NCBI RefSeq assembly: GCF_022601675.1
Contig: NZ_JAKVIL010000004.1
Span: forward strand, 1 to 64,000
From: Ancylobacter gelatini
Lineage (GTDB): Bacteria > Pseudomonadota > Alphaproteobacteria > Rhizobiales > Xanthobacteraceae
Direction of reading: 5' to 3'
DNA: 64,000 bases
Below are positions 1-64,000 of this stretch, piece by piece. Made by a program: the position numbers and the translations under genes. Under the pieces are notes generated by a model that did not search any database, had not been told where the DNA came from, and saw nothing but the letters and a program-made list of their open reading frames with translations. How positions within the stretch are numbered: the stretch's first letter is position 1; each line of letters opens with the position of its first letter.

Positions 1-77
1 CACCCCCGGCACCGCGCCCACGCTCGGCACAAATTACCGCCAGCCCTACGGCACCACGGCGCAGGCCGCGCCGGCGC
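1..77 (+). repeat. Exact in-frame 77-bp repeat, copy 1 (copy 2 at 973-1049)
   Basis: Bases 1-77 are identical to 973-1049, an offset of 972 bases or 324 codons, and both encode the same TNYRQP-type linker in front of an SH3 repeat. The match may continue left of the window. Downstream of base 77 the copies diverge. Confidence 0.95.
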
Positions 78-2032
78 CCGGTTATGACGCCGATGCCGCC
101 GCCGTTCTGGCCGGCACGCCGGCCACCAGCCGGGGCCCCGGCAGCTTCGGCACCATGAAGGGCGCGCGCACCACCATCGGCGAAACCAATGTCCGCTCCG
201 GGCCGGGCGTCGAATATTCCGTCATCAAGACCCTGCCGGACTTCACCAAGGTCGAGGTGCAGTCCTGCGCCAATACCTGGTGCCAGACCGACGAGGGTTA
301 TATCAGCCTGTTCCACCTTTCGCGTGGCCCGGTGCAGCAGATCCTGAGCTCGGCCGCGCAGCCGCTGCTCCCGGGCTCGGGCTCGCGGGATTCGGCCTAT
401 TACGCCGACAATCTCGCCGCACAGGCCACGATGGGCTATGGCGCCGCCGGGCAGGGTGTCGCGATCGGCGGCGTGCCCACCGGCGTTCCCGGCATCGCGG
501 CGCCCTATGCTGCCTCGAACACCAATTACCGCGTTCCGGTGGCCCAGCGGCTGGCGGCGCAGCCGGTGGCGAACCTTGCGCCGGGCTACGCGCCCAACGC
601 CTACGGCGCCACGCCCTATGGCGTCGCCGGCGGCCAGGCCACCGTGCGCGCCAATGTGAATGTCCGCTCCGGCCCCGGCACGCGCTTCAATGTGGTCGGC
701 TCGCTGCCGGCCGGGGCGCCGGTCGACATCATGAGCTGCACCGGCAGCTGGTGCCAGACGCAATACGGCTATGTCAGCGCCCGCCTCGTGTCGCAGGGCA
801 CGCTGTATGCCGGCGCGCAGCCGGCCGCCGCCCGCGCCTATGGCGCGCCGAACTACGCGCTGGCCTCGCCCGGCACCAATTACCGCCAGCCGGTGGCGCC
901 CCAGCTCATCGCGCAGCCGGCCGTGCAGCAGCGCCCGTTCCTCCCGGCCCAGCCCGGCGTGACACCCGGCATCACCCCCGGCACCGCGCCCACGCTCGGC
1001 ACAAATTACCGCCAGCCCTACGGCACCACGGCGCAGGCCGCGCCGGCGCTTCCGCAGGCCTCCGGCTATCCGGCCGCCGGCTATCAGGATCCGCGCCGCT
1101 ACGGCGTGGCCGGCGTTGCGGCCGGGCAGGGCTATTCCGCCGTCACCGTCGCCGCACTCAATGTGCGCAGCGGCCCCGGCATCGGTTACGACATTCTCGG
1201 CACGCTGGCCGCCGGCTCGCCGGTGAACGTCGTTTCCTGCGCGGGAAGCTGGTGCCAGACGCAATATGGCTATGTCAGCGCCCGCCACATCTCGACCGGC
1301 TCCGCTGGCGCGAGCTACCAGGCACCGGCCGCACAGCCCGCCACCTATGCCCGCGCCAGCTACAGCGCGCCGGCCACGGCGCCCGTCTATGCGCAGCCGA
1401 CCTACTCGCAACCCGCCTACGTCCAGCCCGCCTATGCGCAGTCGTCCTATGGCAATGCCTACGCGCCGGATCCGACCTTCGGAGGCGCCTATACCGGCTC
1501 GCGCTACATTCCCGGCGCGACCTACCCGACCTATACGCCCTCGCTCGGCAATCTGGCGGCCGACATCGCGGCGCCGTTCGAGGCTCTGGCCACCGCCGCC
1601 ACCTACAGCTTCGGCGAAGGTGGCTGGGGCGGCGGCTGGTACAACGCGCCCGCCGAACCGCTCGGCAATAACTGGCGCGTGAGCCGTGGGCCGCAATTTT
1701 CTTACGGCACCCGCGACCGGGGGCCGGGCTATTGGGGGCCTTCGCTCTACGGCCGCAACATTCCCAGCAACTGGGGCGCACGGCCGAGCTACTGGGGCGG
1801 GCGTCCGACCTATTGGAACGCGCATCCTGGCTACCCGGTGCAGGCGTATCGCGGTGATCGGCGCGGGAACTATTACTGGTCGACCCGCAATGCCGGCCTG
1901 CGGCCGCAACCGGCGCGCTGGTACACCGGCGGATCCAGCGGGCTCGGCCCGCGCTGGCAGGGTCCGTATGATGCCGGACCCCGTTACAACGGCCGTCCTG
2001 TAGTCTGGCGTCCGCGTGCGGGTCTGTTCTGA
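2..2032 (+). CDS. SH3-repeat surface/secreted protein, 5' end outside window
   Basis: The reading frame is open from base 2, so the gene is cut by the window edge; the ATG at 155 is internal. Counted from that ATG, three bacterial SH3 (SH3_3-type) repeats with NVRSGPG and a WCQT core lie near residues 4-55, 162-213 and 328-380. Pro/Ala-rich linkers carrying a repeated TNYRxP motif separate them. The last 100 residues are rich in Trp, Tyr, Gly and Arg (YWG repeats). Such SH3 arrays usually sit in cell-envelope proteins that bind peptidoglycan or other surface ligands; that role is inference. The next gene encodes a one-SH3 relative with the same WG-rich tail style. The linker at bases 1-77 recurs exactly at 973-1049. 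Confidence 0.8.
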   Translation, partial: TPGTAPTLGTNYRQPYGTTAQAAPAPGYDADAAAVLAGTPATSRGPGSFGTMKGARTTIGETNVRSGPGVEYSVIKTLPDFTKVEVQSCANTWCQTDEGYISLFHLSRGPVQQILSSAAQPLLPGSGSRDSAYYADNLAAQATMGYGAAGQGVAIGGVPTGVPGIAAPYAASNTNYRVPVAQRLAAQPVANLAPGYAPNAYGATPYGVAGGQATVRANVNVRSGPGTRFNVVGSLPAGAPVDIMSCTGSWCQTQYGYVSARLVSQGTLYAGAQPAAARAYGAPNYALASPGTNYRQPVAPQLIAQPAVQQRPFLPAQPGVTPGITPGTAPTLGTNYRQPYGTTAQAAPALPQASGYPAAGYQDPRRYGVAGVAAGQGYSAVTVAALNVRSGPGIGYDILGTLAAGSPVNVVSCAGSWCQTQYGYVSARHISTGSAGASYQAPAAQPATYARASYSAPATAPVYAQPTYSQPAYVQPAYAQSSYGNAYAPDPTFGGAYTGSRYIPGATYPTYTPSLGNLAADIAAPFEALATAATYSFGEGGWGGGWYNAPAEPLGNNWRVSRGPQFSYGTRDRGPGYWGPSLYGRNIPSNWGARPSYWGGRPTYWNAHPGYPVQAYRGDRRGNYYWSTRNAGLRPQPARWYTGGSSGLGPRWQGPYDAGPRYNGRPVVWRPRAGLF
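973..1049 (+). repeat. Exact in-frame 77-bp repeat, copy 2
   Basis: Second copy of the linker repeat at 1-77, inside the same SH3 protein gene and in the same frame. It precedes the third visible SH3 repeat. Identity at silent positions suggests recent duplication or gene conversion. Confidence 0.95.
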
Positions 2033-2173
2033 GTGCTGGCCAGCTGTCGCAGGGGAAGCTGCAACAAATTTCGCCTGAAATAGTTGCCATGCTTATCAGA
2101 CGCATGCGTCGACGCGTCCCGATCCGGGACGCGGGGGCGTCGCGGCGCGCGCCGCGCTGGTGAGGAGAGTGCA

Positions 2174-2884
2174 ATGCGGTTTCCCAGATCCCTTTTGCTG
2201 GTGGCGGGCTTCCTGCTCGCCGGCAGCCTTGCCGCCTCGGCGCGGCCGGCGGTTGTCACCACCGATCTCAACGTGCGTGCCGGCCCAGGCACCGGCTATC
2301 GCGTCATCGGCTCGCTCCCGGCGGGCTCGTCGGTGGATGTCGGCTCCTGCACCGGAAGCTGGTGCCGCGTCGCGGGCGGCTTCGCCAGCGCGCGCTTCCT
2401 CGCCTTCGGCGCGGGCACCCGTGTCGTGGTGCAGCCGGCACCGGTCTATTACGACGATTATTACGATAACGACCTCGCCCTAGGCGTCGGTGCCTTCGCG
2501 CTTGGCGTCGGCGTCGGCAATGCCTGGGGACCGGGCTATTGGGGCCCCGGCTGGGGCGGGCCGGGCTGGCGCGGCAATTACTGGGGTCCGCCACCGCGTG
2601 GCTGGCGCGGCCCTGGCTGGCGCGGTCCGCGCGGGGGCTGGAATCGCCCCGGCTGGAATGGCCCGCGTCGCGTGTGGAACAACAATCCCGGCTGGCGGGG
2701 ACGTCCGGCGTGGAACGGCAATCGCGGCCCCGGATGGCGCGGCCCGCGCATGGGTCCCGGCCCGCGCATGGTCGGTGGCCCCCGCATGGGAGGCCGGCCT
2801 CCGATGATGCGGGGCGGCTATGGCGGAGGCATGCGGATGCGCCCGGTTGGCATGGGCGGCGGACGCGGCTGGCGCGCACGCTGA
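2174..2884 (+). CDS. Secreted SH3-domain protein with WG/RG-rich tail
   Basis: A 236-residue protein. The start at 2174 is chosen because a GAGGAGAG Shine-Dalgarno lies just upstream and the protein then opens with a clean signal peptide (MRFPRSLLLVAGFLLAGSLA, cleavage near ASA-RPA). One SH3_3 repeat follows (about residues 25-78, NVRAGPG and GSWCRV). The rest is low-complexity, rich in Gly, Trp, Arg, Pro and Met (GWRGP-type repeats). It probably sits in the periplasm or at the cell surface and shares domain style with the larger gene upstream. The precise ligand is unknown. Confidence 0.8.
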   Translation: MRFPRSLLLVAGFLLAGSLAASARPAVVTTDLNVRAGPGTGYRVIGSLPAGSSVDVGSCTGSWCRVAGGFASARFLAFGAGTRVVVQPAPVYYDDYYDNDLALGVGAFALGVGVGNAWGPGYWGPGWGGPGWRGNYWGPPPRGWRGPGWRGPRGGWNRPGWNGPRRVWNNNPGWRGRPAWNGNRGPGWRGPRMGPGPRMVGGPRMGGRPPMMRGGYGGGMRMRPVGMGGGRGWRAR

Positions 2885-2888
2885 CAGC

Positions 2889-2924
2889 GACTTCCGCAGA
2901 ATTCACACGATTTCTGCGGAAGTC
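2889..2924. terminator. Bidirectional hairpin between convergent genes
   Basis: A perfect 13-bp inverted repeat (2889-2901 with 2912-2924, 10-base loop) lies 5 bases after the SH3 gene stop and 19 bases before the convergent purB stop. There is no strong T-run, so it is a probable rather than a classic intrinsic terminator. Confidence 0.55.
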
Positions 2925-2943
2925 CGTCTAACGCATTGATCGA

Positions 2944-4251
2944 TCACGCCCGGCCGAAGACCCGTGTGAAGATCGTATCGACATGCTTGAGGTGATAGCC
3001 GAGATCGAACTTCTCGGCGATCTCCTCCGGCGTCAGATATTGCCGAACCTCGGAATCGTTGGTCAGCAGGTTCTGGAACTCGCCTTCGCCGCGCCACACC
3101 GGCATGGCGTTACGCTGCACGAGCCGGTAGGCATCCTCGCGGCTCGCGCCCTTCTGGGTCAGGGCCAGCAGCACGCGCTGCGAATGAACGAGGCCGCCGA
3201 GACGGTCGAGATTCTTCTGCATGGTCTGCGGGTAGACCAGCAGCTTCTCGACCACGCCCGCGAGGCGGTTCAGCGCGAAGTCGAGCGTCACCGTCGCGTC
3301 CGGGCCGATGCCGCGCTCGACGGAGGAGTGCGAGATATCGCGCTCATGCCACAGCGCGACATTCTCCAGCGCCGGCGTGACCATGCCGCGCACGAGGCGG
3401 GCGAGGCCGGTCACGTTCTCGGTCAGCACCGGATTGCGCTTGTGCGGCATGGCGGAGGAGCCCTTCTGCCCTTCGGAGAAGAACTCCTCGGCCTCCAGCA
3501 CTTCGGTGCGCTGGAGATGGCGAATCTCGATCGCTACGCGCTCCATGGAGGAGGCGACCACGCCCAGCGCGGCGAAATAGGCGGCGTGGCGGTCGCGCGG
3601 GATGACCTGCGTCGAGACCGGCTCGACCTTCAGCCCGAGCTTTTCGGCGACATATTCCTCCACGCGCGGATCGATCTGCGCGAAGGTGCCGACGGCACCC
3701 GAAATGGCGCAGGTCGCCACTTCCTCGCGGGCGGCGACGAGGCGCGCGCGGTTGCGCTGGAACTCGGCATGGGCCTGCGCGAGCTTGAGCCCGAAGGTGG
3801 TGGGCTCGGCGTGGATGCCGTGCGAGCGGCCGATGGTCGGGGTGAGCTTGTGCTCGAAGGCGCGGGCCTCCAGCGCGGCGAGCAGGCGATCCACATCCTT
3901 GATGAGAATGTCGGCGGCGCGCACGAGCTGCACGTTGAGGCAGGTGTCTAGCACGTCGGAAGAGGTCATGCCCTGATGCACGAAGCGCGCTTCCGGCCCG
4001 ACGATCTCGGCGAGATGCGTCAGGAAGGCGATGACGTCATGCTTGGTGACCGCCTCGATCTCGTCGATGCGGGCGACGTCGAAGGTCGCGTCCTTCGCCA
4101 TCTCCCAGATCTTCGCCGCCGCCTCCTTCGGCACCACGCCGAGTTCGGCGAGCGCGTCGGTCGCGTGCGCCTCGATCTCGAACCAGATGCGGAAGCGGGT
4201 CTGCGGCTCCCAGATGGCAGCCATTTCGGGACGGGTATAGCGCGGGATCAC
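2944..4251 (-). CDS. purB: Adenylosuccinate lyase
   Basis: A 435-residue cytoplasmic enzyme of the fumarase/aspartase superfamily. It splits SAICAR to AICAR plus fumarate and adenylosuccinate to AMP plus fumarate in purine synthesis. Visible hallmarks are the TSSDVLDT region near residue 93, the catalytic-His region GRSHGIHAEPT and the superfamily signature GSSAMPHKRNP with its mobile catalytic Ser. Length matches the short bacterial PurB class. It lies upstream of nothing else on its strand except rpe, about 70 bases away, and converges with the SH3 gene. Identification is firm. Confidence 0.97.
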   Translation of the reverse strand: MIPRYTRPEMAAIWEPQTRFRIWFEIEAHATDALAELGVVPKEAAAKIWEMAKDATFDVARIDEIEAVTKHDVIAFLTHLAEIVGPEARFVHQGMTSSDVLDTCLNVQLVRAADILIKDVDRLLAALEARAFEHKLTPTIGRSHGIHAEPTTFGLKLAQAHAEFQRNRARLVAAREEVATCAISGAVGTFAQIDPRVEEYVAEKLGLKVEPVSTQVIPRDRHAAYFAALGVVASSMERVAIEIRHLQRTEVLEAEEFFSEGQKGSSAMPHKRNPVLTENVTGLARLVRGMVTPALENVALWHERDISHSSVERGIGPDATVTLDFALNRLAGVVEKLLVYPQTMQKNLDRLGGLVHSQRVLLALTQKGASREDAYRLVQRNAMPVWRGEGEFQNLLTNDSEVRQYLTPEEIAEKFDLGYHLKHVDTIFTRVFGRA

Positions 4252-4322
4252 GGGCGGCTCTTTCGACTGTCGAGGGACAGCCGCGCTCTAGCAGATTAGG
4301 CCAGATCCCACAAATACCGGCC

Positions 4323-5009
4323 TCAGACCAACTCGCCCCGCGCGCGCGCCGCTGCCTCGCGGATGGCCTTGATGTTGGCGGCGTAAGCGTCGGGGCCGCC
4401 CTTGAACACGGCGGAACCGGCCACCAGCGCATTGGCGCCGGCATGGGCGCAGATGCCGGAATTTGACGGGACGACGCCGCCGTCGATCTCGATGTCGATC
4501 GGGCGGTCGCCGATCATCGCGGAAAGCTGGCGCACCTTGTCCATCACCGGCGCGATGAAGGCCTGCCCGCCGAAGCCGGGATTGACCGTCATCACCACCA
4601 CGAGGTCGATCACGTCGAGCACATGCTCGATCGCCGTCGCCGGGGTCGCGGGATTGAGCGCGACGCCGGCCTTCTTGCCGAGCGCACGGATCGCCTGAAG
4701 CGAGCGGTGCAAATGCGGGCCGGCCTCGGCGTGGATCGAGATATGATCGGCGCCCGCCTTGGCGAAAGCCTCCAGATAGGGGTCGACCGGCGCGATCATC
4801 AGGTGCACGTCGAACGGCTTGTCGCTGTAGGGGCGGATCGCCTTCACCACATCCGGGCCGAACGAGATGTTCGGCACGAAATGCCCGTCCATGACGTCGA
4901 TATGGATCCAGTCCGCACCGGCGGCATCGACCGCGCGGACTTCCTCGCCGAAGCGGGCGAAGTCGCTGGCAAGGATCGAGGGAGCGATGATCAGCGGGCG
5001 AGGGGGCAT
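4323..5009 (-). CDS. rpe: Ribulose-phosphate 3-epimerase
   Basis: A 228-residue TIM-barrel enzyme that interconverts ribulose 5-phosphate and xylulose 5-phosphate in the pentose phosphate and Calvin pathways. The family motifs are present: APSILASDF at the start, [17 protein letters not shown] (metal and catalytic residues), [20 protein letters not shown] and IEIDGG. The ATG at 5009 is preferred over an upstream start 11 codons earlier because CGGAG precedes it and the protein then begins [11 protein letters not shown], as in the family. It lies just upstream of purB on the same strand. Confidence 0.96.
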
Positions 5010-5190
5010 GGCAGGTTCTCCGAATTGCCGCGCCCGTAACATGACGGAACCCCGGCGGCAAGAAAGCCGACAAATCCGAGCGAGACCAGATGCGCCGGTA
5101 TTGAGGGAGGACTAAGCTGCTGCGAGTCGCGTCGATCAAGGATACTGCGCCGGCGGGCGCGGGCGGCGCGACGGACGAGGGGAGCCTGCT

Positions 5191-5562
5191 ATGAAGAATG
5201 TTCGATATCTGGCGGCGGGTGCCGTCGTCGCAGTCGCCGGCCTGCTGGCGACCATGCCTGAGGCCAATGCCTGGCGCGCCGGCGCCTGCGGTGCGCGCGG
5301 CTGCGTAGGCGCCGCCGGCAATCCGGGCCACTACTACGGCGCCGGCCGCTATTACGGCCCGGTGCCGCGCGGCGGCGGCGTGGTCGTCGTCAATCCGCGC
5401 CGCTACTGGCCGCCGGGCGGTGCCGTGGCCGCGGGCGCGGCGCTCGGCTTCCTGACCGGCGTCGCGGCCGCCAATCTGGTCGGTCCGCCGCCCCAGCCCA
5501 ATTACTGCTGGTACTACACCAACCCGCAGCGGACCCAGGGCTTCTGGGAGCCGTGCCCCTGA
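5191..5562 (+). CDS. Small secreted Gly/Tyr-rich protein of unknown function
   Basis: A 123-residue protein with a clear signal peptide (cleavage near ANA-W at residue 27), a Gly/Tyr/Arg-rich middle, a short hydrophobic glycine-rich segment (AAGAALGFLTGVAAANL) and a C-terminal YCWYYTNPQRTQGFWEPCP-like end with two cysteines. GAGGGGAG precedes the ATG at a good distance. Small exported proteins with this ending are common in Hyphomicrobiales, but I know of no assigned function. A hairpin follows the stop. Confidence 0.75.
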   Translation: MKNVRYLAAGAVVAVAGLLATMPEANAWRAGACGARGCVGAAGNPGHYYGAGRYYGPVPRGGGVVVVNPRRYWPPGGAVAAGAALGFLTGVAAANLVGPPPQPNYCWYYTNPQRTQGFWEPCP

Positions 5563-5592
5563 GGCACGCAGCTCTCGCCGGGTGAAAACAGG

Positions 5593-5619
5593 ACGCGGCC
5601 GGGAGCTTTCCGGCCGCGT
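5593..5619. terminator. Bidirectional terminator hairpin
   Basis: A perfect 10-bp GC-rich stem (5593-5602 with 5610-5619, 7-base loop) is followed by TTT on plus and by a CCTGTTTTC stretch on minus. It sits between the convergent small secreted gene and proX and probably serves both. Confidence 0.7.
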
Positions 5620-5649
5620 TTCAGTTTCAGGAGCTGGTATCGGCGGAGG

Positions 5650-6504
5650 TCACTTCGACCAGGCGTCGACCTTGGCCTTGTTGGCGGCGACCCAGGCCTT
5701 GGCGGTGGCCGCCGGATCGGCGCCGGGCTTCTCGTTCTCCACCATGAGCGCCTGCTCATCGGCGAGGGACAGGTTGAAACCGTCGAGGATCTTGTAGGCC
5801 TCCGGGGACTCTTCCTTGAGCTTGGTCGAGACGATGGTGTTCACGGTTTCCTCGCCGCCGAACACACCCTTGGGATCGTCGAGATATTTCAGGTCCCAGG
5901 TCGCGAACATCCAGTGCGGCGTCCAGGTGGTGATGACGATCGGCTCCTTCTTGGCGTAGGCGTCCTTGAGCGCGGCGACCATGGTGGCGTCCGAGCCCTC
6001 GACCAGCTTCACCGGCAGGCCGTATTCCTTGATCGCCTTCTCCGACGCCTTCATCAGGCCTGCGCCGGGATCGATGCCGATCACCTTGCCGCCGAACTTG
6101 GCGGGGTCCTTCTTGATGTCCTCGATGGTGGTGATGTCGACATAGGTCGGCACCGCCCAGCCGATCTTGGCGCCGGTGACGTTCGGCCCGAGATTGTCGA
6201 CCTTGGCTTTGAGCTTGTCGTAATAGGCCGCGTGCGTGCCCGGCAGCCACGCCGCGACCATGGCGTCGGCCTCATCGGTGGCGACCGCCTGCCACATCGC
6301 CGCGCCCGAAAGCGGGACGATCTTGACCTTGTAGCCCTTATCCTCCAGCGCCGCCTTGATGACGTTGGTGGCGACCACGGCGTCGGACCATTCGACATAG
6401 GCGATGGTCAGGTCCTTCTTCTCCGCCTGCGCCGCGCTGAGCGTGAGACCGAGGGCGGTGGCGGCAACCGCCGTGCCCTTGAGGAATTTCGAGAGGATCG
6501 ACAT
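5650..6504 (-). CDS. proX: Glycine betaine/proline betaine ABC transporter, substrate-binding protein
   Basis: A 284-residue periplasmic binding protein of the OpuAC family. The start at 6504 gives a signal peptide (MSILSKFLKGTAVAATALGL, cleavage near AQA-E). A longer open frame upstream belongs to shadow sequence over proW. The mature protein carries YVEWSDAVVATNV, WLPGTH and TTWTPHWMFATWDLKYLDDP, rich in the Trp residues that form the betaine-binding aromatic cage in this family. It is the last gene of a V-W-X operon, 74 bases after proW. The ligand (betaine, proline betaine or choline) is inferred from family. Confidence 0.92.
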   Translation of the reverse strand: MSILSKFLKGTAVAATALGLTLSAAQAEKKDLTIAYVEWSDAVVATNVIKAALEDKGYKVKIVPLSGAAMWQAVATDEADAMVAAWLPGTHAAYYDKLKAKVDNLGPNVTGAKIGWAVPTYVDITTIEDIKKDPAKFGGKVIGIDPGAGLMKASEKAIKEYGLPVKLVEGSDATMVAALKDAYAKKEPIVITTWTPHWMFATWDLKYLDDPKGVFGGEETVNTIVSTKLKEESPEAYKILDGFNLSLADEQALMVENEKPGADPAATAKAWVAANKAKVDAWSK

Positions 6505-6578
6505 TGACGGATACTCCGGTTCTGAAAGGATAAGGTTGTCAGCGGAAGTCTTGTGCTTCCTTTGGGAGGTTCGGAGGC

Positions 6579-7433
6579 CTAGCCGGCGCCCCGGTCCGTG
6601 CGCATGCGCCGGGCGATGTGCTGGGTGATGCGGTCGAGAATGACGGCGAGCACCACGATGGCGATGCCGGCCTGGAATCCCTGTCCGGCCTCCAGCCGCT
6701 GGATCGCCTTCCACACCTCGCCGCCGAGCCCGCCGGCGCCGATCATTGCCGCGATCACCACCATGGAGAGCGCGAGCATGATGGTCTGGTTGATGCCGGC
6801 CATGATGGTCGGGATAGCCAGCGGGAGCTGGAGCTTGAACAGCTTCTGCCAGCGCGAGGAGCCGAAGGAATCCGCCGCCTCCACCAGTTCCGGCGGCGTC
6901 TGCATGATGCCGAGCGCGGTGAGGCGGATGGTGGGCGGCATGGCGAACACGATGGTGGCGAAGCACGCCGACACCGCGCCCAGCCCGAAGAACGGGATGG
7001 CCGGGATCAGGTACACGAAGCTCGGCATGGTCTGCATCATGTCGAGCCCCGGACCCACCACGCGCCAGAACCGGCGGCTGAGCGCGGCGGCGATGCCGAT
7101 GGGAATGCCGATCATCAGCGCGAACAGCGTGGAGACCAGCACCAGCACAAGCGATTGCAGCGTCGCGCGCCAGAGTTCGAGATTCCACAGGAAGGCGAAG
7201 CCCAGCATGGTGAACAGCGCGATCCGCGCCGTGGTCAGCCGCCACACCAGCAGGCCGAAGGCAAGGATCACCAGCCATGGCGGCAGGTCGACGAGGAAAT
7301 CCGTGGTGGCCTCGATGCCGGTGCCGATCACCGCGCTTATGGCGCGGGTCACGCCGGAGAAATGCTCGGTCGCCCAGTCCAGCGCGGCGTCGCACATTTC
7401 CGCGAGAGGGATTCGGGGGATCTCGAAGTCCAT
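6579..7433 (-). CDS. proW: Glycine betaine/proline ABC transporter permease
   Basis: A 284-residue inner-membrane permease with about six membrane segments and the BPD_transp_1 core. The EAA loop is visible as ELVEAADSFGSSRWQKLFKLQLP near residues 185-205, the contact site for the ATPase. It lies 11 bases downstream of proV and upstream of proX, so the three form one osmoprotectant uptake system. The length is at the short end for ProW, which in enterics has a longer N-terminus. Confidence 0.93.
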   Translation of the reverse strand: MDFEIPRIPLAEMCDAALDWATEHFSGVTRAISAVIGTGIEATTDFLVDLPPWLVILAFGLLVWRLTTARIALFTMLGFAFLWNLELWRATLQSLVLVLVSTLFALMIGIPIGIAAALSRRFWRVVGPGLDMMQTMPSFVYLIPAIPFFGLGAVSACFATIVFAMPPTIRLTALGIMQTPPELVEAADSFGSSRWQKLFKLQLPLAIPTIMAGINQTIMLALSMVVIAAMIGAGGLGGEVWKAIQRLEAGQGFQAGIAIVVLAVILDRITQHIARRMRTDRGAG

Positions 7434-7444
7434 CGCCGGCGCCC

Positions 7445-8644
7445 TCAGTGCATCGGTTCGCCGCGGCGACGCGCGAGCGCGGCCACGAGGTCGGTATTGC
7501 TGATCACGCCGCGCAACTCGCGCCCGGCGCCGATCACCGCGATCTCGCCACGCCCGGCGGCCAGTCGCGACACCGCGTCGTTGAGCGTCGCGGTGTCGGA
7601 GACGCAGGCGTCGCGGTCGCTGGCCAGCAGGCGGATTTCCGTCGCCCCGGCACCGCGCAGCACGCCGGCATCGACCGTGCCCTGAAACAGCCCGTCCTGA
7701 CAGACCACGGTGGCGGCGGGATCGCCGGACTGTTCAAGCCGCACCAACGCCTCGGCGGCGGGAACATGCCACGGCACCACGCAGGCCGGCGCGCGCATCG
7801 CGGCGCCCGCCGTCACCACGCCGAGCACGTCGATATGCTCGACGAAGCGGCGCACATAATCATCGGCCGGATTGGCGAGGAAGTCGGAGGCATAGCCCTG
7901 CTGGACGACCGCGCCGTCCTTCATCAGCACGATCCGCCCGCCAAGCGCGATGGCCTCGTCGAGATCATGGCTGACGAAGACGATGGTCTTCTTCAGCCGC
8001 TTCTGCAGCGCCACCAGTTCCTGCTGCATGTCGCGGCGGATCAGCGGGTCGAGCGCGCTGAACGCCTCGTCCATCAGCAGGACGTCGGGCTCCAGCGCCA
8101 GAGCGCGGGCAAGGCCGGCGCGCTGCTGCATGCCGCCGGAAAGCTGCGAGGGCAGGTGAGCCTCCCAGCCCTTCAGCCCCACGGTCTCCAGCGCGGCCAT
8201 CGCGCGCTCGCGGCGCAGCGTCGGGGCGACGCCCTGCACCTCCAGCCCGTATTCGACATTGCGCAGGATGGTCCGGTGCGGGAACAGCGCAAATTGCTGG
8301 AACACCATGCCGAAGCGGGTGCGGCGCACCGCCATCAACTCGCTTTCGGAGAGCTTCGTAAGGTCGGTGTCGTCCAGCAGCACCGACCCGGCGGTCGGCT
8401 CGACGAGGCGGTTGATGCAGCGCAGGCAGGTCGACTTGCCGGAGCCGGAAAGCCCCATCACCACGAGAATCTCGCCCTCGGCAATGTCGAAGCTGACATC
8501 GTGCAGGCCTACGACCGCGCCGGTCTGCTTGAAGATAGCCTCGCGGCCGAGGCCACCCTGCAGAAGCGGCAGGGCTTTTCCGGCGTCGTCGCCGAAAATC
8601 TTGGTCAGTCCGCGAACCCTGATGCGAGGCCGTTTCTCGGTCAT
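7445..8644 (-). CDS. proV: Glycine betaine/proline ABC transporter ATP-binding protein
   Basis: A 399-residue ATPase that drives the ProVWX osmoprotectant importer. Walker A is GLSGSGKST at 64-72, the ABC signature LSGGMQQR at 168-175, and Walker B VLLMDEAFSALD at 188-199. The C-terminal 120 residues match the tandem CBS region typical of ProV/OpuA, which senses ionic strength in characterised members. First gene of the operon. Probable osmotic regulation is inference; I see no specific operator. Confidence 0.95.
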   Translation of the reverse strand: MTEKRPRIRVRGLTKIFGDDAGKALPLLQGGLGREAIFKQTGAVVGLHDVSFDIAEGEILVVMGLSGSGKSTCLRCINRLVEPTAGSVLLDDTDLTKLSESELMAVRRTRFGMVFQQFALFPHRTILRNVEYGLEVQGVAPTLRRERAMAALETVGLKGWEAHLPSQLSGGMQQRAGLARALALEPDVLLMDEAFSALDPLIRRDMQQELVALQKRLKKTIVFVSHDLDEAIALGGRIVLMKDGAVVQQGYASDFLANPADDYVRRFVEHIDVLGVVTAGAAMRAPACVVPWHVPAAEALVRLEQSGDPAATVVCQDGLFQGTVDAGVLRGAGATEIRLLASDRDACVSDTATLNDAVSRLAAGRGEIAVIGAGRELRGVISNTDLVAALARRRGEPMH

Positions 8645-8744
8645 GAACTCCCCCGTGCCAGGAGAGTGTCAGGCGCATGGCAGCCATGCCGATTGCACAG
8701 ATGCGACGGCACGGGCTGCAAACGCGACAATCACATGACGGCGG

Positions 8745-9764
8745 TCAGCTCAGCGGCGGCCCGCCCCACAGGTCGCGCCAGCTCGGCTGCGCACCGCGCT
8801 GGGGAAGGGCGCTCGCCTCATAGACCGCGCGGGCGCAGGCTCGCGCCAGCGTCGCCACCGTCGCGGCCCCGATCAGCGCGAGGTCGAACACCGGATCGGC
8901 GAGTTCGCGTTTTCCCGTCGCCGCGGCGAAGATGGTGTCGCCGTCGAGCGGGGTATGCACCGGCCAGATGGCGCGGGCAAAGCCGTCATGCGCCATCACC
9001 GCGAGCCGCTTGGCCTGCGCCTTGGTCAGCACCGCATCGGTGGCGACCAGCGCGATGGTGGTGTTGGCGCCGGGCGGCAGGCCCTTCAGCGCCGGCGGAT
9101 CGGGCAGGAGGGGGAGGGGATTGGGCAGGCCGAGCCCGCCGAATTCGCCGCCGAGTTCAAAAGGCGCGGACCAGAAATGCGGCATGCCGGGCAGGTTGGT
9201 CGCCCCGCAGGCGTTCACCGCCACCAGCGCGCCGATGGTGTGGCCGGTGGAGCAGACCATCGAGGCCGAGCCGAGGCCGCCCTTCATGCTGACCGTCGTC
9301 GCCCCGGTGCCGGCGCCGATCGTGCCGAGCGGGAAATCCAGACCCGCGCCATTGGCCGCCTGATATCCAAGGTCGCGATAGGGAGCAAAGCGGCCCCACT
9401 CCTTGTTGCCACCATTGATGAGGTCGAACAGCACCGCGCCGGGGACGATCGGCACACGGGCGTCGCCCACGGGGAAGCCGATACCGCGCTCGGCGAGCGC
9501 CGACATGACGCCCGCGGCGGCGTCCAGCCCGAAGGCCGAGCCGCCGGACAGGGTGATGGCGTGGATCGCCCCCACCGTTTCGTCCGGGGCCAGCAGGTCG
9601 GTTTCCCGCGTGCCGGGCCCGCCGCCGCGCACATCGACGGAGGCGACGGCCGGCTCGTCGAACAGGATGGCGGTGACGCCGGAGCCGAGCGTCAGGTCCG
9701 TGGCGTTGCCGACCTTCAACCCGGCGACATCGGTGATCAGATTGCGTGCGAGGGTGGCGCGCAT
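8745..9764 (-). CDS. P1-family (S58, DmpA-like) aminopeptidase/N-terminal-nucleophile hydrolase
   Basis: A 339-residue protein of the DmpA/BapA family (MEROPS S58), self-processing Ntn hydrolases that release N-terminal residues or split beta-peptides. Visible family features are ITDVAGLKVGN at the start, VDVRGGGPGTRETDLL, the glycine-rich GGSAFGLDAAAGVMSAL, and MSALA/ANTTIALVATDAVLTKAQ towards the end. ANTTIALVATDA, with its Thr pair, lies where the nucleophile of the family is found. The start at 9764 is chosen because GGAGAG precedes it; an in-frame GTG/ATG pair 10-11 codons upstream lacks a ribosome site. It stands alone between proV and ccdA. Substrate unknown. Confidence 0.85.
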   Translation of the reverse strand: MRATLARNLITDVAGLKVGNATDLTLGSGVTAILFDEPAVASVDVRGGGPGTRETDLLAPDETVGAIHAITLSGGSAFGLDAAAGVMSALAERGIGFPVGDARVPIVPGAVLFDLINGGNKEWGRFAPYRDLGYQAANGAGLDFPLGTIGAGTGATTVSMKGGLGSASMVCSTGHTIGALVAVNACGATNLPGMPHFWSAPFELGGEFGGLGLPNPLPLLPDPPALKGLPPGANTTIALVATDAVLTKAQAKRLAVMAHDGFARAIWPVHTPLDGDTIFAAATGKRELADPVFDLALIGAATVATLARACARAVYEASALPQRGAQPSWRDLWGGPPLS

Positions 9765-9887
9765 TGGCGTCTCTCCATCTTGCCGCCGCGCCATCACATC
9801 ACGGAGAGAGGCGGGCTGGTCTCATTGCTAAAGGGGCGCGGGAGGTGCATTGGGAGGGTAACGGAACGATGCAGGTTGCCAAAATTC

Positions 9888-10619
9888 ATGGCCGACGTCA
9901 CGCTCCCGGCGGCCTTTGTCGCCGGTATTGCCAGCTTTGCCTCTCCCTGCGTGTTGCCGCTGGTACCGCCTTATCTGTGTTATCTGGCGGGCACCAGCCT
10001 TGACCAGATCACCCACAAGGCCCCCACCGACGCCGCCGCCCGGCGCACGCTCGGCGCGGCCCTGCTGTTCGTCGCCGGCTTTTCCACGGTGTTCGTGGCG
10101 CTCGGCGCCGGGGCGTCGGTGATCGGGGGCTATCTCCGGCTCTATTCACAGGAATTGTCGATCATCGCCGGCATCGCGATCCTGGTCATGGGTCTGCATT
10201 TTCTCGGCATCCTGAAATTCGGCTGGCTGAGCCAAACCAAGCGGGTGCATGTCGATGCGCCCACCGGCCTGTTCGGCGCCTATGTGATGGGCCTCGCCTT
10301 TGCCTTCGGCTGGACGCCCTGCATCGGCCCGGTTCTGGCTGCCATCCTTGCGGTCGCGGCGAGCGAGCAGACGCTGACCCAGGGCGCGCTGCTGCTGGGC
10401 ATCTATTCCGCCGGGCTGGGTGTCCCGTTCCTTCTGGTCGCGGCGATGGCGCGGCCGGCATTGGGATTGCTCACCCGCGCGCGGCGCTGGCTGCCGGCGG
10501 TGGAAAAGGGCATGGGCGCGCTCCTCGTCCTCACCGGCATCGGCTTCCTCTCCGGCTGGATGGCGCAGATGAGCTACTGGCTGCTGGAGACCTTCCCGGC
10601 GCTGGCGAGCTTCGGCTGA
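9888..10619 (+). CDS. ccdA: Cytochrome c biogenesis protein CcdA (DsbD transmembrane family)
   Basis: A 243-residue integral membrane protein with six predicted membrane segments. CcdA passes reducing power from cytoplasmic thioredoxin across the inner membrane for cytochrome c maturation and other periplasmic thiols. The redox cysteines are visible in ASFASPCVLPLVPPYL near the N-terminus and FGWTPCIGP in the middle, both with the family prolines. The ATG at 9888 fits the domain start although its ribosome site is weak. It is transcribed divergently from the P1 peptidase and converges with the acetyltransferase. Confidence 0.93.
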   Translation: MADVTLPAAFVAGIASFASPCVLPLVPPYLCYLAGTSLDQITHKAPTDAAARRTLGAALLFVAGFSTVFVALGAGASVIGGYLRLYSQELSIIAGIAILVMGLHFLGILKFGWLSQTKRVHVDAPTGLFGAYVMGLAFAFGWTPCIGPVLAAILAVAASEQTLTQGALLLGIYSAGLGVPFLLVAAMARPALGLLTRARRWLPAVEKGMGALLVLTGIGFLSGWMAQMSYWLLETFPALASFG

Positions 10620-10633
10620 GCCGCCAAGACGCT

Positions 10634-11140
10634 TCAGGAAGCGGCGAGCGGCTTGCGCATGCGTATGCAGGCCATGCGCAGACCACCCGGCAGGACATGC
10701 TCGCCCGTATTCTCGGTAACGAAGCCGTGGCGGTGGTAGAAGGCTTCCGCATTGAGGCTGGCATCCATGACCAACTCGCGAAGCCCATATTTGCGGGCCC
10801 TGCGCTCCAGCGCCGCCAGCATGGCGGCCCCGATGCCCCTCCGCCCGTAATCGGGGTGCACATAGACCGCCCGCAACTCCCGCCGGCCCGGAACGAACGA
10901 GCCGAAACCGACGACCCCCGCCCCCTTCGCACGCGCCACAACCGCTTCCTCGATGCCGTTATCGAGGCGCAAGGCGAGGGCGTCGACATGCTCCGGCGGT
11001 ATCGGCAGCGGTGCCCAGGCGGCGATGATCTCGGGTGAATAGAACCCCGCGGCCGTGCTGCGGATCGCGGCGCGGTGGACCCGTAACAGGTCCGCGGCAT
11101 CGTCGGGGCGGGCGTCATACAGGCGGATATTGGAAAGCAT
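10634..11140 (-). CDS. GNAT-family N-acetyltransferase
   Basis: A 168-residue acetyl-CoA-dependent acetyltransferase. The core acetyl-CoA loop is visible as ELRAVYVHPDYGRRGIGAAML (R/Q-x-x-G-x-G/A form, RRGIGA near residues 101-106), followed by LVMDASLNAEAFYHRHGF, a usual GNAT motif B. The substrate cannot be inferred. It stands alone and converges with ccdA, only 14 bases apart. Confidence 0.88.
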   Translation of the reverse strand: MLSNIRLYDARPDDAADLLRVHRAAIRSTAAGFYSPEIIAAWAPLPIPPEHVDALALRLDNGIEEAVVARAKGAGVVGFGSFVPGRRELRAVYVHPDYGRRGIGAAMLAALERRARKYGLRELVMDASLNAEAFYHRHGFVTENTGEHVLPGGLRMACIRMRKPLAAS

Positions 11141-11230
11141 CGGCGTGTCTTCAAACTGCGGGGCGGCGTGTCAGGCGCCGCCGATCGTCTCGCAGGCGAT
11201 ACACGGATGGCAATGACTTGCGCAAAGAAA

Positions 11231-11256
11231 AACCCGCCGGATCGCTCCGGCGGGTT
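11231..11256 (-). terminator. Intrinsic terminator of livJ
   Basis: A perfect 10-bp stem (11231-11240 with 11247-11256, 6-base loop). On the minus strand it is followed by GGGTTTTTCTTT, a classic T-run. It lies about 37 bases after the livJ stop. Confidence 0.9.
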
Positions 11257-11292
11257 CGTCATTTCAGCGCTGGCGCCACCGGCGCCCGCCGA

Positions 11293-12393
11293 TCACAGCT
11301 CGGAATAGCCGCCGTCCTTCCAGACGTAGACGACGTAGTCGCCGCTGGTGCGGTCACCCTTCTTGTCGAAGGAGAGCGTGCCGAGCACGGTGTCGAACTT
11401 GGCGCCGGAGTGGATGTACTCGGCGATCTTCGTCGGGTCGAGCGACTTGGTGGCGTCGGCCGCCTGCTGCAGCATCTGGCCCGCCGCATAGGTGTAGAGC
11501 ACGTAGCCTTCCGGATCGATGCCCTTCTTCTTGAACTCCTCGACAACCGCAGCGGCGGCCGGGATCTTGCGGGGGTCGGAACCGAAGGTCATCAGCGTGC
11601 CTTCGGCGCCCGGACCGGCGATGGTCCAGTATTCCTTGTCGGTGATGCCGTCACCCGAGAACAGGACGGTCTTCATGCCCTGGTCGCGCATCTGGCGAAC
11701 CAGAAGACCGGCTTCGGTGTGCAGCCCGCCGAAATAAAGCACGTCGACATTGGCCGCCTTCAGCTTGGAGACGAGCGCGGTGTAGTCCTTCTCACCCGGG
11801 TTGATACCCTCGTAGATGACTTCCGTCACGCCACCGGCATTGATCGCCTTCTTGGTCTCGTCAGCCAGACCCTTGCCGTAGGGGGTCTTGTCGTGAACGA
11901 CGGCGATCTTCTTGTCCTTCAGGTTCTGAAGGATGTATTCGCCGGCGGTCGCGCCCTGCTGGTCATCGCGGCCGCAGGTGCGGAACACGTTGGTCAGGCC
12001 ACGCTCGGTAAGGGTCGGGTTGGTCGACGCGGGAGAAATCGCGAGCACACCGGCTTCGGCATACTGCTCCGAGGCCGGGATCGAGACGCCCGAGTTGAAG
12101 TGGCCGAGCACGAACTTCACGCCGTCCGCGATGAACTTGTTGGCCACCGACACGCCCTGCTCGGGCTTGGAGGCGTCGTCGCCGATGATGATCTCGACCT
12201 TCTCGCCAAGCAGGCCGCCCTTGGCATTGACATCGACCGCCCACTGCTCGGCACCATTCTTCAGCTGCGCGCCGAAGGTGGCGTTCGCGCCAGTGATGGG
12301 GCCGCCAACGCCGACCTTGACCTGCGCCGACGCCGGCATGGCCATCGCCACCATCGCGCCGAGCGCGATACCGGCCAACAGAAGCTTCTTCAT
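11293..12393 (-). CDS. livJ: Branched-chain amino acid ABC transporter, substrate-binding protein
   Basis: A 366-residue periplasmic binding protein of the Leu/Ile/Val-binding family (peripla_BP_6). The ATG at 12393 is chosen because GGAGAG precedes it and gives a signal peptide MKKLLLAGIALGAMVAMAMP, cleavage near ASA-Q. Recognisable segments are GPITGANATFGAQLKNGAEQ and LGHFNSGVSIPASEQYAEAG, which line the ligand site, and PASTNPTLTERG. It is the last gene of the liv cluster, separated by 182 bases from the small membrane gene, and has its own terminator. Such binding proteins are often expressed more strongly than their permeases. Confidence 0.95.
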   Translation of the reverse strand: MKKLLLAGIALGAMVAMAMPASAQVKVGVGGPITGANATFGAQLKNGAEQWAVDVNAKGGLLGEKVEIIIGDDASKPEQGVSVANKFIADGVKFVLGHFNSGVSIPASEQYAEAGVLAISPASTNPTLTERGLTNVFRTCGRDDQQGATAGEYILQNLKDKKIAVVHDKTPYGKGLADETKKAINAGGVTEVIYEGINPGEKDYTALVSKLKAANVDVLYFGGLHTEAGLLVRQMRDQGMKTVLFSGDGITDKEYWTIAGPGAEGTLMTFGSDPRKIPAAAAVVEEFKKKGIDPEGYVLYTYAAGQMLQQAADATKSLDPTKIAEYIHSGAKFDTVLGTLSFDKKGDRTSGDYVVYVWKDGGYSEL

Positions 12394-12574
12394 GAACTTC
12401 TCTCCTGATTCTCTGGGAGGATTAGAACTTTCGCGGCCATTTCCTGTCGCGTCATCGCCCCTGGGCGCCATCATGACCGTTTCCGTGCCGGTGTCGACGG
12501 CGAAGACGAAGCACGAACGCGCAAGCATCAAATCCGAGCCACGTTCGGCGCTCAAGGGAAATTCTCAAGAAACT

Positions 12575-13033
12575 CTATCCGTTGCTCTTCTCGCGCCAGC
12601 CAAACGGGCCTGCCTGACGATAGAGCCAACTATACCGGGTGGCCATCTGCTTGGCGCGTTCGGCGCGGAAGCCGAGCGTGGTGACGGCGATCAGGAAAGC
12701 GGTGTCGGTAATGAAATAGTGCCACGACAGCAGCGTTCCGTTGAACAACGCGAAATGGAAGAAACGCACCACGCAGCCCAGCAGTACGGCATAGAGCACC
12801 GCCTGCCTGTAGCCGCGCCAGGTCGAGGCGATGGCCCGGCCGGACAGCCACGCCGCCCCGCCGCCGAGAAAGATGGTCACCAGCAGGAAATCGCCGCGCG
12901 AGACTTCGACGACGAGGTCCGGCGCAACCATGAAGGCGCAGATCACCGCGCCGATCACGGCAATCGGGACACTCACGGCGAGACTGGTCGGCGCGCCCTG
13001 CGAGATGACGGTTCCGGAGAATTCGGCTGCCAT
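12575..13033 (-). CDS. Small inner-membrane protein of the liv cluster (DUF6867-like)
   Basis: A 152-residue protein with about four hydrophobic segments and a conserved-looking core WRGYRQAVLYAVLLGCVVRFFHF near residues 72-95, ending in a basic tail. It lies two bases after livF and upstream of livJ. I recall such DUF6867-type genes next to liv transporters in Hyphomicrobiales, but the assignment is from memory and the function is unknown. An accessory part of the transporter is a reasonable guess. Confidence 0.7.
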   Translation of the reverse strand: MAAEFSGTVISQGAPTSLAVSVPIAVIGAVICAFMVAPDLVVEVSRGDFLLVTIFLGGGAAWLSGRAIASTWRGYRQAVLYAVLLGCVVRFFHFALFNGTLLSWHYFITDTAFLIAVTTLGFRAERAKQMATRYSWLYRQAGPFGWREKSNG

Positions 13034-13035
13034 GA

Positions 13036-13778
<743 letters not shown>

Positions 13779-13782
<4 letters not shown>

Positions 13783-14738
13783 GAGGACGCTCCCGTTGCA
13801 ATCGTCGCGTCGATCTCCGCCTCGACCTCCTCGACCGCATCCTCGTCGACGCCGAGATAGGCCGCGATAACGCGCGGGTCGTTCTTCACCGCGTCGGGCG
13901 TCCCGTCGGAAATCTTCGTGCCGTAGTCGAGCACGACGACGTGGTCGGAAATCTCCATCACCACGCTCATGTCATGCTCGATCAGGAGGATCGAGGTGCC
14001 GTGATCGGCGCGGATCGAGCGCAGCAGCGCGTTGAGTTCGAGGCTCTCACGCGGATTGAGGCCGGCGGCCGGCTCGTCGAGGCAGAGCAGGATCGGGTCC
14101 GAGCACATGGCGCGGGCGATCTCCAGCCGACGCTGGGCGCCATAGGGCAGATCGCCCGCCGGATCGTCGGCACGGTCGAGCAGATTGACCTGCTCAAGCC
14201 AATACACCGCCTTCTCGCGCGCCGCCTTCTGCGCGGCGTTCCAGCTCGGCAGGCCGAGCAGACCCTTGATGGAGAACACCGACGCCTTCATCAGCGCGTT
14301 GTGCTGCGCCACCATCAGGTTTTCCAGCACGGTCATGCCGGTGAACAGGCGGATGTTCTGGAAGGTGCGCGCCACCTTGGCGTCGCCGGAGACGCGGTAA
14401 TCCGGCAGGCGCTCCAGCAGGTAGACCGAACTCGACGCACCGGCGAGACCGCGTTCACCGTTCAGCGTCACGGCCGTCAGTTCGGGATCGGTGGGCGGGC
14501 GCTGGTGCGCCAGCACGAGCCGCCCCTCGCTCGGCTTGTAGAAGCCCGTGATGCAGTTGAACACCGTGGTCTTGCCGGCGCCATTGGGCCCGATCAGCGC
14601 GGTGATGTCGCCGCGTCCGACCTTGAAGGACAGGTCGTTGACCGCGACCAGCCCGCCAAAGCGCATGAACAGGTGCTCGACGCTCAGTATGGGATCGATA
14701 TCCCACCTGTGGGCGGCAGTATCCGTGGGGAGCGACAT
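13779..14738 (-). CDS. livG: Branched-chain amino acid ABC transporter ATP-binding protein LivG
   Basis: A 319-residue ATPase. Walker A is GPNGAGKTT at 50-58; the LivG-type signature is LPYGAQRRLEIARAM, and Walker B is PILLCLDEPAAGLNP. It is longer than enterobacterial LivG (about 255 residues). The excess is an insertion of roughly 35 residues between Walker A and TFQNIRLF, together with short acidic tails at the ends. Start at 14738 gives a one-base TGATG overlap with livM and a GAAGGG ribosome site. Confidence 0.95.
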
Positions 14739-16183
14739 CAGCCGTGCCCTTCCTTGACGAGATCGCCCGAGACCGACTTCTTCTCCTTGAGATAGATCGT
14801 GGGGTCGCGGGTCGAAACGAGGCCGCGCGGCTTCCACACCATGATGACCACCATGGCGAGGCCGAACAGCAGCATGCGATAGAGGCTGGGGTCGAATTCG
14901 TTGCCGAAGAACTGCTTGAGGAAGCCGAGATTGCGCAGCATCTCCATGCCGCCCAGCATCACCGCCGCCGCGACCGCGACGCCGATCTGAGACCCCATGC
15001 CGCCGAGCACCACGATGGCGAGGATCATCGCGGAAATGTCGAAGGTGAAGCTCTCCGGGCTGACGAAGCCGGCGCGCACCGCGAAGAAACAGCCGGCGAA
15101 CCCGCCGAACATCGCGCCGGTTGCGAAGGCCGACAGCTTGACATTGGTGGTGTTGAGGCCGAGCGAGCGGCAGGCGATCTCGTCCTCGCGCAACGCTTCC
15201 CAGGCCCGGCCGACCGGCAGCTTGCGCAGCCGGACCGTGACGAAGGCAGTGAGCAGCGCGAGCGCCAGGATCACGAAGTACAGGAAGATGATGCGATGCA
15301 TCGGGTCGAATTTCAGCCCGAACAGCGCCGCGAACCCGTGCTCGCTGGCATTGAAGGGAATGCCGAAAAAGGTCACGCGCGGGATCGAGGCGATGCCGGC
15401 GCCGCCGCCCGTGAAGTCCACCCAGTTGATCAGCACGAGGCGAATGATCTCGCCGAAGGCCAGCGTGACGATCGCGAGATAGTCGCCGCGCAGGCGCAGC
15501 ACGGGAAAACCGAGGATCATGCCCCACACGCCGGCGAAGATGCCGGCGGCCGGCAGGCAGATCCAGAACGCCCAGTCGGCCCAGAACTTTTCACCGATCA
15601 GGGCGGCGAAGAAATCATTGACCGGCGCCGAGGTGGCGAGCAGCGCGTAGGTGTAGGCGCCGACCGCGTAGAACGCGACATAGCCGAGATCGAGCAGGCC
15701 GGCGAGACCGACCACGATGTTCAGGCCCCAGCCCAGCATCACATAGGTGAGGATGAGGATGCCGAGATCGATCAGGTAGCGGCTCTCGTTGAGACCGCCC
15801 TGGCTGAGCACCGCGATGAGCGGGAAGGCGACGGCGAAGGCCAGCAGCGCCGGCTTGAACGCCGGGCCGGCGGCCGTGACGGCCCGCGCCATCGGGCTCG
15901 GGCCGGTGCGGGTCTTGACCACGCGATTGGGCGACCAGACCGTGAGATTGAGGATCAGCCGGCCGACGAACACGATGGCGACCATGACCGCCACCGTGAG
16001 GGGCCGGTAGTCGAGCCCGAGCGCACCGTCGCGGATCACGGTCTCGAAGCCGACCAGCGGGCCGACCAGGCCCAGCATGATCAGGCCGGCGAAGAACGCG
16101 TCCTTCAGGGCATGCGAGAACGCGGAGGGGGATGCCGGGGCCGCGTTCTCGGCGGAGGCACTTTCAGCAGTATGCGCTGCCAT
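14738..16183 (-). CDS. livM: Branched-chain amino acid ABC transporter permease LivM
   Basis: A 481-residue permease. A roughly 130-residue N-terminal extension with extra hydrophobic segments precedes the BPD_transp_2 core. The core motifs LGWGLNIVVGLAGLLDLGYVAFYAVGAY-like (near 160-190), GDYLAIVTLAFGEIIRL and the EAA-like GRAWEALREDEIACRSLG are visible. It forms the inner-membrane channel with LivH. The next gene, livG, overlaps by one base. Confidence 0.95.
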   Translation of the reverse strand: MAAHTAESASAENAAPASPSAFSHALKDAFFAGLIMLGLVGPLVGFETVIRDGALGLDYRPLTVAVMVAIVFVGRLILNLTVWSPNRVVKTRTGPSPMARAVTAAGPAFKPALLAFAVAFPLIAVLSQGGLNESRYLIDLGILILTYVMLGWGLNIVVGLAGLLDLGYVAFYAVGAYTYALLATSAPVNDFFAALIGEKFWADWAFWICLPAAGIFAGVWGMILGFPVLRLRGDYLAIVTLAFGEIIRLVLINWVDFTGGGAGIASIPRVTFFGIPFNASEHGFAALFGLKFDPMHRIIFLYFVILALALLTAFVTVRLRKLPVGRAWEALREDEIACRSLGLNTTNVKLSAFATGAMFGGFAGCFFAVRAGFVSPESFTFDISAMILAIVVLGGMGSQIGVAVAAAVMLGGMEMLRNLGFLKQFFGNEFDPSLYRMLLFGLAMVVIMVWKPRGLVSTRDPTIYLKEKKSVSGDLVKEGHG

Positions 16184-16194
16184 GATCGGGAACC

Positions 16195-17112
16195 TTACAC
16201 CTTCTCGACTTCAGGCCGGCCCAGCAGGCCCTGCGGCATGAAGATAAGGGTGATGGCGAGAATGGAGAACGCCGCGACGTCCTTGTATTCGATCGAGAAA
16301 TAGGCCGACCAGAACACTTCGATGAGGCCGATCAGCAGCCCGCCAAGCACCGCGCCGGGCAGCGAGCCGATGCCGCCCAGCACCGCCGCGGTGAACGCCT
16401 TCACGCCGGGAACGAAGCCGTCCGCGAAATGGGCGACACCATAATACATCAGGTACATGGTGCCGGCGACGGCGGCGAGGGCGGCGCCGATGACGAAGGT
16501 CAGCGAGATGGTGTGGTCGACATTGATGCCGAGCAGGGCGGCCATCTTGCGGTCCTGCTCGCAGGCGCGCTGCGCCCGGCCGAGCGAGGTCTTCTGCACG
16601 AGATACCAGAAGCCGGTAAGCAACACGGCGGTCACCGCCATGATGATGACCTGCTTCCACGCCAGCGTGACCTGATAGCTGCCATTGTCCATCAGCACGA
16701 TCACGTCGGTGATCATCGGGGGCACCGGCTTGTTACGCGGGCCCTGCGCGACCTGGACGAAATTCGACAGGAAGATCGACATGCCGATGGCCGAGATCAT
16801 CGGCGCGAGGCGGAACGAGCCGCGCAGCGGCCGATAGGCGACACGCTCGATCGCCCAGCTTGTCAGCGACGTGAAGAACATCGCGACCACCAGAACGATG
16901 GCCAGCGCCAGGAAGATTGAGGTGATCCCCAACACCGTGGTGAGCAGCAGGAAGCAGATCAGCGAAATGAACGCCGACACCATGAAGACATCGCCATGGG
17001 CGAAGTTCACCATGCCGATGATGCCGAATACCATGGTGTAACCGATCGCGATCAGACCGTAGATCGATCCGAGCGTCAGCCCGTTGATGAGTTGCTGAAC
17101 AAAGACGTCCAT
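16195..17112 (-). CDS. livH: Branched-chain amino acid ABC transporter permease LivH
   Basis: A 305-residue permease with about eight membrane segments. It begins MDVFVQQLINGLTLGSIYGL, typical of LivH, and contains GMVNFAHGDVFM and GRAQRACEQDRKMAALLGIN, the EAA-like contact loop. GGGGAG precedes the ATG at 17112. A longer open frame upstream has no support. First gene of the minus-strand liv cluster H-M-G-F. Confidence 0.95.
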   Translation of the reverse strand: MDVFVQQLINGLTLGSIYGLIAIGYTMVFGIIGMVNFAHGDVFMVSAFISLICFLLLTTVLGITSIFLALAIVLVVAMFFTSLTSWAIERVAYRPLRGSFRLAPMISAIGMSIFLSNFVQVAQGPRNKPVPPMITDVIVLMDNGSYQVTLAWKQVIIMAVTAVLLTGFWYLVQKTSLGRAQRACEQDRKMAALLGINVDHTISLTFVIGAALAAVAGTMYLMYYGVAHFADGFVPGVKAFTAAVLGGIGSLPGAVLGGLLIGLIEVFWSAYFSIEYKDVAAFSILAITLIFMPQGLLGRPEVEKV

Positions 17113-17459
17113 TACGAACTGGCTCCCCTCGGCCGCCCGGCGCATCTGTCGGCGCCCGCAGCCTGTGCCCAGATTGTGGTCATGCTCATATGAGCGCCGT
17201 TTACTCTTAGCGCGGGCCTTGAAAGGATACAATTCGATCGAAAGGCGAAATGCAATCGATCGAAAGAAATGATGTTTCGGTATCCTAGTAAAGCGAAACA
17301 CCTCAATTTTTGAGGTGCGGGTTGCTTGCCCGGCGGGTTGCACCTGCCGGATGCCAAGGATCGCCTGTGTTTTTCGCGGTCAGGTGTCCGGGTGTGTTAC
17401 GTCCAAGGTTCGAGCCGTTAAGCGGTTTCCAATCACCCCGCTTCGGAGTTATGCACAGG
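17113..17459. promoter_or_regulatory. Divergent regulatory region of liv cluster and flavin reductase
   Basis: This 347-base gap holds no gene I can support. It contains a perfect 12-bp palindrome GCTCATATGAGC at 17184-17195, a repeated ATCGATCGAAAG-like motif (about 17232-17268), a TGTTTCG/CGAAACA pair flanking the AT-rich part, and an 8-bp hairpin CACCTCAA-TTT-TTGAGGTG at 17299-17317. On the minus strand TTGCAT-17-TTGTAT is a possible but weak sigma-70 promoter for liv. Which protein binds is unknown. Confidence 0.5.
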
Positions 17460-17999
17460 ATGCTTTCCGACCGTCGTCGGGGCGTCACGGAGGTCCCTTT
17501 GGACGACATTACCCGGCACAAGGCCGAGCCCGCACTTTACCGCGAGGCGATGAGCCGCCTCGTCGCGGCCGTCCATGTGGTTACCACACGAGGCGAGGCC
17601 GGGCGCGCCGGCTTCACCGCGACCGCCGTCGTCTCCGTCTCCGATTCCCCGCCGACCCTGCTGGTGTGCCTCAACCGCTCGATCAACGCCGCGCCCGCCT
17701 TTCGGCAGTCCGGCCTGTTCGCCGTCAATATGCTGAGCGGCGAGCAGCAGGCGGTGGCCGACAGCTTCGGCGGCCGGCTCGGAATGAGCGGCGAGCAGCG
17801 TTTCTCCGTCGGGCAATGGCATGAGGGAACGCACGGCTTGCCGTGCCTCATCGGTGCGCTCGCCGTGTTCGAGTGCCGGCTGGCCGAGGTGCGCACCATC
17901 GCGACCCATAACGTGCTGGTCGGCCATGTCGAGGCGGTGACGCTGGGACCGGCGGGGCCGGGTCTCGCTTATCTGGACCGCACCTACCGGGTGCTGTGA
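17460..17999 (+). CDS. Flavin reductase family protein (RutF/HpaC-like)
   Basis: A 179-residue FMN-binding split-barrel protein. Family motifs are visible: MSRLVAAVHVVTT near the start, FTATAVVSVSDSPPTLLVCLN, INAAPAFRQSGLFAVNML, and a late VLVGHVEAV. Such proteins use NAD(P)H to supply reduced flavin to a partner monooxygenase, but no monooxygenase lies nearby. The start is uncertain: ATG at 17460 has GGAG 11 bases upstream, while ATG at 17451 has it only two bases upstream. The gene converges with the BaiN-type gene. Confidence 0.88.
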   Translation: MLSDRRRGVTEVPLDDITRHKAEPALYREAMSRLVAAVHVVTTRGEAGRAGFTATAVVSVSDSPPTLLVCLNRSINAAPAFRQSGLFAVNMLSGEQQAVADSFGGRLGMSGEQRFSVGQWHEGTHGLPCLIGALAVFECRLAEVRTIATHNVLVGHVEAVTLGPAGPGLAYLDRTYRVL

Positions 18000-18006
18000 G
18001 GCGCGA

Positions 18007-19194
18007 CTAGACCGCCTGTCCCGCGCACCAGCCCGACGACCAGGCCCATTGGAAATTGTAACCTCCAAGCCAGCCGGTAACGTCCACCACCTCACCGATG
18101 AAGAAGAGGCCCGGCACGTCCTTCGCCTGCATGGTGCGCTGGTCGAGAGCCGTGGTGTCGATCCCGCCCAGCGTCACCTCGGCGGTGCGGTAGCCCTCCG
18201 ATGCCGTCGGCTTCAGCCGCCAGCCATTCACCGCCGAATCGATTTGCCGGAGATGGCGATCGGACAGGTCGGCGAGGTTTCGGCCTCCCGCCTCTCTGTC
18301 GGCGACGAGCTGCGCCAGCCGGCGCGGCAGCAGGGCGGAAAGCGCGGAGACCGGCGCCTGCCGGCCATTTGAGGCGCGCGCTTCACGTAGCTGCGCGAAC
18401 ACGTCGATGCCGGGCGCCAGCGCGATCTCGATGTCGTCGCCCTCGCGCCAGTAGGAGGAAATCTGGAGGATCGCCGGGCCGGAGAGGCCGCGATGGGTGA
18501 ACAGGAGCCCCTCGTCGAAGTGCGTCTTGCCATGGCGAACGCTCGCCTCCACGGCCACGCCGGCGAGCGGGGCCAGCCGCTCCAGCAGGCCCGGCTCCAG
18601 CGTCAGCGGCACGAGGCCGGGACGCGTCCGCACGATCTTCAGGCCAAAACGCTCGGCGATGTCATAGCCGAGCCCGGTGGCTCCCATTTTCGGGATCGAC
18701 TTGCCCCCGGTCGCCACCACCAGCGCGCGGCAGGCGAGGGGGCCGGCGCTGGTGCGCAGATGGAAACCGTCGGCGGTGCGCGTGACCTCCTCGATCGAGG
18801 TCGACAGGGCCAACTGGCCGCCGGCATCCCTCAGTTCGCGTAGCAGCATGTCGACGATCTGCCGCGCCGAGCCGTCGCAGAACAACTGCCCGAGCGTCTT
18901 CTCGTGCCAGGCGATGGCGTGGCGTTCGACGAGCGCGATGAAATCCTGCTGGGTGTAGCGCTTGAGCGCGGAGATGCAGAAACGCGGATTGGTGGAGAGA
19001 TAGGCGCGCGGATTGGCATCGAGATTGGTGAAATTGCAGCGCCCGCCGCCGGAAATGCGGATCTTCTCGCCCGGCGCGCGGGCATGGTCGATCACCCGCA
19101 CCGAGCGCCCGCGCTTTCCCGCCTCGATGGCGCACATCAGGCCCGCCGCGCCGGCGCCCAGCACGACAACATCGACCGTTCGAGCCTCGGGCAT
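18007..19194 (-). CDS. BaiN/YhiN-family NAD(P)/FAD-dependent oxidoreductase
   Basis: A 395-residue flavoprotein of the HI0933/YhiN family. An N-terminal Rossmann dinucleotide site VVVLGAGAAGLMCAIEAGK is followed by the family motif KIRISGGGRCNFTN and a C-terminal GLFFIGEVVDVTGWLGGYNFQWAWSSG-type FAD-closing segment. The physiological substrate of most members is unknown. ATG at 19194 overlaps the KamA-family stop by one base; a GTG one codon earlier is also possible. The coupling suggests co-expression with the radical SAM gene. Confidence 0.9.
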   Translation of the reverse strand: MPEARTVDVVVLGAGAAGLMCAIEAGKRGRSVRVIDHARAPGEKIRISGGGRCNFTNLDANPRAYLSTNPRFCISALKRYTQQDFIALVERHAIAWHEKTLGQLFCDGSARQIVDMLLRELRDAGGQLALSTSIEEVTRTADGFHLRTSAGPLACRALVVATGGKSIPKMGATGLGYDIAERFGLKIVRTRPGLVPLTLEPGLLERLAPLAGVAVEASVRHGKTHFDEGLLFTHRGLSGPAILQISSYWREGDDIEIALAPGIDVFAQLREARASNGRQAPVSALSALLPRRLAQLVADREAGGRNLADLSDRHLRQIDSAVNGWRLKPTASEGYRTAEVTLGGIDTTALDQRTMQAKDVPGLFFIGEVVDVTGWLGGYNFQWAWSSGWCAGQAV

Positions 19195-20303
19195 CACACC
19201 GGCACTCCGGCGTCGTAATCATGCACGCCGCCGCAATAATCGGTGACCCGCCAGCCCTCCGGCGTCGCGTCCAGATAGGAGGGGCCGACCGGGACCTTGC
19301 CGTAGCCGCCGGGAATGTCGAGCACATAGGTCGGCAAAGCGAGGCCGGAAAGCCGCCCGCGCAGCGACGCCATCAGTTCCTGTCCACGCTCTATGGTGAG
19401 CCGGAAATGCGCGGTGCCGGGGGCGAGGTCGGGGTGGTGGAGGTAATAAGGTTTCACCCGGCACTCGACCAAAGCGCGGAACAGGGCGGCCAGCACCTCG
19501 GCCTCGTCATTGACGCCGCGCAGCAGCACGCTCTGGCTCACCAGCGCGATGCCGGCATCCGCCAGCCGCGCCAGCGCCGCCCGGGCCTCTGGCCCAAGCT
19601 CGCGAGCATGGTTGGCGTGAACCGCAATATACGTTGTGAGGTTCGGCACGCGCAGGGCCGTCACCAGCGCCGCCGTCACCCGCTCCGGCGCGGCGACCGG
19701 GACGCGGGTGTGGAAACGCACGATCTTCACATGGTCGATGGCGGACAGCCGCGCCATCAGCTCGGCCAACCGGCGCGGCGACGCCACCAGCGGATCGCCG
19801 CCGGTGACGACGACCTCCCAGATTTCAGGGTGCGCGGAAACATAGGCGAGCGCCGCGTCCAACGCCGCATCGGAAAGGTTGGATTCCGCGCCCGGCCCCA
19901 CCATCTCGCGGCGGAAGCAGAACCGGCAATAAACCGCGCAGACGCCGACCAGCTTCAGCAGCACCCGGTCGGGATAACGGTGCACGATCCCCGGCACCGG
20001 GCTGTGCGCCTCGTCGCCGATCGGGTCGGCAAGCTCGTCCGGCCTTGTCTCCAGTTCGCGCGCATCCGGCAGGAACTGCGCGGCGATCGGATCGCCCGCC
20101 TCGCCCGGCGCCATCAAACCGGCAAGTGTCGGCGTCACCGCAACCGCATAGCGCGCGGCCACCGCCTCCAGCGCCGGGTCGCGCGCCACCAATCCGGCCT
20201 CGGCGAGCTCCGGCACGCCGCGCAGGGTGCGGGGCAAAAGGGCAGGGTTGCTCGACGGGCGGGCGCTGGTCGCGCGGGCTTGTGAAGGACGGGCTTGGCT
20301 CAT
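19194..20303 (-). CDS. KamA-family radical SAM protein (lysine 2,3-aminomutase-like)
   Basis: A 369-residue protein with the radical SAM cluster CAVYCRFCF (Cys 122, 126, 129) and family segments VVVTGGDPLVASPRRL, VKIVRFHTRVPV and KPYYLHHPDLAPGT, which include PLP- and substrate-binding regions in KamA. Two roles are known in the family: free lysine 2,3-aminomutase, and EpmB, which makes beta-lysine for elongation factor P. The length resembles EpmB. Neither efp nor epmA is in this window, so the role is unresolved. The start is the ATG at 20303; an alternative lies 12 codons upstream. Confidence 0.87.
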   Translation of the reverse strand: MSQARPSQARATSARPSSNPALLPRTLRGVPELAEAGLVARDPALEAVAARYAVAVTPTLAGLMAPGEAGDPIAAQFLPDARELETRPDELADPIGDEAHSPVPGIVHRYPDRVLLKLVGVCAVYCRFCFRREMVGPGAESNLSDAALDAALAYVSAHPEIWEVVVTGGDPLVASPRRLAELMARLSAIDHVKIVRFHTRVPVAAPERVTAALVTALRVPNLTTYIAVHANHARELGPEARAALARLADAGIALVSQSVLLRGVNDEAEVLAALFRALVECRVKPYYLHHPDLAPGTAHFRLTIERGQELMASLRGRLSGLALPTYVLDIPGGYGKVPVGPSYLDATPEGWRVTDYCGGVHDYDAGVPV

Positions 20304-20392
20304 GCGCGCTCTTGTGATCGGTTCCGGGCATCTGGGCAAGGCATGTCGCGCATGGCTGGGCTATGCTGGAAGCACGGTTCGGAGAGACGATG

Positions 20393-20716
20393 ATGAACGT
20401 GCGTGAAGATGATGTGCTGGAAGCGGCCGCGCGCTGGAGCCGGGAGGGGCGGGGAGTCGCGCTCGCTACCGTGGTCGAGACCTGGGGCTCGGCGCCCCGG
20501 CCGGTCGGCAGCCATCTCGTCATCGACGATCGGGGCGACTTTCTCGGCTCCGTATCCGGCGGCTGCGTCGAGGGCGCCGTAGTGGCGGAAGCGACCGAAG
20601 TGATCGCCGACGGTCAGCCGCGCCTCGTCTCCTTCGGCGTGGCGGACGAGACCGCCTGGCGGGTCGGCCTGTCCTGCGGCGGGCGCATTTCGGTCTATGT
20701 CGAGAAGGTCGGCTGA
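20393..20716 (+). CDS. XdhC/CoxI-family protein, N-terminal half only
   Basis: A 107-residue protein corresponding to the XdhC_CoxI domain alone: ATVVETWGSAPRPVGSHLVI, GSVSGGCVEGAVV and GLSCGGRISVYVE carry the conserved Gly and Cys positions. XdhC proteins bind molybdenum cofactor and deliver the sulfurated form to xanthine-dehydrogenase-type enzymes. Its C-terminal partner domain is the next gene. ATG at 20393 has GGAGAG six bases upstream; 20390 is nearly as good. It overlaps the following gene by one base. Confidence 0.88.
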   Translation: MNVREDDVLEAAARWSREGRGVALATVVETWGSAPRPVGSHLVIDDRGDFLGSVSGGCVEGAVVAEATEVIADGQPRLVSFGVADETAWRVGLSCGGRISVYVEKVG

Positions 20717-21417
20717 TGGACCTCGCCGTGCTGGAAGCCCTGAATGCCGAACGCGCCTCGCGCCGTGCCGTGCTGCTGGTGACCGAGCTTGCGAGCGGCC
20801 GACAGCGGCTGGTGACGCCTGAGCAGGCCCCCGCCGATCCGCTCGCGGACCCGATGGCCGAGGCCTTGCGGACCGGGCGCAGCGCAATGGTGGAGCAGGG
20901 CGGCGAGCGCCTGTTCCTCTCGGTGCAACTGCCGGCGCCGCGCCTCGTCATTACCGGAGCGGTTCATATCTCGCAGGCGCTGGCGCCGATGGCGGCACTG
21001 ACCGGGCTCGATGTGGTGATCATTGATCCCCGCAGCGCTTTCGCCACGCCCGAGCGCTTTCCCGCCGTCGACCTCCGCGCGCAATGGCCGGACGAGGCGC
21101 TTCCAGGCCTCGCGCTCGACGCCTTCACCGCCTTCGCCGCGCTGACCCACGATCCGAAGATCGACGATCCCGCCTTGGAGGAAGCGCTGCGGCGGGGCTG
21201 CTTCTATGTCGGCGCGCTGGGGTCGCGGAAGACCCATGCCGCGCGGCTGGAGCGGCTCGCCGCGCGCGGGCTGGCGGGCGAGACGCTGGCGCGCATCCAT
21301 GCTCCGATCGGCCTCGATATCGGGGCGGCGACGCCGGCGGAGATCGCGGTGTCGATCCTCGCACAGGTGGTCGGCACGCTGCGCCAGCGCCCCGCGGCGC
21401 GGGAACGCGCGGCATGA
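20716..21417 (+). CDS. XdhC-family protein, Rossmann C-terminal half
   Basis: A 233-residue protein matching the XdhC_C Rossmann domain: LVITGAVHISQALAPMAALTGL, VVIIDPRSAFATPERFP and CFYVGALGSRKTHAARLERL are visible, ending with IGAATPAEIAVSILAQVV. In full-length XdhC these domains are fused; here they are two coupled genes (TGATG). The unusual point is the motif GAVHIS, where many relatives have a more glycine-rich GAGHV. It acts with its neighbour in handing molybdenum cofactor to a hydroxylase not present in the window. Confidence 0.88.
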   Translation: MDLAVLEALNAERASRRAVLLVTELASGRQRLVTPEQAPADPLADPMAEALRTGRSAMVEQGGERLFLSVQLPAPRLVITGAVHISQALAPMAALTGLDVVIIDPRSAFATPERFPAVDLRAQWPDEALPGLALDAFTAFAALTHDPKIDDPALEEALRRGCFYVGALGSRKTHAARLERLAARGLAGETLARIHAPIGLDIGAATPAEIAVSILAQVVGTLRQRPAARERAA

Positions 21418-23078
21418 AGTTCGGCCCCGTGGCACTGGATGATGCCGAAGGCGCGGTGACCGTCCATGCGCTGAGCCTTCCCGACCTCATGGTGCGAAAG
21501 GGCACACGGCTCGATGCCGGGCTGATCGAGCGGCTGCGCGCAGCGGGCCATGGCGAGATCATTGCCGTGCGCGCCGAGCCTGGCGATGTGTGGGAGGACG
21601 AGGCGGCCTCACGGGTCGCGGCCTCCGTGCTCGGTCCCCATGCTGTGGCGGATGCGGCTTTCACCGGCCGCGTCAACATCAGGGCGGCCGTGTCCGGCCT
21701 GCTGACGGTCGATCGCGCGGGTATCGACGCGCTGAACATGGTGGACGAGGCGGTGACGCTCGCCACCCTGCCGGCCTTCCGTGCGGTGCGCGCCGGCGAG
21801 ATGATCGCTACGGTGAAGATCATCCCCTTCGCCGTACCCGGCAACGTGCTGGAGCGCATCGCCGCGCTCGCCGGGCCGCTGGTACGGATTGCCCCCTATC
21901 GGTTGCGCAAGGTCGCGCTGGTCTCGACGCTTCTGCCGGGCCTCGGCGAGAAGGTGCTGGCCAAGACGGCGAGGACCACGGCGGCGCGACTTGCGCCGAC
22001 CGGTGCGTCGCTGATCGGCGAGCAGCGCGTGCCACATGCGCCGGCGGCCGTCGCGCAGGCGGTGCGCGCGGCGATCGGGCAGGGCGCGGAACTGGTGCTG
22101 GTGTTCGGCGCCTCGGCGATCGCCGACCGGCGCGACGTGATTCCTGCCGGCATCGAAGCGGCCGGCGGCATGATCGAGCATTTCGGCATGCCGGTCGACC
22201 CCGGCAATCTGCTGCTGCTTGGCCGTGTCGGCTCCGTTCGGGTGCTGGGGGCGCCGGGCTGCGCGCGCAGCCCGAAGGAAAACGGCTTCGACTGGGTACT
22301 CAGACGTCTGCTGGCGGGACTGGATGTTTCGCGATCTGATATCATGTCCATGGGTGTAGGAGGATTGCTCATGGAAATTCCGACACGTCCCCAGCCGCGC
22401 GAGGAAGAGATGGCGGGTTCCGGCAGCACCGGCGTGGTGCTGCTGGCCGCCGGGCGCGGCACGCGGATGAACGGCGTCAACAAGATGTCGGCGCTGCTCG
22501 ACGGCGAGCCACTGGTGCGCCGTGCGGCCTGCTCGGCTTTGGCTGCCAGGACCGGACCGGTCGTGGTGGTCACCGGCCATGAGGCGGAGCCGGTGACGGC
22601 GGCACTGGAAGGACTGGACGTCATTGTCGTCCATAACCCCACCTTCGCCGACGGACTCTCGACCTCGCTGAAGGCCGGAATCGCCGCGCTGCCGGAAGAT
22701 GTCGCCTCGGTGGTGGTGATGCTTGGCGACATGCCGAAAGTCGGCGCGGAGCTGATCGAAAAGCTGGCCGCCGCGCTCGACCCCGAGGCTGGCCTGCTGG
22801 TCGCGGTGCCGGTGCGCGAGGGCAAGCGCGGCAATCCGGTCGCCCTGTCACGTCGCCTGTTCCCCGCCATTCTGGCGCTGTCCGGCGATATCGGCGCGCG
22901 CCAGATCATCGCCGAGAATCCGGACGCGGTGATCGAGGTCGCGGTCGAGGATGAGGGCGCCTTCACCGATATCGACACGCGCGAGGAACTGGAGGCGCTG
23001 CAGATCCACACCATCGCCGCGCGGGCCGATGTCGATGCGTCGGCCGCGCTCGATGGCATGGAGGCCGAAGACGCCTGA
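21414..23078 (+). CDS. Molybdopterin-binding/nucleotidyltransferase fusion (MocA-like)
   Basis: A 554-residue two-domain protein. Residues 1 to about 330 form a MoeA/CinA-like molybdopterin-binding part (ELVLVFGASAIADRRDVIPAG, GMPVDPGNLLLLG). Residues 340-540 form a MobA-like nucleotidyltransferase with VVLLAAGRGTRMNGVNKM and VVMLGDMPKV. The second half probably adds CMP to the cofactor, as MocA does for xanthine-dehydrogenase-type enzymes. ATG at 21414 gives a four-base ATGA overlap with the XdhC half, so the three genes act together. Confidence 0.88.
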   Translation: MKFGPVALDDAEGAVTVHALSLPDLMVRKGTRLDAGLIERLRAAGHGEIIAVRAEPGDVWEDEAASRVAASVLGPHAVADAAFTGRVNIRAAVSGLLTVDRAGIDALNMVDEAVTLATLPAFRAVRAGEMIATVKIIPFAVPGNVLERIAALAGPLVRIAPYRLRKVALVSTLLPGLGEKVLAKTARTTAARLAPTGASLIGEQRVPHAPAAVAQAVRAAIGQGAELVLVFGASAIADRRDVIPAGIEAAGGMIEHFGMPVDPGNLLLLGRVGSVRVLGAPGCARSPKENGFDWVLRRLLAGLDVSRSDIMSMGVGGLLMEIPTRPQPREEEMAGSGSTGVVLLAAGRGTRMNGVNKMSALLDGEPLVRRAACSALAARTGPVVVVTGHEAEPVTAALEGLDVIVVHNPTFADGLSTSLKAGIAALPEDVASVVVMLGDMPKVGAELIEKLAAALDPEAGLLVAVPVREGKRGNPVALSRRLFPAILALSGDIGARQIIAENPDAVIEVAVEDEGAFTDIDTREELEALQIHTIAARADVDASAALDGMEAEDA

Positions 23079-23093
23079 CGGCGTCCGGGCGCA

Positions 23094-23617
23094 TCAGAAC
23101 GGCGCGTAATAGGAGAGCGTGCCGTAGGGGCCGTTGTCGCTGTCGCTGCTCCAGCGCCAGCCGCCGGCCACGCGCCATTGCCGATCCGCGAATGGCACGT
23201 CCAGGAACAGGCCGGCACCGGCATTCTGTTCCAGCCAGTCGGTCGACGCCTGTGCCTCGGCCCCCAGCGAAAAGCGCGCATCCACGCGCCGACTGAGGCT
23301 GGCCCGAGCCACGGCGGTTCCGTCCGCCGTCGAGCCGCCCAGCGATGTCGTCCCTATCCAGTTGTCGTCGATCCGGTAGAACCACTCCGCGACACCCTTG
23401 ATACCGAACTGCGTGCCCTGATCCCGGTTGTACGGGTCGGGCTGGTCGAGCCGGTTCTCGGTGACGTTGACACCGCCATAAAGTGCGAGCGCGTGCGGCC
23501 CGCGCAGGAATTGCCAGCCCGCGAGCACCTCGCCCTCGATCTTGGTCGCACTGTTCCAGCCGCCCGGAACGGCGCTGGTCCGGTAGCGATAACCGCCGCC
23601 GCCCGCTATAGGGGGCC
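23094..23617 (-). pseudogene. BcsS-like cellulose biosynthesis protein, 5' end lost to prophage
   Basis: About 174 residues of a beta-barrel-like protein are left (GYRYRTSAVPGGW, GWQFLRGPHALALYGGVNVTE, TQFGIKGVAEWFYRI, SLGAEAQAS, ending YGTLSYYAPF). The pattern of alternating strands, ending in an aromatic F, fits the BcsS family of outer-membrane cellulose proteins. The signal peptide and first strands (roughly 60-80 residues) are missing. The open frame continues to 23639 only through what looks like phage end sequence. The rest of the gene should lie beyond the right end of the prophage. Confidence 0.72.
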
Positions 23618-23763
23618 TGTTCATTCTGCAGTGGGGCAATGGTGGCTGGACGGGAGAAAATGGCGACCGTTCAACGCGTTGTGGGGAGGTTGGCCAGCAG
23701 TCACCTTTTGCAGCGGTGGCGCCATTCGCGGTCGAAATCGTCGCAATCTTTTGCAGTGTTGAT
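23618..23763. promoter_or_regulatory. Candidate left-end transposase binding sites (three TGCAG-type repeats)
   Basis: Three copies of TGCAG-Y-G-K-K-G stand at 23627-23636, 23709-23718 and 23752-23761, the last two preceded by CTTT. They lie 9, 91 and 134 bases from the proposed terminus. The layout recalls sites L1-L3 that MuA binds at the Mu left end. No gene occupies 23618-23836 that I can support. The motif differs from Mu's own, as expected for a diverged transposase. Confidence 0.6.
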
Positions 23764-23836
23764 CAAAAAAGATGGCGGCTCCGACCATTTTTGACCGAAA
23801 CCGCCGCTGAAACGGCTCGAATTGAACGCTGGCGGG

Positions 23837-24250
23837 CTATTCGGGGCGAATGATGCCGTCTGCGCCCATCACGCCGAGGCTTTCAGCCGGGGCGGTCGAT
23901 TCCGGCGGCGCCGGCGGCTTCGGCTCGCAATACGCCTTGGCGATTACGTCCATCGCGGGAAATGTGCGCCAGTCGAGGTAGGAAATGGCGACGAAGGCGT
24001 CATGCGGCTTGCCGGCTGCGGCGAGTGCATTGCAGATCATCGGCGTGGCGGCTGTCCAGTCGGTCTTGTCACGATCAACGGCCAGCCAGAGGCTGATGGA
24101 CTGCGACCAGTGGGCTTTCTTGATCTTTCCGAATGTCGTCGGAAGTTGCTGGGCAGCCTTCCCTTGCCACGGCTGAGGTTGATAATCCTGCGCTGCGACG
24201 GGCAAGGCCGTAGTTGCCAAAATGGCAGAGATAACAATAAGAAGCTTCAC
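23837..24250 (-). CDS. Periplasmic protein coupled to the phage repressor
   Basis: A 137-residue protein of unknown function. GTG at 24250 is chosen because GTGA overlaps the repressor stop, and the protein then starts with a signal peptide (VKLLIVISAILATTALPVAA, cleavage before QDYQ). Mature features are a Trp-rich middle and two cysteines (CNALAAAGKPHDAF and AYCEPKPP), perhaps a disulfide pair. A Pro-rich spacer leads to a C-terminal SLGVMGADGIIRPE. Tail protein D ends in nearly the same peptide. Because it is read with the repressor it should be made in lysogens, as superinfection-exclusion or conversion genes are; that role is inference. Confidence 0.72.
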   Translation of the reverse strand: MKLLIVISAILATTALPVAAQDYQPQPWQGKAAQQLPTTFGKIKKAHWSQSISLWLAVDRDKTDWTAATPMICNALAAAGKPHDAFVAISYLDWRTFPAMDVIAKAYCEPKPPAPPESTAPAESLGVMGADGIIRPE

Positions 24251-24903
24251 AGTTCTCGCTCTCCCCACATCACGCGTCCCACGATCCTGAACGGCTCTTC
24301 CGCTGGCACGACACGCTCAGGAAAGTTCTCGCGATTGTCGCTGATCATGACAAGCCGGCCGGGCTCACGCCGCAAGCGCTTGAGATATGCCTCGTCTCCG
24401 ATGGTGAAAACATACACCTTGTTGTCTATCGGGCTTGACCTGGCCGTTTTCGAAACGTCGATAATCAACGGATCGTCGTGATGAATTGTCGGCAGCATCG
24501 AGTCGCCATTCGCCTTCACGAGTCGAGCAAACTCCGGCCGTAAATTCAGGCGTTCAAGTACGTCACGCCTCACCGTTGCTTTCTTGCCCGTTTCGTTGAT
24601 GGCCAATGCGCCATAACCTGCTGAAGCGCTGAACGCCAAGCATTCAACTTCAACCGCATCCGGCGCAACGCCAGGAGAATGGGTCTGGACTTGTGATTGT
24701 GCCGCCTGCGAACCCAGGAGGAGCACGACGGGATCACAGCCCAAACGGACTAGGGCCTCTAGGAAGGCGGAATCCGGAAGGCGCTCCCCACGTTCATAGC
24801 GCCCGACAGATTGGGCAGATACGCCCTCTATCCGGTCAGCGAGATCGGGAATGGTCCAGCCGTTCGTCTCTCGCCATGTCCTGATTCGCTTGCCAATCGT
24901 CAC
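24247..24903 (-). CDS. Phage repressor (HTH plus S24 LexA-like peptidase)
   Basis: A 218-residue lysogeny repressor. An N-terminal XRE-type helix-turn-helix (about residues 5-55, TIPDLADRIEGVSAQSVGRYERG) is joined to an S24 self-cleavage domain with an Ala95-Gly96 cleavage site (SASAGYGA), Ser135 in NGDSMLPT and Lys175 in YLKRL. The Ser-Lys spacing fits LexA. RecA-linked autocleavage, hence SOS induction, is therefore likely; Mu's own repressor lacks this domain. GTG at 24903 has AGAGG upstream. It is divergent from the Ner-like gene across a 192-base operator region and coupled to the periplasmic gene downstream. Confidence 0.92.
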   Translation of the reverse strand: MTIGKRIRTWRETNGWTIPDLADRIEGVSAQSVGRYERGERLPDSAFLEALVRLGCDPVVLLLGSQAAQSQVQTHSPGVAPDAVEVECLAFSASAGYGALAINETGKKATVRRDVLERLNLRPEFARLVKANGDSMLPTIHHDDPLIIDVSKTARSSPIDNKVYVFTIGDEAYLKRLRREPGRLVMISDNRENFPERVVPAEEPFRIVGRVMWGEREL

Positions 24904-25095
24904 TGCCGCACCTCTTCGCGGAAATGGATGCCTTTTGCGAAAAAATATCCACTGCAAGCGCAAGGGGTTCGCAAAGAAAATTTCCGTATGGATATCAAAT
25001 AATTAGACCAATTGGAGATAAAGCGGTGCTGCCGCCGCTTCGCGAAGCACCCAATTGGGTTTGACATACCCGTTTGGGTATCTACTTTGCTTCCC
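24904..25095. promoter_or_regulatory. Repressor/early operator region
   Basis: AT-richer than its surroundings. Dyads visible: CCAATTGG at 25008-25015, ACCCAATTGGGT at 25049-25060 and ACCCGTTTGGGT at 25068-25079, two of them flanking the -35 box of the early promoter. An inverted pair TTTGCGAA (24934-24941) and TTCGCAAA (24968-24975) lies nearer the repressor, and a palindrome GCTTCGCGAAGC lies at 25037-25048. The two families may serve the repressor and the Ner-like protein separately. No minus-strand promoter for the repressor is convincing by eye. Confidence 0.7.
25061..25095 (+). promoter_or_regulatory. Early promoter
   Basis: Perfect -35 box TTGACA at 25061-25066, then a 16-base spacer and a weak -10 TACTTT at 25083-25088. 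The ACCC-N4-GGGT dyad at 25068-25079 fills the spacer, so a bound protein would block RNA polymerase. Transcription would start near 25094-25096, at the ATG of the Ner-like gene. Confidence 0.65.
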
Positions 25096-25434
25096 ATGAC
25101 AATCGTAACCGCAACGTCAGACATTCCAAAAAAACCCGCCGAACGGCGGGAGTGGATTCGCATGCAACTGCGACTGCGCGGGCTTTCCTGGCTGGCGGTG
25201 TCCCGATCCCTCGGTGTTTCTCCACAGGCCATTCAGCAGGCTGCCGCAGGGCGGCCCTCGATCCCGATCGAGCGGGCTCTAGCCGACCTGCTGGGCGTCA
25301 ATGCTCAAGAGCTTTTCGCCGAGCATTGGACCTCAAAGGGGCTCCGAATCCCGCACGAGCGATCATCGCTGCACAAAGCAAAGCATAGCGACTCCCATCC
25401 CATCCGCCATGTCCAAAAGCGCGAGGTCGCCTGA
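25096..25434 (+). CDS. Ner-like DNA-binding regulator
   Basis: A 112-residue protein with a Ner/Nlp-type helix-turn-helix (ERREWIRMQLRLRGLSWLAVSRSLGVSPQAIQQA near residues 17-50, then LADLLGVNAQELF). In Mu, Ner turns down both the repressor and early promoters after infection, and the position here is the same. The C-terminal 30 residues are basic and low-complexity. No ribosome site precedes the ATG, and the predicted transcript starts at or beside it, so translation may be leaderless. Starts further upstream would run through the promoter. Confidence 0.85.
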   Translation: MTIVTATSDIPKKPAERREWIRMQLRLRGLSWLAVSRSLGVSPQAIQQAAAGRPSIPIERALADLLGVNAQELFAEHWTSKGLRIPHERSSLHKAKHSDSHPIRHVQKREVA

Positions 25435-25435
25435 C

Positions 25436-25588
25436 ATGACACTCACTCCGGGCCTCCGCACACGCCGCCACTGCCGCCGCCGTACCCCGGTGGGTGACGC
25501 GATCTCTCAAGCGCTGGTCGTCGCCGCGCTGGTGATCGGCTCGGCGACCGTCCTCGCCGACCTTTGCCGCCACGGAATCGGGTGGTGA
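25436..25588 (+). CDS. Small single-span membrane protein
   Basis: A 50-residue protein: a basic N-terminus (RTRRHCRRRT) followed by one hydrophobic segment (ISQALVVAALVIGSATVL). It starts one base after the Ner-like stop and its own stop overlaps a GTG of the next gene. Function unknown. The tight packing supports it as a real gene. Confidence 0.55.
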   Translation: MTLTPGLRTRRHCRRRTPVGDAISQALVVAALVIGSATVLADLCRHGIGW

Positions 25589-25590
25589 GC

Positions 25591-25860
25591 ATGATGTACG
25601 TCGTCGGTCGCCTTGAGCCCGATCACCGCTCCGGCTGCATCTACTGGAGCGGGTCCGTGACCATCGATCCCGGCCCGGCTGACAGCGCCACCCTGCTGAT
25701 CGGGGAGGCCGTCACGCGCCACAACGTGCTCGTGCTCGGCGACGCTGATGTCGCGTCCGGGCTCGCGCTCTGGCTCAACACATCGCCAGCTCTCAAGCGC
25801 CATCCGGGCGCGGCGCTCTGGCGCGCGATGCCACTGCCGGATTTCGGGGGGAAGGCGTGA
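25591..25860 (+). CDS. Hypothetical early phage protein
   Basis: An 89-residue acidic-to-neutral protein (MMYVVGRLEPDHRSG, then VTRHNVLVLGDADVASGLALWL). No family recognised. ATG at 25591 follows GGTGAG; a GTG at 25585 that overlaps the preceding stop is an alternative start. It sits in the coupled early gene train. Confidence 0.6.
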   Translation: MMYVVGRLEPDHRSGCIYWSGSVTIDPGPADSATLLIGEAVTRHNVLVLGDADVASGLALWLNTSPALKRHPGAALWRAMPLPDFGGKA

Positions 25861-25861
25861 C

Positions 25862-26083
25862 ATGCGCGTCGCCCTGGCACAGCAGATCGAGGAAGTCGGC
25901 ACCACGCTCGAAGAGCGGCGGGTCGAGTACAGCAGCAAGATTGCGCGCCGGCAGCTCGGCGTGTCGCTCGCCGATTTCCGCGTGCGCCGCCTCACGGCCG
26001 CGCAGCGGACGCTCGAATGGCTCCAGCGCAACGAGATGCTGATCCGCCAGCGGTGCCCCGAACTGTTCGGAGGCGAGGAATGA
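25862..26083 (+). CDS. Hypothetical early phage protein
   Basis: A 73-residue helical, charged protein (EERRVEYSSKIARRQLGVSLADFRVRRL). The QLGVSLADFRVRR stretch could be a short DNA-binding helix pair, but this is weak. It overlaps the next gene by four bases (ATGA), so the two are coupled. Confidence 0.6.
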   Translation: MRVALAQQIEEVGTTLEERRVEYSSKIARRQLGVSLADFRVRRLTAAQRTLEWLQRNEMLIRQRCPELFGGEE

Positions 26084-26541
26084 ACCGGCGCCGCGACACC
26101 CGCACCCTCGACCTGTTTGCCGACTGGACGCCGCCGCCGGTCACCGACCGGCCGGACGAGCGCGTTCTGCGCGCCCGTACCCTTCGCGAGCGCATCGCGC
26201 TGGCGGTCGCCGAGGTACTGGAGGGTCAGCAACGCAGCCGCGAAGAGATCGCTGATGAAATGAGCACGTATCTCGGCGGCGAGGCTGTCTCCAAGGCCAT
26301 GCTCGACAACTATGCCTCTCAGGCCAAGGACGAACACACCATTTCGTTCGCCCGCCTCGTCGCGCTGTGCGCGGTCACCGGCGACCATCGTCCGCTCCAG
26401 CTCGCGCTGGACCCGCTCGACCGGGTCAGCATCGAAAGCCGCTATGTCGGCGCTATCCAGGAGGCGATGGCGCGCGAGCAGATGGAGCGCCTTGAGCGCC
26501 TCGCCCGTGCCGGCCGCCGCCAGTGGCGGGGTGCGCGCTGA
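26080..26541 (+). CDS. Putative HTH regulatory protein next to transposase
   Basis: A 153-residue protein. The middle (SREEIADEMSTYLGGEAVSKAMLDNYASQAKDEH) has the look of a small helix-turn-helix followed by an oligomerisation part, as in CII-like phage regulators; this is a resemblance by eye only. The C-terminus is a charged helix (QEAMAREQMERLERLARAGRRQ). AGGCGAGGA precedes the ATG. Its stop overlaps the transposase start, so it may help set transposase levels. Confidence 0.65.
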   Translation: MNRRRDTRTLDLFADWTPPPVTDRPDERVLRARTLRERIALAVAEVLEGQQRSREEIADEMSTYLGGEAVSKAMLDNYASQAKDEHTISFARLVALCAVTGDHRPLQLALDPLDRVSIESRYVGAIQEAMAREQMERLERLARAGRRQWRGAR

Positions 26542-28631
26542 TGACCATTGCGTCGGGCCGTGATCTCAACATCGGCGACATCGCCGCTCAGCTCGGCATC
26601 TCGCTGCGCGTGGCGCAGCAGCGCGCCAAGGAGGATGGCTGGCCGTATCGGATCGGCACAGGCACCGGGCGTCCGAAGGTGTACGACCTCGACACCCTGC
26701 CGGCCTCGGTCCGCAGCCAGATAGAGGCGCGGGCGGCGATTGAGGCCGCGAAGGTCGACACCTCGCGTCAGATTGCGATGGTGGAGACGTCAAATCTGAC
26801 GGCTCGTCAGCGCGCGGTTATGGAGGCGCGGGCCGCGCTGCTGCTCGATATCGACCGCCGCGTGCTGATCGAGGGCTCGTCTGTGACGGCGGCGGTGCGT
26901 GGGCTCGCAGCCGACAGCGCCGCCGGTAGGCTCGACCCTGCGCTCGCAGCGGCATGCGCCGTCGCCAATGACCGCTCCGGCGGCAAGGCCGTCGTCAAGG
27001 AACGCATCCTCTTCGCCTGGCGCGCCGCGAAAGCGGCGGGCGGGGTGCCCGCCCTTGCGCCAATTCCGACAAAGACCGCTCAGGATATGCCGGGCTGGTT
27101 CCGGGATTTCCTTCCACGCTACGCCAAGCCGACAAAGCCCAAGGTCGCCCGCGTGTTGGCTGAGTGGCAGCGAGCCGAGCCCGGTCGCGACCTGCCCTCC
27201 TATCAGCAGGTCCGCCGCGTGCTCGACAAGCTCGGCGCTATCGACAAGATGCGCGGCCGGGAAGGCGCGCAGGCACTCAAAGCGCGGCAAGCGTACACCG
27301 CGCGCGACGCTTCCGACCTGCTGCCGACATCAGTCTATGTTGCTGACGGCAAGACCTTCGACGCGGAGATCGCGCACCCGTTCCATGGCCGGCCGTTCCG
27401 GCCCGAGCTGACCACGATCATTGACGCGCACACCCGCCGCATTGTCGGGTTTTCGGCAGCATTGGACGAGTCCGCCGTTGCGGTGACCGATGCGCTCCGC
27501 GTTGCGTGCATGGGCTCGGGCATCCCGGCGATTTTCTACACCGATCGTGGCTCCGGCTATGTCAACGACACGATGGATGCCTCGCTAACCGGCCTGCTCG
27601 GTCGGCTCGGCATCACACCAATGCGGGCACTGCCCTACAACTCGCAGGCGAAAGGCATCGTCGAGCGGCTCAATCACGAATGGAGCCACCTCGCGCGTGA
27701 TTATGACACCTACATCTCGCGGGACATGGACCGCGAAGCGAAGAAAACGGCCCATCACGCGACCCGCCGCGAGATTGCCGTCGCCGGCACCTCCCGCCTG
27801 CTGCCGCGCTGGCCCGACTTTATCTCGGCCTGCATGCGCGCCATCGAAATTTACAACGCCCGGCCGCACCGTACGCTCGCATGGACCGTCGACGCCATCA
27901 CAGGCAAGCGCCGGCACATGACGCCCGACGAGGCGTGGCAGGCCGGGTTGGAAAGGGGTTTCGAGCCGATCACGGTCTCCGCCGAGGAGGCAAACGACCT
28001 GTTCCGGCCGTGGACCACCCGCAAGGTGTCCCGCTGCGAGATCGAGATTTTCACGAACACCTACTTCGCGCTGGAACTGGAGCCGTTCCACGGCGACGAG
28101 GTGATCGTGGCTTACGACCTCCAGGATGCGACCCGCATCTGGGTCCGTGAGATCGGGCTTAATGCCGATGGAGAGCGCGTTCCCGGCAAGCTGATCGCGG
28201 TCGCGCAATTCGAGGGCAACAAGACCCGCTACGTTCCGGTCTCGGCCGAGCAGGCGGCGATGGAAAAGCGCGCCGCTTCGCGCGAGCGCCGCCTCATGGG
28301 CCATGTCGAGACCGTGCGCGAGGAGCTGCGGCCGACGCTGTTGCTCGAAAGCCAGACGCCGATCGACCACCTCTCAAAGCTGCATCCGCTGGCGCAGGAC
28401 GATCGGGAGATTGTCGCGATGCCAGTGACCGTGCCGACGAACGGCCGGCCGACCTTCATCGACGACGTGCAGTACGCGCGCTGGCTGGTCGCCAATCCTG
28501 GCGCCGTCACCTCTGCCGACATCGCCTTCGTGCGCGACGAACTGCTCGGGTCCACTGCGGCCCGCGACGAGCTGCGCATTGCCGGCATCGACCTCGACAC
28601 GCTGCGCGACGTCGCGCAGCGCGCAGCCTAA
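26541..28631 (+). CDS. Mu-type DDE transposase (MuA-like)
   Basis: A 696-residue transposase. The N-terminal Mu-type DNA-binding domain (LNIGDIAAQLGISLRVAQQRAKEDGW, residues 9-60) is followed by further DNA-binding parts and an RNase-H-fold core with the triad D269 (VADGKTFD), D335 (YTDRGSG) and E375 (GIVERLN). The first two positions nearly equal those of MuA (269, 336), while E is closer than in MuA (392). The C-terminal third holds the beta-barrel and the region that contacts MuB. It integrates the phage and replicates it by transposition. The start overlaps the upstream stop (TGATG). Confidence 0.96.
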   Translation: MTIASGRDLNIGDIAAQLGISLRVAQQRAKEDGWPYRIGTGTGRPKVYDLDTLPASVRSQIEARAAIEAAKVDTSRQIAMVETSNLTARQRAVMEARAALLLDIDRRVLIEGSSVTAAVRGLAADSAAGRLDPALAAACAVANDRSGGKAVVKERILFAWRAAKAAGGVPALAPIPTKTAQDMPGWFRDFLPRYAKPTKPKVARVLAEWQRAEPGRDLPSYQQVRRVLDKLGAIDKMRGREGAQALKARQAYTARDASDLLPTSVYVADGKTFDAEIAHPFHGRPFRPELTTIIDAHTRRIVGFSAALDESAVAVTDALRVACMGSGIPAIFYTDRGSGYVNDTMDASLTGLLGRLGITPMRALPYNSQAKGIVERLNHEWSHLARDYDTYISRDMDREAKKTAHHATRREIAVAGTSRLLPRWPDFISACMRAIEIYNARPHRTLAWTVDAITGKRRHMTPDEAWQAGLERGFEPITVSAEEANDLFRPWTTRKVSRCEIEIFTNTYFALELEPFHGDEVIVAYDLQDATRIWVREIGLNADGERVPGKLIAVAQFEGNKTRYVPVSAEQAAMEKRAASRERRLMGHVETVREELRPTLLLESQTPIDHLSKLHPLAQDDREIVAMPVTVPTNGRPTFIDDVQYARWLVANPGAVTSADIAFVRDELLGSTAARDELRIAGIDLDTLRDVAQRAA

Positions 28632-28666
28632 CCGCCGCCTAAACCGTGAAAGGAGCGCAAACGACC

Positions 28667-29437
28667 ATGCGCAACGTCTTTGTCGAAACTGAAAATGTCG
28701 GCCGGTTCAACGGCGCCTTGAAGGTGCTGGAGCGTCGCGGCGCTGCTGAAAGCTGCCTGATGGTGGTGGACGGCCTGCCGGGGCTCGGCAAGACCACGGC
28801 CCTGCACCGCTGGGCCGCGCAGAACCAGGCGCTGTTCCTGCGCGCAAAGCGCGAATGGGATGCCGGCTGGTTCATCGACGACCTGCTCGCCCAGCTCAAT
28901 GTCGCCAAGCGCCATTCCTTCAAGGATCGTTTCCGGCAGGCAACGGAAGCGCTTGCCACCCGCCAGAGCGACTTCGCGATCCAGAAGCGCACCTTTGCGC
29001 TCGTCATCGACGAGGCCGACCATTTTTCCCGGTCGCAGCGGATCATGGAGACGATCCGCGACCTCAGCGACAGCATGGACCTGATCACCATCCTCGTCGG
29101 CATGGGCCGTATCCGCCACAACCTCACCGCCTTCCCGCAGATTTCCTCGCGCGTCGGGCAACGGGTCGAATTTGCGCCGGCTAGTCGCGACGACGTGGTC
29201 AAGCTGATCGCCGAGCTGTCGGACGTGCCGGTCGCCGACGATCTTGCCGGCTTCGTGCAGCAGGTCTCCGGCGGCTTCACCCGTGAGATCAAGGAGTCGA
29301 TCACGCTGATCGAGCGGTTCGGAAAGCGCAATGGTTATGGCGCCGACAACCCGCTGCCGCTCGGCGCCATGCGTGGCCAGGTTATCGGAACCAATCGCGC
29401 CAACGGCCATGCCGTCATCGTGCCGGAGGGCGTGTGA
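28667..29437 (+). CDS. Transposition target ATPase (MuB-like)
   Basis: A 256-residue AAA+ ATPase. Walker A is GLPGLGKTT at 36-44 and Walker B FALVIDEAD near 108-116; a sensor-type region ITILVGMGRIRHNL follows. MuB-type proteins coat target DNA, bring it to the transposase and give target immunity. It lacks the long N-terminal HTH region of Mu's own B (312 residues), like the shorter B proteins of other Mu-like phages. AGGAG stands 11 bases before the ATG. Confidence 0.93.
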   Translation: MRNVFVETENVGRFNGALKVLERRGAAESCLMVVDGLPGLGKTTALHRWAAQNQALFLRAKREWDAGWFIDDLLAQLNVAKRHSFKDRFRQATEALATRQSDFAIQKRTFALVIDEADHFSRSQRIMETIRDLSDSMDLITILVGMGRIRHNLTAFPQISSRVGQRVEFAPASRDDVVKLIAELSDVPVADDLAGFVQQVSGGFTREIKESITLIERFGKRNGYGADNPLPLGAMRGQVIGTNRANGHAVIVPEGV

Positions 29438-30012
29438 TGGCAGGCACCGCAACCCTGCTTGCCGCCGTGCTCGGGGCGATCGGCCGAGGCGCGCGGAGCA
29501 TCGATGATCTCGACGCGCACCTGCCTATCCGCCGCTCCGACATCCACAGGACGGTACATCGGCTTGTCCTGCGCAAGTTGATCGCGCGGGAAGAGGCCGG
29601 CACCTATCAGCTCACGGCGCAAGGCGTGAGTGTGCTCGAAGAGGGCAGGGTGCTGCGCAGCGGCAACTATCGCCCCTTGACGGGTCGACGGGCGCCGAAC
29701 CGCGACAGCTTCCGACAGCGCGCGTGGAATGCCATGCGCCTGCAACCTCGTTTCGAGGTCGACGATATCGTCATGCTCGCGCGCCGGGCCGACGACGGCA
29801 ATGCGATCCGCAGCGCCTATCGCTTCGTCGATCTACTCAAACGATCGGGGTATGTCGCCGTGCTGCCGGCGCGTGCAGAGCGGATCGGCAGCACATCGGG
29901 CGCCCGCGTCTTCCGCCTCGTGCGCGACACCGGCGAGATCGCGCCGATGCACCGTGAAAAGCTCGGCGTGATGTCCGATCTCAACACCGGCGAGGACTTC
30001 CCATGCCGGTGA
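29437..30012 (+). CDS. Winged-helix early phage protein
   Basis: A 191-residue protein. The first 70 residues read as a winged helix (DLDAHLPIRRSDIHRTVHRLVLRKLIAREEAGTYQLTAQG). A second helical part (VDDIVMLARRADDGNAIRSAYRFVDLLKRSGYV) also looks like a DNA-binding or dimerising wing. The role is unknown; comparable genes sit after B in Mu-like phages. Start overlaps the B stop (TGATG) after GGAGGG. Confidence 0.72.
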   Translation: MAGTATLLAAVLGAIGRGARSIDDLDAHLPIRRSDIHRTVHRLVLRKLIAREEAGTYQLTAQGVSVLEEGRVLRSGNYRPLTGRRAPNRDSFRQRAWNAMRLQPRFEVDDIVMLARRADDGNAIRSAYRFVDLLKRSGYVAVLPARAERIGSTSGARVFRLVRDTGEIAPMHREKLGVMSDLNTGEDFPCR

Positions 30013-30365
30013 AAACCTATCCGCAACTCGATGACCGCTGCCTCGCGCTGCTGCGCGAGGCGCTGGAGCGGTACGGCACCCGCGACGCCGTCGCCGAGCA
30101 GCTTGGCGTGTCTCGCACCGCCGTCTCGCAGGCGCTCAATGGCCGCTATCCGGCCGATGTCCGCCGGCTCGCGGCGAAGATCGTCGAGCGATTTGCCGAT
30201 CACATCGCGTGCCCTCACCTCGCCCGCGAAATTCGCTCGGCCGAGTGCGTCGAGCTGCGCGAGCGTCCGCTCACGCCGACCAGCCGCGAGGCTGTGAAGC
30301 AATGGCAGGCGTGCCGCGCCTGTCCCCTCAATCCCAACAAATCGGAGATCCGCAATGTCGGATGA
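30003..30365 (+). CDS. HTH protein with C-terminal cysteines
   Basis: A 120-residue protein. Residues 15-60 form a LacI/XRE-like helix-turn-helix (GTRDAVAEQLGVSRTAVSQALNGRY). The C-terminus has four cysteines (IACPHLA, AECVEL, ACRACPLNP) that could bind a metal ion. It overlaps its left neighbour by 10 bases and its right by 11. Role in early control is inferred from the fold only. Confidence 0.75.
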   Translation: MPVKTYPQLDDRCLALLREALERYGTRDAVAEQLGVSRTAVSQALNGRYPADVRRLAAKIVERFADHIACPHLAREIRSAECVELRERPLTPTSREAVKQWQACRACPLNPNKSEIRNVG

Positions 30366-30690
30366 AAGAGCGGCCGTCGACACGGCGGCCGTGACGCGGG
30401 CGGTGCGCACCGCGCGGCTGCTGTGCAGCTCGCGGCGGATGCAGACCGGGCTCAGCGTCGAGGAAGCGCAGAACCTCGGCCGTGTGCTGCTTGCGATGAA
30501 TCTCGCAGCGAATTCCGCTGCCGACCTGCTGCTCGCATTCGACCAGACCTATGACCCCGCCAATGACGAACAGACGGCCGCCTACGACGTCCGCGTGGCG
30601 GAGACACAGCAGAATCTTGCCGGCGTCCTGCTGACGCTCGGTTTCATCCAGTTCCCGAAAGAGGAGGCCACCGATGGCCAAGAAGGCTAA
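30355..30690 (+). CDS. Hypothetical helical early phage protein
   Basis: A 111-residue, mostly helical protein (VTRAVRTARLLCSSRRMQTGLS, AQNLGRVLLAMNLAANSAADLLLAF). No family recognised. It lies directly before gam, overlapping it by 17 bases. Confidence 0.65.
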   Translation: MSDERAAVDTAAVTRAVRTARLLCSSRRMQTGLSVEEAQNLGRVLLAMNLAANSAADLLLAFDQTYDPANDEQTAAYDVRVAETQQNLAGVLLTLGFIQFPKEEATDGQEG

Positions 30691-31204
30691 GACGCTCGCC
30701 GTCAACCTGCCGGTGCCGCAGTGCACAGAGGATGCGACCACGGCCATCGCCGATATCGGCGGGCTGAACCGTGAGATCGGTCGGCTCTCCGCCGATGCCA
30801 ACGACCAGATCGCCGATATCAACAGGGCGCTGGCCGACAAGGTGCTGCCGCTACAGGAGCGCGTCACTGCGCTGACTGAGGGGCTGAAGGTGTGGGCGGA
30901 GGCCAACCGGGCCGCGCTCACCAACGGCGGCAAGGTCAAGACCGCCAACCTCGTCACCGGAATCCTGTCCTGGCGAAACCTGCCGCCGAAGGTGGGGCTG
31001 CGCAAGGTCGAGGACGTCATTGCCGCCATCACGCGCATGGGGCTCGGCAAGAAGTTCCTGCGGACGAAGCAGGAGGTCGACAAGGAGGCGATGCTCAAGG
31101 ACCCGGAAAAGGCACGCACCGTGCCCGGCGTGACCGTCGGCTCGGCCGGCGAAGAATTCATCGTCGAGCCTTTCGAGGTCGACGCTCCCGGCGTCCAGGC
31201 TTGA
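30674..31204 (+). CDS. gam: Host-nuclease inhibitor Gam (Mu type)
   Basis: A 176-residue protein of the Mu Gam family, Ku-like dimers that bind DNA ends and block host exonucleases. Family features: a long N-terminal coiled coil (IGGLNREIGRLSADANDQIADINRALADK) and the conserved core ILSWRNLPPKVGLRKVEDVI, followed by FLRTKQEVDKEAMLKDPEKA. GAGGAGG gives a strong ribosome site seven bases before the ATG, so it is probably well translated. Confidence 0.93.
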   Translation: MAKKAKTLAVNLPVPQCTEDATTAIADIGGLNREIGRLSADANDQIADINRALADKVLPLQERVTALTEGLKVWAEANRAALTNGGKVKTANLVTGILSWRNLPPKVGLRKVEDVIAAITRMGLGKKFLRTKQEVDKEAMLKDPEKARTVPGVTVGSAGEEFIVEPFEVDAPGVQA

Positions 31205-31221
31205 CGGGGCGGAGCACGGTC

Positions 31222-31437
31222 ATGAGCAAACGCCCCGCACTCCCGAAAGTCTACGTCGCCACTTCATTCGGTCGCGCTCCGCAAGGCGCGCTTCTCGGTG
31301 CGGTTAAGACGCGGTCTGGCCGCTCGCGCCTTCGCGTACATCTGCAGGGTGCGACGCGCGCCATCGTCGTCGACCCCGGCCGGGTCTACCTCGACCGCGC
31401 CTCCGCGCTCGCCTCGCTCGGCGAGGTGCGGTCATGA
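31222..31437 (+). CDS. Hypothetical small basic phage protein
   Basis: A 71-residue basic protein (KVYVATSFGRAPQGALLGAVKTRSGRSRLRVHLQG) that looks like a small beta-rich fold. No family recognised. Its stop overlaps the next ATG. Confidence 0.55.
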   Translation: MSKRPALPKVYVATSFGRAPQGALLGAVKTRSGRSRLRVHLQGATRAIVVDPGRVYLDRASALASLGEVRS

Positions 31438-31784
31438 CGATAGGTCACGATCCCAGTCACTACGACGCCATGGCGCGTGAAGCGTTCTACGACAACGAAA
31501 TCGCCCCTGTGCTCGCCGCGCTCGGGCAGAAGTGCGAGGCACATGGCCTCAGCTTCCTTGCTGTTGCCGAGTGGAAGGCCGGTGAAACCGGCCATACCGG
31601 CACGGTCGCGGCCTCGGCCGGCTATGGCGTGCGACTGGTTCATGCAGAGATGCAGGCGCGTGGCAACGTCGACGTGCTGATCTTCGCCATCATGCGCGCC
31701 GCGCGCGAAAGCGGGCACTCGTCCGTGTGCCTCTCCATGTTGGGCGTGCCCCCGTGCGCCGGAGAGACGGAGGTGCGCCAATGA
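31434..31784 (+). CDS. Hypothetical early phage protein
   Basis: A 116-residue protein of mixed fold (MAREAFYDNEIAPVLAALGQKCEAHGLSFLAVAEW). No catalytic motif seen. Four-base ATGA overlaps on both sides place it in the coupled early train. Confidence 0.65.
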   Translation: MTIGHDPSHYDAMAREAFYDNEIAPVLAALGQKCEAHGLSFLAVAEWKAGETGHTGTVAASAGYGVRLVHAEMQARGNVDVLIFAIMRAARESGHSSVCLSMLGVPPCAGETEVRQ

Positions 31785-32095
31785 CCGCGCACCCCTTCGG
31801 CGCCGGCGCCGCCATTCCTGCCGAGCTGCGCCGCCTGGTCGGCGTGGTCGACGTCATCCTCGCCAGCCTGCCGGCGGTCGACCACAGCCGCCGCGACAGC
31901 CATGCCGAGCATCGGAAAGCGGCGGTGGCCGCGCTCGATGACCTCGCCCGAACCGAGGGCGCACGCTGGCGCGACAAGGGCTCGGAACTGTCTGTCACGC
32001 TCGGCGGCATCCGCGCCTCGTCGACGCGTGGTGCAGCAGCCGCGCTCCAGAACTGGCGGACGGCCGTCGCTCAGAAGATCGGGGGTGTGGGATGA
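31781..32095 (+). CDS. Hypothetical early phage protein
   Basis: A 104-residue helical protein (IPAELRRLVGVVDVILASLPAVDHSRRDSHAEHRK) with a C-terminal helix rich in Ala and Arg. No family recognised. Starts in a four-base overlap with its neighbour. Confidence 0.6.
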   Translation: MTAHPFGAGAAIPAELRRLVGVVDVILASLPAVDHSRRDSHAEHRKAAVAALDDLARTEGARWRDKGSELSVTLGGIRASSTRGAAAALQNWRTAVAQKIGGVG

Positions 32096-32343
32096 GGCGG
32101 ACCCGCTTGTTTCGCTATGCGCCGATGTCGCGGTGGACGGTCCCAATCGCCCTGCGGCGGATGGAATGCCGGATCGAGGACGCGAAGGCTGCTCTGGCCG
32201 ACATCGCCGGCATCTGGGGCGATGTAGACCAGGGCGCTGTCGACACCGCCGACCAGATCATCGTCGATCTAGATCGGTTCCTCGCGGATCAGAAGGCCAT
32301 GGTCGCCGAGAAGATCGCTGCCGGGGAGGACGTCGGACCATGA
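32092..32343 (+). CDS. Hypothetical early phage protein
   Basis: An 83-residue helical protein (MECRIEDAKAALADIAGIWGDVDQGAVDTADQIIVDLDRF). No family recognised. It is coupled to the nuclease gene by overlap. Confidence 0.6.
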   Translation: MRRTRLFRYAPMSRWTVPIALRRMECRIEDAKAALADIAGIWGDVDQGAVDTADQIIVDLDRFLADQKAMVAEKIAAGEDVGP

Positions 32344-32777
32344 GCCGGCTTTTCCCTTCGACCGCCCTCGTCGCGGTCCTGCTGATCTCCACCAGCGCCG
32401 GCGCCGGGATCTACGTCACCGATGGCGACACGATCATCGTCGACCGCGAGCGCATCCGCATCGTCGGGATCGACGCGCCGGAGACGCGCCGCTCCCGCTG
32501 CGACGACGAGTTGCGCCGGGGCCTTGAGGCCAAGGCGCGCGTCGTTGAGCTGCTGACGGCCGCCTGCGGGGCGCTGCCGGCGGCTCAAGCCTCGTGCATC
32601 GACATCGAGCGCCAGCCGAAGCGCGACCGCTACGGCCGCACGCTGGCGCGCATCCGGGTCGACGGCCGGGATCTCGGGGAGCGCCTCATCAGCGAGGGGT
32701 TGGTGCGGCCGTATATCTGCCCGAAGGGGCGGTGTCCGGCGCGCCAGCCGTGGTGCATGGCGGGGGATTGGCCATGA
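32340..32777 (+). CDS. Secreted staphylococcal-nuclease-like thermonuclease
   Basis: A 145-residue SNase-domain protein with a signal peptide (MSRLFPSTALVAVLLISTSA, cleavage near AGA-G). The catalytic set of micrococcal nuclease is present: DGDTI for calcium binding, R40 and E48 in RIVGIDAPET (same 8-residue spacing as R35 and E43), and R100 in DRYGRTLARI (R87). Four or five extra cysteines towards the end (YICPKGRCPARQPWC) may form disulfides. It should cut DNA or RNA in the periplasm or outside. It sits in the middle of the early region, an odd place for a secreted enzyme. Confidence 0.88.
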   Translation: MSRLFPSTALVAVLLISTSAGAGIYVTDGDTIIVDRERIRIVGIDAPETRRSRCDDELRRGLEAKARVVELLTAACGALPAAQASCIDIERQPKRDRYGRTLARIRVDGRDLGERLISEGLVRPYICPKGRCPARQPWCMAGDWP

Positions 32778-33523
32778 CGCGCGATCTCTCCCGTCTGAAA
32801 GCCCGCCTCGACGCCCTGCGCCGCATGACCACGGCGAACGGCTGCACCGAGGCCGAGGCGCTGAACGCGGCCGAGAAGGCCGCAACTCTCCTGGCCGAAC
32901 TCGGCATGTCGGATGTCGAGATCGACGCTCACCTTATGGGTGAACTGGAGATCGGCATCGGCAGCCGGCGCACGCCGATGGTCAGGGTGTACAACGCCAT
33001 CGCCACCTTCTCGGGGTGCAAGGGCTGGCTGCTGCGCCGAGAGCGCCGGCTCACCTATGTGTATTTCGGCGCTCCGGCGAACATCCTCATCGCGGAGTAC
33101 GTGCATGAGGTCTGCCGCCGCGCCGCCGATACCGCGACGCGCGGGTTCAAGCGGAGTGACGTCTATCTCCGCCGCCGTACCTCCAAGACCCGTGCCCACG
33201 CGTTGCGGGCTTTTCAAGACGGCTTTGCCATCGGCCTCGCCGGTCAGATCATGCTCGGCCTCTGGCGCCGGCATGGCGTCGCCGATCGCCCGCACGATGA
33301 ACGGCAGGCCGTGGTGACGGTCGCGATGGCGCCGGTCGAGGCCGAGCTGGCGCGGCGCGGCGTCGCATTTCGGAACCTGCCGGCCTTGAAGGTGCCGGGC
33401 CGACCATTCCGCGACGCGGCGCGCGGCGATGGCTATGGCGCTGGCCGGTCCGTCGACATCGATGCGCCGCTCGCCGGCGGTCGCGCTGGCGTCAGTCTCT
33501 TGACCTCGGGAGGCCGGCGATGA
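32774..33523 (+). CDS. DUF2786-domain phage protein
   Basis: A 249-residue protein. The N-terminal 45 residues match the DUF2786 pattern (LKARLDALRRMTTANGCTEAEALNAAEKAATLLAELGMS). The middle and end (VYNAIATFSGCKGWLLRRERR, FGAPANILIAEYVHEVCRRAADTA) are found with it in other phage proteins. Biochemical function unknown. Overlaps the nuclease stop by four bases. Confidence 0.8.
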   Translation: MTRDLSRLKARLDALRRMTTANGCTEAEALNAAEKAATLLAELGMSDVEIDAHLMGELEIGIGSRRTPMVRVYNAIATFSGCKGWLLRRERRLTYVYFGAPANILIAEYVHEVCRRAADTATRGFKRSDVYLRRRTSKTRAHALRAFQDGFAIGLAGQIMLGLWRRHGVADRPHDERQAVVTVAMAPVEAELARRGVAFRNLPALKVPGRPFRDAARGDGYGAGRSVDIDAPLAGGRAGVSLLTSGGRR

Positions 33524-33726
33524 TCCCGTCGCTCGATGCTCCGCTCACCACCAGGACACTCGTCGGGCTGCGCCAGCGCGCCCGCGAGGCCGCGCGCATG
33601 GCGCGACTCCTGAATGCGGCCGGTCATCGGGCGGCGGCGCTTGAAATGACCGAGGCGGCGATCCTGCTCGGCAGCGTCGTCAACATCCTGCGCAAGGATT
33701 TCGACCGGGCCGGGGGATGCAAATGA
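33520..33726 (+). CDS. Hypothetical small helical phage protein
   Basis: A 68-residue helical protein (LVGLRQRAREAARMARLLNAAGHRAAALEMTEAAILLGSVVNIL). No family recognised. Coupled to the methyltransferase gene by an ATGA overlap. Confidence 0.6.
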   Translation: MIPSLDAPLTTRTLVGLRQRAREAARMARLLNAAGHRAAALEMTEAAILLGSVVNILRKDFDRAGGCK

Positions 33727-34394
33727 CCGCCATGCTCCCCTTCGGCGCCCGCGCCATCATGTCCAGCCGGCAGGAGCCGCCGGACAGCCTCGATTTTTTC
33801 CCGACGCCGCCATGGGCGACGCGAGCGTTTGTCAAATTCGTGGCGCTGCCGATCCTCGGCGTAAATCCCGATCTGGACATCATCGACGAGCCGGCCTGTG
33901 GCGAGGGCCATATGGCCGAACCGCTGCGAGAGACTTTCCAGTTCGTCAGCGCCAGCGACATTCATCCCTACGGGTACGGAGAGGTCTCCGACTTCCTGTT
34001 CTCAAATGATGCATGTGATTGGGTTTTCACCAATCCGCCTTTCAATCTCGCCGTCGAGTTCGTTCGCAAGTCGCTCTCGGTCGCGTCTCGTGGCTGCGCC
34101 TTTCTTGTGCGGACGGCTTGGCTTCACACGGACGAGCGCCACCACCTCTTCACCGAGCACCCTCCGCACGTCGTCGCCTATTACACCGAGCGCGTCCCGA
34201 TGCATCGGGGCCGCTGGAAGCCGAAGGGCTCGACCGCCACGGATTATTGCTGGGTTTGCTGGGTGCGCGACGCCGCTCCGCGCCCTCCCATGTGGATACC
34301 GCCCGGCCAGCGCAAGCTGCTCACGCGCCCCGAAGATATCAGCCGCTGGTGCAAGCCGGCCGACCTGCCGCTGTTCGGGGAGGTCTCGCCGTGA
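33723..34394 (+). CDS. SAM-dependent DNA adenine methyltransferase-like protein
   Basis: A 223-residue protein with a motif I-like DEPACGEGHMAEPL (SAM binding, near residues 58-70) and a catalytic NPPF (VFTNPPFNLAVEF), the class of N6-adenine or N4-cytosine methyltransferases. PTPPWATRAFV near the start matches phage adenine methylases. No restriction enzyme is nearby, so it probably protects phage DNA from host restriction, as Mom does for Mu by another chemistry. Target site unknown. Confidence 0.82.
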   Translation: MTAMLPFGARAIMSSRQEPPDSLDFFPTPPWATRAFVKFVALPILGVNPDLDIIDEPACGEGHMAEPLRETFQFVSASDIHPYGYGEVSDFLFSNDACDWVFTNPPFNLAVEFVRKSLSVASRGCAFLVRTAWLHTDERHHLFTEHPPHVVAYYTERVPMHRGRWKPKGSTATDYCWVCWVRDAAPRPPMWIPPGQRKLLTRPEDISRWCKPADLPLFGEVSP

Positions 34395-34558
34395 AATGCA
34401 CCTGCTGCCGCGACACGCGCACCGTGCTCGACATCGAGGGTCAGCCTCGTCCGTGCAGCCGTTGCAATGGCGACGCATGGGATCGCTGGGCCGCATCGCG
34501 CCGTCCGAAGGCCCGCGTCTCCGTTCCGGTCCGGGATGCCGGCGAGGAGCGCAATTGA
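34391..34558 (+). CDS. Small zinc-ribbon-like protein
   Basis: A 55-residue protein starting at GTG 34391, which overlaps the methyltransferase stop (GTGA). Two CxxC pairs (CTCCRDTR and PCSRC) suggest a zinc knuckle of the DnaJ type. Basic C-terminus. Function unknown. Confidence 0.65.
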   Translation: MKCTCCRDTRTVLDIEGQPRPCSRCNGDAWDRWAASRRPKARVSVPVRDAGEERN

Positions 34559-34803
34559 TGCCCCGCGCTCCCGCCCCGCACTCCGATCTACCGCCGCTCC
34601 TCGCTCTGGAAGTGCGAGGCCGGCTGTCGGTGCTGGCGCGCGAGCACCACGAATTGCGCCGCCGCCTCGTGCACATGGCGCCACGCTCGCTGCGGCGGCT
34701 GCGCGCCGAGGCCGACCTTGCCGCTCTCACCCGCTGGAACTCGGCCGAAAGGTCCGCTCATGACATCCCCGACCCAGCTCAAGCAGATCCACATGTATCG
34801 TAG
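34558..34803 (+). CDS. Hypothetical basic phage protein
   Basis: An 81-residue Arg-rich helical protein (LALEVRGRLSVLAREHHELRRRLVHMAPRSLRRLRAEADL). TGATG overlap with the zinc-ribbon gene. Its 3' end overlaps gemA by 44 bases, more than is usual here, so the true end or the start of gemA could be argued. Confidence 0.5.
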   Translation: MPRAPAPHSDLPPLLALEVRGRLSVLAREHHELRRRLVHMAPRSLRRLRAEADLAALTRWNSAERSAHDIPDPAQADPHVS

Positions 34804-35416
34804 GCGCGGTGATCTTGACGATGGTGCTTACCGCGCGCTGCTGGAGCGGCTGACCGGCAAGCGATCGGCGAAGGCCCTGTCCGACGCTGAGGCCGCGCGG
34901 GTGATCGCGCACCTCAAGGGTGGCGGATCGCGTCCGGCCGACACAGCGACCGGGCCGTATGCAGCGATCCTCAAGGCGCTATGGTTCGATGCGTGGCAGC
35001 TCGGCATCGTGCGCTCCTCGGCCGACAAGGCGATGATCGCGTGGGTTCAGCGTCAGACGGGGGTCGATCACACCCGATTTCTGACGGAGCCCGAACATGC
35101 CCGTCCCGCGATCGAGGGGCTCAAGGCGTGGATTTCGCGCGAGGCGGGCGTGGAATGGCCGAAGGCGCGTGGCGACGTTGCCGGGGCCAAGCGCGCCATC
35201 GCCCTCGCACAGTTTGAAAGGCTGGTTGCGATCGGCGCGTGGCCTCCTTTCGGAGCGCAGGCGCGGCCGGACCACCTCGACCTCGCAGCCTACGCTTATC
35301 GGCGCGGCGTCGCCGTCTCACGGCTGGAGGATTACGAAGAGCGCCACTGGGACTGGCTGATCAACAAGCTCGGCGTCTGGCTGCGCGGCGCGCTCAAGGC
35401 GAGGGCTGCGGCATGA
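34760..35416 (+). CDS. gemA: Regulatory protein GemA (Mu gp16-like, DUF1018)
   Basis: A 218-residue protein of the GemA family. The typical start QLKQIHMYRRRGDLDDGAYRALL is followed by later segments such as WLINKLGVWLRGAL. In Mu, GemA alters host gene expression and DNA supercoiling; the exact mechanism is not settled. It lies near the end of the early region, as in Mu relatives. Confidence 0.9.
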   Translation: MTSPTQLKQIHMYRRRGDLDDGAYRALLERLTGKRSAKALSDAEAARVIAHLKGGGSRPADTATGPYAAILKALWFDAWQLGIVRSSADKAMIAWVQRQTGVDHTRFLTEPEHARPAIEGLKAWISREAGVEWPKARGDVAGAKRAIALAQFERLVAIGAWPPFGAQARPDHLDLAAYAYRRGVAVSRLEDYEERHWDWLINKLGVWLRGALKARAAA

Positions 35417-35772
35417 AGGAGCTGACCCTCGAAGACCTGTCGCGGGAGGAACTGCTCGCGTGGATCAAAATGGTCGCCCTCTTTCGAGTCCGACAGGCCG
35501 ATCTCCTGTCTGTTCGGCATTCGACCCTCAGCGACAAGTACCTTGCCGCAATGAGGAAGTATCACGACGCCTTAGATGCCGAAGGCCGCGCGATGATGGC
35601 GTGGCATGCCTGGAAAGGCGATGCCCGGCAGAAAAACCTCCTCGATCGCATTTATCTCGACCAGAAGGACGCCACTGAAAGGGCCCGCCGCGCCATGGAC
35701 CGCGCGGACCGTGAGCAAGACCAGTGCTGGGCTGCGATTGACGCTGAATGGTCCAGGGAGCGCAGCTCATGA
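35413..35772 (+). CDS. Hypothetical coiled-coil phage protein
   Basis: A 119-residue highly charged helical protein (LTLEDLSREELLAWIKMVALFRVRQADLL, then QKDATERARRAMDRADREQDQCW). Likely coiled coil. No family recognised. ATGA overlap with gemA. Confidence 0.65.
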   Translation: MKELTLEDLSREELLAWIKMVALFRVRQADLLSVRHSTLSDKYLAAMRKYHDALDAEGRAMMAWHAWKGDARQKNLLDRIYLDQKDATERARRAMDRADREQDQCWAAIDAEWSRERSS

Positions 35773-36017
35773 GCCGCCGCCGCGTCCCTCACGTCACCGA
35801 CCACGCGGTCATCCGCTATCTGGAGCGCTCGCGCGGCTTCGACATCGAGGCCGTCCGTCGTGAGATCGGCCGCAAGGTCGCGCGAGGTGTCGAGGCCGGC
35901 GCCTGCGGCGTCGTCGTCGACGGCGTGCGGTTCATTTTGCGTGATGCGCTTGTCGTCACCGTCATGGACAGCGGGTCGCCGCGCGGACATAGCCCGGCCG
36001 ATGAGGGCGAGCCATGA
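35769..36017 (+). CDS. Small phage protein of the VTDHAVIRYLER type
   Basis: An 82-residue protein. The opening (HVTDHAVIRYLERSRGFDIEAVRREI) and the following VVVDGVRFILRDALVVTV pattern recur in small prophage proteins of alphaproteobacteria, as far as I recall. The fold could be related to DUF4258/RelE-type barrels, but no activity is known. Coupled to the Mor/C-like gene. Confidence 0.65.
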   Translation: MSRRRVPHVTDHAVIRYLERSRGFDIEAVRREIGRKVARGVEAGACGVVVDGVRFILRDALVVTVMDSGSPRGHSPADEGEP

Positions 36018-36448
36018 GCGAGGCGCGCTACAAGATCGTCCGTTCGGCCATGTACAAGACCCTGCGCGAGGTCGCGGAATATTGCGGCATGGACGCGGCG
36101 CAGGATCTCGTGCGGGTATTCGGCGGCACGCGACTCTGGGTGCCGCTCCGCTGGACGGCCGAGCACGATCTCAACCGCATCGGTGAGGCTCATGCGCGAC
36201 GCCTCATTGACTGCTTTGGCAACTCCGTGCTCGATGTCCCACGCCGGCTACTCACTGCGGACGGCCTCGCCAACGTTATTGACGAGTTGTTGGCAGATGG
36301 GCTGGAGCATAACGAGATCGCCCGCCTCGTCGGTTGTTCACAGCGCACGGTGAGCCGGCGCCAGCACGCGCCCCGCGTTCCAGGCGCCGCACATTTGAGG
36401 CGCAAGGTCGATCCACGCCAGATCGACATCGACGATCTGCTCAAGTAG
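36014..36448 (+). CDS. Mor/C-like late transcription activator
   Basis: A 144-residue protein with the Mor-family layout: a dimerisation part (EVAEYCGMDAAQDLVRVFGGTRLWVP and IGEAHARRLIDCFG) and a C-terminal helix-turn-helix (EHNEIARLVGCSQRTVSRR near 100-118). In Mu, Mor activates the middle promoter and its relative C the four late promoters. Only one such gene is present here. The 19-bp dyads that precede the three late gene blocks begin seven bases after its stop, so it is the best candidate to bind them. Confidence 0.85.
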   Translation: MSEARYKIVRSAMYKTLREVAEYCGMDAAQDLVRVFGGTRLWVPLRWTAEHDLNRIGEAHARRLIDCFGNSVLDVPRRLLTADGLANVIDELLADGLEHNEIARLVGCSQRTVSRRQHAPRVPGAAHLRRKVDPRQIDIDDLLK

Positions 36449-36454
36449 CGCCAA

Positions 36455-36479
36455 CTGCGACGTTGTCGCGTCATTTAAT
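36455..36479 (+). promoter_or_regulatory. Late dyad A (lysis/packaging block)
   Basis: CTGCGACGTTGTCGCGTCA at 36455-36473, with perfect arms GCGAC and GTCGC around three bases. The same 19-mer pattern (CTGCGAC-RTY-GTCGCGTCA) occurs at 44579 and 56759. TTTAAT at 36474-36479 would be a good -10 (5 of 6). It precedes the lysis and packaging genes. Confidence 0.75.
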
Positions 36480-36502
36480 ACCCCCGACGCACGCCAAGGT
36501 CA

Positions 36503-36524
36503 GCTCCGAACCCTGCTTCGGAGC
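36503..36524 (+). promoter_or_regulatory. Hairpin covering the ribosome site of the holin candidate
   Basis: A perfect 8-bp stem (36503-36510 with 36517-36524, 6-base loop). GGAG, the only Shine-Dalgarno for the ATG at 36531, lies at 36520-36523 inside the 3' arm. Folding would hide it and delay translation of the lysis cassette. Confidence 0.65.
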
Positions 36525-36530
36525 CCCATC

Positions 36531-36893
36531 ATGCTGTTCCTGCTCGCTTGGGCGTGTTTTGGCGCGATCGCCGCGACGCTCATCATCTTCGTGCTCAATG
36601 TCTGGGATGGCGTCCCGGTCGCGAAAGCTGCCAATGGCGCCGCCTTGTGCGGATCTGCCGTCTTCGGGCTGGCAGTGCTCGCCGGTGGCGGTTCGTACGC
36701 GCTTTATCTTGCGGGCAACGGCCTCACCCAGATGGGCAGGTTCCACTATTTGACCGCAACGGCCCTCGGCCTCGCAGTCACCGGCGTGTTTCTGTCCTTC
36801 GGTCGCACCCGATGGCGTGCGGCGCTGTGCGGAGCGTCGACCGTCGCCGGTTTCCTGTCCGTCCTCGCGATCGTCCACGGCGCGGGGGTCTGA
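36531..36893 (+). CDS. Four-span membrane protein, holin candidate
   Basis: A 120-residue very hydrophobic protein with four predicted membrane segments (LLAWACFGAIAATLIIFVLNV, GSAVFGLAVLAGGGSYALYL, YLTATALGLAVTGVFLSF, LCGASTVAGFLSVLAIVHG). It is the first gene after late dyad A and lies three bases before the endolysin gene. Position and topology suggest a holin; no specific holin family is recognised. Confidence 0.65.
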   Translation: MLFLLAWACFGAIAATLIIFVLNVWDGVPVAKAANGAALCGSAVFGLAVLAGGGSYALYLAGNGLTQMGRFHYLTATALGLAVTGVFLSFGRTRWRAALCGASTVAGFLSVLAIVHGAGV

Positions 36894-36896
36894 GCT

Positions 36897-38012
36897 ATGC
36901 GGAACGCTCTCTCCATCATCCGCGAGATCGCGCCCGGCGCCGCGCCGGCCATTGTCTCCGCGCTTGCCCGTCAGTCTGCGATCGAGGACGCGAAGATCAC
37001 CACACCGTTGCGCCTCGCACACTTCCTCGCCCAGGTCGCCGTCGAGACGGCGGGCTTCACCCGCCTGCGCGAGAGTGGTCGCTACTCCGCCAAGCGCATC
37101 GTCGAGGTGTTCGGCGTCGGCAAGCACTCGGCCGCCGTCACCCCGGCCGAGGCGAAGAAGCTCGCTGGAAATGAATACGCTCTCTTCGAGCGGGTCTATG
37201 GCCTCGGCAACCCGAAAAAGGCCCGCGAGCTTGGCAACATCAAGGTCGGCGACGGCTATCGGTTTCGTGGTGGCGGCGCGATGCACACGACCGGCCGCAA
37301 CGGCTATGACCTTGTCGGCCTCGCTGATGATCCCGACCTGATCGAGACCGCAGACCATTGCCTGCGTCCGGCGTTGGACTACTGGGAGCGCAACGGCTGC
37401 AATGGCCTTGCCGACCAGAACGATATCCGTGCGGTCACCCGGCGCATCAATGGCGGATACAACGGCTATGCCGAGCGCGTCGCGTGGTTCAATCGCCTCT
37501 GGCCGCTGCTCCGTTCCGATCGCGAGCCGGAGCAGAGCTGGAAGGTAGCGCATCCCTCGGAGATGACCAAGCTGCTCCAGGGCCAGCTTGTCCAGCTCGG
37601 TTACGACCTGAAGGTCGACGGCCGCTATGGCCCCGCGACCACGGCGGCCGTGGTGGCCTTCCAGCGGGCGAACGGCCTCAAACCGGACGGCATCGCGGGC
37701 GACCTGACCAAATCCGCCCTGGCATCCCGCCTGTCGATCACGGCGGCCGCGCCGGGCTCCGAGGCCGTGGCGGAGCCGCCCCGCGCCGCGCCCCCGGTGG
37801 CGACGGGCTTCAGCCTCGCCGCGATCGGCGAGGGTGGTCAGAGGCTGATCGACCAAGCCGGCGTGCTCCAGGCTTATGCCGGCCTGTCGGACTGGGTCGG
37901 TTATGGCGCCCTGATGCTCACCGGCGCGGGCGTCGGCATCATCGCGATCGGGGTGGTCCGCTCCTACGTCATCCCGGCGATCTGGCCGGCGACTGCGCCG
38001 GTGCCGGCATGA
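36897..38012 (+). CDS. GH19-type endolysin with peptidoglycan-binding domain and C-terminal anchor
   Basis: A 371-residue lytic enzyme. Residues 1-210 are a GH19 chitinase-like endolysin (catalytic Glu near E50 in LAQVAVETAGFTRL, plus GDGYRFRGGGAMHTTGR and RRINGGYNGYAERV). Residues 222-283 are a PG_binding_1 domain (LLQGQLVQLGYDLKVDGRYGP, FQRANGLKPDG). A Pro/Ala linker leads to a hydrophobic segment near 332-360 (YGALMLTGAGVGIIAIGVV). No signal peptide is seen. The C-terminal membrane segment is unusual for this class. Confidence 0.93.
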   Translation: MRNALSIIREIAPGAAPAIVSALARQSAIEDAKITTPLRLAHFLAQVAVETAGFTRLRESGRYSAKRIVEVFGVGKHSAAVTPAEAKKLAGNEYALFERVYGLGNPKKARELGNIKVGDGYRFRGGGAMHTTGRNGYDLVGLADDPDLIETADHCLRPALDYWERNGCNGLADQNDIRAVTRRINGGYNGYAERVAWFNRLWPLLRSDREPEQSWKVAHPSEMTKLLQGQLVQLGYDLKVDGRYGPATTAAVVAFQRANGLKPDGIAGDLTKSALASRLSITAAAPGSEAVAEPPRAAPPVATGFSLAAIGEGGQRLIDQAGVLQAYAGLSDWVGYGALMLTGAGVGIIAIGVVRSYVIPAIWPATAPVPA

Positions 38013-38263
38013 ACATCGTCGCTCTGCTTGCCACCACACGCGTCGGCCAAATCATCCTGTGGGTGGGTGGCGCCGCTGTCGCTCTCGGCGCGCTGGCCTT
38101 GCGCCTGCTCGCTGCCGGCCGCGCCCAGGAGCGGGCGAAACAGGACACCGCCGCCCTTAACAATCTTCGCAGCCGTCAGGAAACCGACGATGAAATTGCT
38201 CGCCTTGATGATCGTGCTCGCCGCGAGCGTCTGTCTCGCTGGGTGCGCGACGACAAGTTGTGA
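38009..38263 (+). CDS. Inner-membrane spanin subunit (Rz-like)
   Basis: An 84-residue protein: one N-terminal membrane segment (IILWVGGAAVALGALALRLL) followed by a charged helical periplasmic part (QERAKQDTAALNNLRSRQETDDEIARLDDRARRERL). This is the i-spanin plan. It starts in an ATGA overlap with the endolysin, and an Rz1-like lipoprotein gene begins inside its 3' end in another frame. Confidence 0.82.
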   Translation: MNIVALLATTRVGQIILWVGGAAVALGALALRLLAAGRAQERAKQDTAALNNLRSRQETDDEIARLDDRARRERLSRWVRDDKL

Positions 38264-38381
38264 CGGCTGGCGCCCGATCCGGCCCAGCTCGGCCGACATC
38301 GAGGTGATGTCGCCGTCGCTCGCCGGCCAAATCCTCGCCCATGACGAGCATGGCGAGAAAACATGCGGCTGGAAGCCGTAA
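38190..38381 (+). CDS. Outer-membrane lipoprotein spanin subunit (Rz1-like)
   Basis: A 63-residue protein with a lipoprotein signal (MKLLALMIVLAASVCLAGC, lipobox LAGC). Its start lies 74 bases inside the Rz-like gene in a different frame and its end extends past it. The Rz/Rz1 pair fuses inner and outer membranes in the last step of lysis. Two further cysteines are present, and it is less Pro-rich than lambda Rz1. Confidence 0.82.
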   Translation: MKLLALMIVLAASVCLAGCATTSCDGWRPIRPSSADIEVMSPSLAGQILAHDEHGEKTCGWKP

Positions 38382-38392
38382 GGAGACCAGCC

Positions 38393-38614
38393 ATGAGTGA
38401 CGAACTACGCGGGATCCACGAGCGCCTTGCGCGGATGGAAACCACTCAGGAGCACCAGGGCAAGCTGCTGGAGAAGATCGACAGCAAGCTCGACCGCCAG
38501 GATGCGCGCCTCGACGAGATCGAGAAACGCAGCGCCGGCTTTGCCGTCATTGCGGGCGGCGTCGTCTCCGTCGGCGTCAGTCTCATCACCGCAAAGCTGA
38601 TGGGAAAGGCCTGA
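38393..38614 (+). CDS. XhlA-like coiled-coil membrane protein
   Basis: A 73-residue protein. An N-terminal coiled coil (IHERLARMETTQEHQGKLLEKIDSKLDRQDARLDEIEKR) leads to a C-terminal membrane segment (GFAVIAGGVVSVGVSLITAKLM). This is the layout of XhlA-type proteins, which act with holins in some phages. AAGGAG lies upstream. Part of the lysis cassette by position. Confidence 0.7.
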   Translation: MSDELRGIHERLARMETTQEHQGKLLEKIDSKLDRQDARLDEIEKRSAGFAVIAGGVVSVGVSLITAKLMGKA

Positions 38615-38621
38615 CCTTGCC

Positions 38622-39122
38622 ATGGCGCATGACGATGGCAAGAAGCGCGATGTGCGCCGGAAATATGTGACCGAGCGCCAGTCGCTCGCCACCATCGCCC
38701 TGCTGGTCGACGTGCCGGAGTCCACGCTACGCCGATGGAAGCGCGACGCGCGAACCGAGGGCGACGATTGGGACGCGGCCCGTGCCGCCTCGACGCTCTC
38801 CGGCGACGGCCGCGACGCGCTGATCGCCGGCCTGCTGGACGATTATGTCATCCAGCACCAGGCGGCGATTGATGACCTCAAGGCCGCGACCGACCTCGGG
38901 CCGGGTGAAAAGGCGAAAGTCCTCGCCAGCCTCGCCGACAGCTTCAGCAAGACGCTTGCCGCCTCGGGCCGACTGTCTCCTCAGATCTCGCAGCTCGGCG
39001 TGGCCATGAAGGTACTTGAATTGCTCGGCGATTACATCGCGCAGCACCACCGCGATCACGTCGCCGCTTTCATCGAGATCATCGAGCCCTTTGGTGAGAC
39101 CCTGCAGGATTCGCTGACGTGA
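38622..39122 (+). CDS. Terminase small subunit-like protein (DUF1804)
   Basis: A 166-residue protein. An N-terminal helix-turn-helix (RRKYVTERQSLATIALLVDVPESTLRRWKRDAR) is followed by a helical oligomerisation part (LADSFSKTLAASGRLSPQISQLGVAMKVLELL). The family is found just before the large terminase in Mu-like phages and is thought to recognise phage DNA for packaging. It overlaps the large subunit gene by four bases. Confidence 0.85.
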   Translation: MAHDDGKKRDVRRKYVTERQSLATIALLVDVPESTLRRWKRDARTEGDDWDAARAASTLSGDGRDALIAGLLDDYVIQHQAAIDDLKAATDLGPGEKAKVLASLADSFSKTLAASGRLSPQISQLGVAMKVLELLGDYIAQHHRDHVAAFIEIIEPFGETLQDSLT

Positions 39123-40780
39123 AGCGCACGCCAAGGATCAAGGCCGATCTGTCGGCGAAGCAGTTTCGCGACGAGCTGGCGAAATTCGCCGCGAACTACC
39201 GCACCCGCGTCGAGCTGGAGTGTGAGGCTTTCGCGGTCGACGAGTCCGCGCGGAAGGATCGCCGGGCGAAGGCGCTTGATCCGATCACCGGCTTTCGGTT
39301 CTTCGCGGAGACCTATTTCCCGCACTACCTCACCAAAGCACCGTCGCTGCTCCACCTGCACCTGTTCGAGGATCTGCCGCGCATCGCGGCGGCGGGCGGC
39401 GGTGCGCGCGAGGTCAAGATCGCCCCGCGCGGCGCGGCGAAATCCACCCTGATCTCGCTGATCTACCCGGTCTGGCGGGCGCTGATCGGACGCTCGCGCT
39501 ACGCCATCATCGTGATGGACAGCTATGCGCAAGCGGCTCTCCAGGTTGAGGCGATCAAAGGCGAGCTGGAGCAAAACCCTCGCCTCGCGATGGATTTCCC
39601 TGAAATCGTCGGTCAGGGCCGGGTCTGGCGCGAGGGCGAGATCGTCCTCAAGAACAACGTCATGATCCAGGGCGTCGGCGGCGGCATGAAGCTGCGCGGC
39701 CGTCGCCATGGTCCATACCGGCCCGACCTGGTCGTCCTCGACGACATCGAGAACGACGAGAACGTGCGCTCACCAGAGCAGCGCGACAAGCTGGAATCGT
39801 GGGTGCTCAAGGCTGTGCTGAAGCTCGGCCCGGCGGATGGCTCGCTCGACCTGCTGCATATCGGCACCGTGGTGCACTGGGACGCGGTGATCCTGCGCAA
39901 CAAGAATCGGCCGGGCTGGACGACGCACCACTTCAAGGCGCTGATGAGCATGCCCGGCGACATGAAATTGTGGGATCATTTCGAGGAGCTTTTCCGCAAT
40001 GAGGGCGAAGCCCCGGCGCGTGAGTTCTACGAGCAGAACCGCGACTGGATGGATGCTGGCGCCTTGCTGAACTGGCCGGCGATGCAGACGCTGTTCCAGC
40101 TCATGAAAGAGCGGATCGAGAGCTCTAGCGCCTTCGCCAGCGAGCAGCAGGGCGAGCCGACGCCTGAGAACGCCCCATTTCAGAAGCTGTATTTCTTCGT
40201 CAACGCCAGCCGTCAGTGGTTGCATTTCGGGGCGGTCGATCCGTCACTGGGGAAGCAGGGCAAGAGCCGCGACCCGTCTGCCATCCTGGTCGGCGCGCTC
40301 GATCGCACCGGCTCCTCGCCGGTGCTCTGCGTGGTCGAGGCCTCGATCCGCAAGCGCCTGCCAGACACGATCATAGCGGACACCATCGCGCTCCAGCGCG
40401 AGTACAACTGCCAGCTATGGGCGGTTGAGAGCGTGCAGTTTCAGGAGTTTCTGCGCACCACGCTGATGGTCGAGGCGCTACGCCAGGGCGTCACGTTGCC
40501 GGCGTTGCCGGTCGACAACATCGCCGACAAGACCCTGCGCATCGAGCGGCTCCAGCCCTACACCTCGGTCGGGTCGATCCTCTTCCACGCTTCGCACGCG
40601 ACCCTGCTCCAGCAGCTCCAGCAGTGGCCGTCCGCCGATCACGATGACGGCCCGGATTGCCTGGAGATGCTCTGGAACCTCGCCATCCGCTATGGCGGCG
40701 GGGCGGCCGGGGCGATCGGCTCGATGCAGGGCGCGTCCGCCGGCAACCGCAACACCATGGGAGGCTACCGGCTATCATGA
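39119..40780 (+). CDS. Phage terminase large subunit
   Basis: A 553-residue packaging motor. The ATPase half has a Walker A-like APRGAAKST near 102-110 and a Walker B DLVVLDDIENDE near 203-214. The C-terminal half is an RNase-H-like nuclease whose first acidic residue is in FGAVDPSLG, with later AVESVQFQEF. It cuts host-flanked phage DNA by headful filling in Mu-type phages. The start is GTG 39119 (GTGA overlap with the small subunit). Confidence 0.94.
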   Translation: MKRTPRIKADLSAKQFRDELAKFAANYRTRVELECEAFAVDESARKDRRAKALDPITGFRFFAETYFPHYLTKAPSLLHLHLFEDLPRIAAAGGGAREVKIAPRGAAKSTLISLIYPVWRALIGRSRYAIIVMDSYAQAALQVEAIKGELEQNPRLAMDFPEIVGQGRVWREGEIVLKNNVMIQGVGGGMKLRGRRHGPYRPDLVVLDDIENDENVRSPEQRDKLESWVLKAVLKLGPADGSLDLLHIGTVVHWDAVILRNKNRPGWTTHHFKALMSMPGDMKLWDHFEELFRNEGEAPAREFYEQNRDWMDAGALLNWPAMQTLFQLMKERIESSSAFASEQQGEPTPENAPFQKLYFFVNASRQWLHFGAVDPSLGKQGKSRDPSAILVGALDRTGSSPVLCVVEASIRKRLPDTIIADTIALQREYNCQLWAVESVQFQEFLRTTLMVEALRQGVTLPALPVDNIADKTLRIERLQPYTSVGSILFHASHATLLQQLQQWPSADHDDGPDCLEMLWNLAIRYGGGAAGAIGSMQGASAGNRNTMGGYRLS

Positions 40781-42393
40781 GCAAGCGATCCCGCCGCGCG
40801 GCCGCCAAAGCCGTCACCTTCGCCGCAACCAGCTCGCCGCCGGCGCTGGCGCCCGATATGCGCCGCATGCTGGCGACACCGGTCAACGACATCACCATCC
40901 CGAACTACACGAATGTCCTGCGTTCCGAGGACGAGACGCTGCTGACGAAAGGTGGCGCCCGTGGCGTCCGCCTCTATGACGAGGTGCGGCGCGACGGCCA
41001 TGCACTGGCGGTCCTCACAAAGCGCACGCTCAAGGTGGTTTCGCGGCCGTGGATTGTGGAGCCCGCCTCCAAGCGCGCGATCGACCGCAAGGCGGCCGAG
41101 GTGGTGGAGCGGCAGATCAATCGCGTGGCCTTCGATCGCCTGTGCCGCGAGCTTCTCGGCGCGGTGCTGTACGGCTATTCGGTCGCCGAGATCGAATGGG
41201 CCGTGGGTGGCGGCGAGGTCTATCCCGCGCGCATCGTCAACCACCAGCGCGCCCGCTTCGTGTTCGATCTCGATTGGCGTCCGCGACTTCTCACACGCGA
41301 GAACAGCTTCGAGGGCATGGAGCTGCCGGAGCGAAAGTTCATCGTGCACCGTCACGATGCCGAGGGCTCGGACCCGTACGGCCGCGGCCTCGGGCGGGTG
41401 CTGTTCTGGCATGTGCTTTTCAAGCGCGAGGGCATCGGCTTCTGGTCGCATTTCCTCGAAAAATATGCCTCGCCGACGCCCGTCGCGAAGTACCCCATGG
41501 GCACGCCCCCGACCGAGCAGGACCGGCTGCTGAGCCATCTGCTCGACCTGGTGCAAAAGGGTGCCCTGGTCGTTCCTCTCGGCACCGACGTCGAATTCCT
41601 GGAGGCCGCGCGATCTGGCGCGGCGACCTATGAGGAGTGGTGCCGGTTCTGGGACGAGCAGACGAGCGTCGCCGTGCTCGGGGAGACGCTCTCGACCAAT
41701 ATTCAGGGCGCCGGCTCCCGCGCGGCCAGCGAGACTCATGACGATGTTTCCAGCGGCATCGCCGATGCCGATGCGGATCTGCTTTCGGCGACGCTCAATG
41801 AGACGCTCTGTCGCTGGATCACAGAATTTAATGTGCCTGGCGCGCAGTCGCCGACCATCTGGCGGCCTCGGCCCAAGAACGAAACGGCCGAGGAAGATCA
41901 CAAGACCAAGCGCGCCGCGCGTCAGAAAAGCGAGATGGACAATCTGTTCGCGCTGGCGGCGAAGGGCTATCGGCCCGCCGAGGGGCTGGAGAAATCGCTG
42001 TCCGATATCACCGGGACCTCGGTGATCCTGGACGAGGAGCTGAAGCAGCAGTTCGGCCCGCCGCCGGCGCTCGATCCGGCGCAGGCAGCGCTGTCGTCGA
42101 CCGCGCTCAATCCGGCCTTCGCCGCGCATGACGATCACGAGATCGGCGATATCCTCGACCAGCTCGGGCTGGAGGCCGAGACCGTGATCCATCTGTGGGT
42201 CGATCGCGTGCGCCAGGTGCTAGCAGATGCCGATCGGCGCGGCCTCGCGCTCTCCGACGTCAAGGACCTGCTGCTGCCGCTCGCCGCCGAGCTGGACGCG
42301 TCGCCGCTCGGCGAGATTATCACTCTGCCGCTGATCCTTGCCGAGCTGACGGGCCGTGCCGACGTGATTGACGAGATCGGCAGCGAAGCATGA
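40777..42393 (+). CDS. Portal protein (Mu gp29-like, DUF935)
   Basis: A 538-residue portal of the DUF935 family, which forms the dodecameric DNA gate of the capsid. Family segments are visible: LYDEVRRDGHALAVLTKRTLKVV, LLGAVLYGYSVAEIEW, RGLGRVLFWHVLFKREGIGFW and HFLEKYASPTPVAKYP. It starts in an ATGA overlap with the terminase and is followed by the F-like gene. Confidence 0.94.
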   Translation: MSKRSRRAAAKAVTFAATSSPPALAPDMRRMLATPVNDITIPNYTNVLRSEDETLLTKGGARGVRLYDEVRRDGHALAVLTKRTLKVVSRPWIVEPASKRAIDRKAAEVVERQINRVAFDRLCRELLGAVLYGYSVAEIEWAVGGGEVYPARIVNHQRARFVFDLDWRPRLLTRENSFEGMELPERKFIVHRHDAEGSDPYGRGLGRVLFWHVLFKREGIGFWSHFLEKYASPTPVAKYPMGTPPTEQDRLLSHLLDLVQKGALVVPLGTDVEFLEAARSGAATYEEWCRFWDEQTSVAVLGETLSTNIQGAGSRAASETHDDVSSGIADADADLLSATLNETLCRWITEFNVPGAQSPTIWRPRPKNETAEEDHKTKRAARQKSEMDNLFALAAKGYRPAEGLEKSLSDITGTSVILDEELKQQFGPPPALDPAQAALSSTALNPAFAAHDDHEIGDILDQLGLEAETVIHLWVDRVRQVLADADRRGLALSDVKDLLLPLAAELDASPLGEIITLPLILAELTGRADVIDEIGSEA

Positions 42394-43730
42394 GCGTCGC
42401 CGCGCGCATCCTCGCTTCGATCCGGCCGCGCGCTCCGGTGTCGTTCGCGCGCCGCCGGATGGTTCGGCCGGTGCGCTACGCCGAGGACGGGTTTCGGGTC
42501 GCCTTTCAGGATGCGATCGACTTCCACCGGCAGAAGGTCCGTCTGCCCTCGCGCAGCTATCGCGATCTTGCCGGCAATGCGCATGACCGCGCCTTCGTCG
42601 TCGCCGGCGCGACCCGTGACGCGCTGCTTGCCGACCTGCACGGTGCGGTCGACAAGGCACTCACGGATGGGCTGACCCTCGCGCAATTCACCGAGCGCTT
42701 CGAGGAGATCGTCCAGCGCAACGGCTGGACCGGCTGGACCGGCGAGGACACCGCCGCCGGCCGCGCGTGGCGTGCGCGGGTGATCTATCAGACCAATCTG
42801 ACCACCGCGCACGCCGCCGGCCGCTACAAGCAGATGACGCACCCTGATGTCCTCAAGGTGCGGCCGTTCTGGATGTACCGCCATGGCGAGCGGCGCAAAC
42901 CGGCTAATCCTCGCCTTCAGCACCTCGCCTGGGACGGCAAGATCTGGCGCGCCAACGATCCGGTATGGCGCCGCATCTATCCGCCGAATGGCTGGTTCTG
43001 TTCCTGCGGTGTGCGCCCGCTCTCCCCGCGCGATCTCAAGCGCATGGGCCGGGAAGGGCCGGACCCGTCGCCGGAGCTAACGATGCGCCGGGTGCGTGAC
43101 CCTGCCACGGGCGAGTTGGTCGATGTGCCGGAAGGTATCGGCTTCGGCTGGGACCATGCGCCTGGCCGGGACTGGGCCGAGGGACTGGTGCCGCAGGAAA
43201 TGCAAAAGCCGCTCGACATTCTGCCGCCCGAGCTGCCGCGTTCCGAGCGGCCGCCGGTGCCGCCGGCACCGCCCGGACGCCCCTTTTCGGCTCCGAGCCT
43301 ACCCGGCGGTGACGATCCCGCCGAGTATGCGCGGGCATTCATGACCGAGTTCGGAGGTGATGTTGGGAAGGGGGTCGCGTGGCGCGATCCCGCCGGCCAC
43401 GTATTGGCACTGTCGGATGAATTGTTTCGGGCGGCATCGGGTGCATGGAAGGCGACGAAGCGAGGCCGCGATACCGAGGTACTCAAGCTCGCCGAGACGC
43501 TCAAGGACCCTGATGAAATATGGGTGAACTGGGCGCACGACGAAAATGGCCGGCCGTTTCTGCTGCGCTCTTATCTCCGCTGGGCTCCGGGTGGACAGGG
43601 ATTCGCGTTGTTCGAGTGGGCGGCGCGCGCCTGGCGCGGAGTCACCGCGTTCCCACCGGACCGGCCCGGCTATCTCGACAAGGAGAGGCGAGGCGCATTG
43701 CTTTGGCGCCGACCGGAAGAAAAGCCGTGA
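42390..43730 (+). CDS. Mu F-like head morphogenesis protein with PBECR2-type nuclease domain
   Basis: A 446-residue two-domain protein. Residues about 20-235 match the Mu F/SPP1 gp7 head protein: RVIYQTNLTTAHAAGRYKQM, RHGERRKPANPRLQHLAWDGKIW, YPPNGWFCSCGVRPLSPRDL. A Pro-rich linker follows. Residues 310-440 resemble the PBECR2 nuclease family (GVAWRDPAGHVLALSDELF, WKATKRGRD, DPDEIWVNW, LLRSYLRW), which belongs to the barnase/EndoU/colicin E5/RelE-like group. Minor head proteins of this family can enter the cell with DNA, so a nuclease payload is plausible but unproven. Confidence 0.88.
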   Translation: MSVAARILASIRPRAPVSFARRRMVRPVRYAEDGFRVAFQDAIDFHRQKVRLPSRSYRDLAGNAHDRAFVVAGATRDALLADLHGAVDKALTDGLTLAQFTERFEEIVQRNGWTGWTGEDTAAGRAWRARVIYQTNLTTAHAAGRYKQMTHPDVLKVRPFWMYRHGERRKPANPRLQHLAWDGKIWRANDPVWRRIYPPNGWFCSCGVRPLSPRDLKRMGREGPDPSPELTMRRVRDPATGELVDVPEGIGFGWDHAPGRDWAEGLVPQEMQKPLDILPPELPRSERPPVPPAPPGRPFSAPSLPGGDDPAEYARAFMTEFGGDVGKGVAWRDPAGHVLALSDELFRAASGAWKATKRGRDTEVLKLAETLKDPDEIWVNWAHDENGRPFLLRSYLRWAPGGQGFALFEWAARAWRGVTAFPPDRPGYLDKERRGALLWRRPEEKP

Positions 43731-43851
43731 GCGATATGGCGACCACCCCACCAATCGCACCGGTCGCAGCCTACTAGCGCGGGTGGCGCGTCGGCGGGCG
43801 ATCGACGGATCACGACCGCCGGCAAAATAGCACAGGGGAGTGAGCTGCACC

Positions 43852-44391
43852 ATGCTGGACCTGAGGATCAAGCTGGACGAGAAGGAACAGGCACGGGCTG
43901 ACAGCGTGCTCGGCGAGCTGGCCGACCGCGCCGAGAACATCGAAGGCGGCCTGCGTAATGTCGGTGAGGCGATCCTCCAGGTCACCGACGTGCTGTTCGA
44001 GACGCAGACCGATCCGCAGGGTCGGCCATGGGCACCGCTGGCGCTCACCACGATTATGCTGCGCGGCGGTTCCGGCCACATCCTCCAGGTTTCCGGCCGG
44101 CTGCGCAGATCGGCTAGCTACAACGTCGCCGGCAACGTGCTGCGCGTCGGGCTCAATGCCCCGCCCTATGACACGGTGCATCAGTTTGGCTCGACCCACG
44201 AAATCAACGCAAAGCCAGGCGGCGCGCTCAAGGTGCCTGTTGTCGGCAATGCGGGCTTCGGCTTCGTGCTCCGCGCCTCGGTGATCGTGTCGATCCCGGC
44301 GCGACCCATCATCGGCTTCGGGCCGCGTCACGAGGAGGCGTCCCGCGACGCGATCGAGGATTGGCTCGCGGTCGACGGACTGGGCGAATAG
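43852..44391 (+). CDS. Phage virion morphogenesis protein (Mu gpG-like)
   Basis: A 179-residue protein of the gpG/P2 gpS family that links head and tail. Typical segments are LQVTDVLFETQTDPQGRPWAPL and ILQVSGRLRRSASYNVAGNVLRVG, then VHQFGSTHEINAK and ARPIIGFGPRHEEA. The ATG at 43852 is chosen; GGGGAG lies 12 bases upstream and a GTG at 43840 is too close to it. The 121-base gap before it carries no convincing gene. Confidence 0.88.
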   Translation: MLDLRIKLDEKEQARADSVLGELADRAENIEGGLRNVGEAILQVTDVLFETQTDPQGRPWAPLALTTIMLRGGSGHILQVSGRLRRSASYNVAGNVLRVGLNAPPYDTVHQFGSTHEINAKPGGALKVPVVGNAGFGFVLRASVIVSIPARPIIGFGPRHEEASRDAIEDWLAVDGLGE

Positions 44392-44470
44392 AGCTACCCA
44401 TGAGGATGGCCCAGGAGGCCCATGGACAGGCCAGAGGGTGGCGAGATAGCCTGAAGCGGCGCGAGGGGCG

Positions 44471-44587
44471 TCAGATGGGCGTCAGAAACGCCGCAATCGC
44501 CCTTGCGCGCTTCAGGTAGACTTCGTCGCCGCCACTGAGCGGCTGACCGGTCGCGGGTCCGCCGATTTTTCGGCGCGGCTGCGACAT
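44471..44587 (-). CDS. Possible small antisense gene in the head intergenic region
   Basis: An open frame of 38 codons on minus (MSQPRRKIGGPATGQPLSGG, ending RAIAAFLTPI) with GC-rich third positions like real genes here. Its start lies within late dyad B. No ribosome site is convincing and no family is recognised. I list it because the 239-base gap 44392-44630 otherwise holds only dyad B and a short GCCGA/TCGGC hairpin. Confidence 0.25.
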   Translation of the reverse strand: MSQPRRKIGGPATGQPLSGGDEVYLKRARAIAAFLTPI

Positions 44588-44627
44588 CGTCGCGTCATGT
44601 ACTGAGGACGGCCTCGCTAGCGTCGCG
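44579..44627 (+). promoter_or_regulatory. Late dyad B (protease/head/tail block)
   Basis: CTGCGACATCGTCGCGTCA at 44579-44597, same pattern as dyads A and C. TGTACT at 44598-44603 sits where A has TTTAAT (4 of 6 to a -10). An extra GTCGCG at 44622-44627 starts 33 bases after the first, four bases before the gene I start at 44631. Confidence 0.72.
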
Positions 44628-44630
44628 ATC

Positions 44631-45785
44631 ATGACGAGAGCGACCCCGCCTGCCACCCGCACCATCGAAGTGTTCCGGCCCGGCACCCATGTCACCATGG
44701 GCGGCGAGGCGATCACCTTTTCGGCCGAGGACCTGCGCCAGCTCGCCGCGAACTACGACGCGGATGGCTCCCCGGCGCCGGTGGTGGTCGGCCATCCTTC
44801 CGTGGACGCGCCGGCCTATGCCTGGGCGCGCTCCTTCAGCTACGACGACCAGGCGGAGCGTCTTACCGCCGAAATCGGCGACATCGCGCCGGCCTTCGCC
44901 GAGGCGGTGCAGGCCAAGCGCTATCGCAAAGTGTCGCTCGCCTTCTTTCGCCCCACCGAGGCCGCCAATCCCAAGCCCGGCTCCTGGTATCCGCGTCATG
45001 TCGGTTTCCTCGGTGGCGCGGCGCCGGCCGTCACGGGGCTCAAAACCGTGTCGTTCGCCGGTGTCGCCGATCCGGTCACCGTCGAATTCGGCGGCGCCCG
45101 CGAGAGCGCCGGCCTGTTCCGCCGCATGCGCGAATTTCTGATCGAGAAATTCGGCGCGGAAGACGCCGATCGCGTGCTGCCGGACTACGAAATCCGCTGG
45201 CTTGACGATCTCGACACGCCGCCGGCTCTGCCTGCTCCCGCGCCGGCCTATGCCGCGCCTCCCGTGAAGGACCCGACCATGTCACACCCGACCGCGCCGG
45301 CCCCCAATCCGCCGGCCCCGCAGCCTCCCGTCGACTTCGCGGCCCGCGAGTCCCAGCTTGCCGCCCGCGAAAAAGCCATCGCCGATGCCGAGCGCGCGGC
45401 GCTCCACGGCGCCAACGTCGCCTTCGCGGCCGAACTGGCGCAGGCGGGCCGTGTGCTGCCGGCGCAGCAGGGTCGGCTGGTCGCCGCGCTCGATGCGCTG
45501 GCCGGCGGCAGCAATGCGCCGGTGAGCTTCGCCGCCGGTGAGGCGGCCGTCGCGCCGGTCGAGGCGCTCAAGACCATCCTCCGCGAGTTGCCGAAGGTGG
45601 TGCCGCTTGGCGGCACGCTGCCCAACGGCGACGCGCCGGCGGCCGAGCCGACCTTCGCCGCGCCGGATGGGCTCGCAGTCGACAGCGACCGCTCGGCGAC
45701 GCACGCCAAGGCGCTGGCTTATCAGCGCCAGCACCCCGGCACCGCCTATATCGACGCCGTGCGCGCCGTCGACCCGCGCGCCTAA
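44631..45785 (+). CDS. Phage protease/scaffold (Mu gpI-like)
   Basis: A 384-residue capsid maturation protease with the scaffold fused at its C-terminus. The protease part (residues 1-200) shows IEVFRPGTHVTMGGEAITFSAEDL, VVVGHPSVDAPAYAWARSF and KYRKVSLAFF-like family segments. Residues 217-384 are a Pro/Ala-rich, coiled-coil scaffold (FAARESQLAAREKAIADAERAAL) that can also be made alone from an internal start. First gene after late dyad B. Confidence 0.9.
   Translation: MTRATPPATRTIEVFRPGTHVTMGGEAITFSAEDLRQLAANYDADGSPAPVVVGHPSVDAPAYAWARSFSYDDQAERLTAEIGDIAPAFAEAVQAKRYRKVSLAFFRPTEAANPKPGSWYPRHVGFLGGAAPAVTGLKTVSFAGVADPVTVEFGGARESAGLFRRMREFLIEKFGAEDADRVLPDYEIRWLDDLDTPPALPAPAPAYAAPPVKDPTMSHPTAPAPNPPAPQPPVDFAARESQLAAREKAIADAERAALHGANVAFAAELAQAGRVLPAQQGRLVAALDALAGGSNAPVSFAAGEAAVAPVEALKTILRELPKVVPLGGTLPNGDAPAAEPTFAAPDGLAVDSDRSATHAKALAYQRQHPGTAYIDAVRAVDPRA
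45279..45785 (+). CDS. Nested scaffold protein (Mu gpZ-like), internal start
   Basis: A 168-residue in-frame product of the protease gene starting at ATG 45279. AAGGA at 45267-45271 lies seven bases upstream, an unexpectedly good ribosome site inside a gene. The product (MSHPTAPAPNPPAP then a coiled coil) equals the scaffold half. Mu makes gpZ from within gene I in the same way. Confidence 0.65.
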   Translation: MSHPTAPAPNPPAPQPPVDFAARESQLAAREKAIADAERAALHGANVAFAAELAQAGRVLPAQQGRLVAALDALAGGSNAPVSFAAGEAAVAPVEALKTILRELPKVVPLGGTLPNGDAPAAEPTFAAPDGLAVDSDRSATHAKALAYQRQHPGTAYIDAVRAVDPRA

Positions 45786-45818
45786 CCGCGCTTCATCCTC
45801 TCACTTGGAGTCGCCGCC

Positions 45819-46154
45819 ATGCACATGGGCAGCATCAGCACCCTCAAGACCACGGCCGTCGCGACCGGCGCCATCGACGAACGGCGTTTCGTGACCTTCG
45901 CCGACGCGCAGGCGGGCCTTGATGGCATCGTGAAGGGCGTCTCGGAGATGGCTGGCATTCCCGGCGACGCCATCCCGCTGACCCTTATCGGCGTCATCGA
46001 CATGGTCGCGGGCGGTGTCATCGCCCTCGGCGCCGAGGTGGTGTCCGATGCCAATGGCCGGCCGATCGCCAAGGGTGCCAACGTCAACGTCGCCGGCCGT
46101 GCGCTCAATGCCGCCGCTGCCGCCGGCGCCCGCGTCTCGATCCTCATCCGCTGA
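45819..46154 (+). CDS. Capsid cement/decoration protein (DUF2190-like)
   Basis: A 111-residue protein with the compact beta pattern of DUF2190 (ATGAIDERRFVTFADAQAG, MVAGGVIALGAEVVSDANGRPI, GRALNAAAAAGARVSILI). It lies between the scaffold and the major capsid genes, the usual place for cement proteins. Confidence 0.78.
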   Translation: MHMGSISTLKTTAVATGAIDERRFVTFADAQAGLDGIVKGVSEMAGIPGDAIPLTLIGVIDMVAGGVIALGAEVVSDANGRPIAKGANVNVAGRALNAAAAAGARVSILIR

Positions 46155-46192
46155 TCCCGCCGGCCTGACGCCGCGCAACCCGGAGACTTTCC

Positions 46193-47131
46193 ATGCCCGC
46201 CATGAACAGCCGTCAGGCCCAGGTGATCGATCCCATCCTGTCGACCCAGGCGCGCGGCTACACCAATCAGGAATTCATCGGTCACCGCATCCTGCCTTTC
46301 GCGGATATCCCGAACCGCTCGATGAAGGTAATCCGGTTCGGCAAGGATGCCTTCCGCCGCTACATGAACACGCGGCGTGCCCCCGGCGCCGAGACGATGC
46401 GCCTCCAGTTCGGCTATGCCAGCGATCCCGTCGCTCTTACGCAGGAAGCGCTCGAAGCGCTGGTGCCGGACGAAATCAGCGGCGATGCGCAACGCGTGCC
46501 CGGCATCGATCTCGCCAGCGTGTCGATCAATGCGGTGCAGGACATCATCGGGCTCGGCCGTGAAGTCGAGATCGCCGGCATGGTCCGTAACGCGGCGAAT
46601 TATGACGCCAATCACAAGGTTGCGCTCGCCGGCGCCGATAAGTGGTCCGACCCGGACAGCGATCCGGCGAAGGATGTGCGCGAGGCCCGCGAGGCCGTGC
46701 GCCGCTCGATCGGGCGTTATCCGAACGTTCTGGCCATCGGCCCGGATGTCTTCAATGCGCTGAGCGAGCACCCGAAGATCACGGCGCGCTTCGTCCACAC
46801 CAGCTCCGACAGCGTGACGGAGGCCATGCTGGCGAAGTACTTCAACCTCGACGAAGTCATCGTCGGCAAGGCGGTGGCCCTACCGGATACGGCGGCTGAC
46901 ACTGATTTGGCGGATGATGTGTGGGGCAATGACGCCCTGCTCTTCTACCGTGCCGGCTCCAACTTCCTCGTCCCCGCCTTCGGCTACACCTACCGCCTGT
47001 CCGGTTATCCGCTGGTCGAGCAGCCCTATTACGAGCGCAACCGTAAGAGCTGGGCCTATCCGGTCACGGAAGAGTACCGGCCTTATGTGACCGGCGCCGA
47101 GGGCGGCTTCCTGTTCCAGGGCGCGGCCTGA
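46193..47131 (+). CDS. Major capsid protein
   Basis: A 312-residue protein, most likely the HK97-fold coat. Segments such as PILSTQARGYTNQEFIGHRILPF, VREAREAVRRSIGRYPNVLAIGPDVFNAL and TEAMLAKYFNLDEVIVGKAV resemble capsid proteins annotated in Mu-like and related phages rather than Mu gpT itself. Position after protease, scaffold and cement genes supports the call. GGAGAC precedes the ATG. Confidence 0.85.
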   Translation: MPAMNSRQAQVIDPILSTQARGYTNQEFIGHRILPFADIPNRSMKVIRFGKDAFRRYMNTRRAPGAETMRLQFGYASDPVALTQEALEALVPDEISGDAQRVPGIDLASVSINAVQDIIGLGREVEIAGMVRNAANYDANHKVALAGADKWSDPDSDPAKDVREAREAVRRSIGRYPNVLAIGPDVFNALSEHPKITARFVHTSSDSVTEAMLAKYFNLDEVIVGKAVALPDTAADTDLADDVWGNDALLFYRAGSNFLVPAFGYTYRLSGYPLVEQPYYERNRKSWAYPVTEEYRPYVTGAEGGFLFQGAA

Positions 47132-47133
47132 CC

Positions 47134-47700
47134 ATGTCCAAGCCCGCCACCAAATCCACGCGGGCGCCGGCCAAGGCCGCGCCCGCCACCGATACCCCCC
47201 CGAGCGAAAAGTCCGGGCCGGTGGACGAGACTTTGTCGTCCACCGGCCGGGGCGAAGGCTCCGGGGAGGGTTCCGTGGCCCCGCAGCCGGCGAAGGTCGA
47301 CGCCGTGGGCGAACAGGCACAGCCGGAGGCCGGTGCGGTCGCCCCGGTGTCGGATGCGACGGGCGGCAGTCACGCTGATGGTGACGGCCACGAGCAGTCG
47401 GCGCCGGAAACCGGTCAGGCACCGGAGGACGGCTCGGCTGCGGCCGCCACCGATGCCGACACCCATCCCGCCGGCGCGCTGATCGAGGAGGCGCGCGTCG
47501 CGCGCGGTCCGACCGATGTCGAAGCGGAAGCCGGCAAGCCGGACGCCCCGATCCGGCTCACCTATCAGGTGCGCTCGCCGCTCCGTCACGATCGCCGGCG
47601 CTACAGTCCCGACGATCCCGACAGCAACACCATCGAGCTGACCGAGGCCGAGGCGGAGACGCTGATCGCCATCGGCGTGCTCGGCGATCCGATCAACTGA
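47134..47700 (+). CDS. Mu gp35-like head-tail region protein with acidic low-complexity N-terminus
   Basis: A 188-residue protein. The first 130 residues are Ala/Pro/Gly/Glu-rich and probably disordered. The last 50 (IRLTYQVRSPLRHDRRRYSPDD, then TIELTEAEAETLIAIGVL) form a small domain seen after capsid genes in Mu-like phages. Exact role unknown. Confidence 0.65.
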   Translation: MSKPATKSTRAPAKAAPATDTPPSEKSGPVDETLSSTGRGEGSGEGSVAPQPAKVDAVGEQAQPEAGAVAPVSDATGGSHADGDGHEQSAPETGQAPEDGSAAAATDADTHPAGALIEEARVARGPTDVEAEAGKPDAPIRLTYQVRSPLRHDRRRYSPDDPDSNTIELTEAEAETLIAIGVLGDPIN

Positions 47701-47710
47701 GCGTCAGAAC

Positions 47711-48169
47711 ATGCCCGCCACCCCGAAATATCTGACGGTCGCCGATTTCGTCGCTCGCCTCGGCGAGCGCGAGGCCGACGATCTCGCCGGCACCGGCCTT
47801 CGCGATGCGCGCGAGCTGAATCTCGACCTGCTGTCCGCGCACCTGGTGCACGCGGACGGGGTGATCGAGGGCTATGTCCGCGCCCGCTATCCGGCCGACT
47901 TCCTCGTGGTGCCGGAAATTCTGGCGGGCATCGCTCATGACATCGCGCGGTGGCGGCTGCGCGCCAAGGGTGGGCAGCAGACCGCCATGGCCGATACCGT
48001 CAAGGCACAGTACGACGCCGCCATGGCGCTGCTGCGCGATATCTCGGCCGGCCGCGTGACCCTGGACGTCAATGGCGACGGCACCAATCCCGAGCTCGGC
48101 GCCCACGCCGAGACCATGGGCGGCCGGATGCCGCCGGCCCGCATGGGCCGCGTTCTGGAGGGCTGGTGA
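47711..48169 (+). CDS. Head-tail connector protein (Mu gp36-like, DUF1320)
   Basis: A 152-residue helical protein of the DUF1320 family (YLTVADFVARLGEREADDLAG, VIEGYVRARYPADFLVVPEILAGIAHDIARWRL). The family is taken to close the head at the tail joint. It overlaps the next gene by one base. Confidence 0.87.
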   Translation: MPATPKYLTVADFVARLGEREADDLAGTGLRDARELNLDLLSAHLVHADGVIEGYVRARYPADFLVVPEILAGIAHDIARWRLRAKGGQQTAMADTVKAQYDAAMALLRDISAGRVTLDVNGDGTNPELGAHAETMGGRMPPARMGRVLEGW

Positions 48170-48657
48170 TGTCCAACGTCATCACGGCGATCGAGGACGC
48201 GATGGTCGCGCGGCTGATGGCCAAGCTGCCGCGCACATTCCGGCCCGCCGAATCCTTTCCCGACCAGGCCGAGAATTTCGACTTCCCCGTCTCGAATGAG
48301 GCGGCCTGCTATGTCCGCTATGACCGCTCGACATATGCCGGCCCGGATGCCGAACCTCGGCGCGCCTATGCGCCGATGCGCACGCTGTCCTTCGAGGTCA
48401 TCGTCCTGGTCCGCTCACTTCGCGGTGCGCAGGACGGGCGGGTCAGCTCCTATGACGCGCTTGAGGCCGTCCGCCTCGCGCTCCAGGGCCAGTCCTTCGG
48501 CGGCGCGACCGCGATGGCGCCGGCTGGCGACCAGCTCCAGGCACGCGATGCCGGCGTCTGGCGCTGGGCCATCCGCTTCACCTGCCGCGCCCCGGCCGTC
48601 GCGGTCGCCGATGCCGGCGAGCGTTCCACCATGCTCCAGCGCGCGGAGGCGTCATGA
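48169..48657 (+). CDS. Mu gp37-like tail terminator/joining protein (DUF1834)
   Basis: A 162-residue protein (ITAIEDAMVARLMAKLPRTF, LSFEVIVLVRSLRGAQDGR, YDALEAVRLALQGQSF). The pattern matches the gp37/DUF1834 family located between connector and sheath genes. Start from TGATG overlap. Confidence 0.8.
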   Translation: MSNVITAIEDAMVARLMAKLPRTFRPAESFPDQAENFDFPVSNEAACYVRYDRSTYAGPDAEPRRAYAPMRTLSFEVIVLVRSLRGAQDGRVSSYDALEAVRLALQGQSFGGATAMAPAGDQLQARDAGVWRWAIRFTCRAPAVAVADAGERSTMLQRAEAS

Positions 48658-48896
48658 GCCAGCAGGCATTCATCTGGCGCGGGCCGCATCAGGCCGCGTC
48701 GCTCCAGGACGCCCAGGGCGTCGTGCTCTGGGAGGGCCAGCTCGTGCCGGGCCGCAAGGTGACCGGCCTGCCGGTCGACCATCCGCATGTCGCGCAATGG
48801 GTCGGCGCGCGCCTGCTGGAGCCGGTCGCCATCGATGCGCCGGCCGAGCCGGCCGCCGAACCCGCCATCCGCCGCCGCGCCACCAAGGAGGGCTGA
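48654..48896 (+). CDS. DUF2635 (Mu gp38-like) small tail protein
   Basis: An 80-residue protein that precedes the sheath gene by three bases, as in Mu-like phages. The core (ASLQDAQGVVLWEGQLVPGRKVTGLPVDHPHVAQWV) fits DUF2635; the tail is Ala/Glu/Arg-rich. Function unknown. Confidence 0.7.
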   Translation: MSQQAFIWRGPHQAASLQDAQGVVLWEGQLVPGRKVTGLPVDHPHVAQWVGARLLEPVAIDAPAEPAAEPAIRRRATKEG

Positions 48897-48899
48897 TCC

Positions 48900-50174
48900 A
48901 TGGCCGAGAATTTTCACCACGGTCCCGAGATCATCGAGCACCTTGAGGGCAACAGCGTCGTCCGCGAGGTCAAGTCGGCGGTCACCTTCATCGTCGGCAC
49001 GGCGCCGATTCAGGAGGTCCATGACACCGCTGAGAAGCGAGCGGCCGTCACCAACGAGTTGGTCGTCATCCGCAGGCGCGAGCAGATCGAGGAGTTGCTC
49101 GGGCCGCGCATGGCCGGCTACTCGCTGCCGGAGGCCCTCGACGTCCACTTCAACAAGATCCAGTCCGGCAAGGGCGGCGGCACGATCGTCGCGGTCAACA
49201 TCTTCAATCCCGACCTTGCCGCGCACCAGGACGAGGGCGATCCCGACCCCAGCAAGGTGACGGCCGCCGATGCGATCGGCACCTACACTGCAGGGAAACC
49301 GAGCGGCTTCAAGCTGGCGCGCACGATGTTCAACCGGCTCGGCTTCTTCCCCAAGATCCTGGAAGCGCCGCGTCTGTCCGGCCTCGTCGGCGTGCGCGCC
49401 GAGATGGAGGTGCAGGCCAACGACCTGTCGGCGGTCTATCTCGCCGACCTGCCGGCCGGGCTGACCGTTCAGCAGGCGGTCGAGACGCGCGGCGCGACGG
49501 GAGCCTACAACACCAGCTCGTCGCGCGGCATCCTGCTCTATCCGCACCTCAAGGCCTATGATCCCGTCATCGACGACGTGGCGCTCCAGCCCTACAGCCA
49601 GCATTTCGCCGGCATGATGGTCGCGAGCGATCTGAGCTACGGCTACCACTATTCGCCGTCCAACCGGGCGATGTCCGACGTGCTCGGCCTGGAGCGAGAT
49701 TTGGAGTTCGTGCCCGGTCGCTATGACAGCGACCAGAACGCGCTGAACGAGGCCGGCATCGTCACCGCGATGAACTATTTCGGCTCGGGCTACCGGACGT
49801 GGGGCAACCGTAGCGCCGGTTTCCCGACCATGACCACGGCGCACCAGTTTATCCATGTGCGCCGCACGCTCGATATGATCCATGAGGCGGCGCTGTACTA
49901 CCTCATGGACAAGATCGACCGGCCGGCTACCAAGAACTTCCTCAACGACATCGAAGAGGACGTCGACGCTTTCCTGCGCAAGAAGGAAGGCGAAGGCGCG
50001 CTCTATGGCGGCACGTTCCGCTTCGATCGGACCAAGACCACCTCGGCCGACGCCACGGACGGGCGGTTCTACTACCGGCTGGACTGCATGCCAGTCGGCG
50101 TCACCGAGCGGATGACCGTCGACAGCTACCTCGACGCCTCGCTCGCCGCCTCCGCCCTCGGCCTCGCCGCCTGA
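48900..50174 (+). CDS. Contractile tail sheath protein (P2 FI-like)
   Basis: A 424-residue sheath protein. The start FHHGPEIIEHLEGNSVVREVKSAVTFIVGTAP and the end region NYFGSGYRTWGNRS, then HVRRTLDMIHEAALYYL are typical of P2/Mu-type sheaths. It contracts to push the tube through the host envelope. Shows that the phage is a myovirus. Confidence 0.95.
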   Translation: MAENFHHGPEIIEHLEGNSVVREVKSAVTFIVGTAPIQEVHDTAEKRAAVTNELVVIRRREQIEELLGPRMAGYSLPEALDVHFNKIQSGKGGGTIVAVNIFNPDLAAHQDEGDPDPSKVTAADAIGTYTAGKPSGFKLARTMFNRLGFFPKILEAPRLSGLVGVRAEMEVQANDLSAVYLADLPAGLTVQQAVETRGATGAYNTSSSRGILLYPHLKAYDPVIDDVALQPYSQHFAGMMVASDLSYGYHYSPSNRAMSDVLGLERDLEFVPGRYDSDQNALNEAGIVTAMNYFGSGYRTWGNRSAGFPTMTTAHQFIHVRRTLDMIHEAALYYLMDKIDRPATKNFLNDIEEDVDAFLRKKEGEGALYGGTFRFDRTKTTSADATDGRFYYRLDCMPVGVTERMTVDSYLDASLAASALGLAA

Positions 50175-50220
50175 AACCTCTGACGAGCGGCGAGCCTCAG
50201 GCCGCCGGATGGAGTGACCC

Positions 50221-50739
50221 ATGGACCCGATCAAGATCGGTCATGTCAGCAATGCCGACATGTACCTCGCCAACAACAAGCTTACCGGCCGCGTCAAGGA
50301 GTTCGATCCCGGCGACTTCTCGACCAAGGTCATCAGCCACGAGGCGCTCGGCATGATCGGCGTTATCGAGATCCCGGCGCGCGGCGTCGAGGCGATCGAG
50401 AGCTCGATCACTTTCGACTGGCTTGATCACGAGGTGGAGCGCCTGGTCATCAACCCGACCAAGGTCCATCGCTGGGCCATGCATTCCTATGTGGACGTGC
50501 ACGGGCCGGAAGGGGTGATCGCGGATGCGGGTCACCGTCTCATCACCACTGTCGGGCTCCAGTTCGTCGGTCGGTCGAGCTTCGGGCACACGCTGGGCGA
50601 GATGCTCAATCATGAGCTGGAGTGCCGGACCCAGTTCATTTCGCAGCGCATCAGCACGTCCGACGTGCCGATCCTCGAATATGACCCGTTCTCGGGAGTC
50701 TATCGCATCAACGGCGAAAACGTCTGGTCGGAGTACTGA
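50221..50739 (+). CDS. Major tail tube protein (P2 FII-like)
   Basis: A 172-residue tube protein following the sheath gene. Family features: [47 protein letters not shown] and [23 protein letters not shown] near the end. It forms the inner tube inside the sheath. Confidence 0.93.
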
Positions 50740-50744
50740 TCGAG

Positions 50745-51023
50745 ATGTCGGACATCCCGAACGACCAACCGCTTTCCGACGCCGCCGCCGGCTTCGCCAA
50801 GGAGCAGCTCAAATCCTTCATCGAGCGTATCGAGCGCCTGGAGGAGGAGAAGAAGAGCATCGTCGAGGACATCAAGGATGTCTTCAGCGAAGCGAAGGGC
50901 ACCGGCTTCGACACCACAGCGCTGCGCGAGATCCTGCGCATCCGCAAACAGGACGCCGACCAGCGCGCCGAGCAAGAGGCGATCCTCGATCTCTATCTCC
51001 AGGCGCTCGGCATGGTGGGCTGA
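50745..51023 (+). CDS. GapR-like DNA-binding protein (DUF2312)
   Basis: A 92-residue protein that matches the GapR/DUF2312 pattern: [55 protein letters not shown]. In Caulobacter GapR binds overtwisted AT-rich DNA and helps replication. Here it lies between tail tube and tail assembly genes, so it would be made late. Hosts of this group carry their own GapR; the phage copy could act on packaging or host DNA topology. Confidence 0.88.
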
Positions 51024-51027
51024 CGCC

Positions 51028-51219
51028 ATGCGCGCGGTCTCTACCGTCTACCTGTCCGAACCGGTCGCCCCGCGCGGCGGGTCCCACCATTCCGGCTACG
51101 TCACACGACACGACGAGCGCGGGATCTGGATCGAAGACCGCGAAGACGGTCGGGGCGGGCAGGTGTTCTTCCCGACCCATCTCCTCCTTCGCGTTGAGCA
51201 CAACACGGGCTGGCGCTGA
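51028..51219 (+). CDS. Hypothetical small protein in tail operon
   Basis: A 63-residue beta-rich-looking protein (STVYLSEPVAPRGGSHHSGYVTRHDERGIWIEDREDG). No family recognised. It sits between the GapR-like and tail assembly genes; neither is a usual position for a structural protein, so these two look like an insertion. Confidence 0.55.
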   Translation: MRAVSTVYLSEPVAPRGGSHHSGYVTRHDERGIWIEDREDGRGGQVFFPTHLLLRVEHNTGWR

Positions 51220-51242
51220 CCGGCCTCAACAGGAGTTCCCTC

Positions 51243-51521
51243 ATGGCCTTCCCGACCCGCAAGCACACGCTCACCCGCTCCAAGATCGAGGTCACCATCC
51301 CCGAGGACTGGCACGTCTCCGACACCCAGGCGGCGCAGCGTTACGGCAAGGGCGACGTGCCCAAGACGCAGATGGCGCTGATCCAGCGGGTCTGCCGGTT
51401 CAACGGCGAGACCTGGACCGCCGCCGACATCGCCGAGAAGATCACCGGCAAGGACTACAACGAGCTGATCGGCGAGCTTTACGGCGACGATGACGACGAG
51501 GACGAGGCGGGAAACGCCTGA
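51243..51521 (+). CDS. Tail assembly chaperone, short form (P2 gpE/Mu gp41-like)
   Basis: A 92-residue protein (SKIEVTIPEDWHVSDTQAAQRYGKG, TAADIAEKITGKDYNELIGELYGDDDDEDEAGNA). It stands before the tape measure gene, as tail assembly chaperones do. Its last codons carry a GGGAAAC slippery heptamer, and the -1 frame stays open for 59 further codons. Confidence 0.9.
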   Translation: MAFPTRKHTLTRSKIEVTIPEDWHVSDTQAAQRYGKGDVPKTQMALIQRVCRFNGETWTAADIAEKITGKDYNELIGELYGDDDDEDEAGNA

Positions 51522-51694
51522 TCCCGCACCAGCGGGACATTCACTTCCTGGTCGGCCGGGGCTGGCCCCCGTCCGACCTGATGGCGATGACGCCCGACGA
51601 ATTCGACCAGGTGCTGCGCACCGCCATCGACATCGTGAAAGACGAGGACAAGGCCCAGAAGGAGGCCGCGCGGGCCGCGAGGACGCGTAAATAG
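51243..51694 (+). CDS. Tail assembly chaperone, -1 frameshift long form (E+E')
   Basis: Join of 51243-51515 and 51515-51694, about 150 residues. After AAC at 51513-51515 the ribosome slips one base and reads RLIPHQRDIHFLVGRGW, then PDEFDQVLRTAIDIV and a basic end, stopping at TAG 51692-51694. The second part has no start codon of its own and clean coding character. The ribosome site of the tape measure gene overlaps its stop. Such paired products chaperone the tape measure during tail assembly. Confidence 0.87.
51509..51537 (+). promoter_or_regulatory. Programmed -1 frameshift signal
   Basis: Slippery heptamer G-GGA-AAC at 51509-51515, correctly phased with frame zero. A six-base spacer is followed by a perfect 6-bp hairpin TCCCGC-ACCA-GCGGGA at 51522-51537. 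The zero-frame stop TGA lies at 51519-51521. This is the textbook layout for -1 frameshifting. Confidence 0.88.
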
Positions 51695-51707
51695 GAGGGT
51701 CAAGGCC

Positions 51708-54158
51708 ATGCGCGTCTCCATGACCCTCGAAGCGCAGGACAAGGCCAGCCGGGCCATCCGCGCCGCGCAGAAAACCGTCGCTGGCTTCAATAAGGTCGCG
51801 ACCGCTGGCGCCAACACGACGGCAAGGGCGACTGCCAAGGCCGCAAACGCCTACAGCAAAACCGAGAAAGCCGCCCGCGCGGCGGGCAAGGCCGCTGCCG
51901 CAGGCGCTGCCCAGGGCGCGGCCGGACATAGCCGCGCGCAGCGTGCGCTTGCGATGGTGGCTCGTGCGCAGGACCGCGTCGCCGCCGGGGCTCGCCGTGT
52001 TGGCGATTTCAGTGCCGCCGCAGGCCGCGCGGCCGAGCGCGCTTATGATCGTGCGTCCGAAGCTCTGGCCCGATGGGCGCGGCGCCAGGGTGACCTGATC
52101 GTCAAGGGCGGCGGCATGATCGGCCAGGGTGCCGGCCAAGTATGGCAGGGCATGAAGGGGGCCGGCAAGGTCGCCGCCGGCGTCGCGACCGGGGCGGGTG
52201 TGCTGGGCATTGCTGGCGGCATGCTGATGAGCCAGCTCGTCGCGCCGGCGGGTGAATTCGAGCGGTTTGCGACGATCCTCACCACGTTGCAGGGGTCGGC
52301 CCAGGCGGCCCAGGCGGCACTGGCATGGATCTCCGACTTCGCCGCCAAGACACCCTATGACATGGCCGGCGTGACGGATGCCTTCGTGAAGCTGCGCGCC
52401 TATGGTCTCGATCCCATGAGCGGCCTGCTCAAGACGCTCGGCAACACCTCGGCAGCGATGGGCAAGCCGCTCATCCAGGCCGTAGAAGCGATCGCCGATG
52501 CGGTCACGGGCGAGTTCGAGCGCCTCAAGGAATTCGGCATCAAGGGCGCGGTCGATGGAGCCTATGCGGTGTTCGCGTTCACCGCCAAGGATGGCTCACA
52601 AAAGACCATCAAAGCCTTGAAGAACGACCGCAAAGCTATCGAGCAGGCCCTGGCGTTCATTTGGAACAATAAGTACGCCGGCGCGATGGACGCTCTCTCG
52701 GCGACGTGGGAGGGCATGGTCTCCAATCTCGCCGACCAGTGGTCGCGCATCCGGCTGATGATCATGAATGCCGGCCTTTTCGACTGGATGAAAGGCCGGC
52801 TCGGCGACATCCTCTCGACGATTGACCGCATGACGGCCGACGGATCGCTCCAAGCTTGGGCGAAGGATATCTCCACTACCTTGATCGCAACCCTGTCGAA
52901 AGGCTGGGAGGTGGCGAAAGGCTTGGGCGCCGCGCTCGGGACGCTGGCCAAGGGCGCCGAGCAGGTCGCCACCGCCATCGGTGGCTGGGAGAACTTCTCC
53001 TATCTGCTGATCGCCGCCGCCTTCGCCGGGCCGATCCTCAACATCGCCTCGGGCCTGTTCCTGATCGCACGCGGGGCGTGGGTCGCAGGCTTCGCGCTGA
53101 TGCGCGTGATGGCCGTACTGTCGCTGTCGTCGACGCTATGGGCATTCTCGGCCGCGTTGCGCGGCGTGGCATTGGCCATGTCGCTCGCATCACGGGGCGC
53201 TCTCTTCCTCGGCGCGAGTCTGATGGCGACGCCGATCGGCTGGATCATTGCCGGTCTCGCGGCGGTCGCGGCGGCGGCTTATCTGATCTATGCCAACTGG
53301 GACAGCATCGGCCCCTGGCTGGCTGAGAAGTGGGAACAGATCAGGCAGGTGTTTTCCGACGCCTGGAACTGGCTCGCGGCGCTGGACTGGCCAAGCCTGA
53401 TGCCGGATTGGGACTGGTCCGCGATCATCCCGGATATCAGCCTGCCCAGCTTCTCCTGGTCGAGCCTGCTGCCGGACTGGGACTGGTCGAGCATCATCCC
53501 CTCGCTGCCGGATTTCGGGTCGTGGTTCGGCGGCTCGAAGGATACCAGCGCCGTCACGAACGCGCAGGACATGGCGCAGCTCGCCCGGCAGGCGGAGGCG
53601 GCGAACAAGCTGATCGCCGGCATCGGCCCGGCGGCTCAGGCGGCGGTGCAGGCGGCATCTTCGGCCCTCTCGGCCGCGTCGTTCCATTCGCACGGCGTCG
53701 CGTTGATGGAAACGCTCGCGGCCGGCATCCGCGCTGGCGCCGGCGCGGCGGTCGGCGCGGTCCAGGGCGTCACGCAGCAGATGCGCGATTACCTGCCTCA
53801 TTCGCCGGCCAAGGTTGGGCCGCTGTCCGATCTCGACCGCGTGCGGTTTTCCGAGACGCTGGCCTCGGCCATCCGGCCCGGTCCAGCGGCTGCGGCGGCG
53901 CGCTCAGTTGCGGCCGGCATGCGTGGCGCGCTTTCGGATATCGCCCCGCGTTCGGCCGGCCTGCCGATCGGGACGGCCGGCGCCGGCGCGGGCGGCGGTG
54001 TCACCGTGAGCGTGCAGTACAGCCCGAGCGTCACGGTGCCAGCCGGCACCACCCAGCAGCAGGCAGCGAGTTTCGCGCAGCAGCTCCGGGATCATGCGGA
54101 CGAGCTGGCTCGCATGGTGGATGAGGCTGTGCGCCGTCAGAAACGACTGGAGTATTGA
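51708..54158 (+). CDS. Tail tape measure protein
   Basis: An 816-residue protein that sets tail length. An Ala-rich helical N-terminus (residues 1-130), a conserved TMP core (FAAKTPYDMAGVTDAFVKLRAYGLDP near 205-230; ALSATWEGMVSNLADQWSRIRLMIM), several hydrophobic segments (430-530) and an odd repeated block (SLMPDWDWSAIIPDISLPSFSW, then SLLPDWDWSSIIPSLPDF). GGAGGGT precedes the ATG. Length predicts a tail near 120 nm by the usual 1.5 angstrom per residue rule. Confidence 0.94.
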   Translation: MRVSMTLEAQDKASRAIRAAQKTVAGFNKVATAGANTTARATAKAANAYSKTEKAARAAGKAAAAGAAQGAAGHSRAQRALAMVARAQDRVAAGARRVGDFSAAAGRAAERAYDRASEALARWARRQGDLIVKGGGMIGQGAGQVWQGMKGAGKVAAGVATGAGVLGIAGGMLMSQLVAPAGEFERFATILTTLQGSAQAAQAALAWISDFAAKTPYDMAGVTDAFVKLRAYGLDPMSGLLKTLGNTSAAMGKPLIQAVEAIADAVTGEFERLKEFGIKGAVDGAYAVFAFTAKDGSQKTIKALKNDRKAIEQALAFIWNNKYAGAMDALSATWEGMVSNLADQWSRIRLMIMNAGLFDWMKGRLGDILSTIDRMTADGSLQAWAKDISTTLIATLSKGWEVAKGLGAALGTLAKGAEQVATAIGGWENFSYLLIAAAFAGPILNIASGLFLIARGAWVAGFALMRVMAVLSLSSTLWAFSAALRGVALAMSLASRGALFLGASLMATPIGWIIAGLAAVAAAAYLIYANWDSIGPWLAEKWEQIRQVFSDAWNWLAALDWPSLMPDWDWSAIIPDISLPSFSWSSLLPDWDWSSIIPSLPDFGSWFGGSKDTSAVTNAQDMAQLARQAEAANKLIAGIGPAAQAAVQAASSALSAASFHSHGVALMETLAAGIRAGAGAAVGAVQGVTQQMRDYLPHSPAKVGPLSDLDRVRFSETLASAIRPGPAAAAARSVAAGMRGALSDIAPRSAGLPIGTAGAGAGGGVTVSVQYSPSVTVPAGTTQQQAASFAQQLRDHADELARMVDEAVRRQKRLEY

Positions 54159-54161
54159 GAC

Positions 54162-54641
54162 ATGATGTTGTGGCTTGGCGATATCGCGCTGGGTGTCGGG
54201 ACCGGAAACGGCGCCCTGACCGGGCCGACCGCGCTCAGCGAGGAATACGCCAATTCCTATGCACGCCACGACGTGCTGCGGGGCAAGCCGGTGTTGCAGT
54301 ACATCGGGCAGGAGCTGGACACGCGCGAGTTCACCTTCTTTTTCGACGAGGGGTTCTGCAATCCGCTCACCCAGTGGGCACTGCTCCAGTCGGCCTATCT
54401 GGCGCGTACGAGCCTGCCGCTGATCGCCGCCGGCGGCTTCGACGGCCGCCATTTCGTGGTCGAAAAGCTCGGCCGCGAGGTGCTCAAGACGACGCGAGCC
54501 GGGCGCGTGGTGCGACTGGAATCCACCCTCTCGCTGATCGAAGCGCCTATCCCGAGCCTGCTGTCCTCCGCGCTGTCTAGCGCTGCGCGCACGGCCTCGG
54601 CGCTCGGCACAGTCGCGACAAAGGCGCTGGCGCTGAGGTGA
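54162..54641 (+). CDS. Tail protein U (P2 gpU-like)
   Basis: A 159-residue protein of the gpU family (tail completion). Visible pattern: RHDVLRGKPVLQYIGQELDTREFTFFFDEGFCNP and LPLIAAGGFDGRHFVVEKLGREV. It follows the tape measure gene, as in P2. Confidence 0.92.
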   Translation: MMLWLGDIALGVGTGNGALTGPTALSEEYANSYARHDVLRGKPVLQYIGQELDTREFTFFFDEGFCNPLTQWALLQSAYLARTSLPLIAAGGFDGRHFVVEKLGREVLKTTRAGRVVRLESTLSLIEAPIPSLLSSALSSAARTASALGTVATKALALR

Positions 54642-54653
54642 TGGGAGGTCCGC

Positions 54654-54893
54654 ATGGCCGAATATCTTGAGCACCGCACGAGCGATGGCGAGCGCTGGGA
54701 CCTGCTGGCGTTTCGCTACTATGCGGACGTGTCGCGCCAGGGCGAACTGATCGCGGCCAACCGCGACCTGTTCATGGACGATATGCGGATCCCGGCCATC
54801 CTGTCGGCCGGGCTGGTTCTGCGGATCCCGATCCGCGAGGCGACGGGCTCGGCCGAGGCGACCACCGGCCAGCTCCCGCCCTGGAAGAGGTGA
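54654..54893 (+). CDS. Tail protein X (P2 gpX-like, LysM-type)
   Basis: A 79-residue protein with a LysM-like fold (EHRTSDGERWDLLAFRYYADVSRQGELIAANRDL, then LSAGLVLRIPI). In P2 it acts with U in tail assembly and may touch peptidoglycan. Confidence 0.9.
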   Translation: MAEYLEHRTSDGERWDLLAFRYYADVSRQGELIAANRDLFMDDMRIPAILSAGLVLRIPIREATGSAEATTGQLPPWKR

Positions 54894-54896
54894 CCC

Positions 54897-56048
54897 ATGG
54901 AGCCGCGCGCGCCCCTGTTCCGCCTGACCTATGCCGGGCGCGATATCACGTCCGAGTTTTCCCAGTGGCCGGTCGAGATCACCTATACGGACAACCACCA
55001 CGGCAAGGCCGACGAGTGCACCGTAAAGGTCCACAATTCCAACGGCGCCTGGCTGGACATCTGGGAACCGCAGAACGGCGACGTGTTCTCGCTCGACTAC
55101 GGATACGAGGATGGCGCGCCGGTTCCGGCCGGCGAGTTCACGGTCGACGAGAGTGGTGCGGATGGCGATGCCGGCGGCGACACGGTCGATTTCAAAGGGC
55201 TCGCGGCACCCAAGACCAAGGAACTACGCACCGAGAAGCACAGGGCCTTCGAGCAGCAGTCGCTTTCCGAGATCGTCGCTAAGATCGCCAGCGAGCATGG
55301 TTTCCAGCTCGAAGGCGAGATCGAGGATCTAGACTATGAGCGGGTCGACCAGAACGGCGAGCGTGACCTCGCCTTTCTGACGCGGCTTGCCGAAGAGACC
55401 GGCCATTTCTTCACGGTGAAGGGCAAAAGGCTCGTGTTCACCTCGCGCAACGCGCTGCGCTCGACCGAGCCGGTAAAGACTTTCGATCGAGTGCGCGATT
55501 TTCGCCAGACGCTGCTGCGATACAGCCTGCGCGACGCCGATCACGTGGCGGCGGCCAGAGCCGAGGTTCGCTACCAGCATCCCCGACGCAAGAAGGTGAT
55601 TTCGGGATCGGCATCCTCGGCCGACGATCTGGGTCTCATGACCAATTCCGGCGACGTGGTGAAGCTGGACGTGCGCGTCGAGAACGAACAGCAGGCCGAG
55701 CGGCTCGCCAAATCCAAGCTCGACCAGAAAAACAGCCCGAAATACTCCGGCTCCCTCGATATGGTCGGGGACCCACCGATTGTCGCCGGCGTCGTGATCG
55801 GCCTGACCGGTTTTGGCAACAAATCCGGCAAGTACCTTGTCACAAGCGCGAAACACAGGAAGGCACGGAGCGGCTACACCACTTCGGTGGAGATCGAGGG
55901 GCTGACGGACAAGCAGGCGTCGGACGGCAAGGCGGCGAGCGCCTCGCCGAAAACCAAGAAGAGCGGCGCCTCGGCGGTCGGCTCGACGTCCAGCACCGGC
56001 ACAAGCCTCGGCGTGATGGGCGCCGATGGCGTGATCCGGCAGGAGTGA
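54897..56048 (+). CDS. Tail hub protein D (P2 gpD/late control D family)
   Basis: A 383-residue baseplate hub protein. Family segments: FSQWPVEITYTDNHHGKADECTV, LSEIVAKIASEHGFQLEGEI, YERVDQNGERDLAFLTRLAEETGHFFTVKGKRLVF. The hub joins tube and spike. The last 35 residues are Ser/Lys/Ala-rich and flexible, ending SLGVMGADGVIRQE. That end is almost the same as the end of the repressor-linked periplasmic protein at 23837-24250. Confidence 0.93.
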   Translation: MEPRAPLFRLTYAGRDITSEFSQWPVEITYTDNHHGKADECTVKVHNSNGAWLDIWEPQNGDVFSLDYGYEDGAPVPAGEFTVDESGADGDAGGDTVDFKGLAAPKTKELRTEKHRAFEQQSLSEIVAKIASEHGFQLEGEIEDLDYERVDQNGERDLAFLTRLAEETGHFFTVKGKRLVFTSRNALRSTEPVKTFDRVRDFRQTLLRYSLRDADHVAAARAEVRYQHPRRKKVISGSASSADDLGLMTNSGDVVKLDVRVENEQQAERLAKSKLDQKNSPKYSGSLDMVGDPPIVAGVVIGLTGFGNKSGKYLVTSAKHRKARSGYTTSVEIEGLTDKQASDGKAASASPKTKKSGASAVGSTSSTGTSLGVMGADGVIRQE

Positions 56049-56052
56049 CACC

Positions 56053-56487
56053 ATGTATCGAACGGGGATCGTTACCGAGGTTGACGGCAAGAAAGGGCTG
56101 GCGCGGGTCGAATTCCGTGACCGCGACCAGGTCGTGAGCTGGTGGCTCAACGTCAACCAGCCGCACGCTTCGGCCGGCAAGAGCCGCGTCTATTCGATGC
56201 CGGATTTGGGCGCGCAGGTGAACTGCCTGGTCGATGCGGGTGGACAGGAGGGCACCATCCTCGGTGCGTTTTATTCCGACGAGGATCGGCCACCGATCGA
56301 GGATGCGAAGCACATGCATGCGGCGCTGGAGGGCGGGCTCGTATTCGACTACGACCGGGCCACCGGCAAGCTCACGCTCAGCGCGCCGGGCGGGATCGAG
56401 CTGGTGGCGGGCGACTGCTTGATCAAGCTGAAGCCCGGCGAGGAGATCGAGGTCCGCTCGCCCAAGCTCACCGGCGGGCCTTCCTGA
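56053..56487 (+). CDS. Baseplate assembly protein V (P2 gpV-like spike)
   Basis: A 144-residue spike protein (YRTGIVTEVDGKKGLARVEFRDRDQVVSWWLNV, QVNCLVDAGGQEGTILGAFYS). An OB-fold is followed by a short beta-helix (FDYDRATGKLTLSAPGGIELVAGDCLIKL). Together with the PAAR protein it forms the membrane-piercing tip. Confidence 0.93.
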   Translation: MYRTGIVTEVDGKKGLARVEFRDRDQVVSWWLNVNQPHASAGKSRVYSMPDLGAQVNCLVDAGGQEGTILGAFYSDEDRPPIEDAKHMHAALEGGLVFDYDRATGKLTLSAPGGIELVAGDCLIKLKPGEEIEVRSPKLTGGPS

Positions 56488-56756
56488 TGCCGGGTATCGC
56501 GGTCAAGTCGCTCGACAGCGCCGGCGGCGCGCACCTCGCCGGCGGGCAGGATTGGATGACGGTCGAGGACCAGCTCGTCGTGGTGCTGGGCGATCCGGTC
56601 ACGCCACACGGCGACCCGCCGCACTCGCCGCTGCCGATCATGGTCGAGGGATCGGAGTGGTTCTTGATCGACGGGGTGCCGGTTTGTCGTGCCGGGCACC
56701 GCGCCTCCTGTGGCCACGCCTCATCGGGCCGTGACTGGTTCCTGATCGACGAGTAG
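56487..56756 (+). CDS. PAAR-type spike tip protein
   Basis: An 89-residue protein with PAAR-like repeats (VLGDPVTPHGDPPHSPLPIMVEGS, VCRAGHRASCGHASSG). His and Cys residues in the right places suggest a metal-bound tip. It starts in a TGATG overlap with gene V, which supports a joint spike. Confidence 0.85.
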   Translation: MPGIAVKSLDSAGGAHLAGGQDWMTVEDQLVVVLGDPVTPHGDPPHSPLPIMVEGSEWFLIDGVPVCRAGHRASCGHASSGRDWFLIDE

Positions 56757-56758
56757 CG

Positions 56759-56807
56759 CTGCGACGTTGTCGCGTCACCCGATCGCGCGCGCGCGGGCAT
56801 TGTCGCG
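56759..56807 (+). promoter_or_regulatory. Late dyad C (baseplate/fibre block)
   Basis: CTGCGACGTTGTCGCGTCA at 56759-56777, identical to dyad A and matching B in 17 of 19. The -10 position reads only CCCGAT, so it would depend strongly on an activator. A second GTCGCG stands at 56802-56807, 33 bases after the first, as in B. A (CG)6 run lies between (56784-56795). Confidence 0.7.
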
Positions 56808-56809
56808 CC

Positions 56810-57226
56810 ATGCTCGACCGCTCAACCATCCGCCATGTGCATTGGCAGCTCGCCCTCGGCCAGACCGAGCCGGCGGGCGGCGGCATCGTGACCGGGTACG
56901 GTGACATCGAGCAGGAGATGCTGACCATCATCCTGACGCCGATCGGGAGCGTGCCATGTAATCCGCTCAAGGGCTGCAACCTCCTCGCCTATATCGACCG
57001 CCCGCCGGCAGAAGCGCTGCCGCTGATCTCACGCGAGATCTGGCTCGCGGTCACGACCTGGGTGGCGCGCGTCGAGATCCAGCCGGTGGAGACGCGCGCC
57101 ATCGCCTTCGAGCATTTCGGGATCACCGTCCCGTGGCACGTGAAGGGCGATGTCGCCGCCGAGATCCGGCGCACCGAGGTCGGCGTCAGCTACTCCGGCG
57201 GCGCACTCACGGGGGCGCTGCTGTGA
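56810..57226 (+). CDS. Baseplate wedge protein W (P2 gpW/T4 gp25-like)
   Basis: A 138-residue protein of the GPW/gp25 family (VHWQLALGQTEPAGGGIVTGYGDIEQEMLTIILTPIGSVPCNP, then IYRPPAE-type core and IQPVETRAIAFEHFGITVPWHV). It is the conserved core of contractile baseplates. First gene after late dyad C. Confidence 0.88.
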   Translation: MLDRSTIRHVHWQLALGQTEPAGGGIVTGYGDIEQEMLTIILTPIGSVPCNPLKGCNLLAYIDRPPAEALPLISREIWLAVTTWVARVEIQPVETRAIAFEHFGITVPWHVKGDVAAEIRRTEVGVSYSGGALTGALL

Positions 57227-58356
57227 GCCTCGATCCCCGCTTCGTCTACGACCTGGACACGCTGGTCGCCGCCGGCGAGCCGCAGTTCTTCTCGTCCGAC
57301 CCGCTTTACTACAAGGGACTGCTGGTCTCGAAGGCCGAAGCGATCATGAACCGGACCCTCTATGAGGGGCAGGTTGAGATGTACATGATCGAGGTGATGG
57401 CCTACGCACTCCAGGTGCGCGGGGCCGAGCAGCAGCTCGCCGTCATCCAGCGGCTGCTGCCCTTCGCACGAGGTCGATATCTCGACCTGCTCGGCGCGCG
57501 GCTCAAGACGTTCCGTCTCGCTGCATCCACCGCCCGCCTGATTTTGCGCTTTACCCTTTCCGCTCCGCGCCCCTCGACCACCATTATCCCCGCCGGTTCG
57601 CGCGTCAGAGCCGGCGGCGCCGGCGGACTGTTTCTGACGGACGGTGATCTGCTGATCGCGCCGGGGGCGCTCTCCGGCGATGTCCACGCCACGGCGGCGG
57701 TTGCCGGTATCGCCGGCAATGGCGTGCCGCCGGGCTCGACGCTCGGCATGCTCGATCCCGTCGCCGGCGTCGAGGCTGCAACGGCGGTCACCCTCTCTGA
57801 TGGAGGTTCCGATCAGGAGCGGGACGACCCGCTGCGCGCCCGTATCGCCGAGGCGTGGGAGCGCATCTCGCGCGGCGGGCCGCGAGCGGGTTACCGCCAG
57901 CTCGCCCTGGGCGCGCATCCCGACATCCTTGATGTCGCAATCATCCGGCCGCAGCCCTGCGACATCGACATTTATGTGCTGACCGAAGAGCTGCCGTTGC
58001 CGGCCGCCGTATCGGCCGCCGTGCTTGCCGCCTGCGATCCGCTGGAGGGCCGGCCCGAGGGCGATGAGGTGACGGTCTACCCTGCCACCGCCGTTTCGTT
58101 CGAGCCGACCCTGCGACTCTGGGTTGATGGTGACAGCGCCGCGCTCGCTGCTCAGGCCGAGGCAACGGCGCGCGGCGTGTTCGCCGCCTGGCGCCGCATG
58201 CTCGGCGCGCGTGTCTCCACCGCTGCGGTCACGTCGCCTGCAAAGCAGATCGCCGGCATCGTCGAGGCCGAAATCGACGGTTACAGCTACAGCGCGCTCG
58301 GTGAGGACGAGTTTGCCGTGCTGACCTCCCTGACCGTCGTGGTCGAGGAGGCGTGA
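57223..58356 (+). CDS. Baseplate J protein (P2 gpJ-like)
   Basis: A 377-residue baseplate wedge protein. The start is GTG 57223 in a GTGA overlap with W. Family segments: YEGQVEMYMIEVMAYALQVRGAEQQLAVIQRLLPFARGRYLDLLGAR, IIPAGSRVRAGGAGGLFLT, DDPLRARIAEAWERISRGGPRAGYRQLAL. Confidence 0.93.
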   Translation: MSLDPRFVYDLDTLVAAGEPQFFSSDPLYYKGLLVSKAEAIMNRTLYEGQVEMYMIEVMAYALQVRGAEQQLAVIQRLLPFARGRYLDLLGARLKTFRLAASTARLILRFTLSAPRPSTTIIPAGSRVRAGGAGGLFLTDGDLLIAPGALSGDVHATAAVAGIAGNGVPPGSTLGMLDPVAGVEAATAVTLSDGGSDQERDDPLRARIAEAWERISRGGPRAGYRQLALGAHPDILDVAIIRPQPCDIDIYVLTEELPLPAAVSAAVLAACDPLEGRPEGDEVTVYPATAVSFEPTLRLWVDGDSAALAAQAEATARGVFAAWRRMLGARVSTAAVTSPAKQIAGIVEAEIDGYSYSALGEDEFAVLTSLTVVVEEA

Positions 58357-58357
58357 C

Positions 58358-59029
58358 ATGGAGCGCGTCTCGATCCTCAAATTGATACCGCCGCCGCTCG
58401 CGCGCGATGAGCGCGTGCGCGCGTTGCTATTGGCCTTCGAGCAGGCGCTCGACGAACTGGACGCCACCGACCTCATGTTGATGGATCCAGCGACCGTGCG
58501 TGAGGGCGCGCTGCCTTATCTCGCCTACGAGCACAGCCTTGACGAGTTCGTCGGGCCGGGCCTGCCACCGCCGATCATCCGTCAGATGATCGAGCGCGCA
58601 TGGGATCTGCATGAGCCCAAGGGCTACGGCGCCGGCATCCTCAGTGGCATTGCCATGCTCGGCTATGAGGCCGACCTCACCCAGTGGTGGCAGGAGAGCC
58701 CGCCCGGCGTTCGCGGAACCCACCGGATCGAGGTCGATGTCGACCAGCCCCTGTGGCCGGACCAGCCCCTCGACGGCATCGAGGCCGTGCGCGCCATCTG
58801 GCGGATGATCCACGCGATGCAGCGCTGGAGCCAAGATCATGGTCTGCGCGTCGTCAGCGAGATTGCCGCCCCGCGCCCCATCGGTGTGGCGGTGCTCACC
58901 GCCGCGCACGTTCAGATCGAACCTTTCGAGCCGTCTACGCCCGAGATCCTGACAACATCCTGTTCGGGTGTCGGGATCGTCATGGGCTTGTCGCTGTCCG
59001 TCGACCCGCATCAGGGAGCGCTCTCGTGA
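58358..59029 (+). CDS. Tail protein I (P2 gpI-like)
   Basis: A 223-residue baseplate protein that connects wedge and fibres. Family segments: LLPYLAYEHSLDEFV-like ALPYLAYEHSLDEFVGPGLP, MIERAWDLHEPKGYGAGILSGIAMLGY. It lies two bases after J and overlaps the fibre gene by four bases. Confidence 0.9.
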   Translation: MERVSILKLIPPPLARDERVRALLLAFEQALDELDATDLMLMDPATVREGALPYLAYEHSLDEFVGPGLPPPIIRQMIERAWDLHEPKGYGAGILSGIAMLGYEADLTQWWQESPPGVRGTHRIEVDVDQPLWPDQPLDGIEAVRAIWRMIHAMQRWSQDHGLRVVSEIAAPRPIGVAVLTAAHVQIEPFEPSTPEILTTSCSGVGIVMGLSLSVDPHQGALS

Positions 59030-60906
59030 GCCAGCTTTATTACGGCCTCGTCACCAATACCGGCCTGGCCAAACTTGCCGCCAGCGCTGCCGGCGGGCCG
59101 TCGTTGACGCTTTCCGCCATGGCCTTCGGCGATGGAGGCGGAGCTGAAACCGCGCCAACTCCGGCGGCAACAGGGCTCGTCAACGAACGATACCGCGCAC
59201 TCCTGGTCGAGAAATATCCGCACCCCACCAACCCCAGCATTCTCTACGTCGAAGGCATCATCCCGCCGGGCGTCGGCGGCTGGACACTTCGCGAGGCCGG
59301 CATCTATGACGCCGATGGCGACCTGATCGTCATCGCCAAGATGCCCGCGCTCAACGTGGCGCTGATTTCGGAGGGCGCCAGCACCGAAGGCGTGGTGCGC
59401 CTGCCGATCGTGTTCGATTCCGCGTCATCGGTGCAGATCCTGATCGACCCGACCGTGCTGCTGGCGACGCAGGGTTGGGTGCTGGAGCGCGTGCTCGCAC
59501 GGCCCTTCATCACGGTCGACAGCGCGACGATCACCGTGCCGCCAGCCACGCCGTCCGCGCACGCGCTCTATCTTGTGCCGGCAGGTGCCACGGGAGCCTG
59601 GGCGGGGCAGGGCCACACGCTCGCCTATTACCTTGGAGGGTGGCGGTTCCATGCCGCGCCCATCGGAAAACGGGTGGCGGCGAGCGATACGGGCAAGGTC
59701 TACCGGCGCACGGCGGCGGGGTGGGAGGCACTGTGGGTAGAGGCCGAAGTCTCGACCCTGTTGACGGCGGCCGGCCGGGCCGCGCCTCACAGCGCCGATG
59801 CGCGACTGGTGGAGGTTATCCGCGCCCAATCGCTGAACTACCGGGTGGCGGGCGGATCGGCCAATGCCCTTACGGTTGCTTTGGCGCCCGCGCCTGTGCC
59901 GGCACTCAATCCAGCGCTGACCGGGATGCCGCTCCGTCTCAGGATCGGCTCGAACAATACAGGACCGGCGACGCTGAATGCAGGTCCCGGAGCATTGCCG
60001 ATCGTCACGCCGCGTGGCGTGCCGATCGCCCAGGGCGACCTCATCGCCGACGCCATCGTCACGCTGATTTGTACCGGTACGTCGTGGATGCTGGTTGGCC
60101 CGGCCTACAGCGAATTTCCGCTGCGCCAGAGCGTGAGCCCGGTGCTCTGGGTGAGACCGGATGGCAACGACGCGAATAACGGATCGGCAAACACCGCTGC
60201 AAAAGCGTTCCAGACGATCGCGGCCGCGGTGCGCTACGGCGCGAGTAACTTCTATCTGCCGCCTGGCGTCTCCCTGATCGTGCGCCTCGGCGTGCCCGGC
60301 ACCTACGCCGCGCCGGGTGAAACCGGCTTCAATGGCGGAACGCTGGCCATCATCGGCGATCCAGCGAACCCCTCCGCCTACCTTATCGCAGGCGCAGGAT
60401 CGACTGATTATGCGGGCGTCTTGACGGCGGCGCACGGAGATGTGCTGCTGCAAGGCGTGCTGGTGCAGAATACTGCCGCGATCTGCAGCGCACTGGCATC
60501 GGTCATAAATCGCAACCTCGACATACAGAACGTCGTGGTCACGGCAGCCGTCGGTGCGTCACCCAGCCTTCTGCTGGCGTCCGGCGGCACCGTAAACATC
60601 CGGGAAGGCTGCTCGGCAGTCGGCTCGGCGCAGAGCCTGTTCACGGCTGCGAACTCCGGCGCGATCAATCTGCTTCATAACTTCACGATCACGGGCGTGC
60701 AGAGCTACGTCGGCGCTCTGTGCGTGGCGACCGATCTCGGGCGTTTCTCGGTGCGGACCGGGTCGGTCGCGGTGCTTGGCTCGACGGTCAGCACGCCCCG
60801 CTATTACGCCAATCTCAACGGCATCATCAACGTCGCTGGCAACGGCCCGAACTATTTCCCCGGCACCATCGCTGGCGCGGTGAACGAAGGAGGTCGTTAT
60901 GTCTGA
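59026..60906 (+). CDS. Tail fibre protein with gpH-type collar and beta-helix-like C-terminus
   Basis: A 626-residue fibre. Start is GTG 59026 (GTGA overlap). Residues 1-150 are a DUF3751-type fibre head that joins the baseplate (LYYGLVTNTGLAKLAASAAGG, EGIIPPGVGGWTLREAGIYDADGDLI). The middle has an IYHLVPAGATGAWAGQGHTLAYYLGGWRF-like decoration domain. Residues 370-626 (LWVRPDGNDANNGSANTAAKAFQTI, GGTLAIIGDPANPSAY) look like a right-handed beta-helix of the pectate-lyase kind. It may bind or cut surface sugar. Confidence 0.88.
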   Translation: MSQLYYGLVTNTGLAKLAASAAGGPSLTLSAMAFGDGGGAETAPTPAATGLVNERYRALLVEKYPHPTNPSILYVEGIIPPGVGGWTLREAGIYDADGDLIVIAKMPALNVALISEGASTEGVVRLPIVFDSASSVQILIDPTVLLATQGWVLERVLARPFITVDSATITVPPATPSAHALYLVPAGATGAWAGQGHTLAYYLGGWRFHAAPIGKRVAASDTGKVYRRTAAGWEALWVEAEVSTLLTAAGRAAPHSADARLVEVIRAQSLNYRVAGGSANALTVALAPAPVPALNPALTGMPLRLRIGSNNTGPATLNAGPGALPIVTPRGVPIAQGDLIADAIVTLICTGTSWMLVGPAYSEFPLRQSVSPVLWVRPDGNDANNGSANTAAKAFQTIAAAVRYGASNFYLPPGVSLIVRLGVPGTYAAPGETGFNGGTLAIIGDPANPSAYLIAGAGSTDYAGVLTAAHGDVLLQGVLVQNTAAICSALASVINRNLDIQNVVVTAAVGASPSLLLASGGTVNIREGCSAVGSAQSLFTAANSGAINLLHNFTITGVQSYVGALCVATDLGRFSVRTGSVAVLGSTVSTPRYYANLNGIINVAGNGPNYFPGTIAGAVNEGGRYV

Positions 60907-61501
60907 CTATGATCCACGTCGTTGGTTCTGGACGGCCGAGGATGGCCGTGTCTATTCGAGCGCGGCCGGCGGGCTGGTGGCGAGCGATGATGTCGCCTAT
61001 GAGGCAGCCGTCGCGGCCGGGTTGTGGACGCCCTGGCCGCGCGACGACGCCGGCAAGCAGACAGAGGCCGCCCTCCAAGAGGTACTGGCACCTTATGGCC
61101 TGTACCTCGATCTGGCCGCACTCAAAGCCGCGCTGCTCGCCGGCATTGACGAGGCCGCCGAGCACGAGCGCATGCGGTACGTGACTGCCGGTGCCGGTCA
61201 GGCGATGGAGTACCAGCAGGCCGCTGCCGAAGCCGAAAGCCTGCTCGCGGCCATTGCGGCCGACCCGGAGCATGAGCCGGCCTCTGCCGCTTATCCGATG
61301 CTTGCCGCGTCGATCGGGATAGACGGCGAAACGCTCGCAGCGGTCGCCATCACCGTGGCGGCCATGCATGCGCAGTGGCGAGCGATCGGGTCCGCCATCC
61401 GGGCCGCGCGCCTCGCCGCCAAGGCGGCCGTCATGTCGGCCGACACGGCCAACGCCGCGCGCGCGGCGGCCGTTGTCGCGTGGCCGGGCGTCGGGGTCTG
61501 A
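60899..61501 (+). CDS. Tail fibre assembly-like protein (DUF4376-like)
   Basis: A 200-residue Ala-rich helical protein. The start (DPRRWFWTAEDGRVYSSAAGGLV) reads a displayed sequence, and the rest (IDEAAEHERMRYVTAGAGQAMEYQQAAAEAESLLAAI) fits DUF4376-type proteins found beside fibres. Probably a fibre chaperone or part of the fibre. Confidence 0.7.
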   Translation: MSDYDPRRWFWTAEDGRVYSSAAGGLVASDDVAYEAAVAAGLWTPWPRDDAGKQTEAALQEVLAPYGLYLDLAALKAALLAGIDEAAEHERMRYVTAGAGQAMEYQQAAAEAESLLAAIAADPEHEPASAAYPMLAASIGIDGETLAAVAITVAAMHAQWRAIGSAIRAARLAAKAAVMSADTANAARAAAVVAWPGVGV

Positions 61502-61504
61502 TCC

Positions 61505-63727
61505 ATGGGCGTCGAACTGCTGGTCGTCCTGGGAGAAGTCGGCCGCGAGGTGCGCTGGCCGCTGGGTATCACCGTCGCCCCCGGCGAGGTGGTCGAGATG
61601 GAGGTGCGGCTCGCCAGCGGGGCGGTCCGGCTCTATTCGACCGCGCGGGACGAAATCCGCGTCGAGTTCGATCCGACCACGATCGTGGTCCCGATCGACG
61701 CGGCCCTGCAAGCCGGTGTCGGATCGAATTCGGTTGTCGATCTGTACTGCTGGGTCGGCGACACTCGGAGCAAGCTCGACGCTGGCCGCGTGCGCATCGT
61801 GCCGGCCGGCGTCGCCGCAACCTATCGACCAATGGTGGCGGGCGAGTCGGCCATGAGAGGGCCGCCGGGTTACATCCATCGTGGGCCGTGGACGGCGGGC
61901 TCCTTCACGCCGCCTGAAGCTGTGAGCCATCTCGGCTCGACCTGGTACGCGCTGCGGGCCACGACCCAGGAGCCGGGCCCGGAGGCCACCGACTGGAGCA
62001 TGCTGCTCGATGGCACTGGCGCGGCGGCGGACCGGCAGGCGGCGCAGGACGCGGCGGAGGCTGCTGCGGCTGCTGCTAATGTCGCCGGTCCGGCGGGTGC
62101 TGCGGCCGTAGCGGCGGCGGAGATCATCCAGCCGCTCGCGGTGCAGGTGGGCGCGGATGCGACGGCCGTTGAGGTGGCTCGTGGCGAGGTGGCCGGGAAT
62201 GCGGCGGCGGTTGCGAGCAACAAGGCCGCGACAGACGCGGCCCGCGACGATGCGGTGACCGCAGCGGCCAACACGAACGCCAATCTCGACGGCGGGCCGG
62301 TGTTTATAACCGAGGCCGAACTGCTCGCCTATGTGCCGGCGGATCGCAAACCGGCGACTCTCGCGGTCAATAGCGGCTCGCGGCGGCGCGGCGTCTATCG
62401 CCGCACGGCCGGGGCATGGCCCTCGACGCCCGAGAGCGACACGCTGCCGGCGGTCGATGGCCGCACAGCCGTGCTTGAGACGGCCGTGCGGGTGGATGCC
62501 GAGATCCCCGGCATCATGGCTGCTCTCTCAGGCCCCAACGGCGAAGCGACGTGGATCGAGGCTAACGATCAGGACGGTGGCCCGACCGACGAGTCGGCAC
62601 AGATGATGGCGCCGCCGTTACTTGCGACGGGTCTTTTCCCCGCCGATCAGGAGTACGAGGGCGCCGAGGATCGCTCCATGGTTATGGGGTGGGCGAACCC
62701 GGTGACGAAACGCATCGAAGTCATCTCGCCGCATTTCGATCTCGGTAGTGACGGCCGGTTCACCGAGGCGGCGCTCCGCGACATCGCCGCGTCAATGAGC
62801 GCTCTCGGGTTGAGCGGCGGGACGGATATCCGTTCCGATGGGACGTGGCGCCATCCCGACACGCTCGACTTGGTGCCGACGCTGGCGAACCCTCTGCAAT
62901 GGGTCGGCTGGGGCTCCAGCACCATGGACGGCCTGCACTCGTCTCTCACAACGCTGGCGGCGGCTTGGGGTGCTGCATTCTACGGCGGCGGTCGAGGTGG
63001 CGAGCTGAATGATCAGATTCTCGCGCGCATGGGCGCCGTCCCGCTCACTCTGTCGGCCGTCACGATCCCGGCATCGGGACCGGTCGCGGTCGCAGCGAAC
63101 ATCGGCGACGGCTATGCCGGGCCGGCCACTTACAGCGGGTACCTCGCGCTTGCGGGCGGCGCGCAGCTCGCCGGCACGCTTGGCAATGACGGCTCGGGCG
63201 GGCGTATCTTCACACGCGCACTAGCCGGTGACGCCGTGACCATTCCGAACGGCACGCCCTTTGTCCCCGATGCGGCGCGGCTGTACCGGGATTCCACGGT
63301 CCTGCTGAACCTGGGCAAGAACAACCTCAACGACGGCTACGCGCTTGAGAGCATCGTTCGGGGCAATCGCATCGCCTATGCGTGGCTCTCTCCGCTGGTC
63401 AAGCGCGTCCTGGTCATCGGCCATCCGCCGAAGCGTGACGACACGGCAGGGTCTGAAGGGATGCTGCTCTATCAGGCCGTGCGCGACTATGAGATGGCGC
63501 GATACCGTCAAGATTACATCGACGTCGGCGGCTATCTGTTCAGCGAGCTGATCTGGTCTCACCTCGGCTGGATCAAGACCGAAACTGACATTGCTGAGCT
63601 GGCGGCCGGCAAGCTGCCCTCCCGTTTTTTCGCTGACTATTTGCATCTTCAGCCGTCGGTGCGATCCGCCATCGTCACCTATCTCATCAAGCCGCGCATG
63701 ATCGCTCTCGGCTGGTACGGAGCCTGA
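61505..63727 (+). CDS. Tail fibre with SGNH-hydrolase-like esterase domain
   Basis: A 740-residue protein. The N-terminal 170 residues include a small beta domain and a carbohydrate-binding-like segment (GYIHRGPWTAGSFTPPEAVSHLGSTWYAL). An Ala-rich coiled coil (about 175-255) follows. Residues 455-740 show SGNH blocks: Ser471 in GWGSSTMDG, Gly in YGGGRGGELND, N606/N607 in LGKNNL, and D711-x-x-H714 in ADYLHL. Such esterases deacetylate capsule or O-antigen sugars. Activity is inferred from motif order. Confidence 0.8.
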   Translation: MGVELLVVLGEVGREVRWPLGITVAPGEVVEMEVRLASGAVRLYSTARDEIRVEFDPTTIVVPIDAALQAGVGSNSVVDLYCWVGDTRSKLDAGRVRIVPAGVAATYRPMVAGESAMRGPPGYIHRGPWTAGSFTPPEAVSHLGSTWYALRATTQEPGPEATDWSMLLDGTGAAADRQAAQDAAEAAAAAANVAGPAGAAAVAAAEIIQPLAVQVGADATAVEVARGEVAGNAAAVASNKAATDAARDDAVTAAANTNANLDGGPVFITEAELLAYVPADRKPATLAVNSGSRRRGVYRRTAGAWPSTPESDTLPAVDGRTAVLETAVRVDAEIPGIMAALSGPNGEATWIEANDQDGGPTDESAQMMAPPLLATGLFPADQEYEGAEDRSMVMGWANPVTKRIEVISPHFDLGSDGRFTEAALRDIAASMSALGLSGGTDIRSDGTWRHPDTLDLVPTLANPLQWVGWGSSTMDGLHSSLTTLAAAWGAAFYGGGRGGELNDQILARMGAVPLTLSAVTIPASGPVAVAANIGDGYAGPATYSGYLALAGGAQLAGTLGNDGSGGRIFTRALAGDAVTIPNGTPFVPDAARLYRDSTVLLNLGKNNLNDGYALESIVRGNRIAYAWLSPLVKRVLVIGHPPKRDDTAGSEGMLLYQAVRDYEMARYRQDYIDVGGYLFSELIWSHLGWIKTETDIAELAAGKLPSRFFADYLHLQPSVRSAIVTYLIKPRMIALGWYGA

Positions 63728-63728
63728 C

Positions 63729-64000
63729 ATGACCTTCATCCTTCAAGCCAAGAACCCGCCTGCAAACCCCGTTCGTTTCCTCCCTGATCTCGGTCGCGGT
63801 CTGCTGTTCGACTTCGACGCGCGAACTATCGATGACGCCGAGGACGGCGAACCAGTCTCAGCCTGGGAATCCGCGCGCGGTGACGCTACGGGCATCAAGA
63901 CGCTGGTGGCCGCTGACTCGCCCCCCACCTACAAGGCGGACGCCATCAATGGCCTGCCGGCCCTGCGCTTCGGCAAGTCGGCTGGCGACGACACTATGAC
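63729..64000 (+). CDS. LamG-like fibre protein, 3' end outside window
   Basis: The first 90 codons of a gene that runs off the right edge. The sequence (LLFDFDARTIDDAEDGEPVSAWESARGD, TYKADAINGLPALRFGKS) has the start of a concanavalin/LamG-like domain common in phage fibres and appendage proteins. It follows the esterase fibre by one base, so it probably belongs to the receptor-binding set. Confidence 0.65.
   Translation, partial: MTFILQAKNPPANPVRFLPDLGRGLLFDFDARTIDDAEDGEPVSAWESARGDATGIKTLVAADSPPTYKADAINGLPALRFGKSAGDDTM

Follow-up and report, generated by a model that had tools for sequence, protein, structure and literature searches.

Three dyads ahead of three late gene blocks

Why would a Mu-like prophage of Ancylobacter gelatini carry the same short inverted repeat ahead of three of its late gene blocks, and what might read it? 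We address this in a 64,000-nucleotide stretch (contig NZ_JAKVIL010000004.1, positions 1 to 64,000), the whole of which we call the window. The prophage is Mu-like in gene content, with transposase A, a B protein, Gam and a Mu-type portal all present. It encodes a regulator (26017-26541), the transposase (26523-28631), the B-like transposition protein (28646-29437), the Gam-like protein (30674-31204) and, in the early phage region, a DNA methyltransferase-like gene (33717-34394; phrog_799, 6e-54). After Gam, the gene order is activator, endolysin, terminase, Mu-type portal, protease, major head protein, sheath, tape measure, baseplate and fibres. The late genes form three forward-strand blocks. 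Block 1 (36531-44391) holds a small ORF, the endolysin, a DNA-binding protein, the terminase, the portal, a minor head protein and a neck-like protein; block 2 (44631-56756) holds the head protease, a scaffold-like protein, the major head protein, a head-tail adaptor, the sheath, the tape measure, a gpD-like hub and a PAAR protein; and block 3 (56810-63727) holds the baseplate wedge genes, tail proteins and tail fibre genes. An ORF at 50221-50739 matches the ‘head closure’ connector family.

A sequence-only reading of this DNA had reported three identically patterned elements with perfect inverted arms, all in intergenic gaps ahead of these blocks, and our window search and gene map agree with it. 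The pattern CTGCGAC-RTY-GTCGCGTCA occurs exactly at 36455-36473, 44579-44597 and 56759-56777, always on the forward strand and always with perfect GCGAC/GTCGC arms. Site 1 (GCGAC-GTT-GTCGC, core 36457-36469) precedes the lysis/packaging block and, as the reading had also stated, begins 7 positions past the last base of the activator stop (36448), with the next ORF starting at 36531. Site 2 (GCGAC-ATC-GTCGC, core 44581-44593) precedes the protease/head/tail block, between the end of the neck-like gene (44391) and the start of the protease (44631). The baseplate wedge/fibre block is preceded by site 3 (GCGAC-GTT-GTCGC, core 56761-56773), which starts 3 positions past the end of the PAAR ORF (56756) and stops 33 short of the wedge ATG (56810). 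All three sites share the right-hand flank GTCA, and the element is therefore directional.

With just three copies in a window of 67% GC, chance or a host repeat could be suggested as the source of the dyads, but the window holds 5 matches to the 19-bp element at up to three mismatches against a mean of 0.21 over 100 shuffles (largest 2). The reading had named many copies elsewhere in the host as evidence against itself; across the 4,308,108 bases and 20 contigs of this genome, 11 places match at up to three mismatches, and the only exact copies are the three in the window. A possible fourth site beyond the right edge, also raised earlier, did not materialize, as the 402-kb contig beyond the window has no further match at up to three mismatches. 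Position 62776 was rejected as a fourth site: it has two mismatches, lies inside a fibre ORF and has an imperfect right arm. A fourth perfect GCGAC-NNN-GTCGC dyad at 30082-30094, within the early ORF 30003-30365, lacks the flanks of the three sites and is probably a coding coincidence. Separately, the left end of the window (21-1290) carries imperfect repeats around GCACAAATTACCGCCAGCC and GGCTATGTCAGCGCCCG, among the matches listed (40 of 56 positions).

Related phages share the positions of the dyads and differ in their letters

Relatives were gathered by terminase queries on named genomes and viral contigs, and activator relatives were taken from further genomes. The exact motif was rejected as a signature of the group. 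The earlier reading had proposed a count of sites per phage; the looser pattern TGCGACNNNGTCGCGTCA matches once in each of 20 viral contigs and never twice, and in a search of 397 genomes it matches once in each of 6 besides the prophage's own. What stood of the proposed group-wide late-operon element is its placement, as relatives carry dyads at the same late-block positions; the letters differ, and each phage has its own palindrome. The closest relative found, L151, whose activator is 80% identical, has GGGAC-ATT-GTCCC, and further relatives have CGGAC..GTCCG (L080), CCGAC..GTCGG (L157), CTGAA..TTCAG (L118) and GGGAA..TTCCC (L073).

In 22 of the 35 loci with both genes mapped, a count that takes in the window and one duplicate pair (L164 duplicates L081), the dyad that follows the activator recurs before the protease with a score of at least 19. 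The other 13 fall below that score within the phage, and the cross-phage control reaches it in 3.4% of 408 pairs. Under a strict rule for sites (perfect NNGAN arms, spacer 3 or 4), a dyad lies within -25 to +60 of the activator stop for 36 of 97 non-redundant activators, compared with 86 of 4532 control windows (1.9%). Two other sets of non-redundant activators gave 3/37 and 10/58 strict adjacent dyads, and adjacency is therefore not universal.

Downstream stretches were taken for 11 relatives. All 6 in which the wedge gene was mapped (L151, L080, L173, L423, L157, L179) carry a copy of the phage's own dyad directly before that gene; L081, L432, L427, L118 and L217 lack both a mapped wedge gene and an exact third site. 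This placement and the frequency of strict dyads beside activators again run counter to chance or a host repeat, an explanation that is already contradicted and whose probability we put at practically nil. The protease of L423 has no exact copy before it. Extra exact copies occur downstream of the sheath in L423 (one), L080 (two) and L157 (one), the last of which is perhaps a coding coincidence; those of L423 and L080, like an additional one in RR1-B, fall in the region from sheath to tape measure. Among cultured phages, RR1-B carries its own dyad after the activator, before the protease, before the gene in the tape-measure position (L541 19076-19090) and before the gene in the wedge position, while RcapMu has its dyad after the activator and before the protease, the two exact copies within the 30 kb covered. 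Both resemble the window phage in these positions and differ from it in half-site (CGGAC in RcapMu, CGGAA in RR1-B), and the RcapMu tail is non-contractile, unlike that of the window phage, according to the available text of PMC8601537. What the relatives have in common is position, architecture and promoter geometry, not the letters. On its reverse complement, L061 carries an exact 20-bp repeat, CCCCCAGCCGGGGGCATGAT, at 994-1013, behind a related activator, and 3.5 kb further on at 4453-4472, which is perhaps an element of a different, terminator-like kind.

The activator gene beside site 1

Mu C and Mor are classic activators, and no paper among those searched explained how proteins related to them select their sites. 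The 144-residue protein encoded at 36014-36448 on the forward strand is a C/Mor-like late activator: it matches the phrog_836 late transcriptional activator family (2e-16), and its profile aligned by hhalign with that of Mu C and Mor together gives 96.9% probability (E 2e-10 for the pair). A PDB search with the protein returns C and Mor chains at E 0.003-0.004, below two chains of other names; the entries 9l0x and 9vw8 are late transcription activator C, and 9l0y has the same sequence as 1rr7, the middle operon regulator, which points to further structural work on these activators. It does not pass the Pfam PF08765 cut-off, its sole match at E<=0.001 being HTH_23; against that cut-off of 24.9, the relative L118 passes (33.5), and L080 (23.7) and L102 (24.5) fall slightly below. 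The structure model has a pLDDT of 90.5 and places the predicted specificity residues 112, 114 and 115 within the predicted recognition helix 110-118. Foldseek with this model found no PDB match at E<=0.001, and Mor and C are absent among the 50 of 266 matches listed. Used alone as a query, the activator found no relative in the genomes and viral contigs and one weak match in a phage collection.

Searched with a profile built from 30 activators, the window yields a single clear member of the family, and the phage therefore appears to have one C/Mor-like activator. A second ORF, at 25003-25434, scores E 0.002 over its whole length and 0.065 for its best domain. From these profile scores, the window phage seems to have one such protein where Mu has two.

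Co-variation between half-site bases and the predicted recognition helix

In 46 activator/site pairs, the bases of the half-site co-vary with the predicted recognition helix. Arg-115 goes with C at base 5 in 23 pairs and without it in 4, compared with 0 and 19 for other residues (p=4e-9). Arg-114 goes with G at base 2 in 21 and without it in 2, compared with 3 and 20 (p=1e-7), and Tyr-114 goes with T at base 2 in 10 and without it in 0, compared with 6 and 30 (p=2e-6). The rule is thus Arg-115 for C at base 5 and other residues for A, and Arg-114 for G at base 2 and Tyr-114 for T. Exceptions among the strict sites are L163, L066, L069 and L107 at base 5, where L069 and L107 may be wrong picks of site, and L057 and L066 at base 2.

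Shared ancestry could produce associations of this kind. Among disjoint nearest pairs that differ at residue 115, base 5 changes along with it in 16 of 19 and oppositely in 0, and for residue 114 and base 2, 18 of 23 change together and 0 oppositely. The association persists at <50% identity (24 clusters, p 0.003 to 0.00015). When 117 protein columns were scanned, residue 114 came top for bases 1 and 2 (base 2 z 11.7), and for base 5 residue 112 is first (z 8.5) and residue 115 second (z 6.7); columns outside the helix reach z about 6, a level that relatedness alone can yield.

The rule was first spotted on part of the 97-activator data and was fixed before we turned to new activators. Of two new sets, the first came from relatives of the L102 and L118 terminases and is a poor test, with its three strict dyads and a base 5 that fits in the two with an aligned helix. 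All 10 strict sites of the second set fit the rule: nine have Arg-115 with C and one Lys with A, and four have Arg-114 with G and one Tyr with T. Taken alone, these ten give p=0.1 for base 5, a weak contrast because just one activator is without Arg-115, and p=0.005 for base 2, and four of the ten have almost the same helix. When imperfect dyads are allowed (19/58), Arg-115 goes with C in 10 and without it in 2, compared with 0 and 4, and Arg-114 goes with G in 6 and without it in 2, compared with 0 and 9; the exceptions are L499 and L503 (base 5) and L406 and L499 (base 2). Cultured RR1-B, with helix TQRWVRE and half-site CGGAA, follows the rule as well, and so do RcapMu and RcWaterboi with SQRHVRR and CGGAC, although RcapMu and L427 have the same residue in 99 of 122 aligned columns. 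Activators of L402, L420 and L493 lack Arg at the residue 111 position and are followed by GGTAAC..GTTACC. A third rule, by which base 3 changes from G to A without Arg-111, is possible; these dyads precede T-runs and may be terminators.

The dyads might instead be operators of another DNA-binding protein, such as a phage repressor, a Ner-like protein or a host regulator, given that dyads are bound by any HTH dimer and that the phage has further regulators at 26017-26541, 29434-30012 and 30003-30365. However, across phages the half-site bases follow the helix residues of the adjacent activator, the protein on which the co-variation was run, and the dyad stands at a Mor-like distance from a -10 signal, which together make another operator very unlikely.

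Promoter geometry and a proposed mechanism

Using no promoter model, we aligned 57 sites by their right arm: 32 that follow activators, 24 second copies chosen by rule and site 3 of the window, with four doubtful activators excluded. Counted from the right arm, the downstream signal is strongest for A at +30/+31 and for T at +35, forming a -10-like hexamer at a fixed distance, its last base 37 bp past the dyad centre. A coarse weight table for the -10 agrees, with peaks at offsets 29 and 30 (z 3.9, 3.2). The implied start would lie 43-44 bp past the dyad centre, such that across the 57 sites the dyad is centred near -43/-44 from the predicted start, ahead of the -10. In the available text of PMC4390567 and PMC4287176, the Mor dyad at Mu Pm is likewise centred at about -43.5, with two 5-bp inverted repeats in place of the -35; the Pm spacer is 6 bp, compared with 3 bp in the window and 3-5 in relatives. 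Candidate -10s in the window are CAAGGT (36495-36500, putative start about 36507), TAGCGT (44618-44623, putative start 44630/44631, at the protease ATG) and CATTGT (56798-56803, putative start 56810, the A of the wedge ATG), all on the forward strand. The -10s are weak.

The dyads lie closely behind stop codons and might instead be RNA hairpins, serving as intrinsic terminators or processing sites that end each preceding operon. The RcapMu dyad extends to a longer stem followed by TTTT, the GC-rich dyads of L402, L420 and L493 are followed by T-runs, and Mu has predicted terminators beside Plys and within Pm. Yet the 29-nt folding energies in the window (-6.7, -9.1 and -6.7) compare with a background mean of -6.9, no long T-run follows any of the three sites (TTTAAT at site 1), and a hairpin leaves the co-variation with the activator unexplained. 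On the folding energies and absent T-runs, we rejected intrinsic termination as the sole role in the window, and the hairpin reading overall is extremely unlikely; a double role as terminator and activator site is possible in some relatives.

Co-variation and promoter geometry agree with the earlier proposal that the dyads are the late-operon recognition element and the adjacent C-like protein its likely binder. In our view, the dyads are very probably binding sites of this activator at late promoters. Building on the directly computed sites, their placement in relatives, the helix/site co-variation and the -10 signal, we infer that a dimer of the phage's own activator binds each dyad. The bound dyad would stand in for the -35 of a weak promoter used by the host polymerase, with its -10 about 31-37 bp downstream of the centre, and production of the activator would switch on the three late blocks together from the predicted start points. 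The recognition helix would read the half-site GCGAC, with residue 114 mainly setting base 2 and residues 112 and 115 setting base 5, and each related phage would have its own helix and matching dyad.

Mu-type late promoters are already known, and in Mu, where C activates Plys, PI, PP and Pmom, a C/Mor-like activator gene likewise lies directly ahead of the lysis block. The accessible portion of PMC4461284 describes an activator site upstream of or overlapping the -35 and a weak -10, as in the window, but the perfect GCGAC-N3-GTCGC dyad sets the window phage apart from the Mu late promoters. The three breakpoints proposed earlier are supported. Set against Mu, sites 1 and 2 match the positions of Plys and PI, whereas PP lies inside gene N, upstream of P, and the third window site lies between the PAAR and wedge genes. 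Compared with the Mu regulon of lys, I, P and mom, the window phage thus matches lys and I, differs at the third and has no fourth that we found, and two of its operons, unlike those of Mu, are predicted to be leaderless.

Start codons at the predicted transcription start

In 8 of 8 phages (window, L151, L080, L173, L423, L157, L179, RR1-B), the right arm begins 41-42 bp before the wedge ATG, which coincides with the predicted transcription start in all eight, despite differing dyad letters and spacers; the -10 pattern is clear at 5 of these wedge promoters, and xAxxxT is absent at 3. A leaderless mRNA is therefore predicted, and the wedge operon, with the protease operon in the window phage, would be transcribed from at or next to its start codon. 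Shine-Dalgarno pairing in the window is 0.0 for the protease ATG, -2.6 (weak) for the wedge and -5.8 for the first gene of block 1. Among the 24 ORFs tested, 2 others have a score of 0.0 as well, so poor pairing is only suggestive of leaderless starts.

It is likely that this Mu-like clade diversifies its late regulon in a lock-and-key manner, with two to three helix residues specifying a private palindrome at two to four late operons and the baseplate start codon locked to the transcription start as a conserved leaderless operon. Private co-varying sites, a shifted third promoter and a locked start codon were not found in the literature searched; for site/activator co-variation in Mu-like phages, this covered open-access sources including the available text of PMC4461284, PMC4287176, PMC4390567, PMC9936078 and PMC8601537. 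If correct, this would be a natural protein-DNA recognition code readable from genomes, with dozens of natural activator/site pairs to make it testable and a use in annotating late promoters in Mu-like prophages. The private sites suggest a simple barrier against cross-activation among co-resident phages, and the fixed wedge start codon would offer a clean test of leaderless phage translation. At the protease, start-codon offsets in 7 phages are 42, 42, 58 (L080), 61, 65, 66 and 69.
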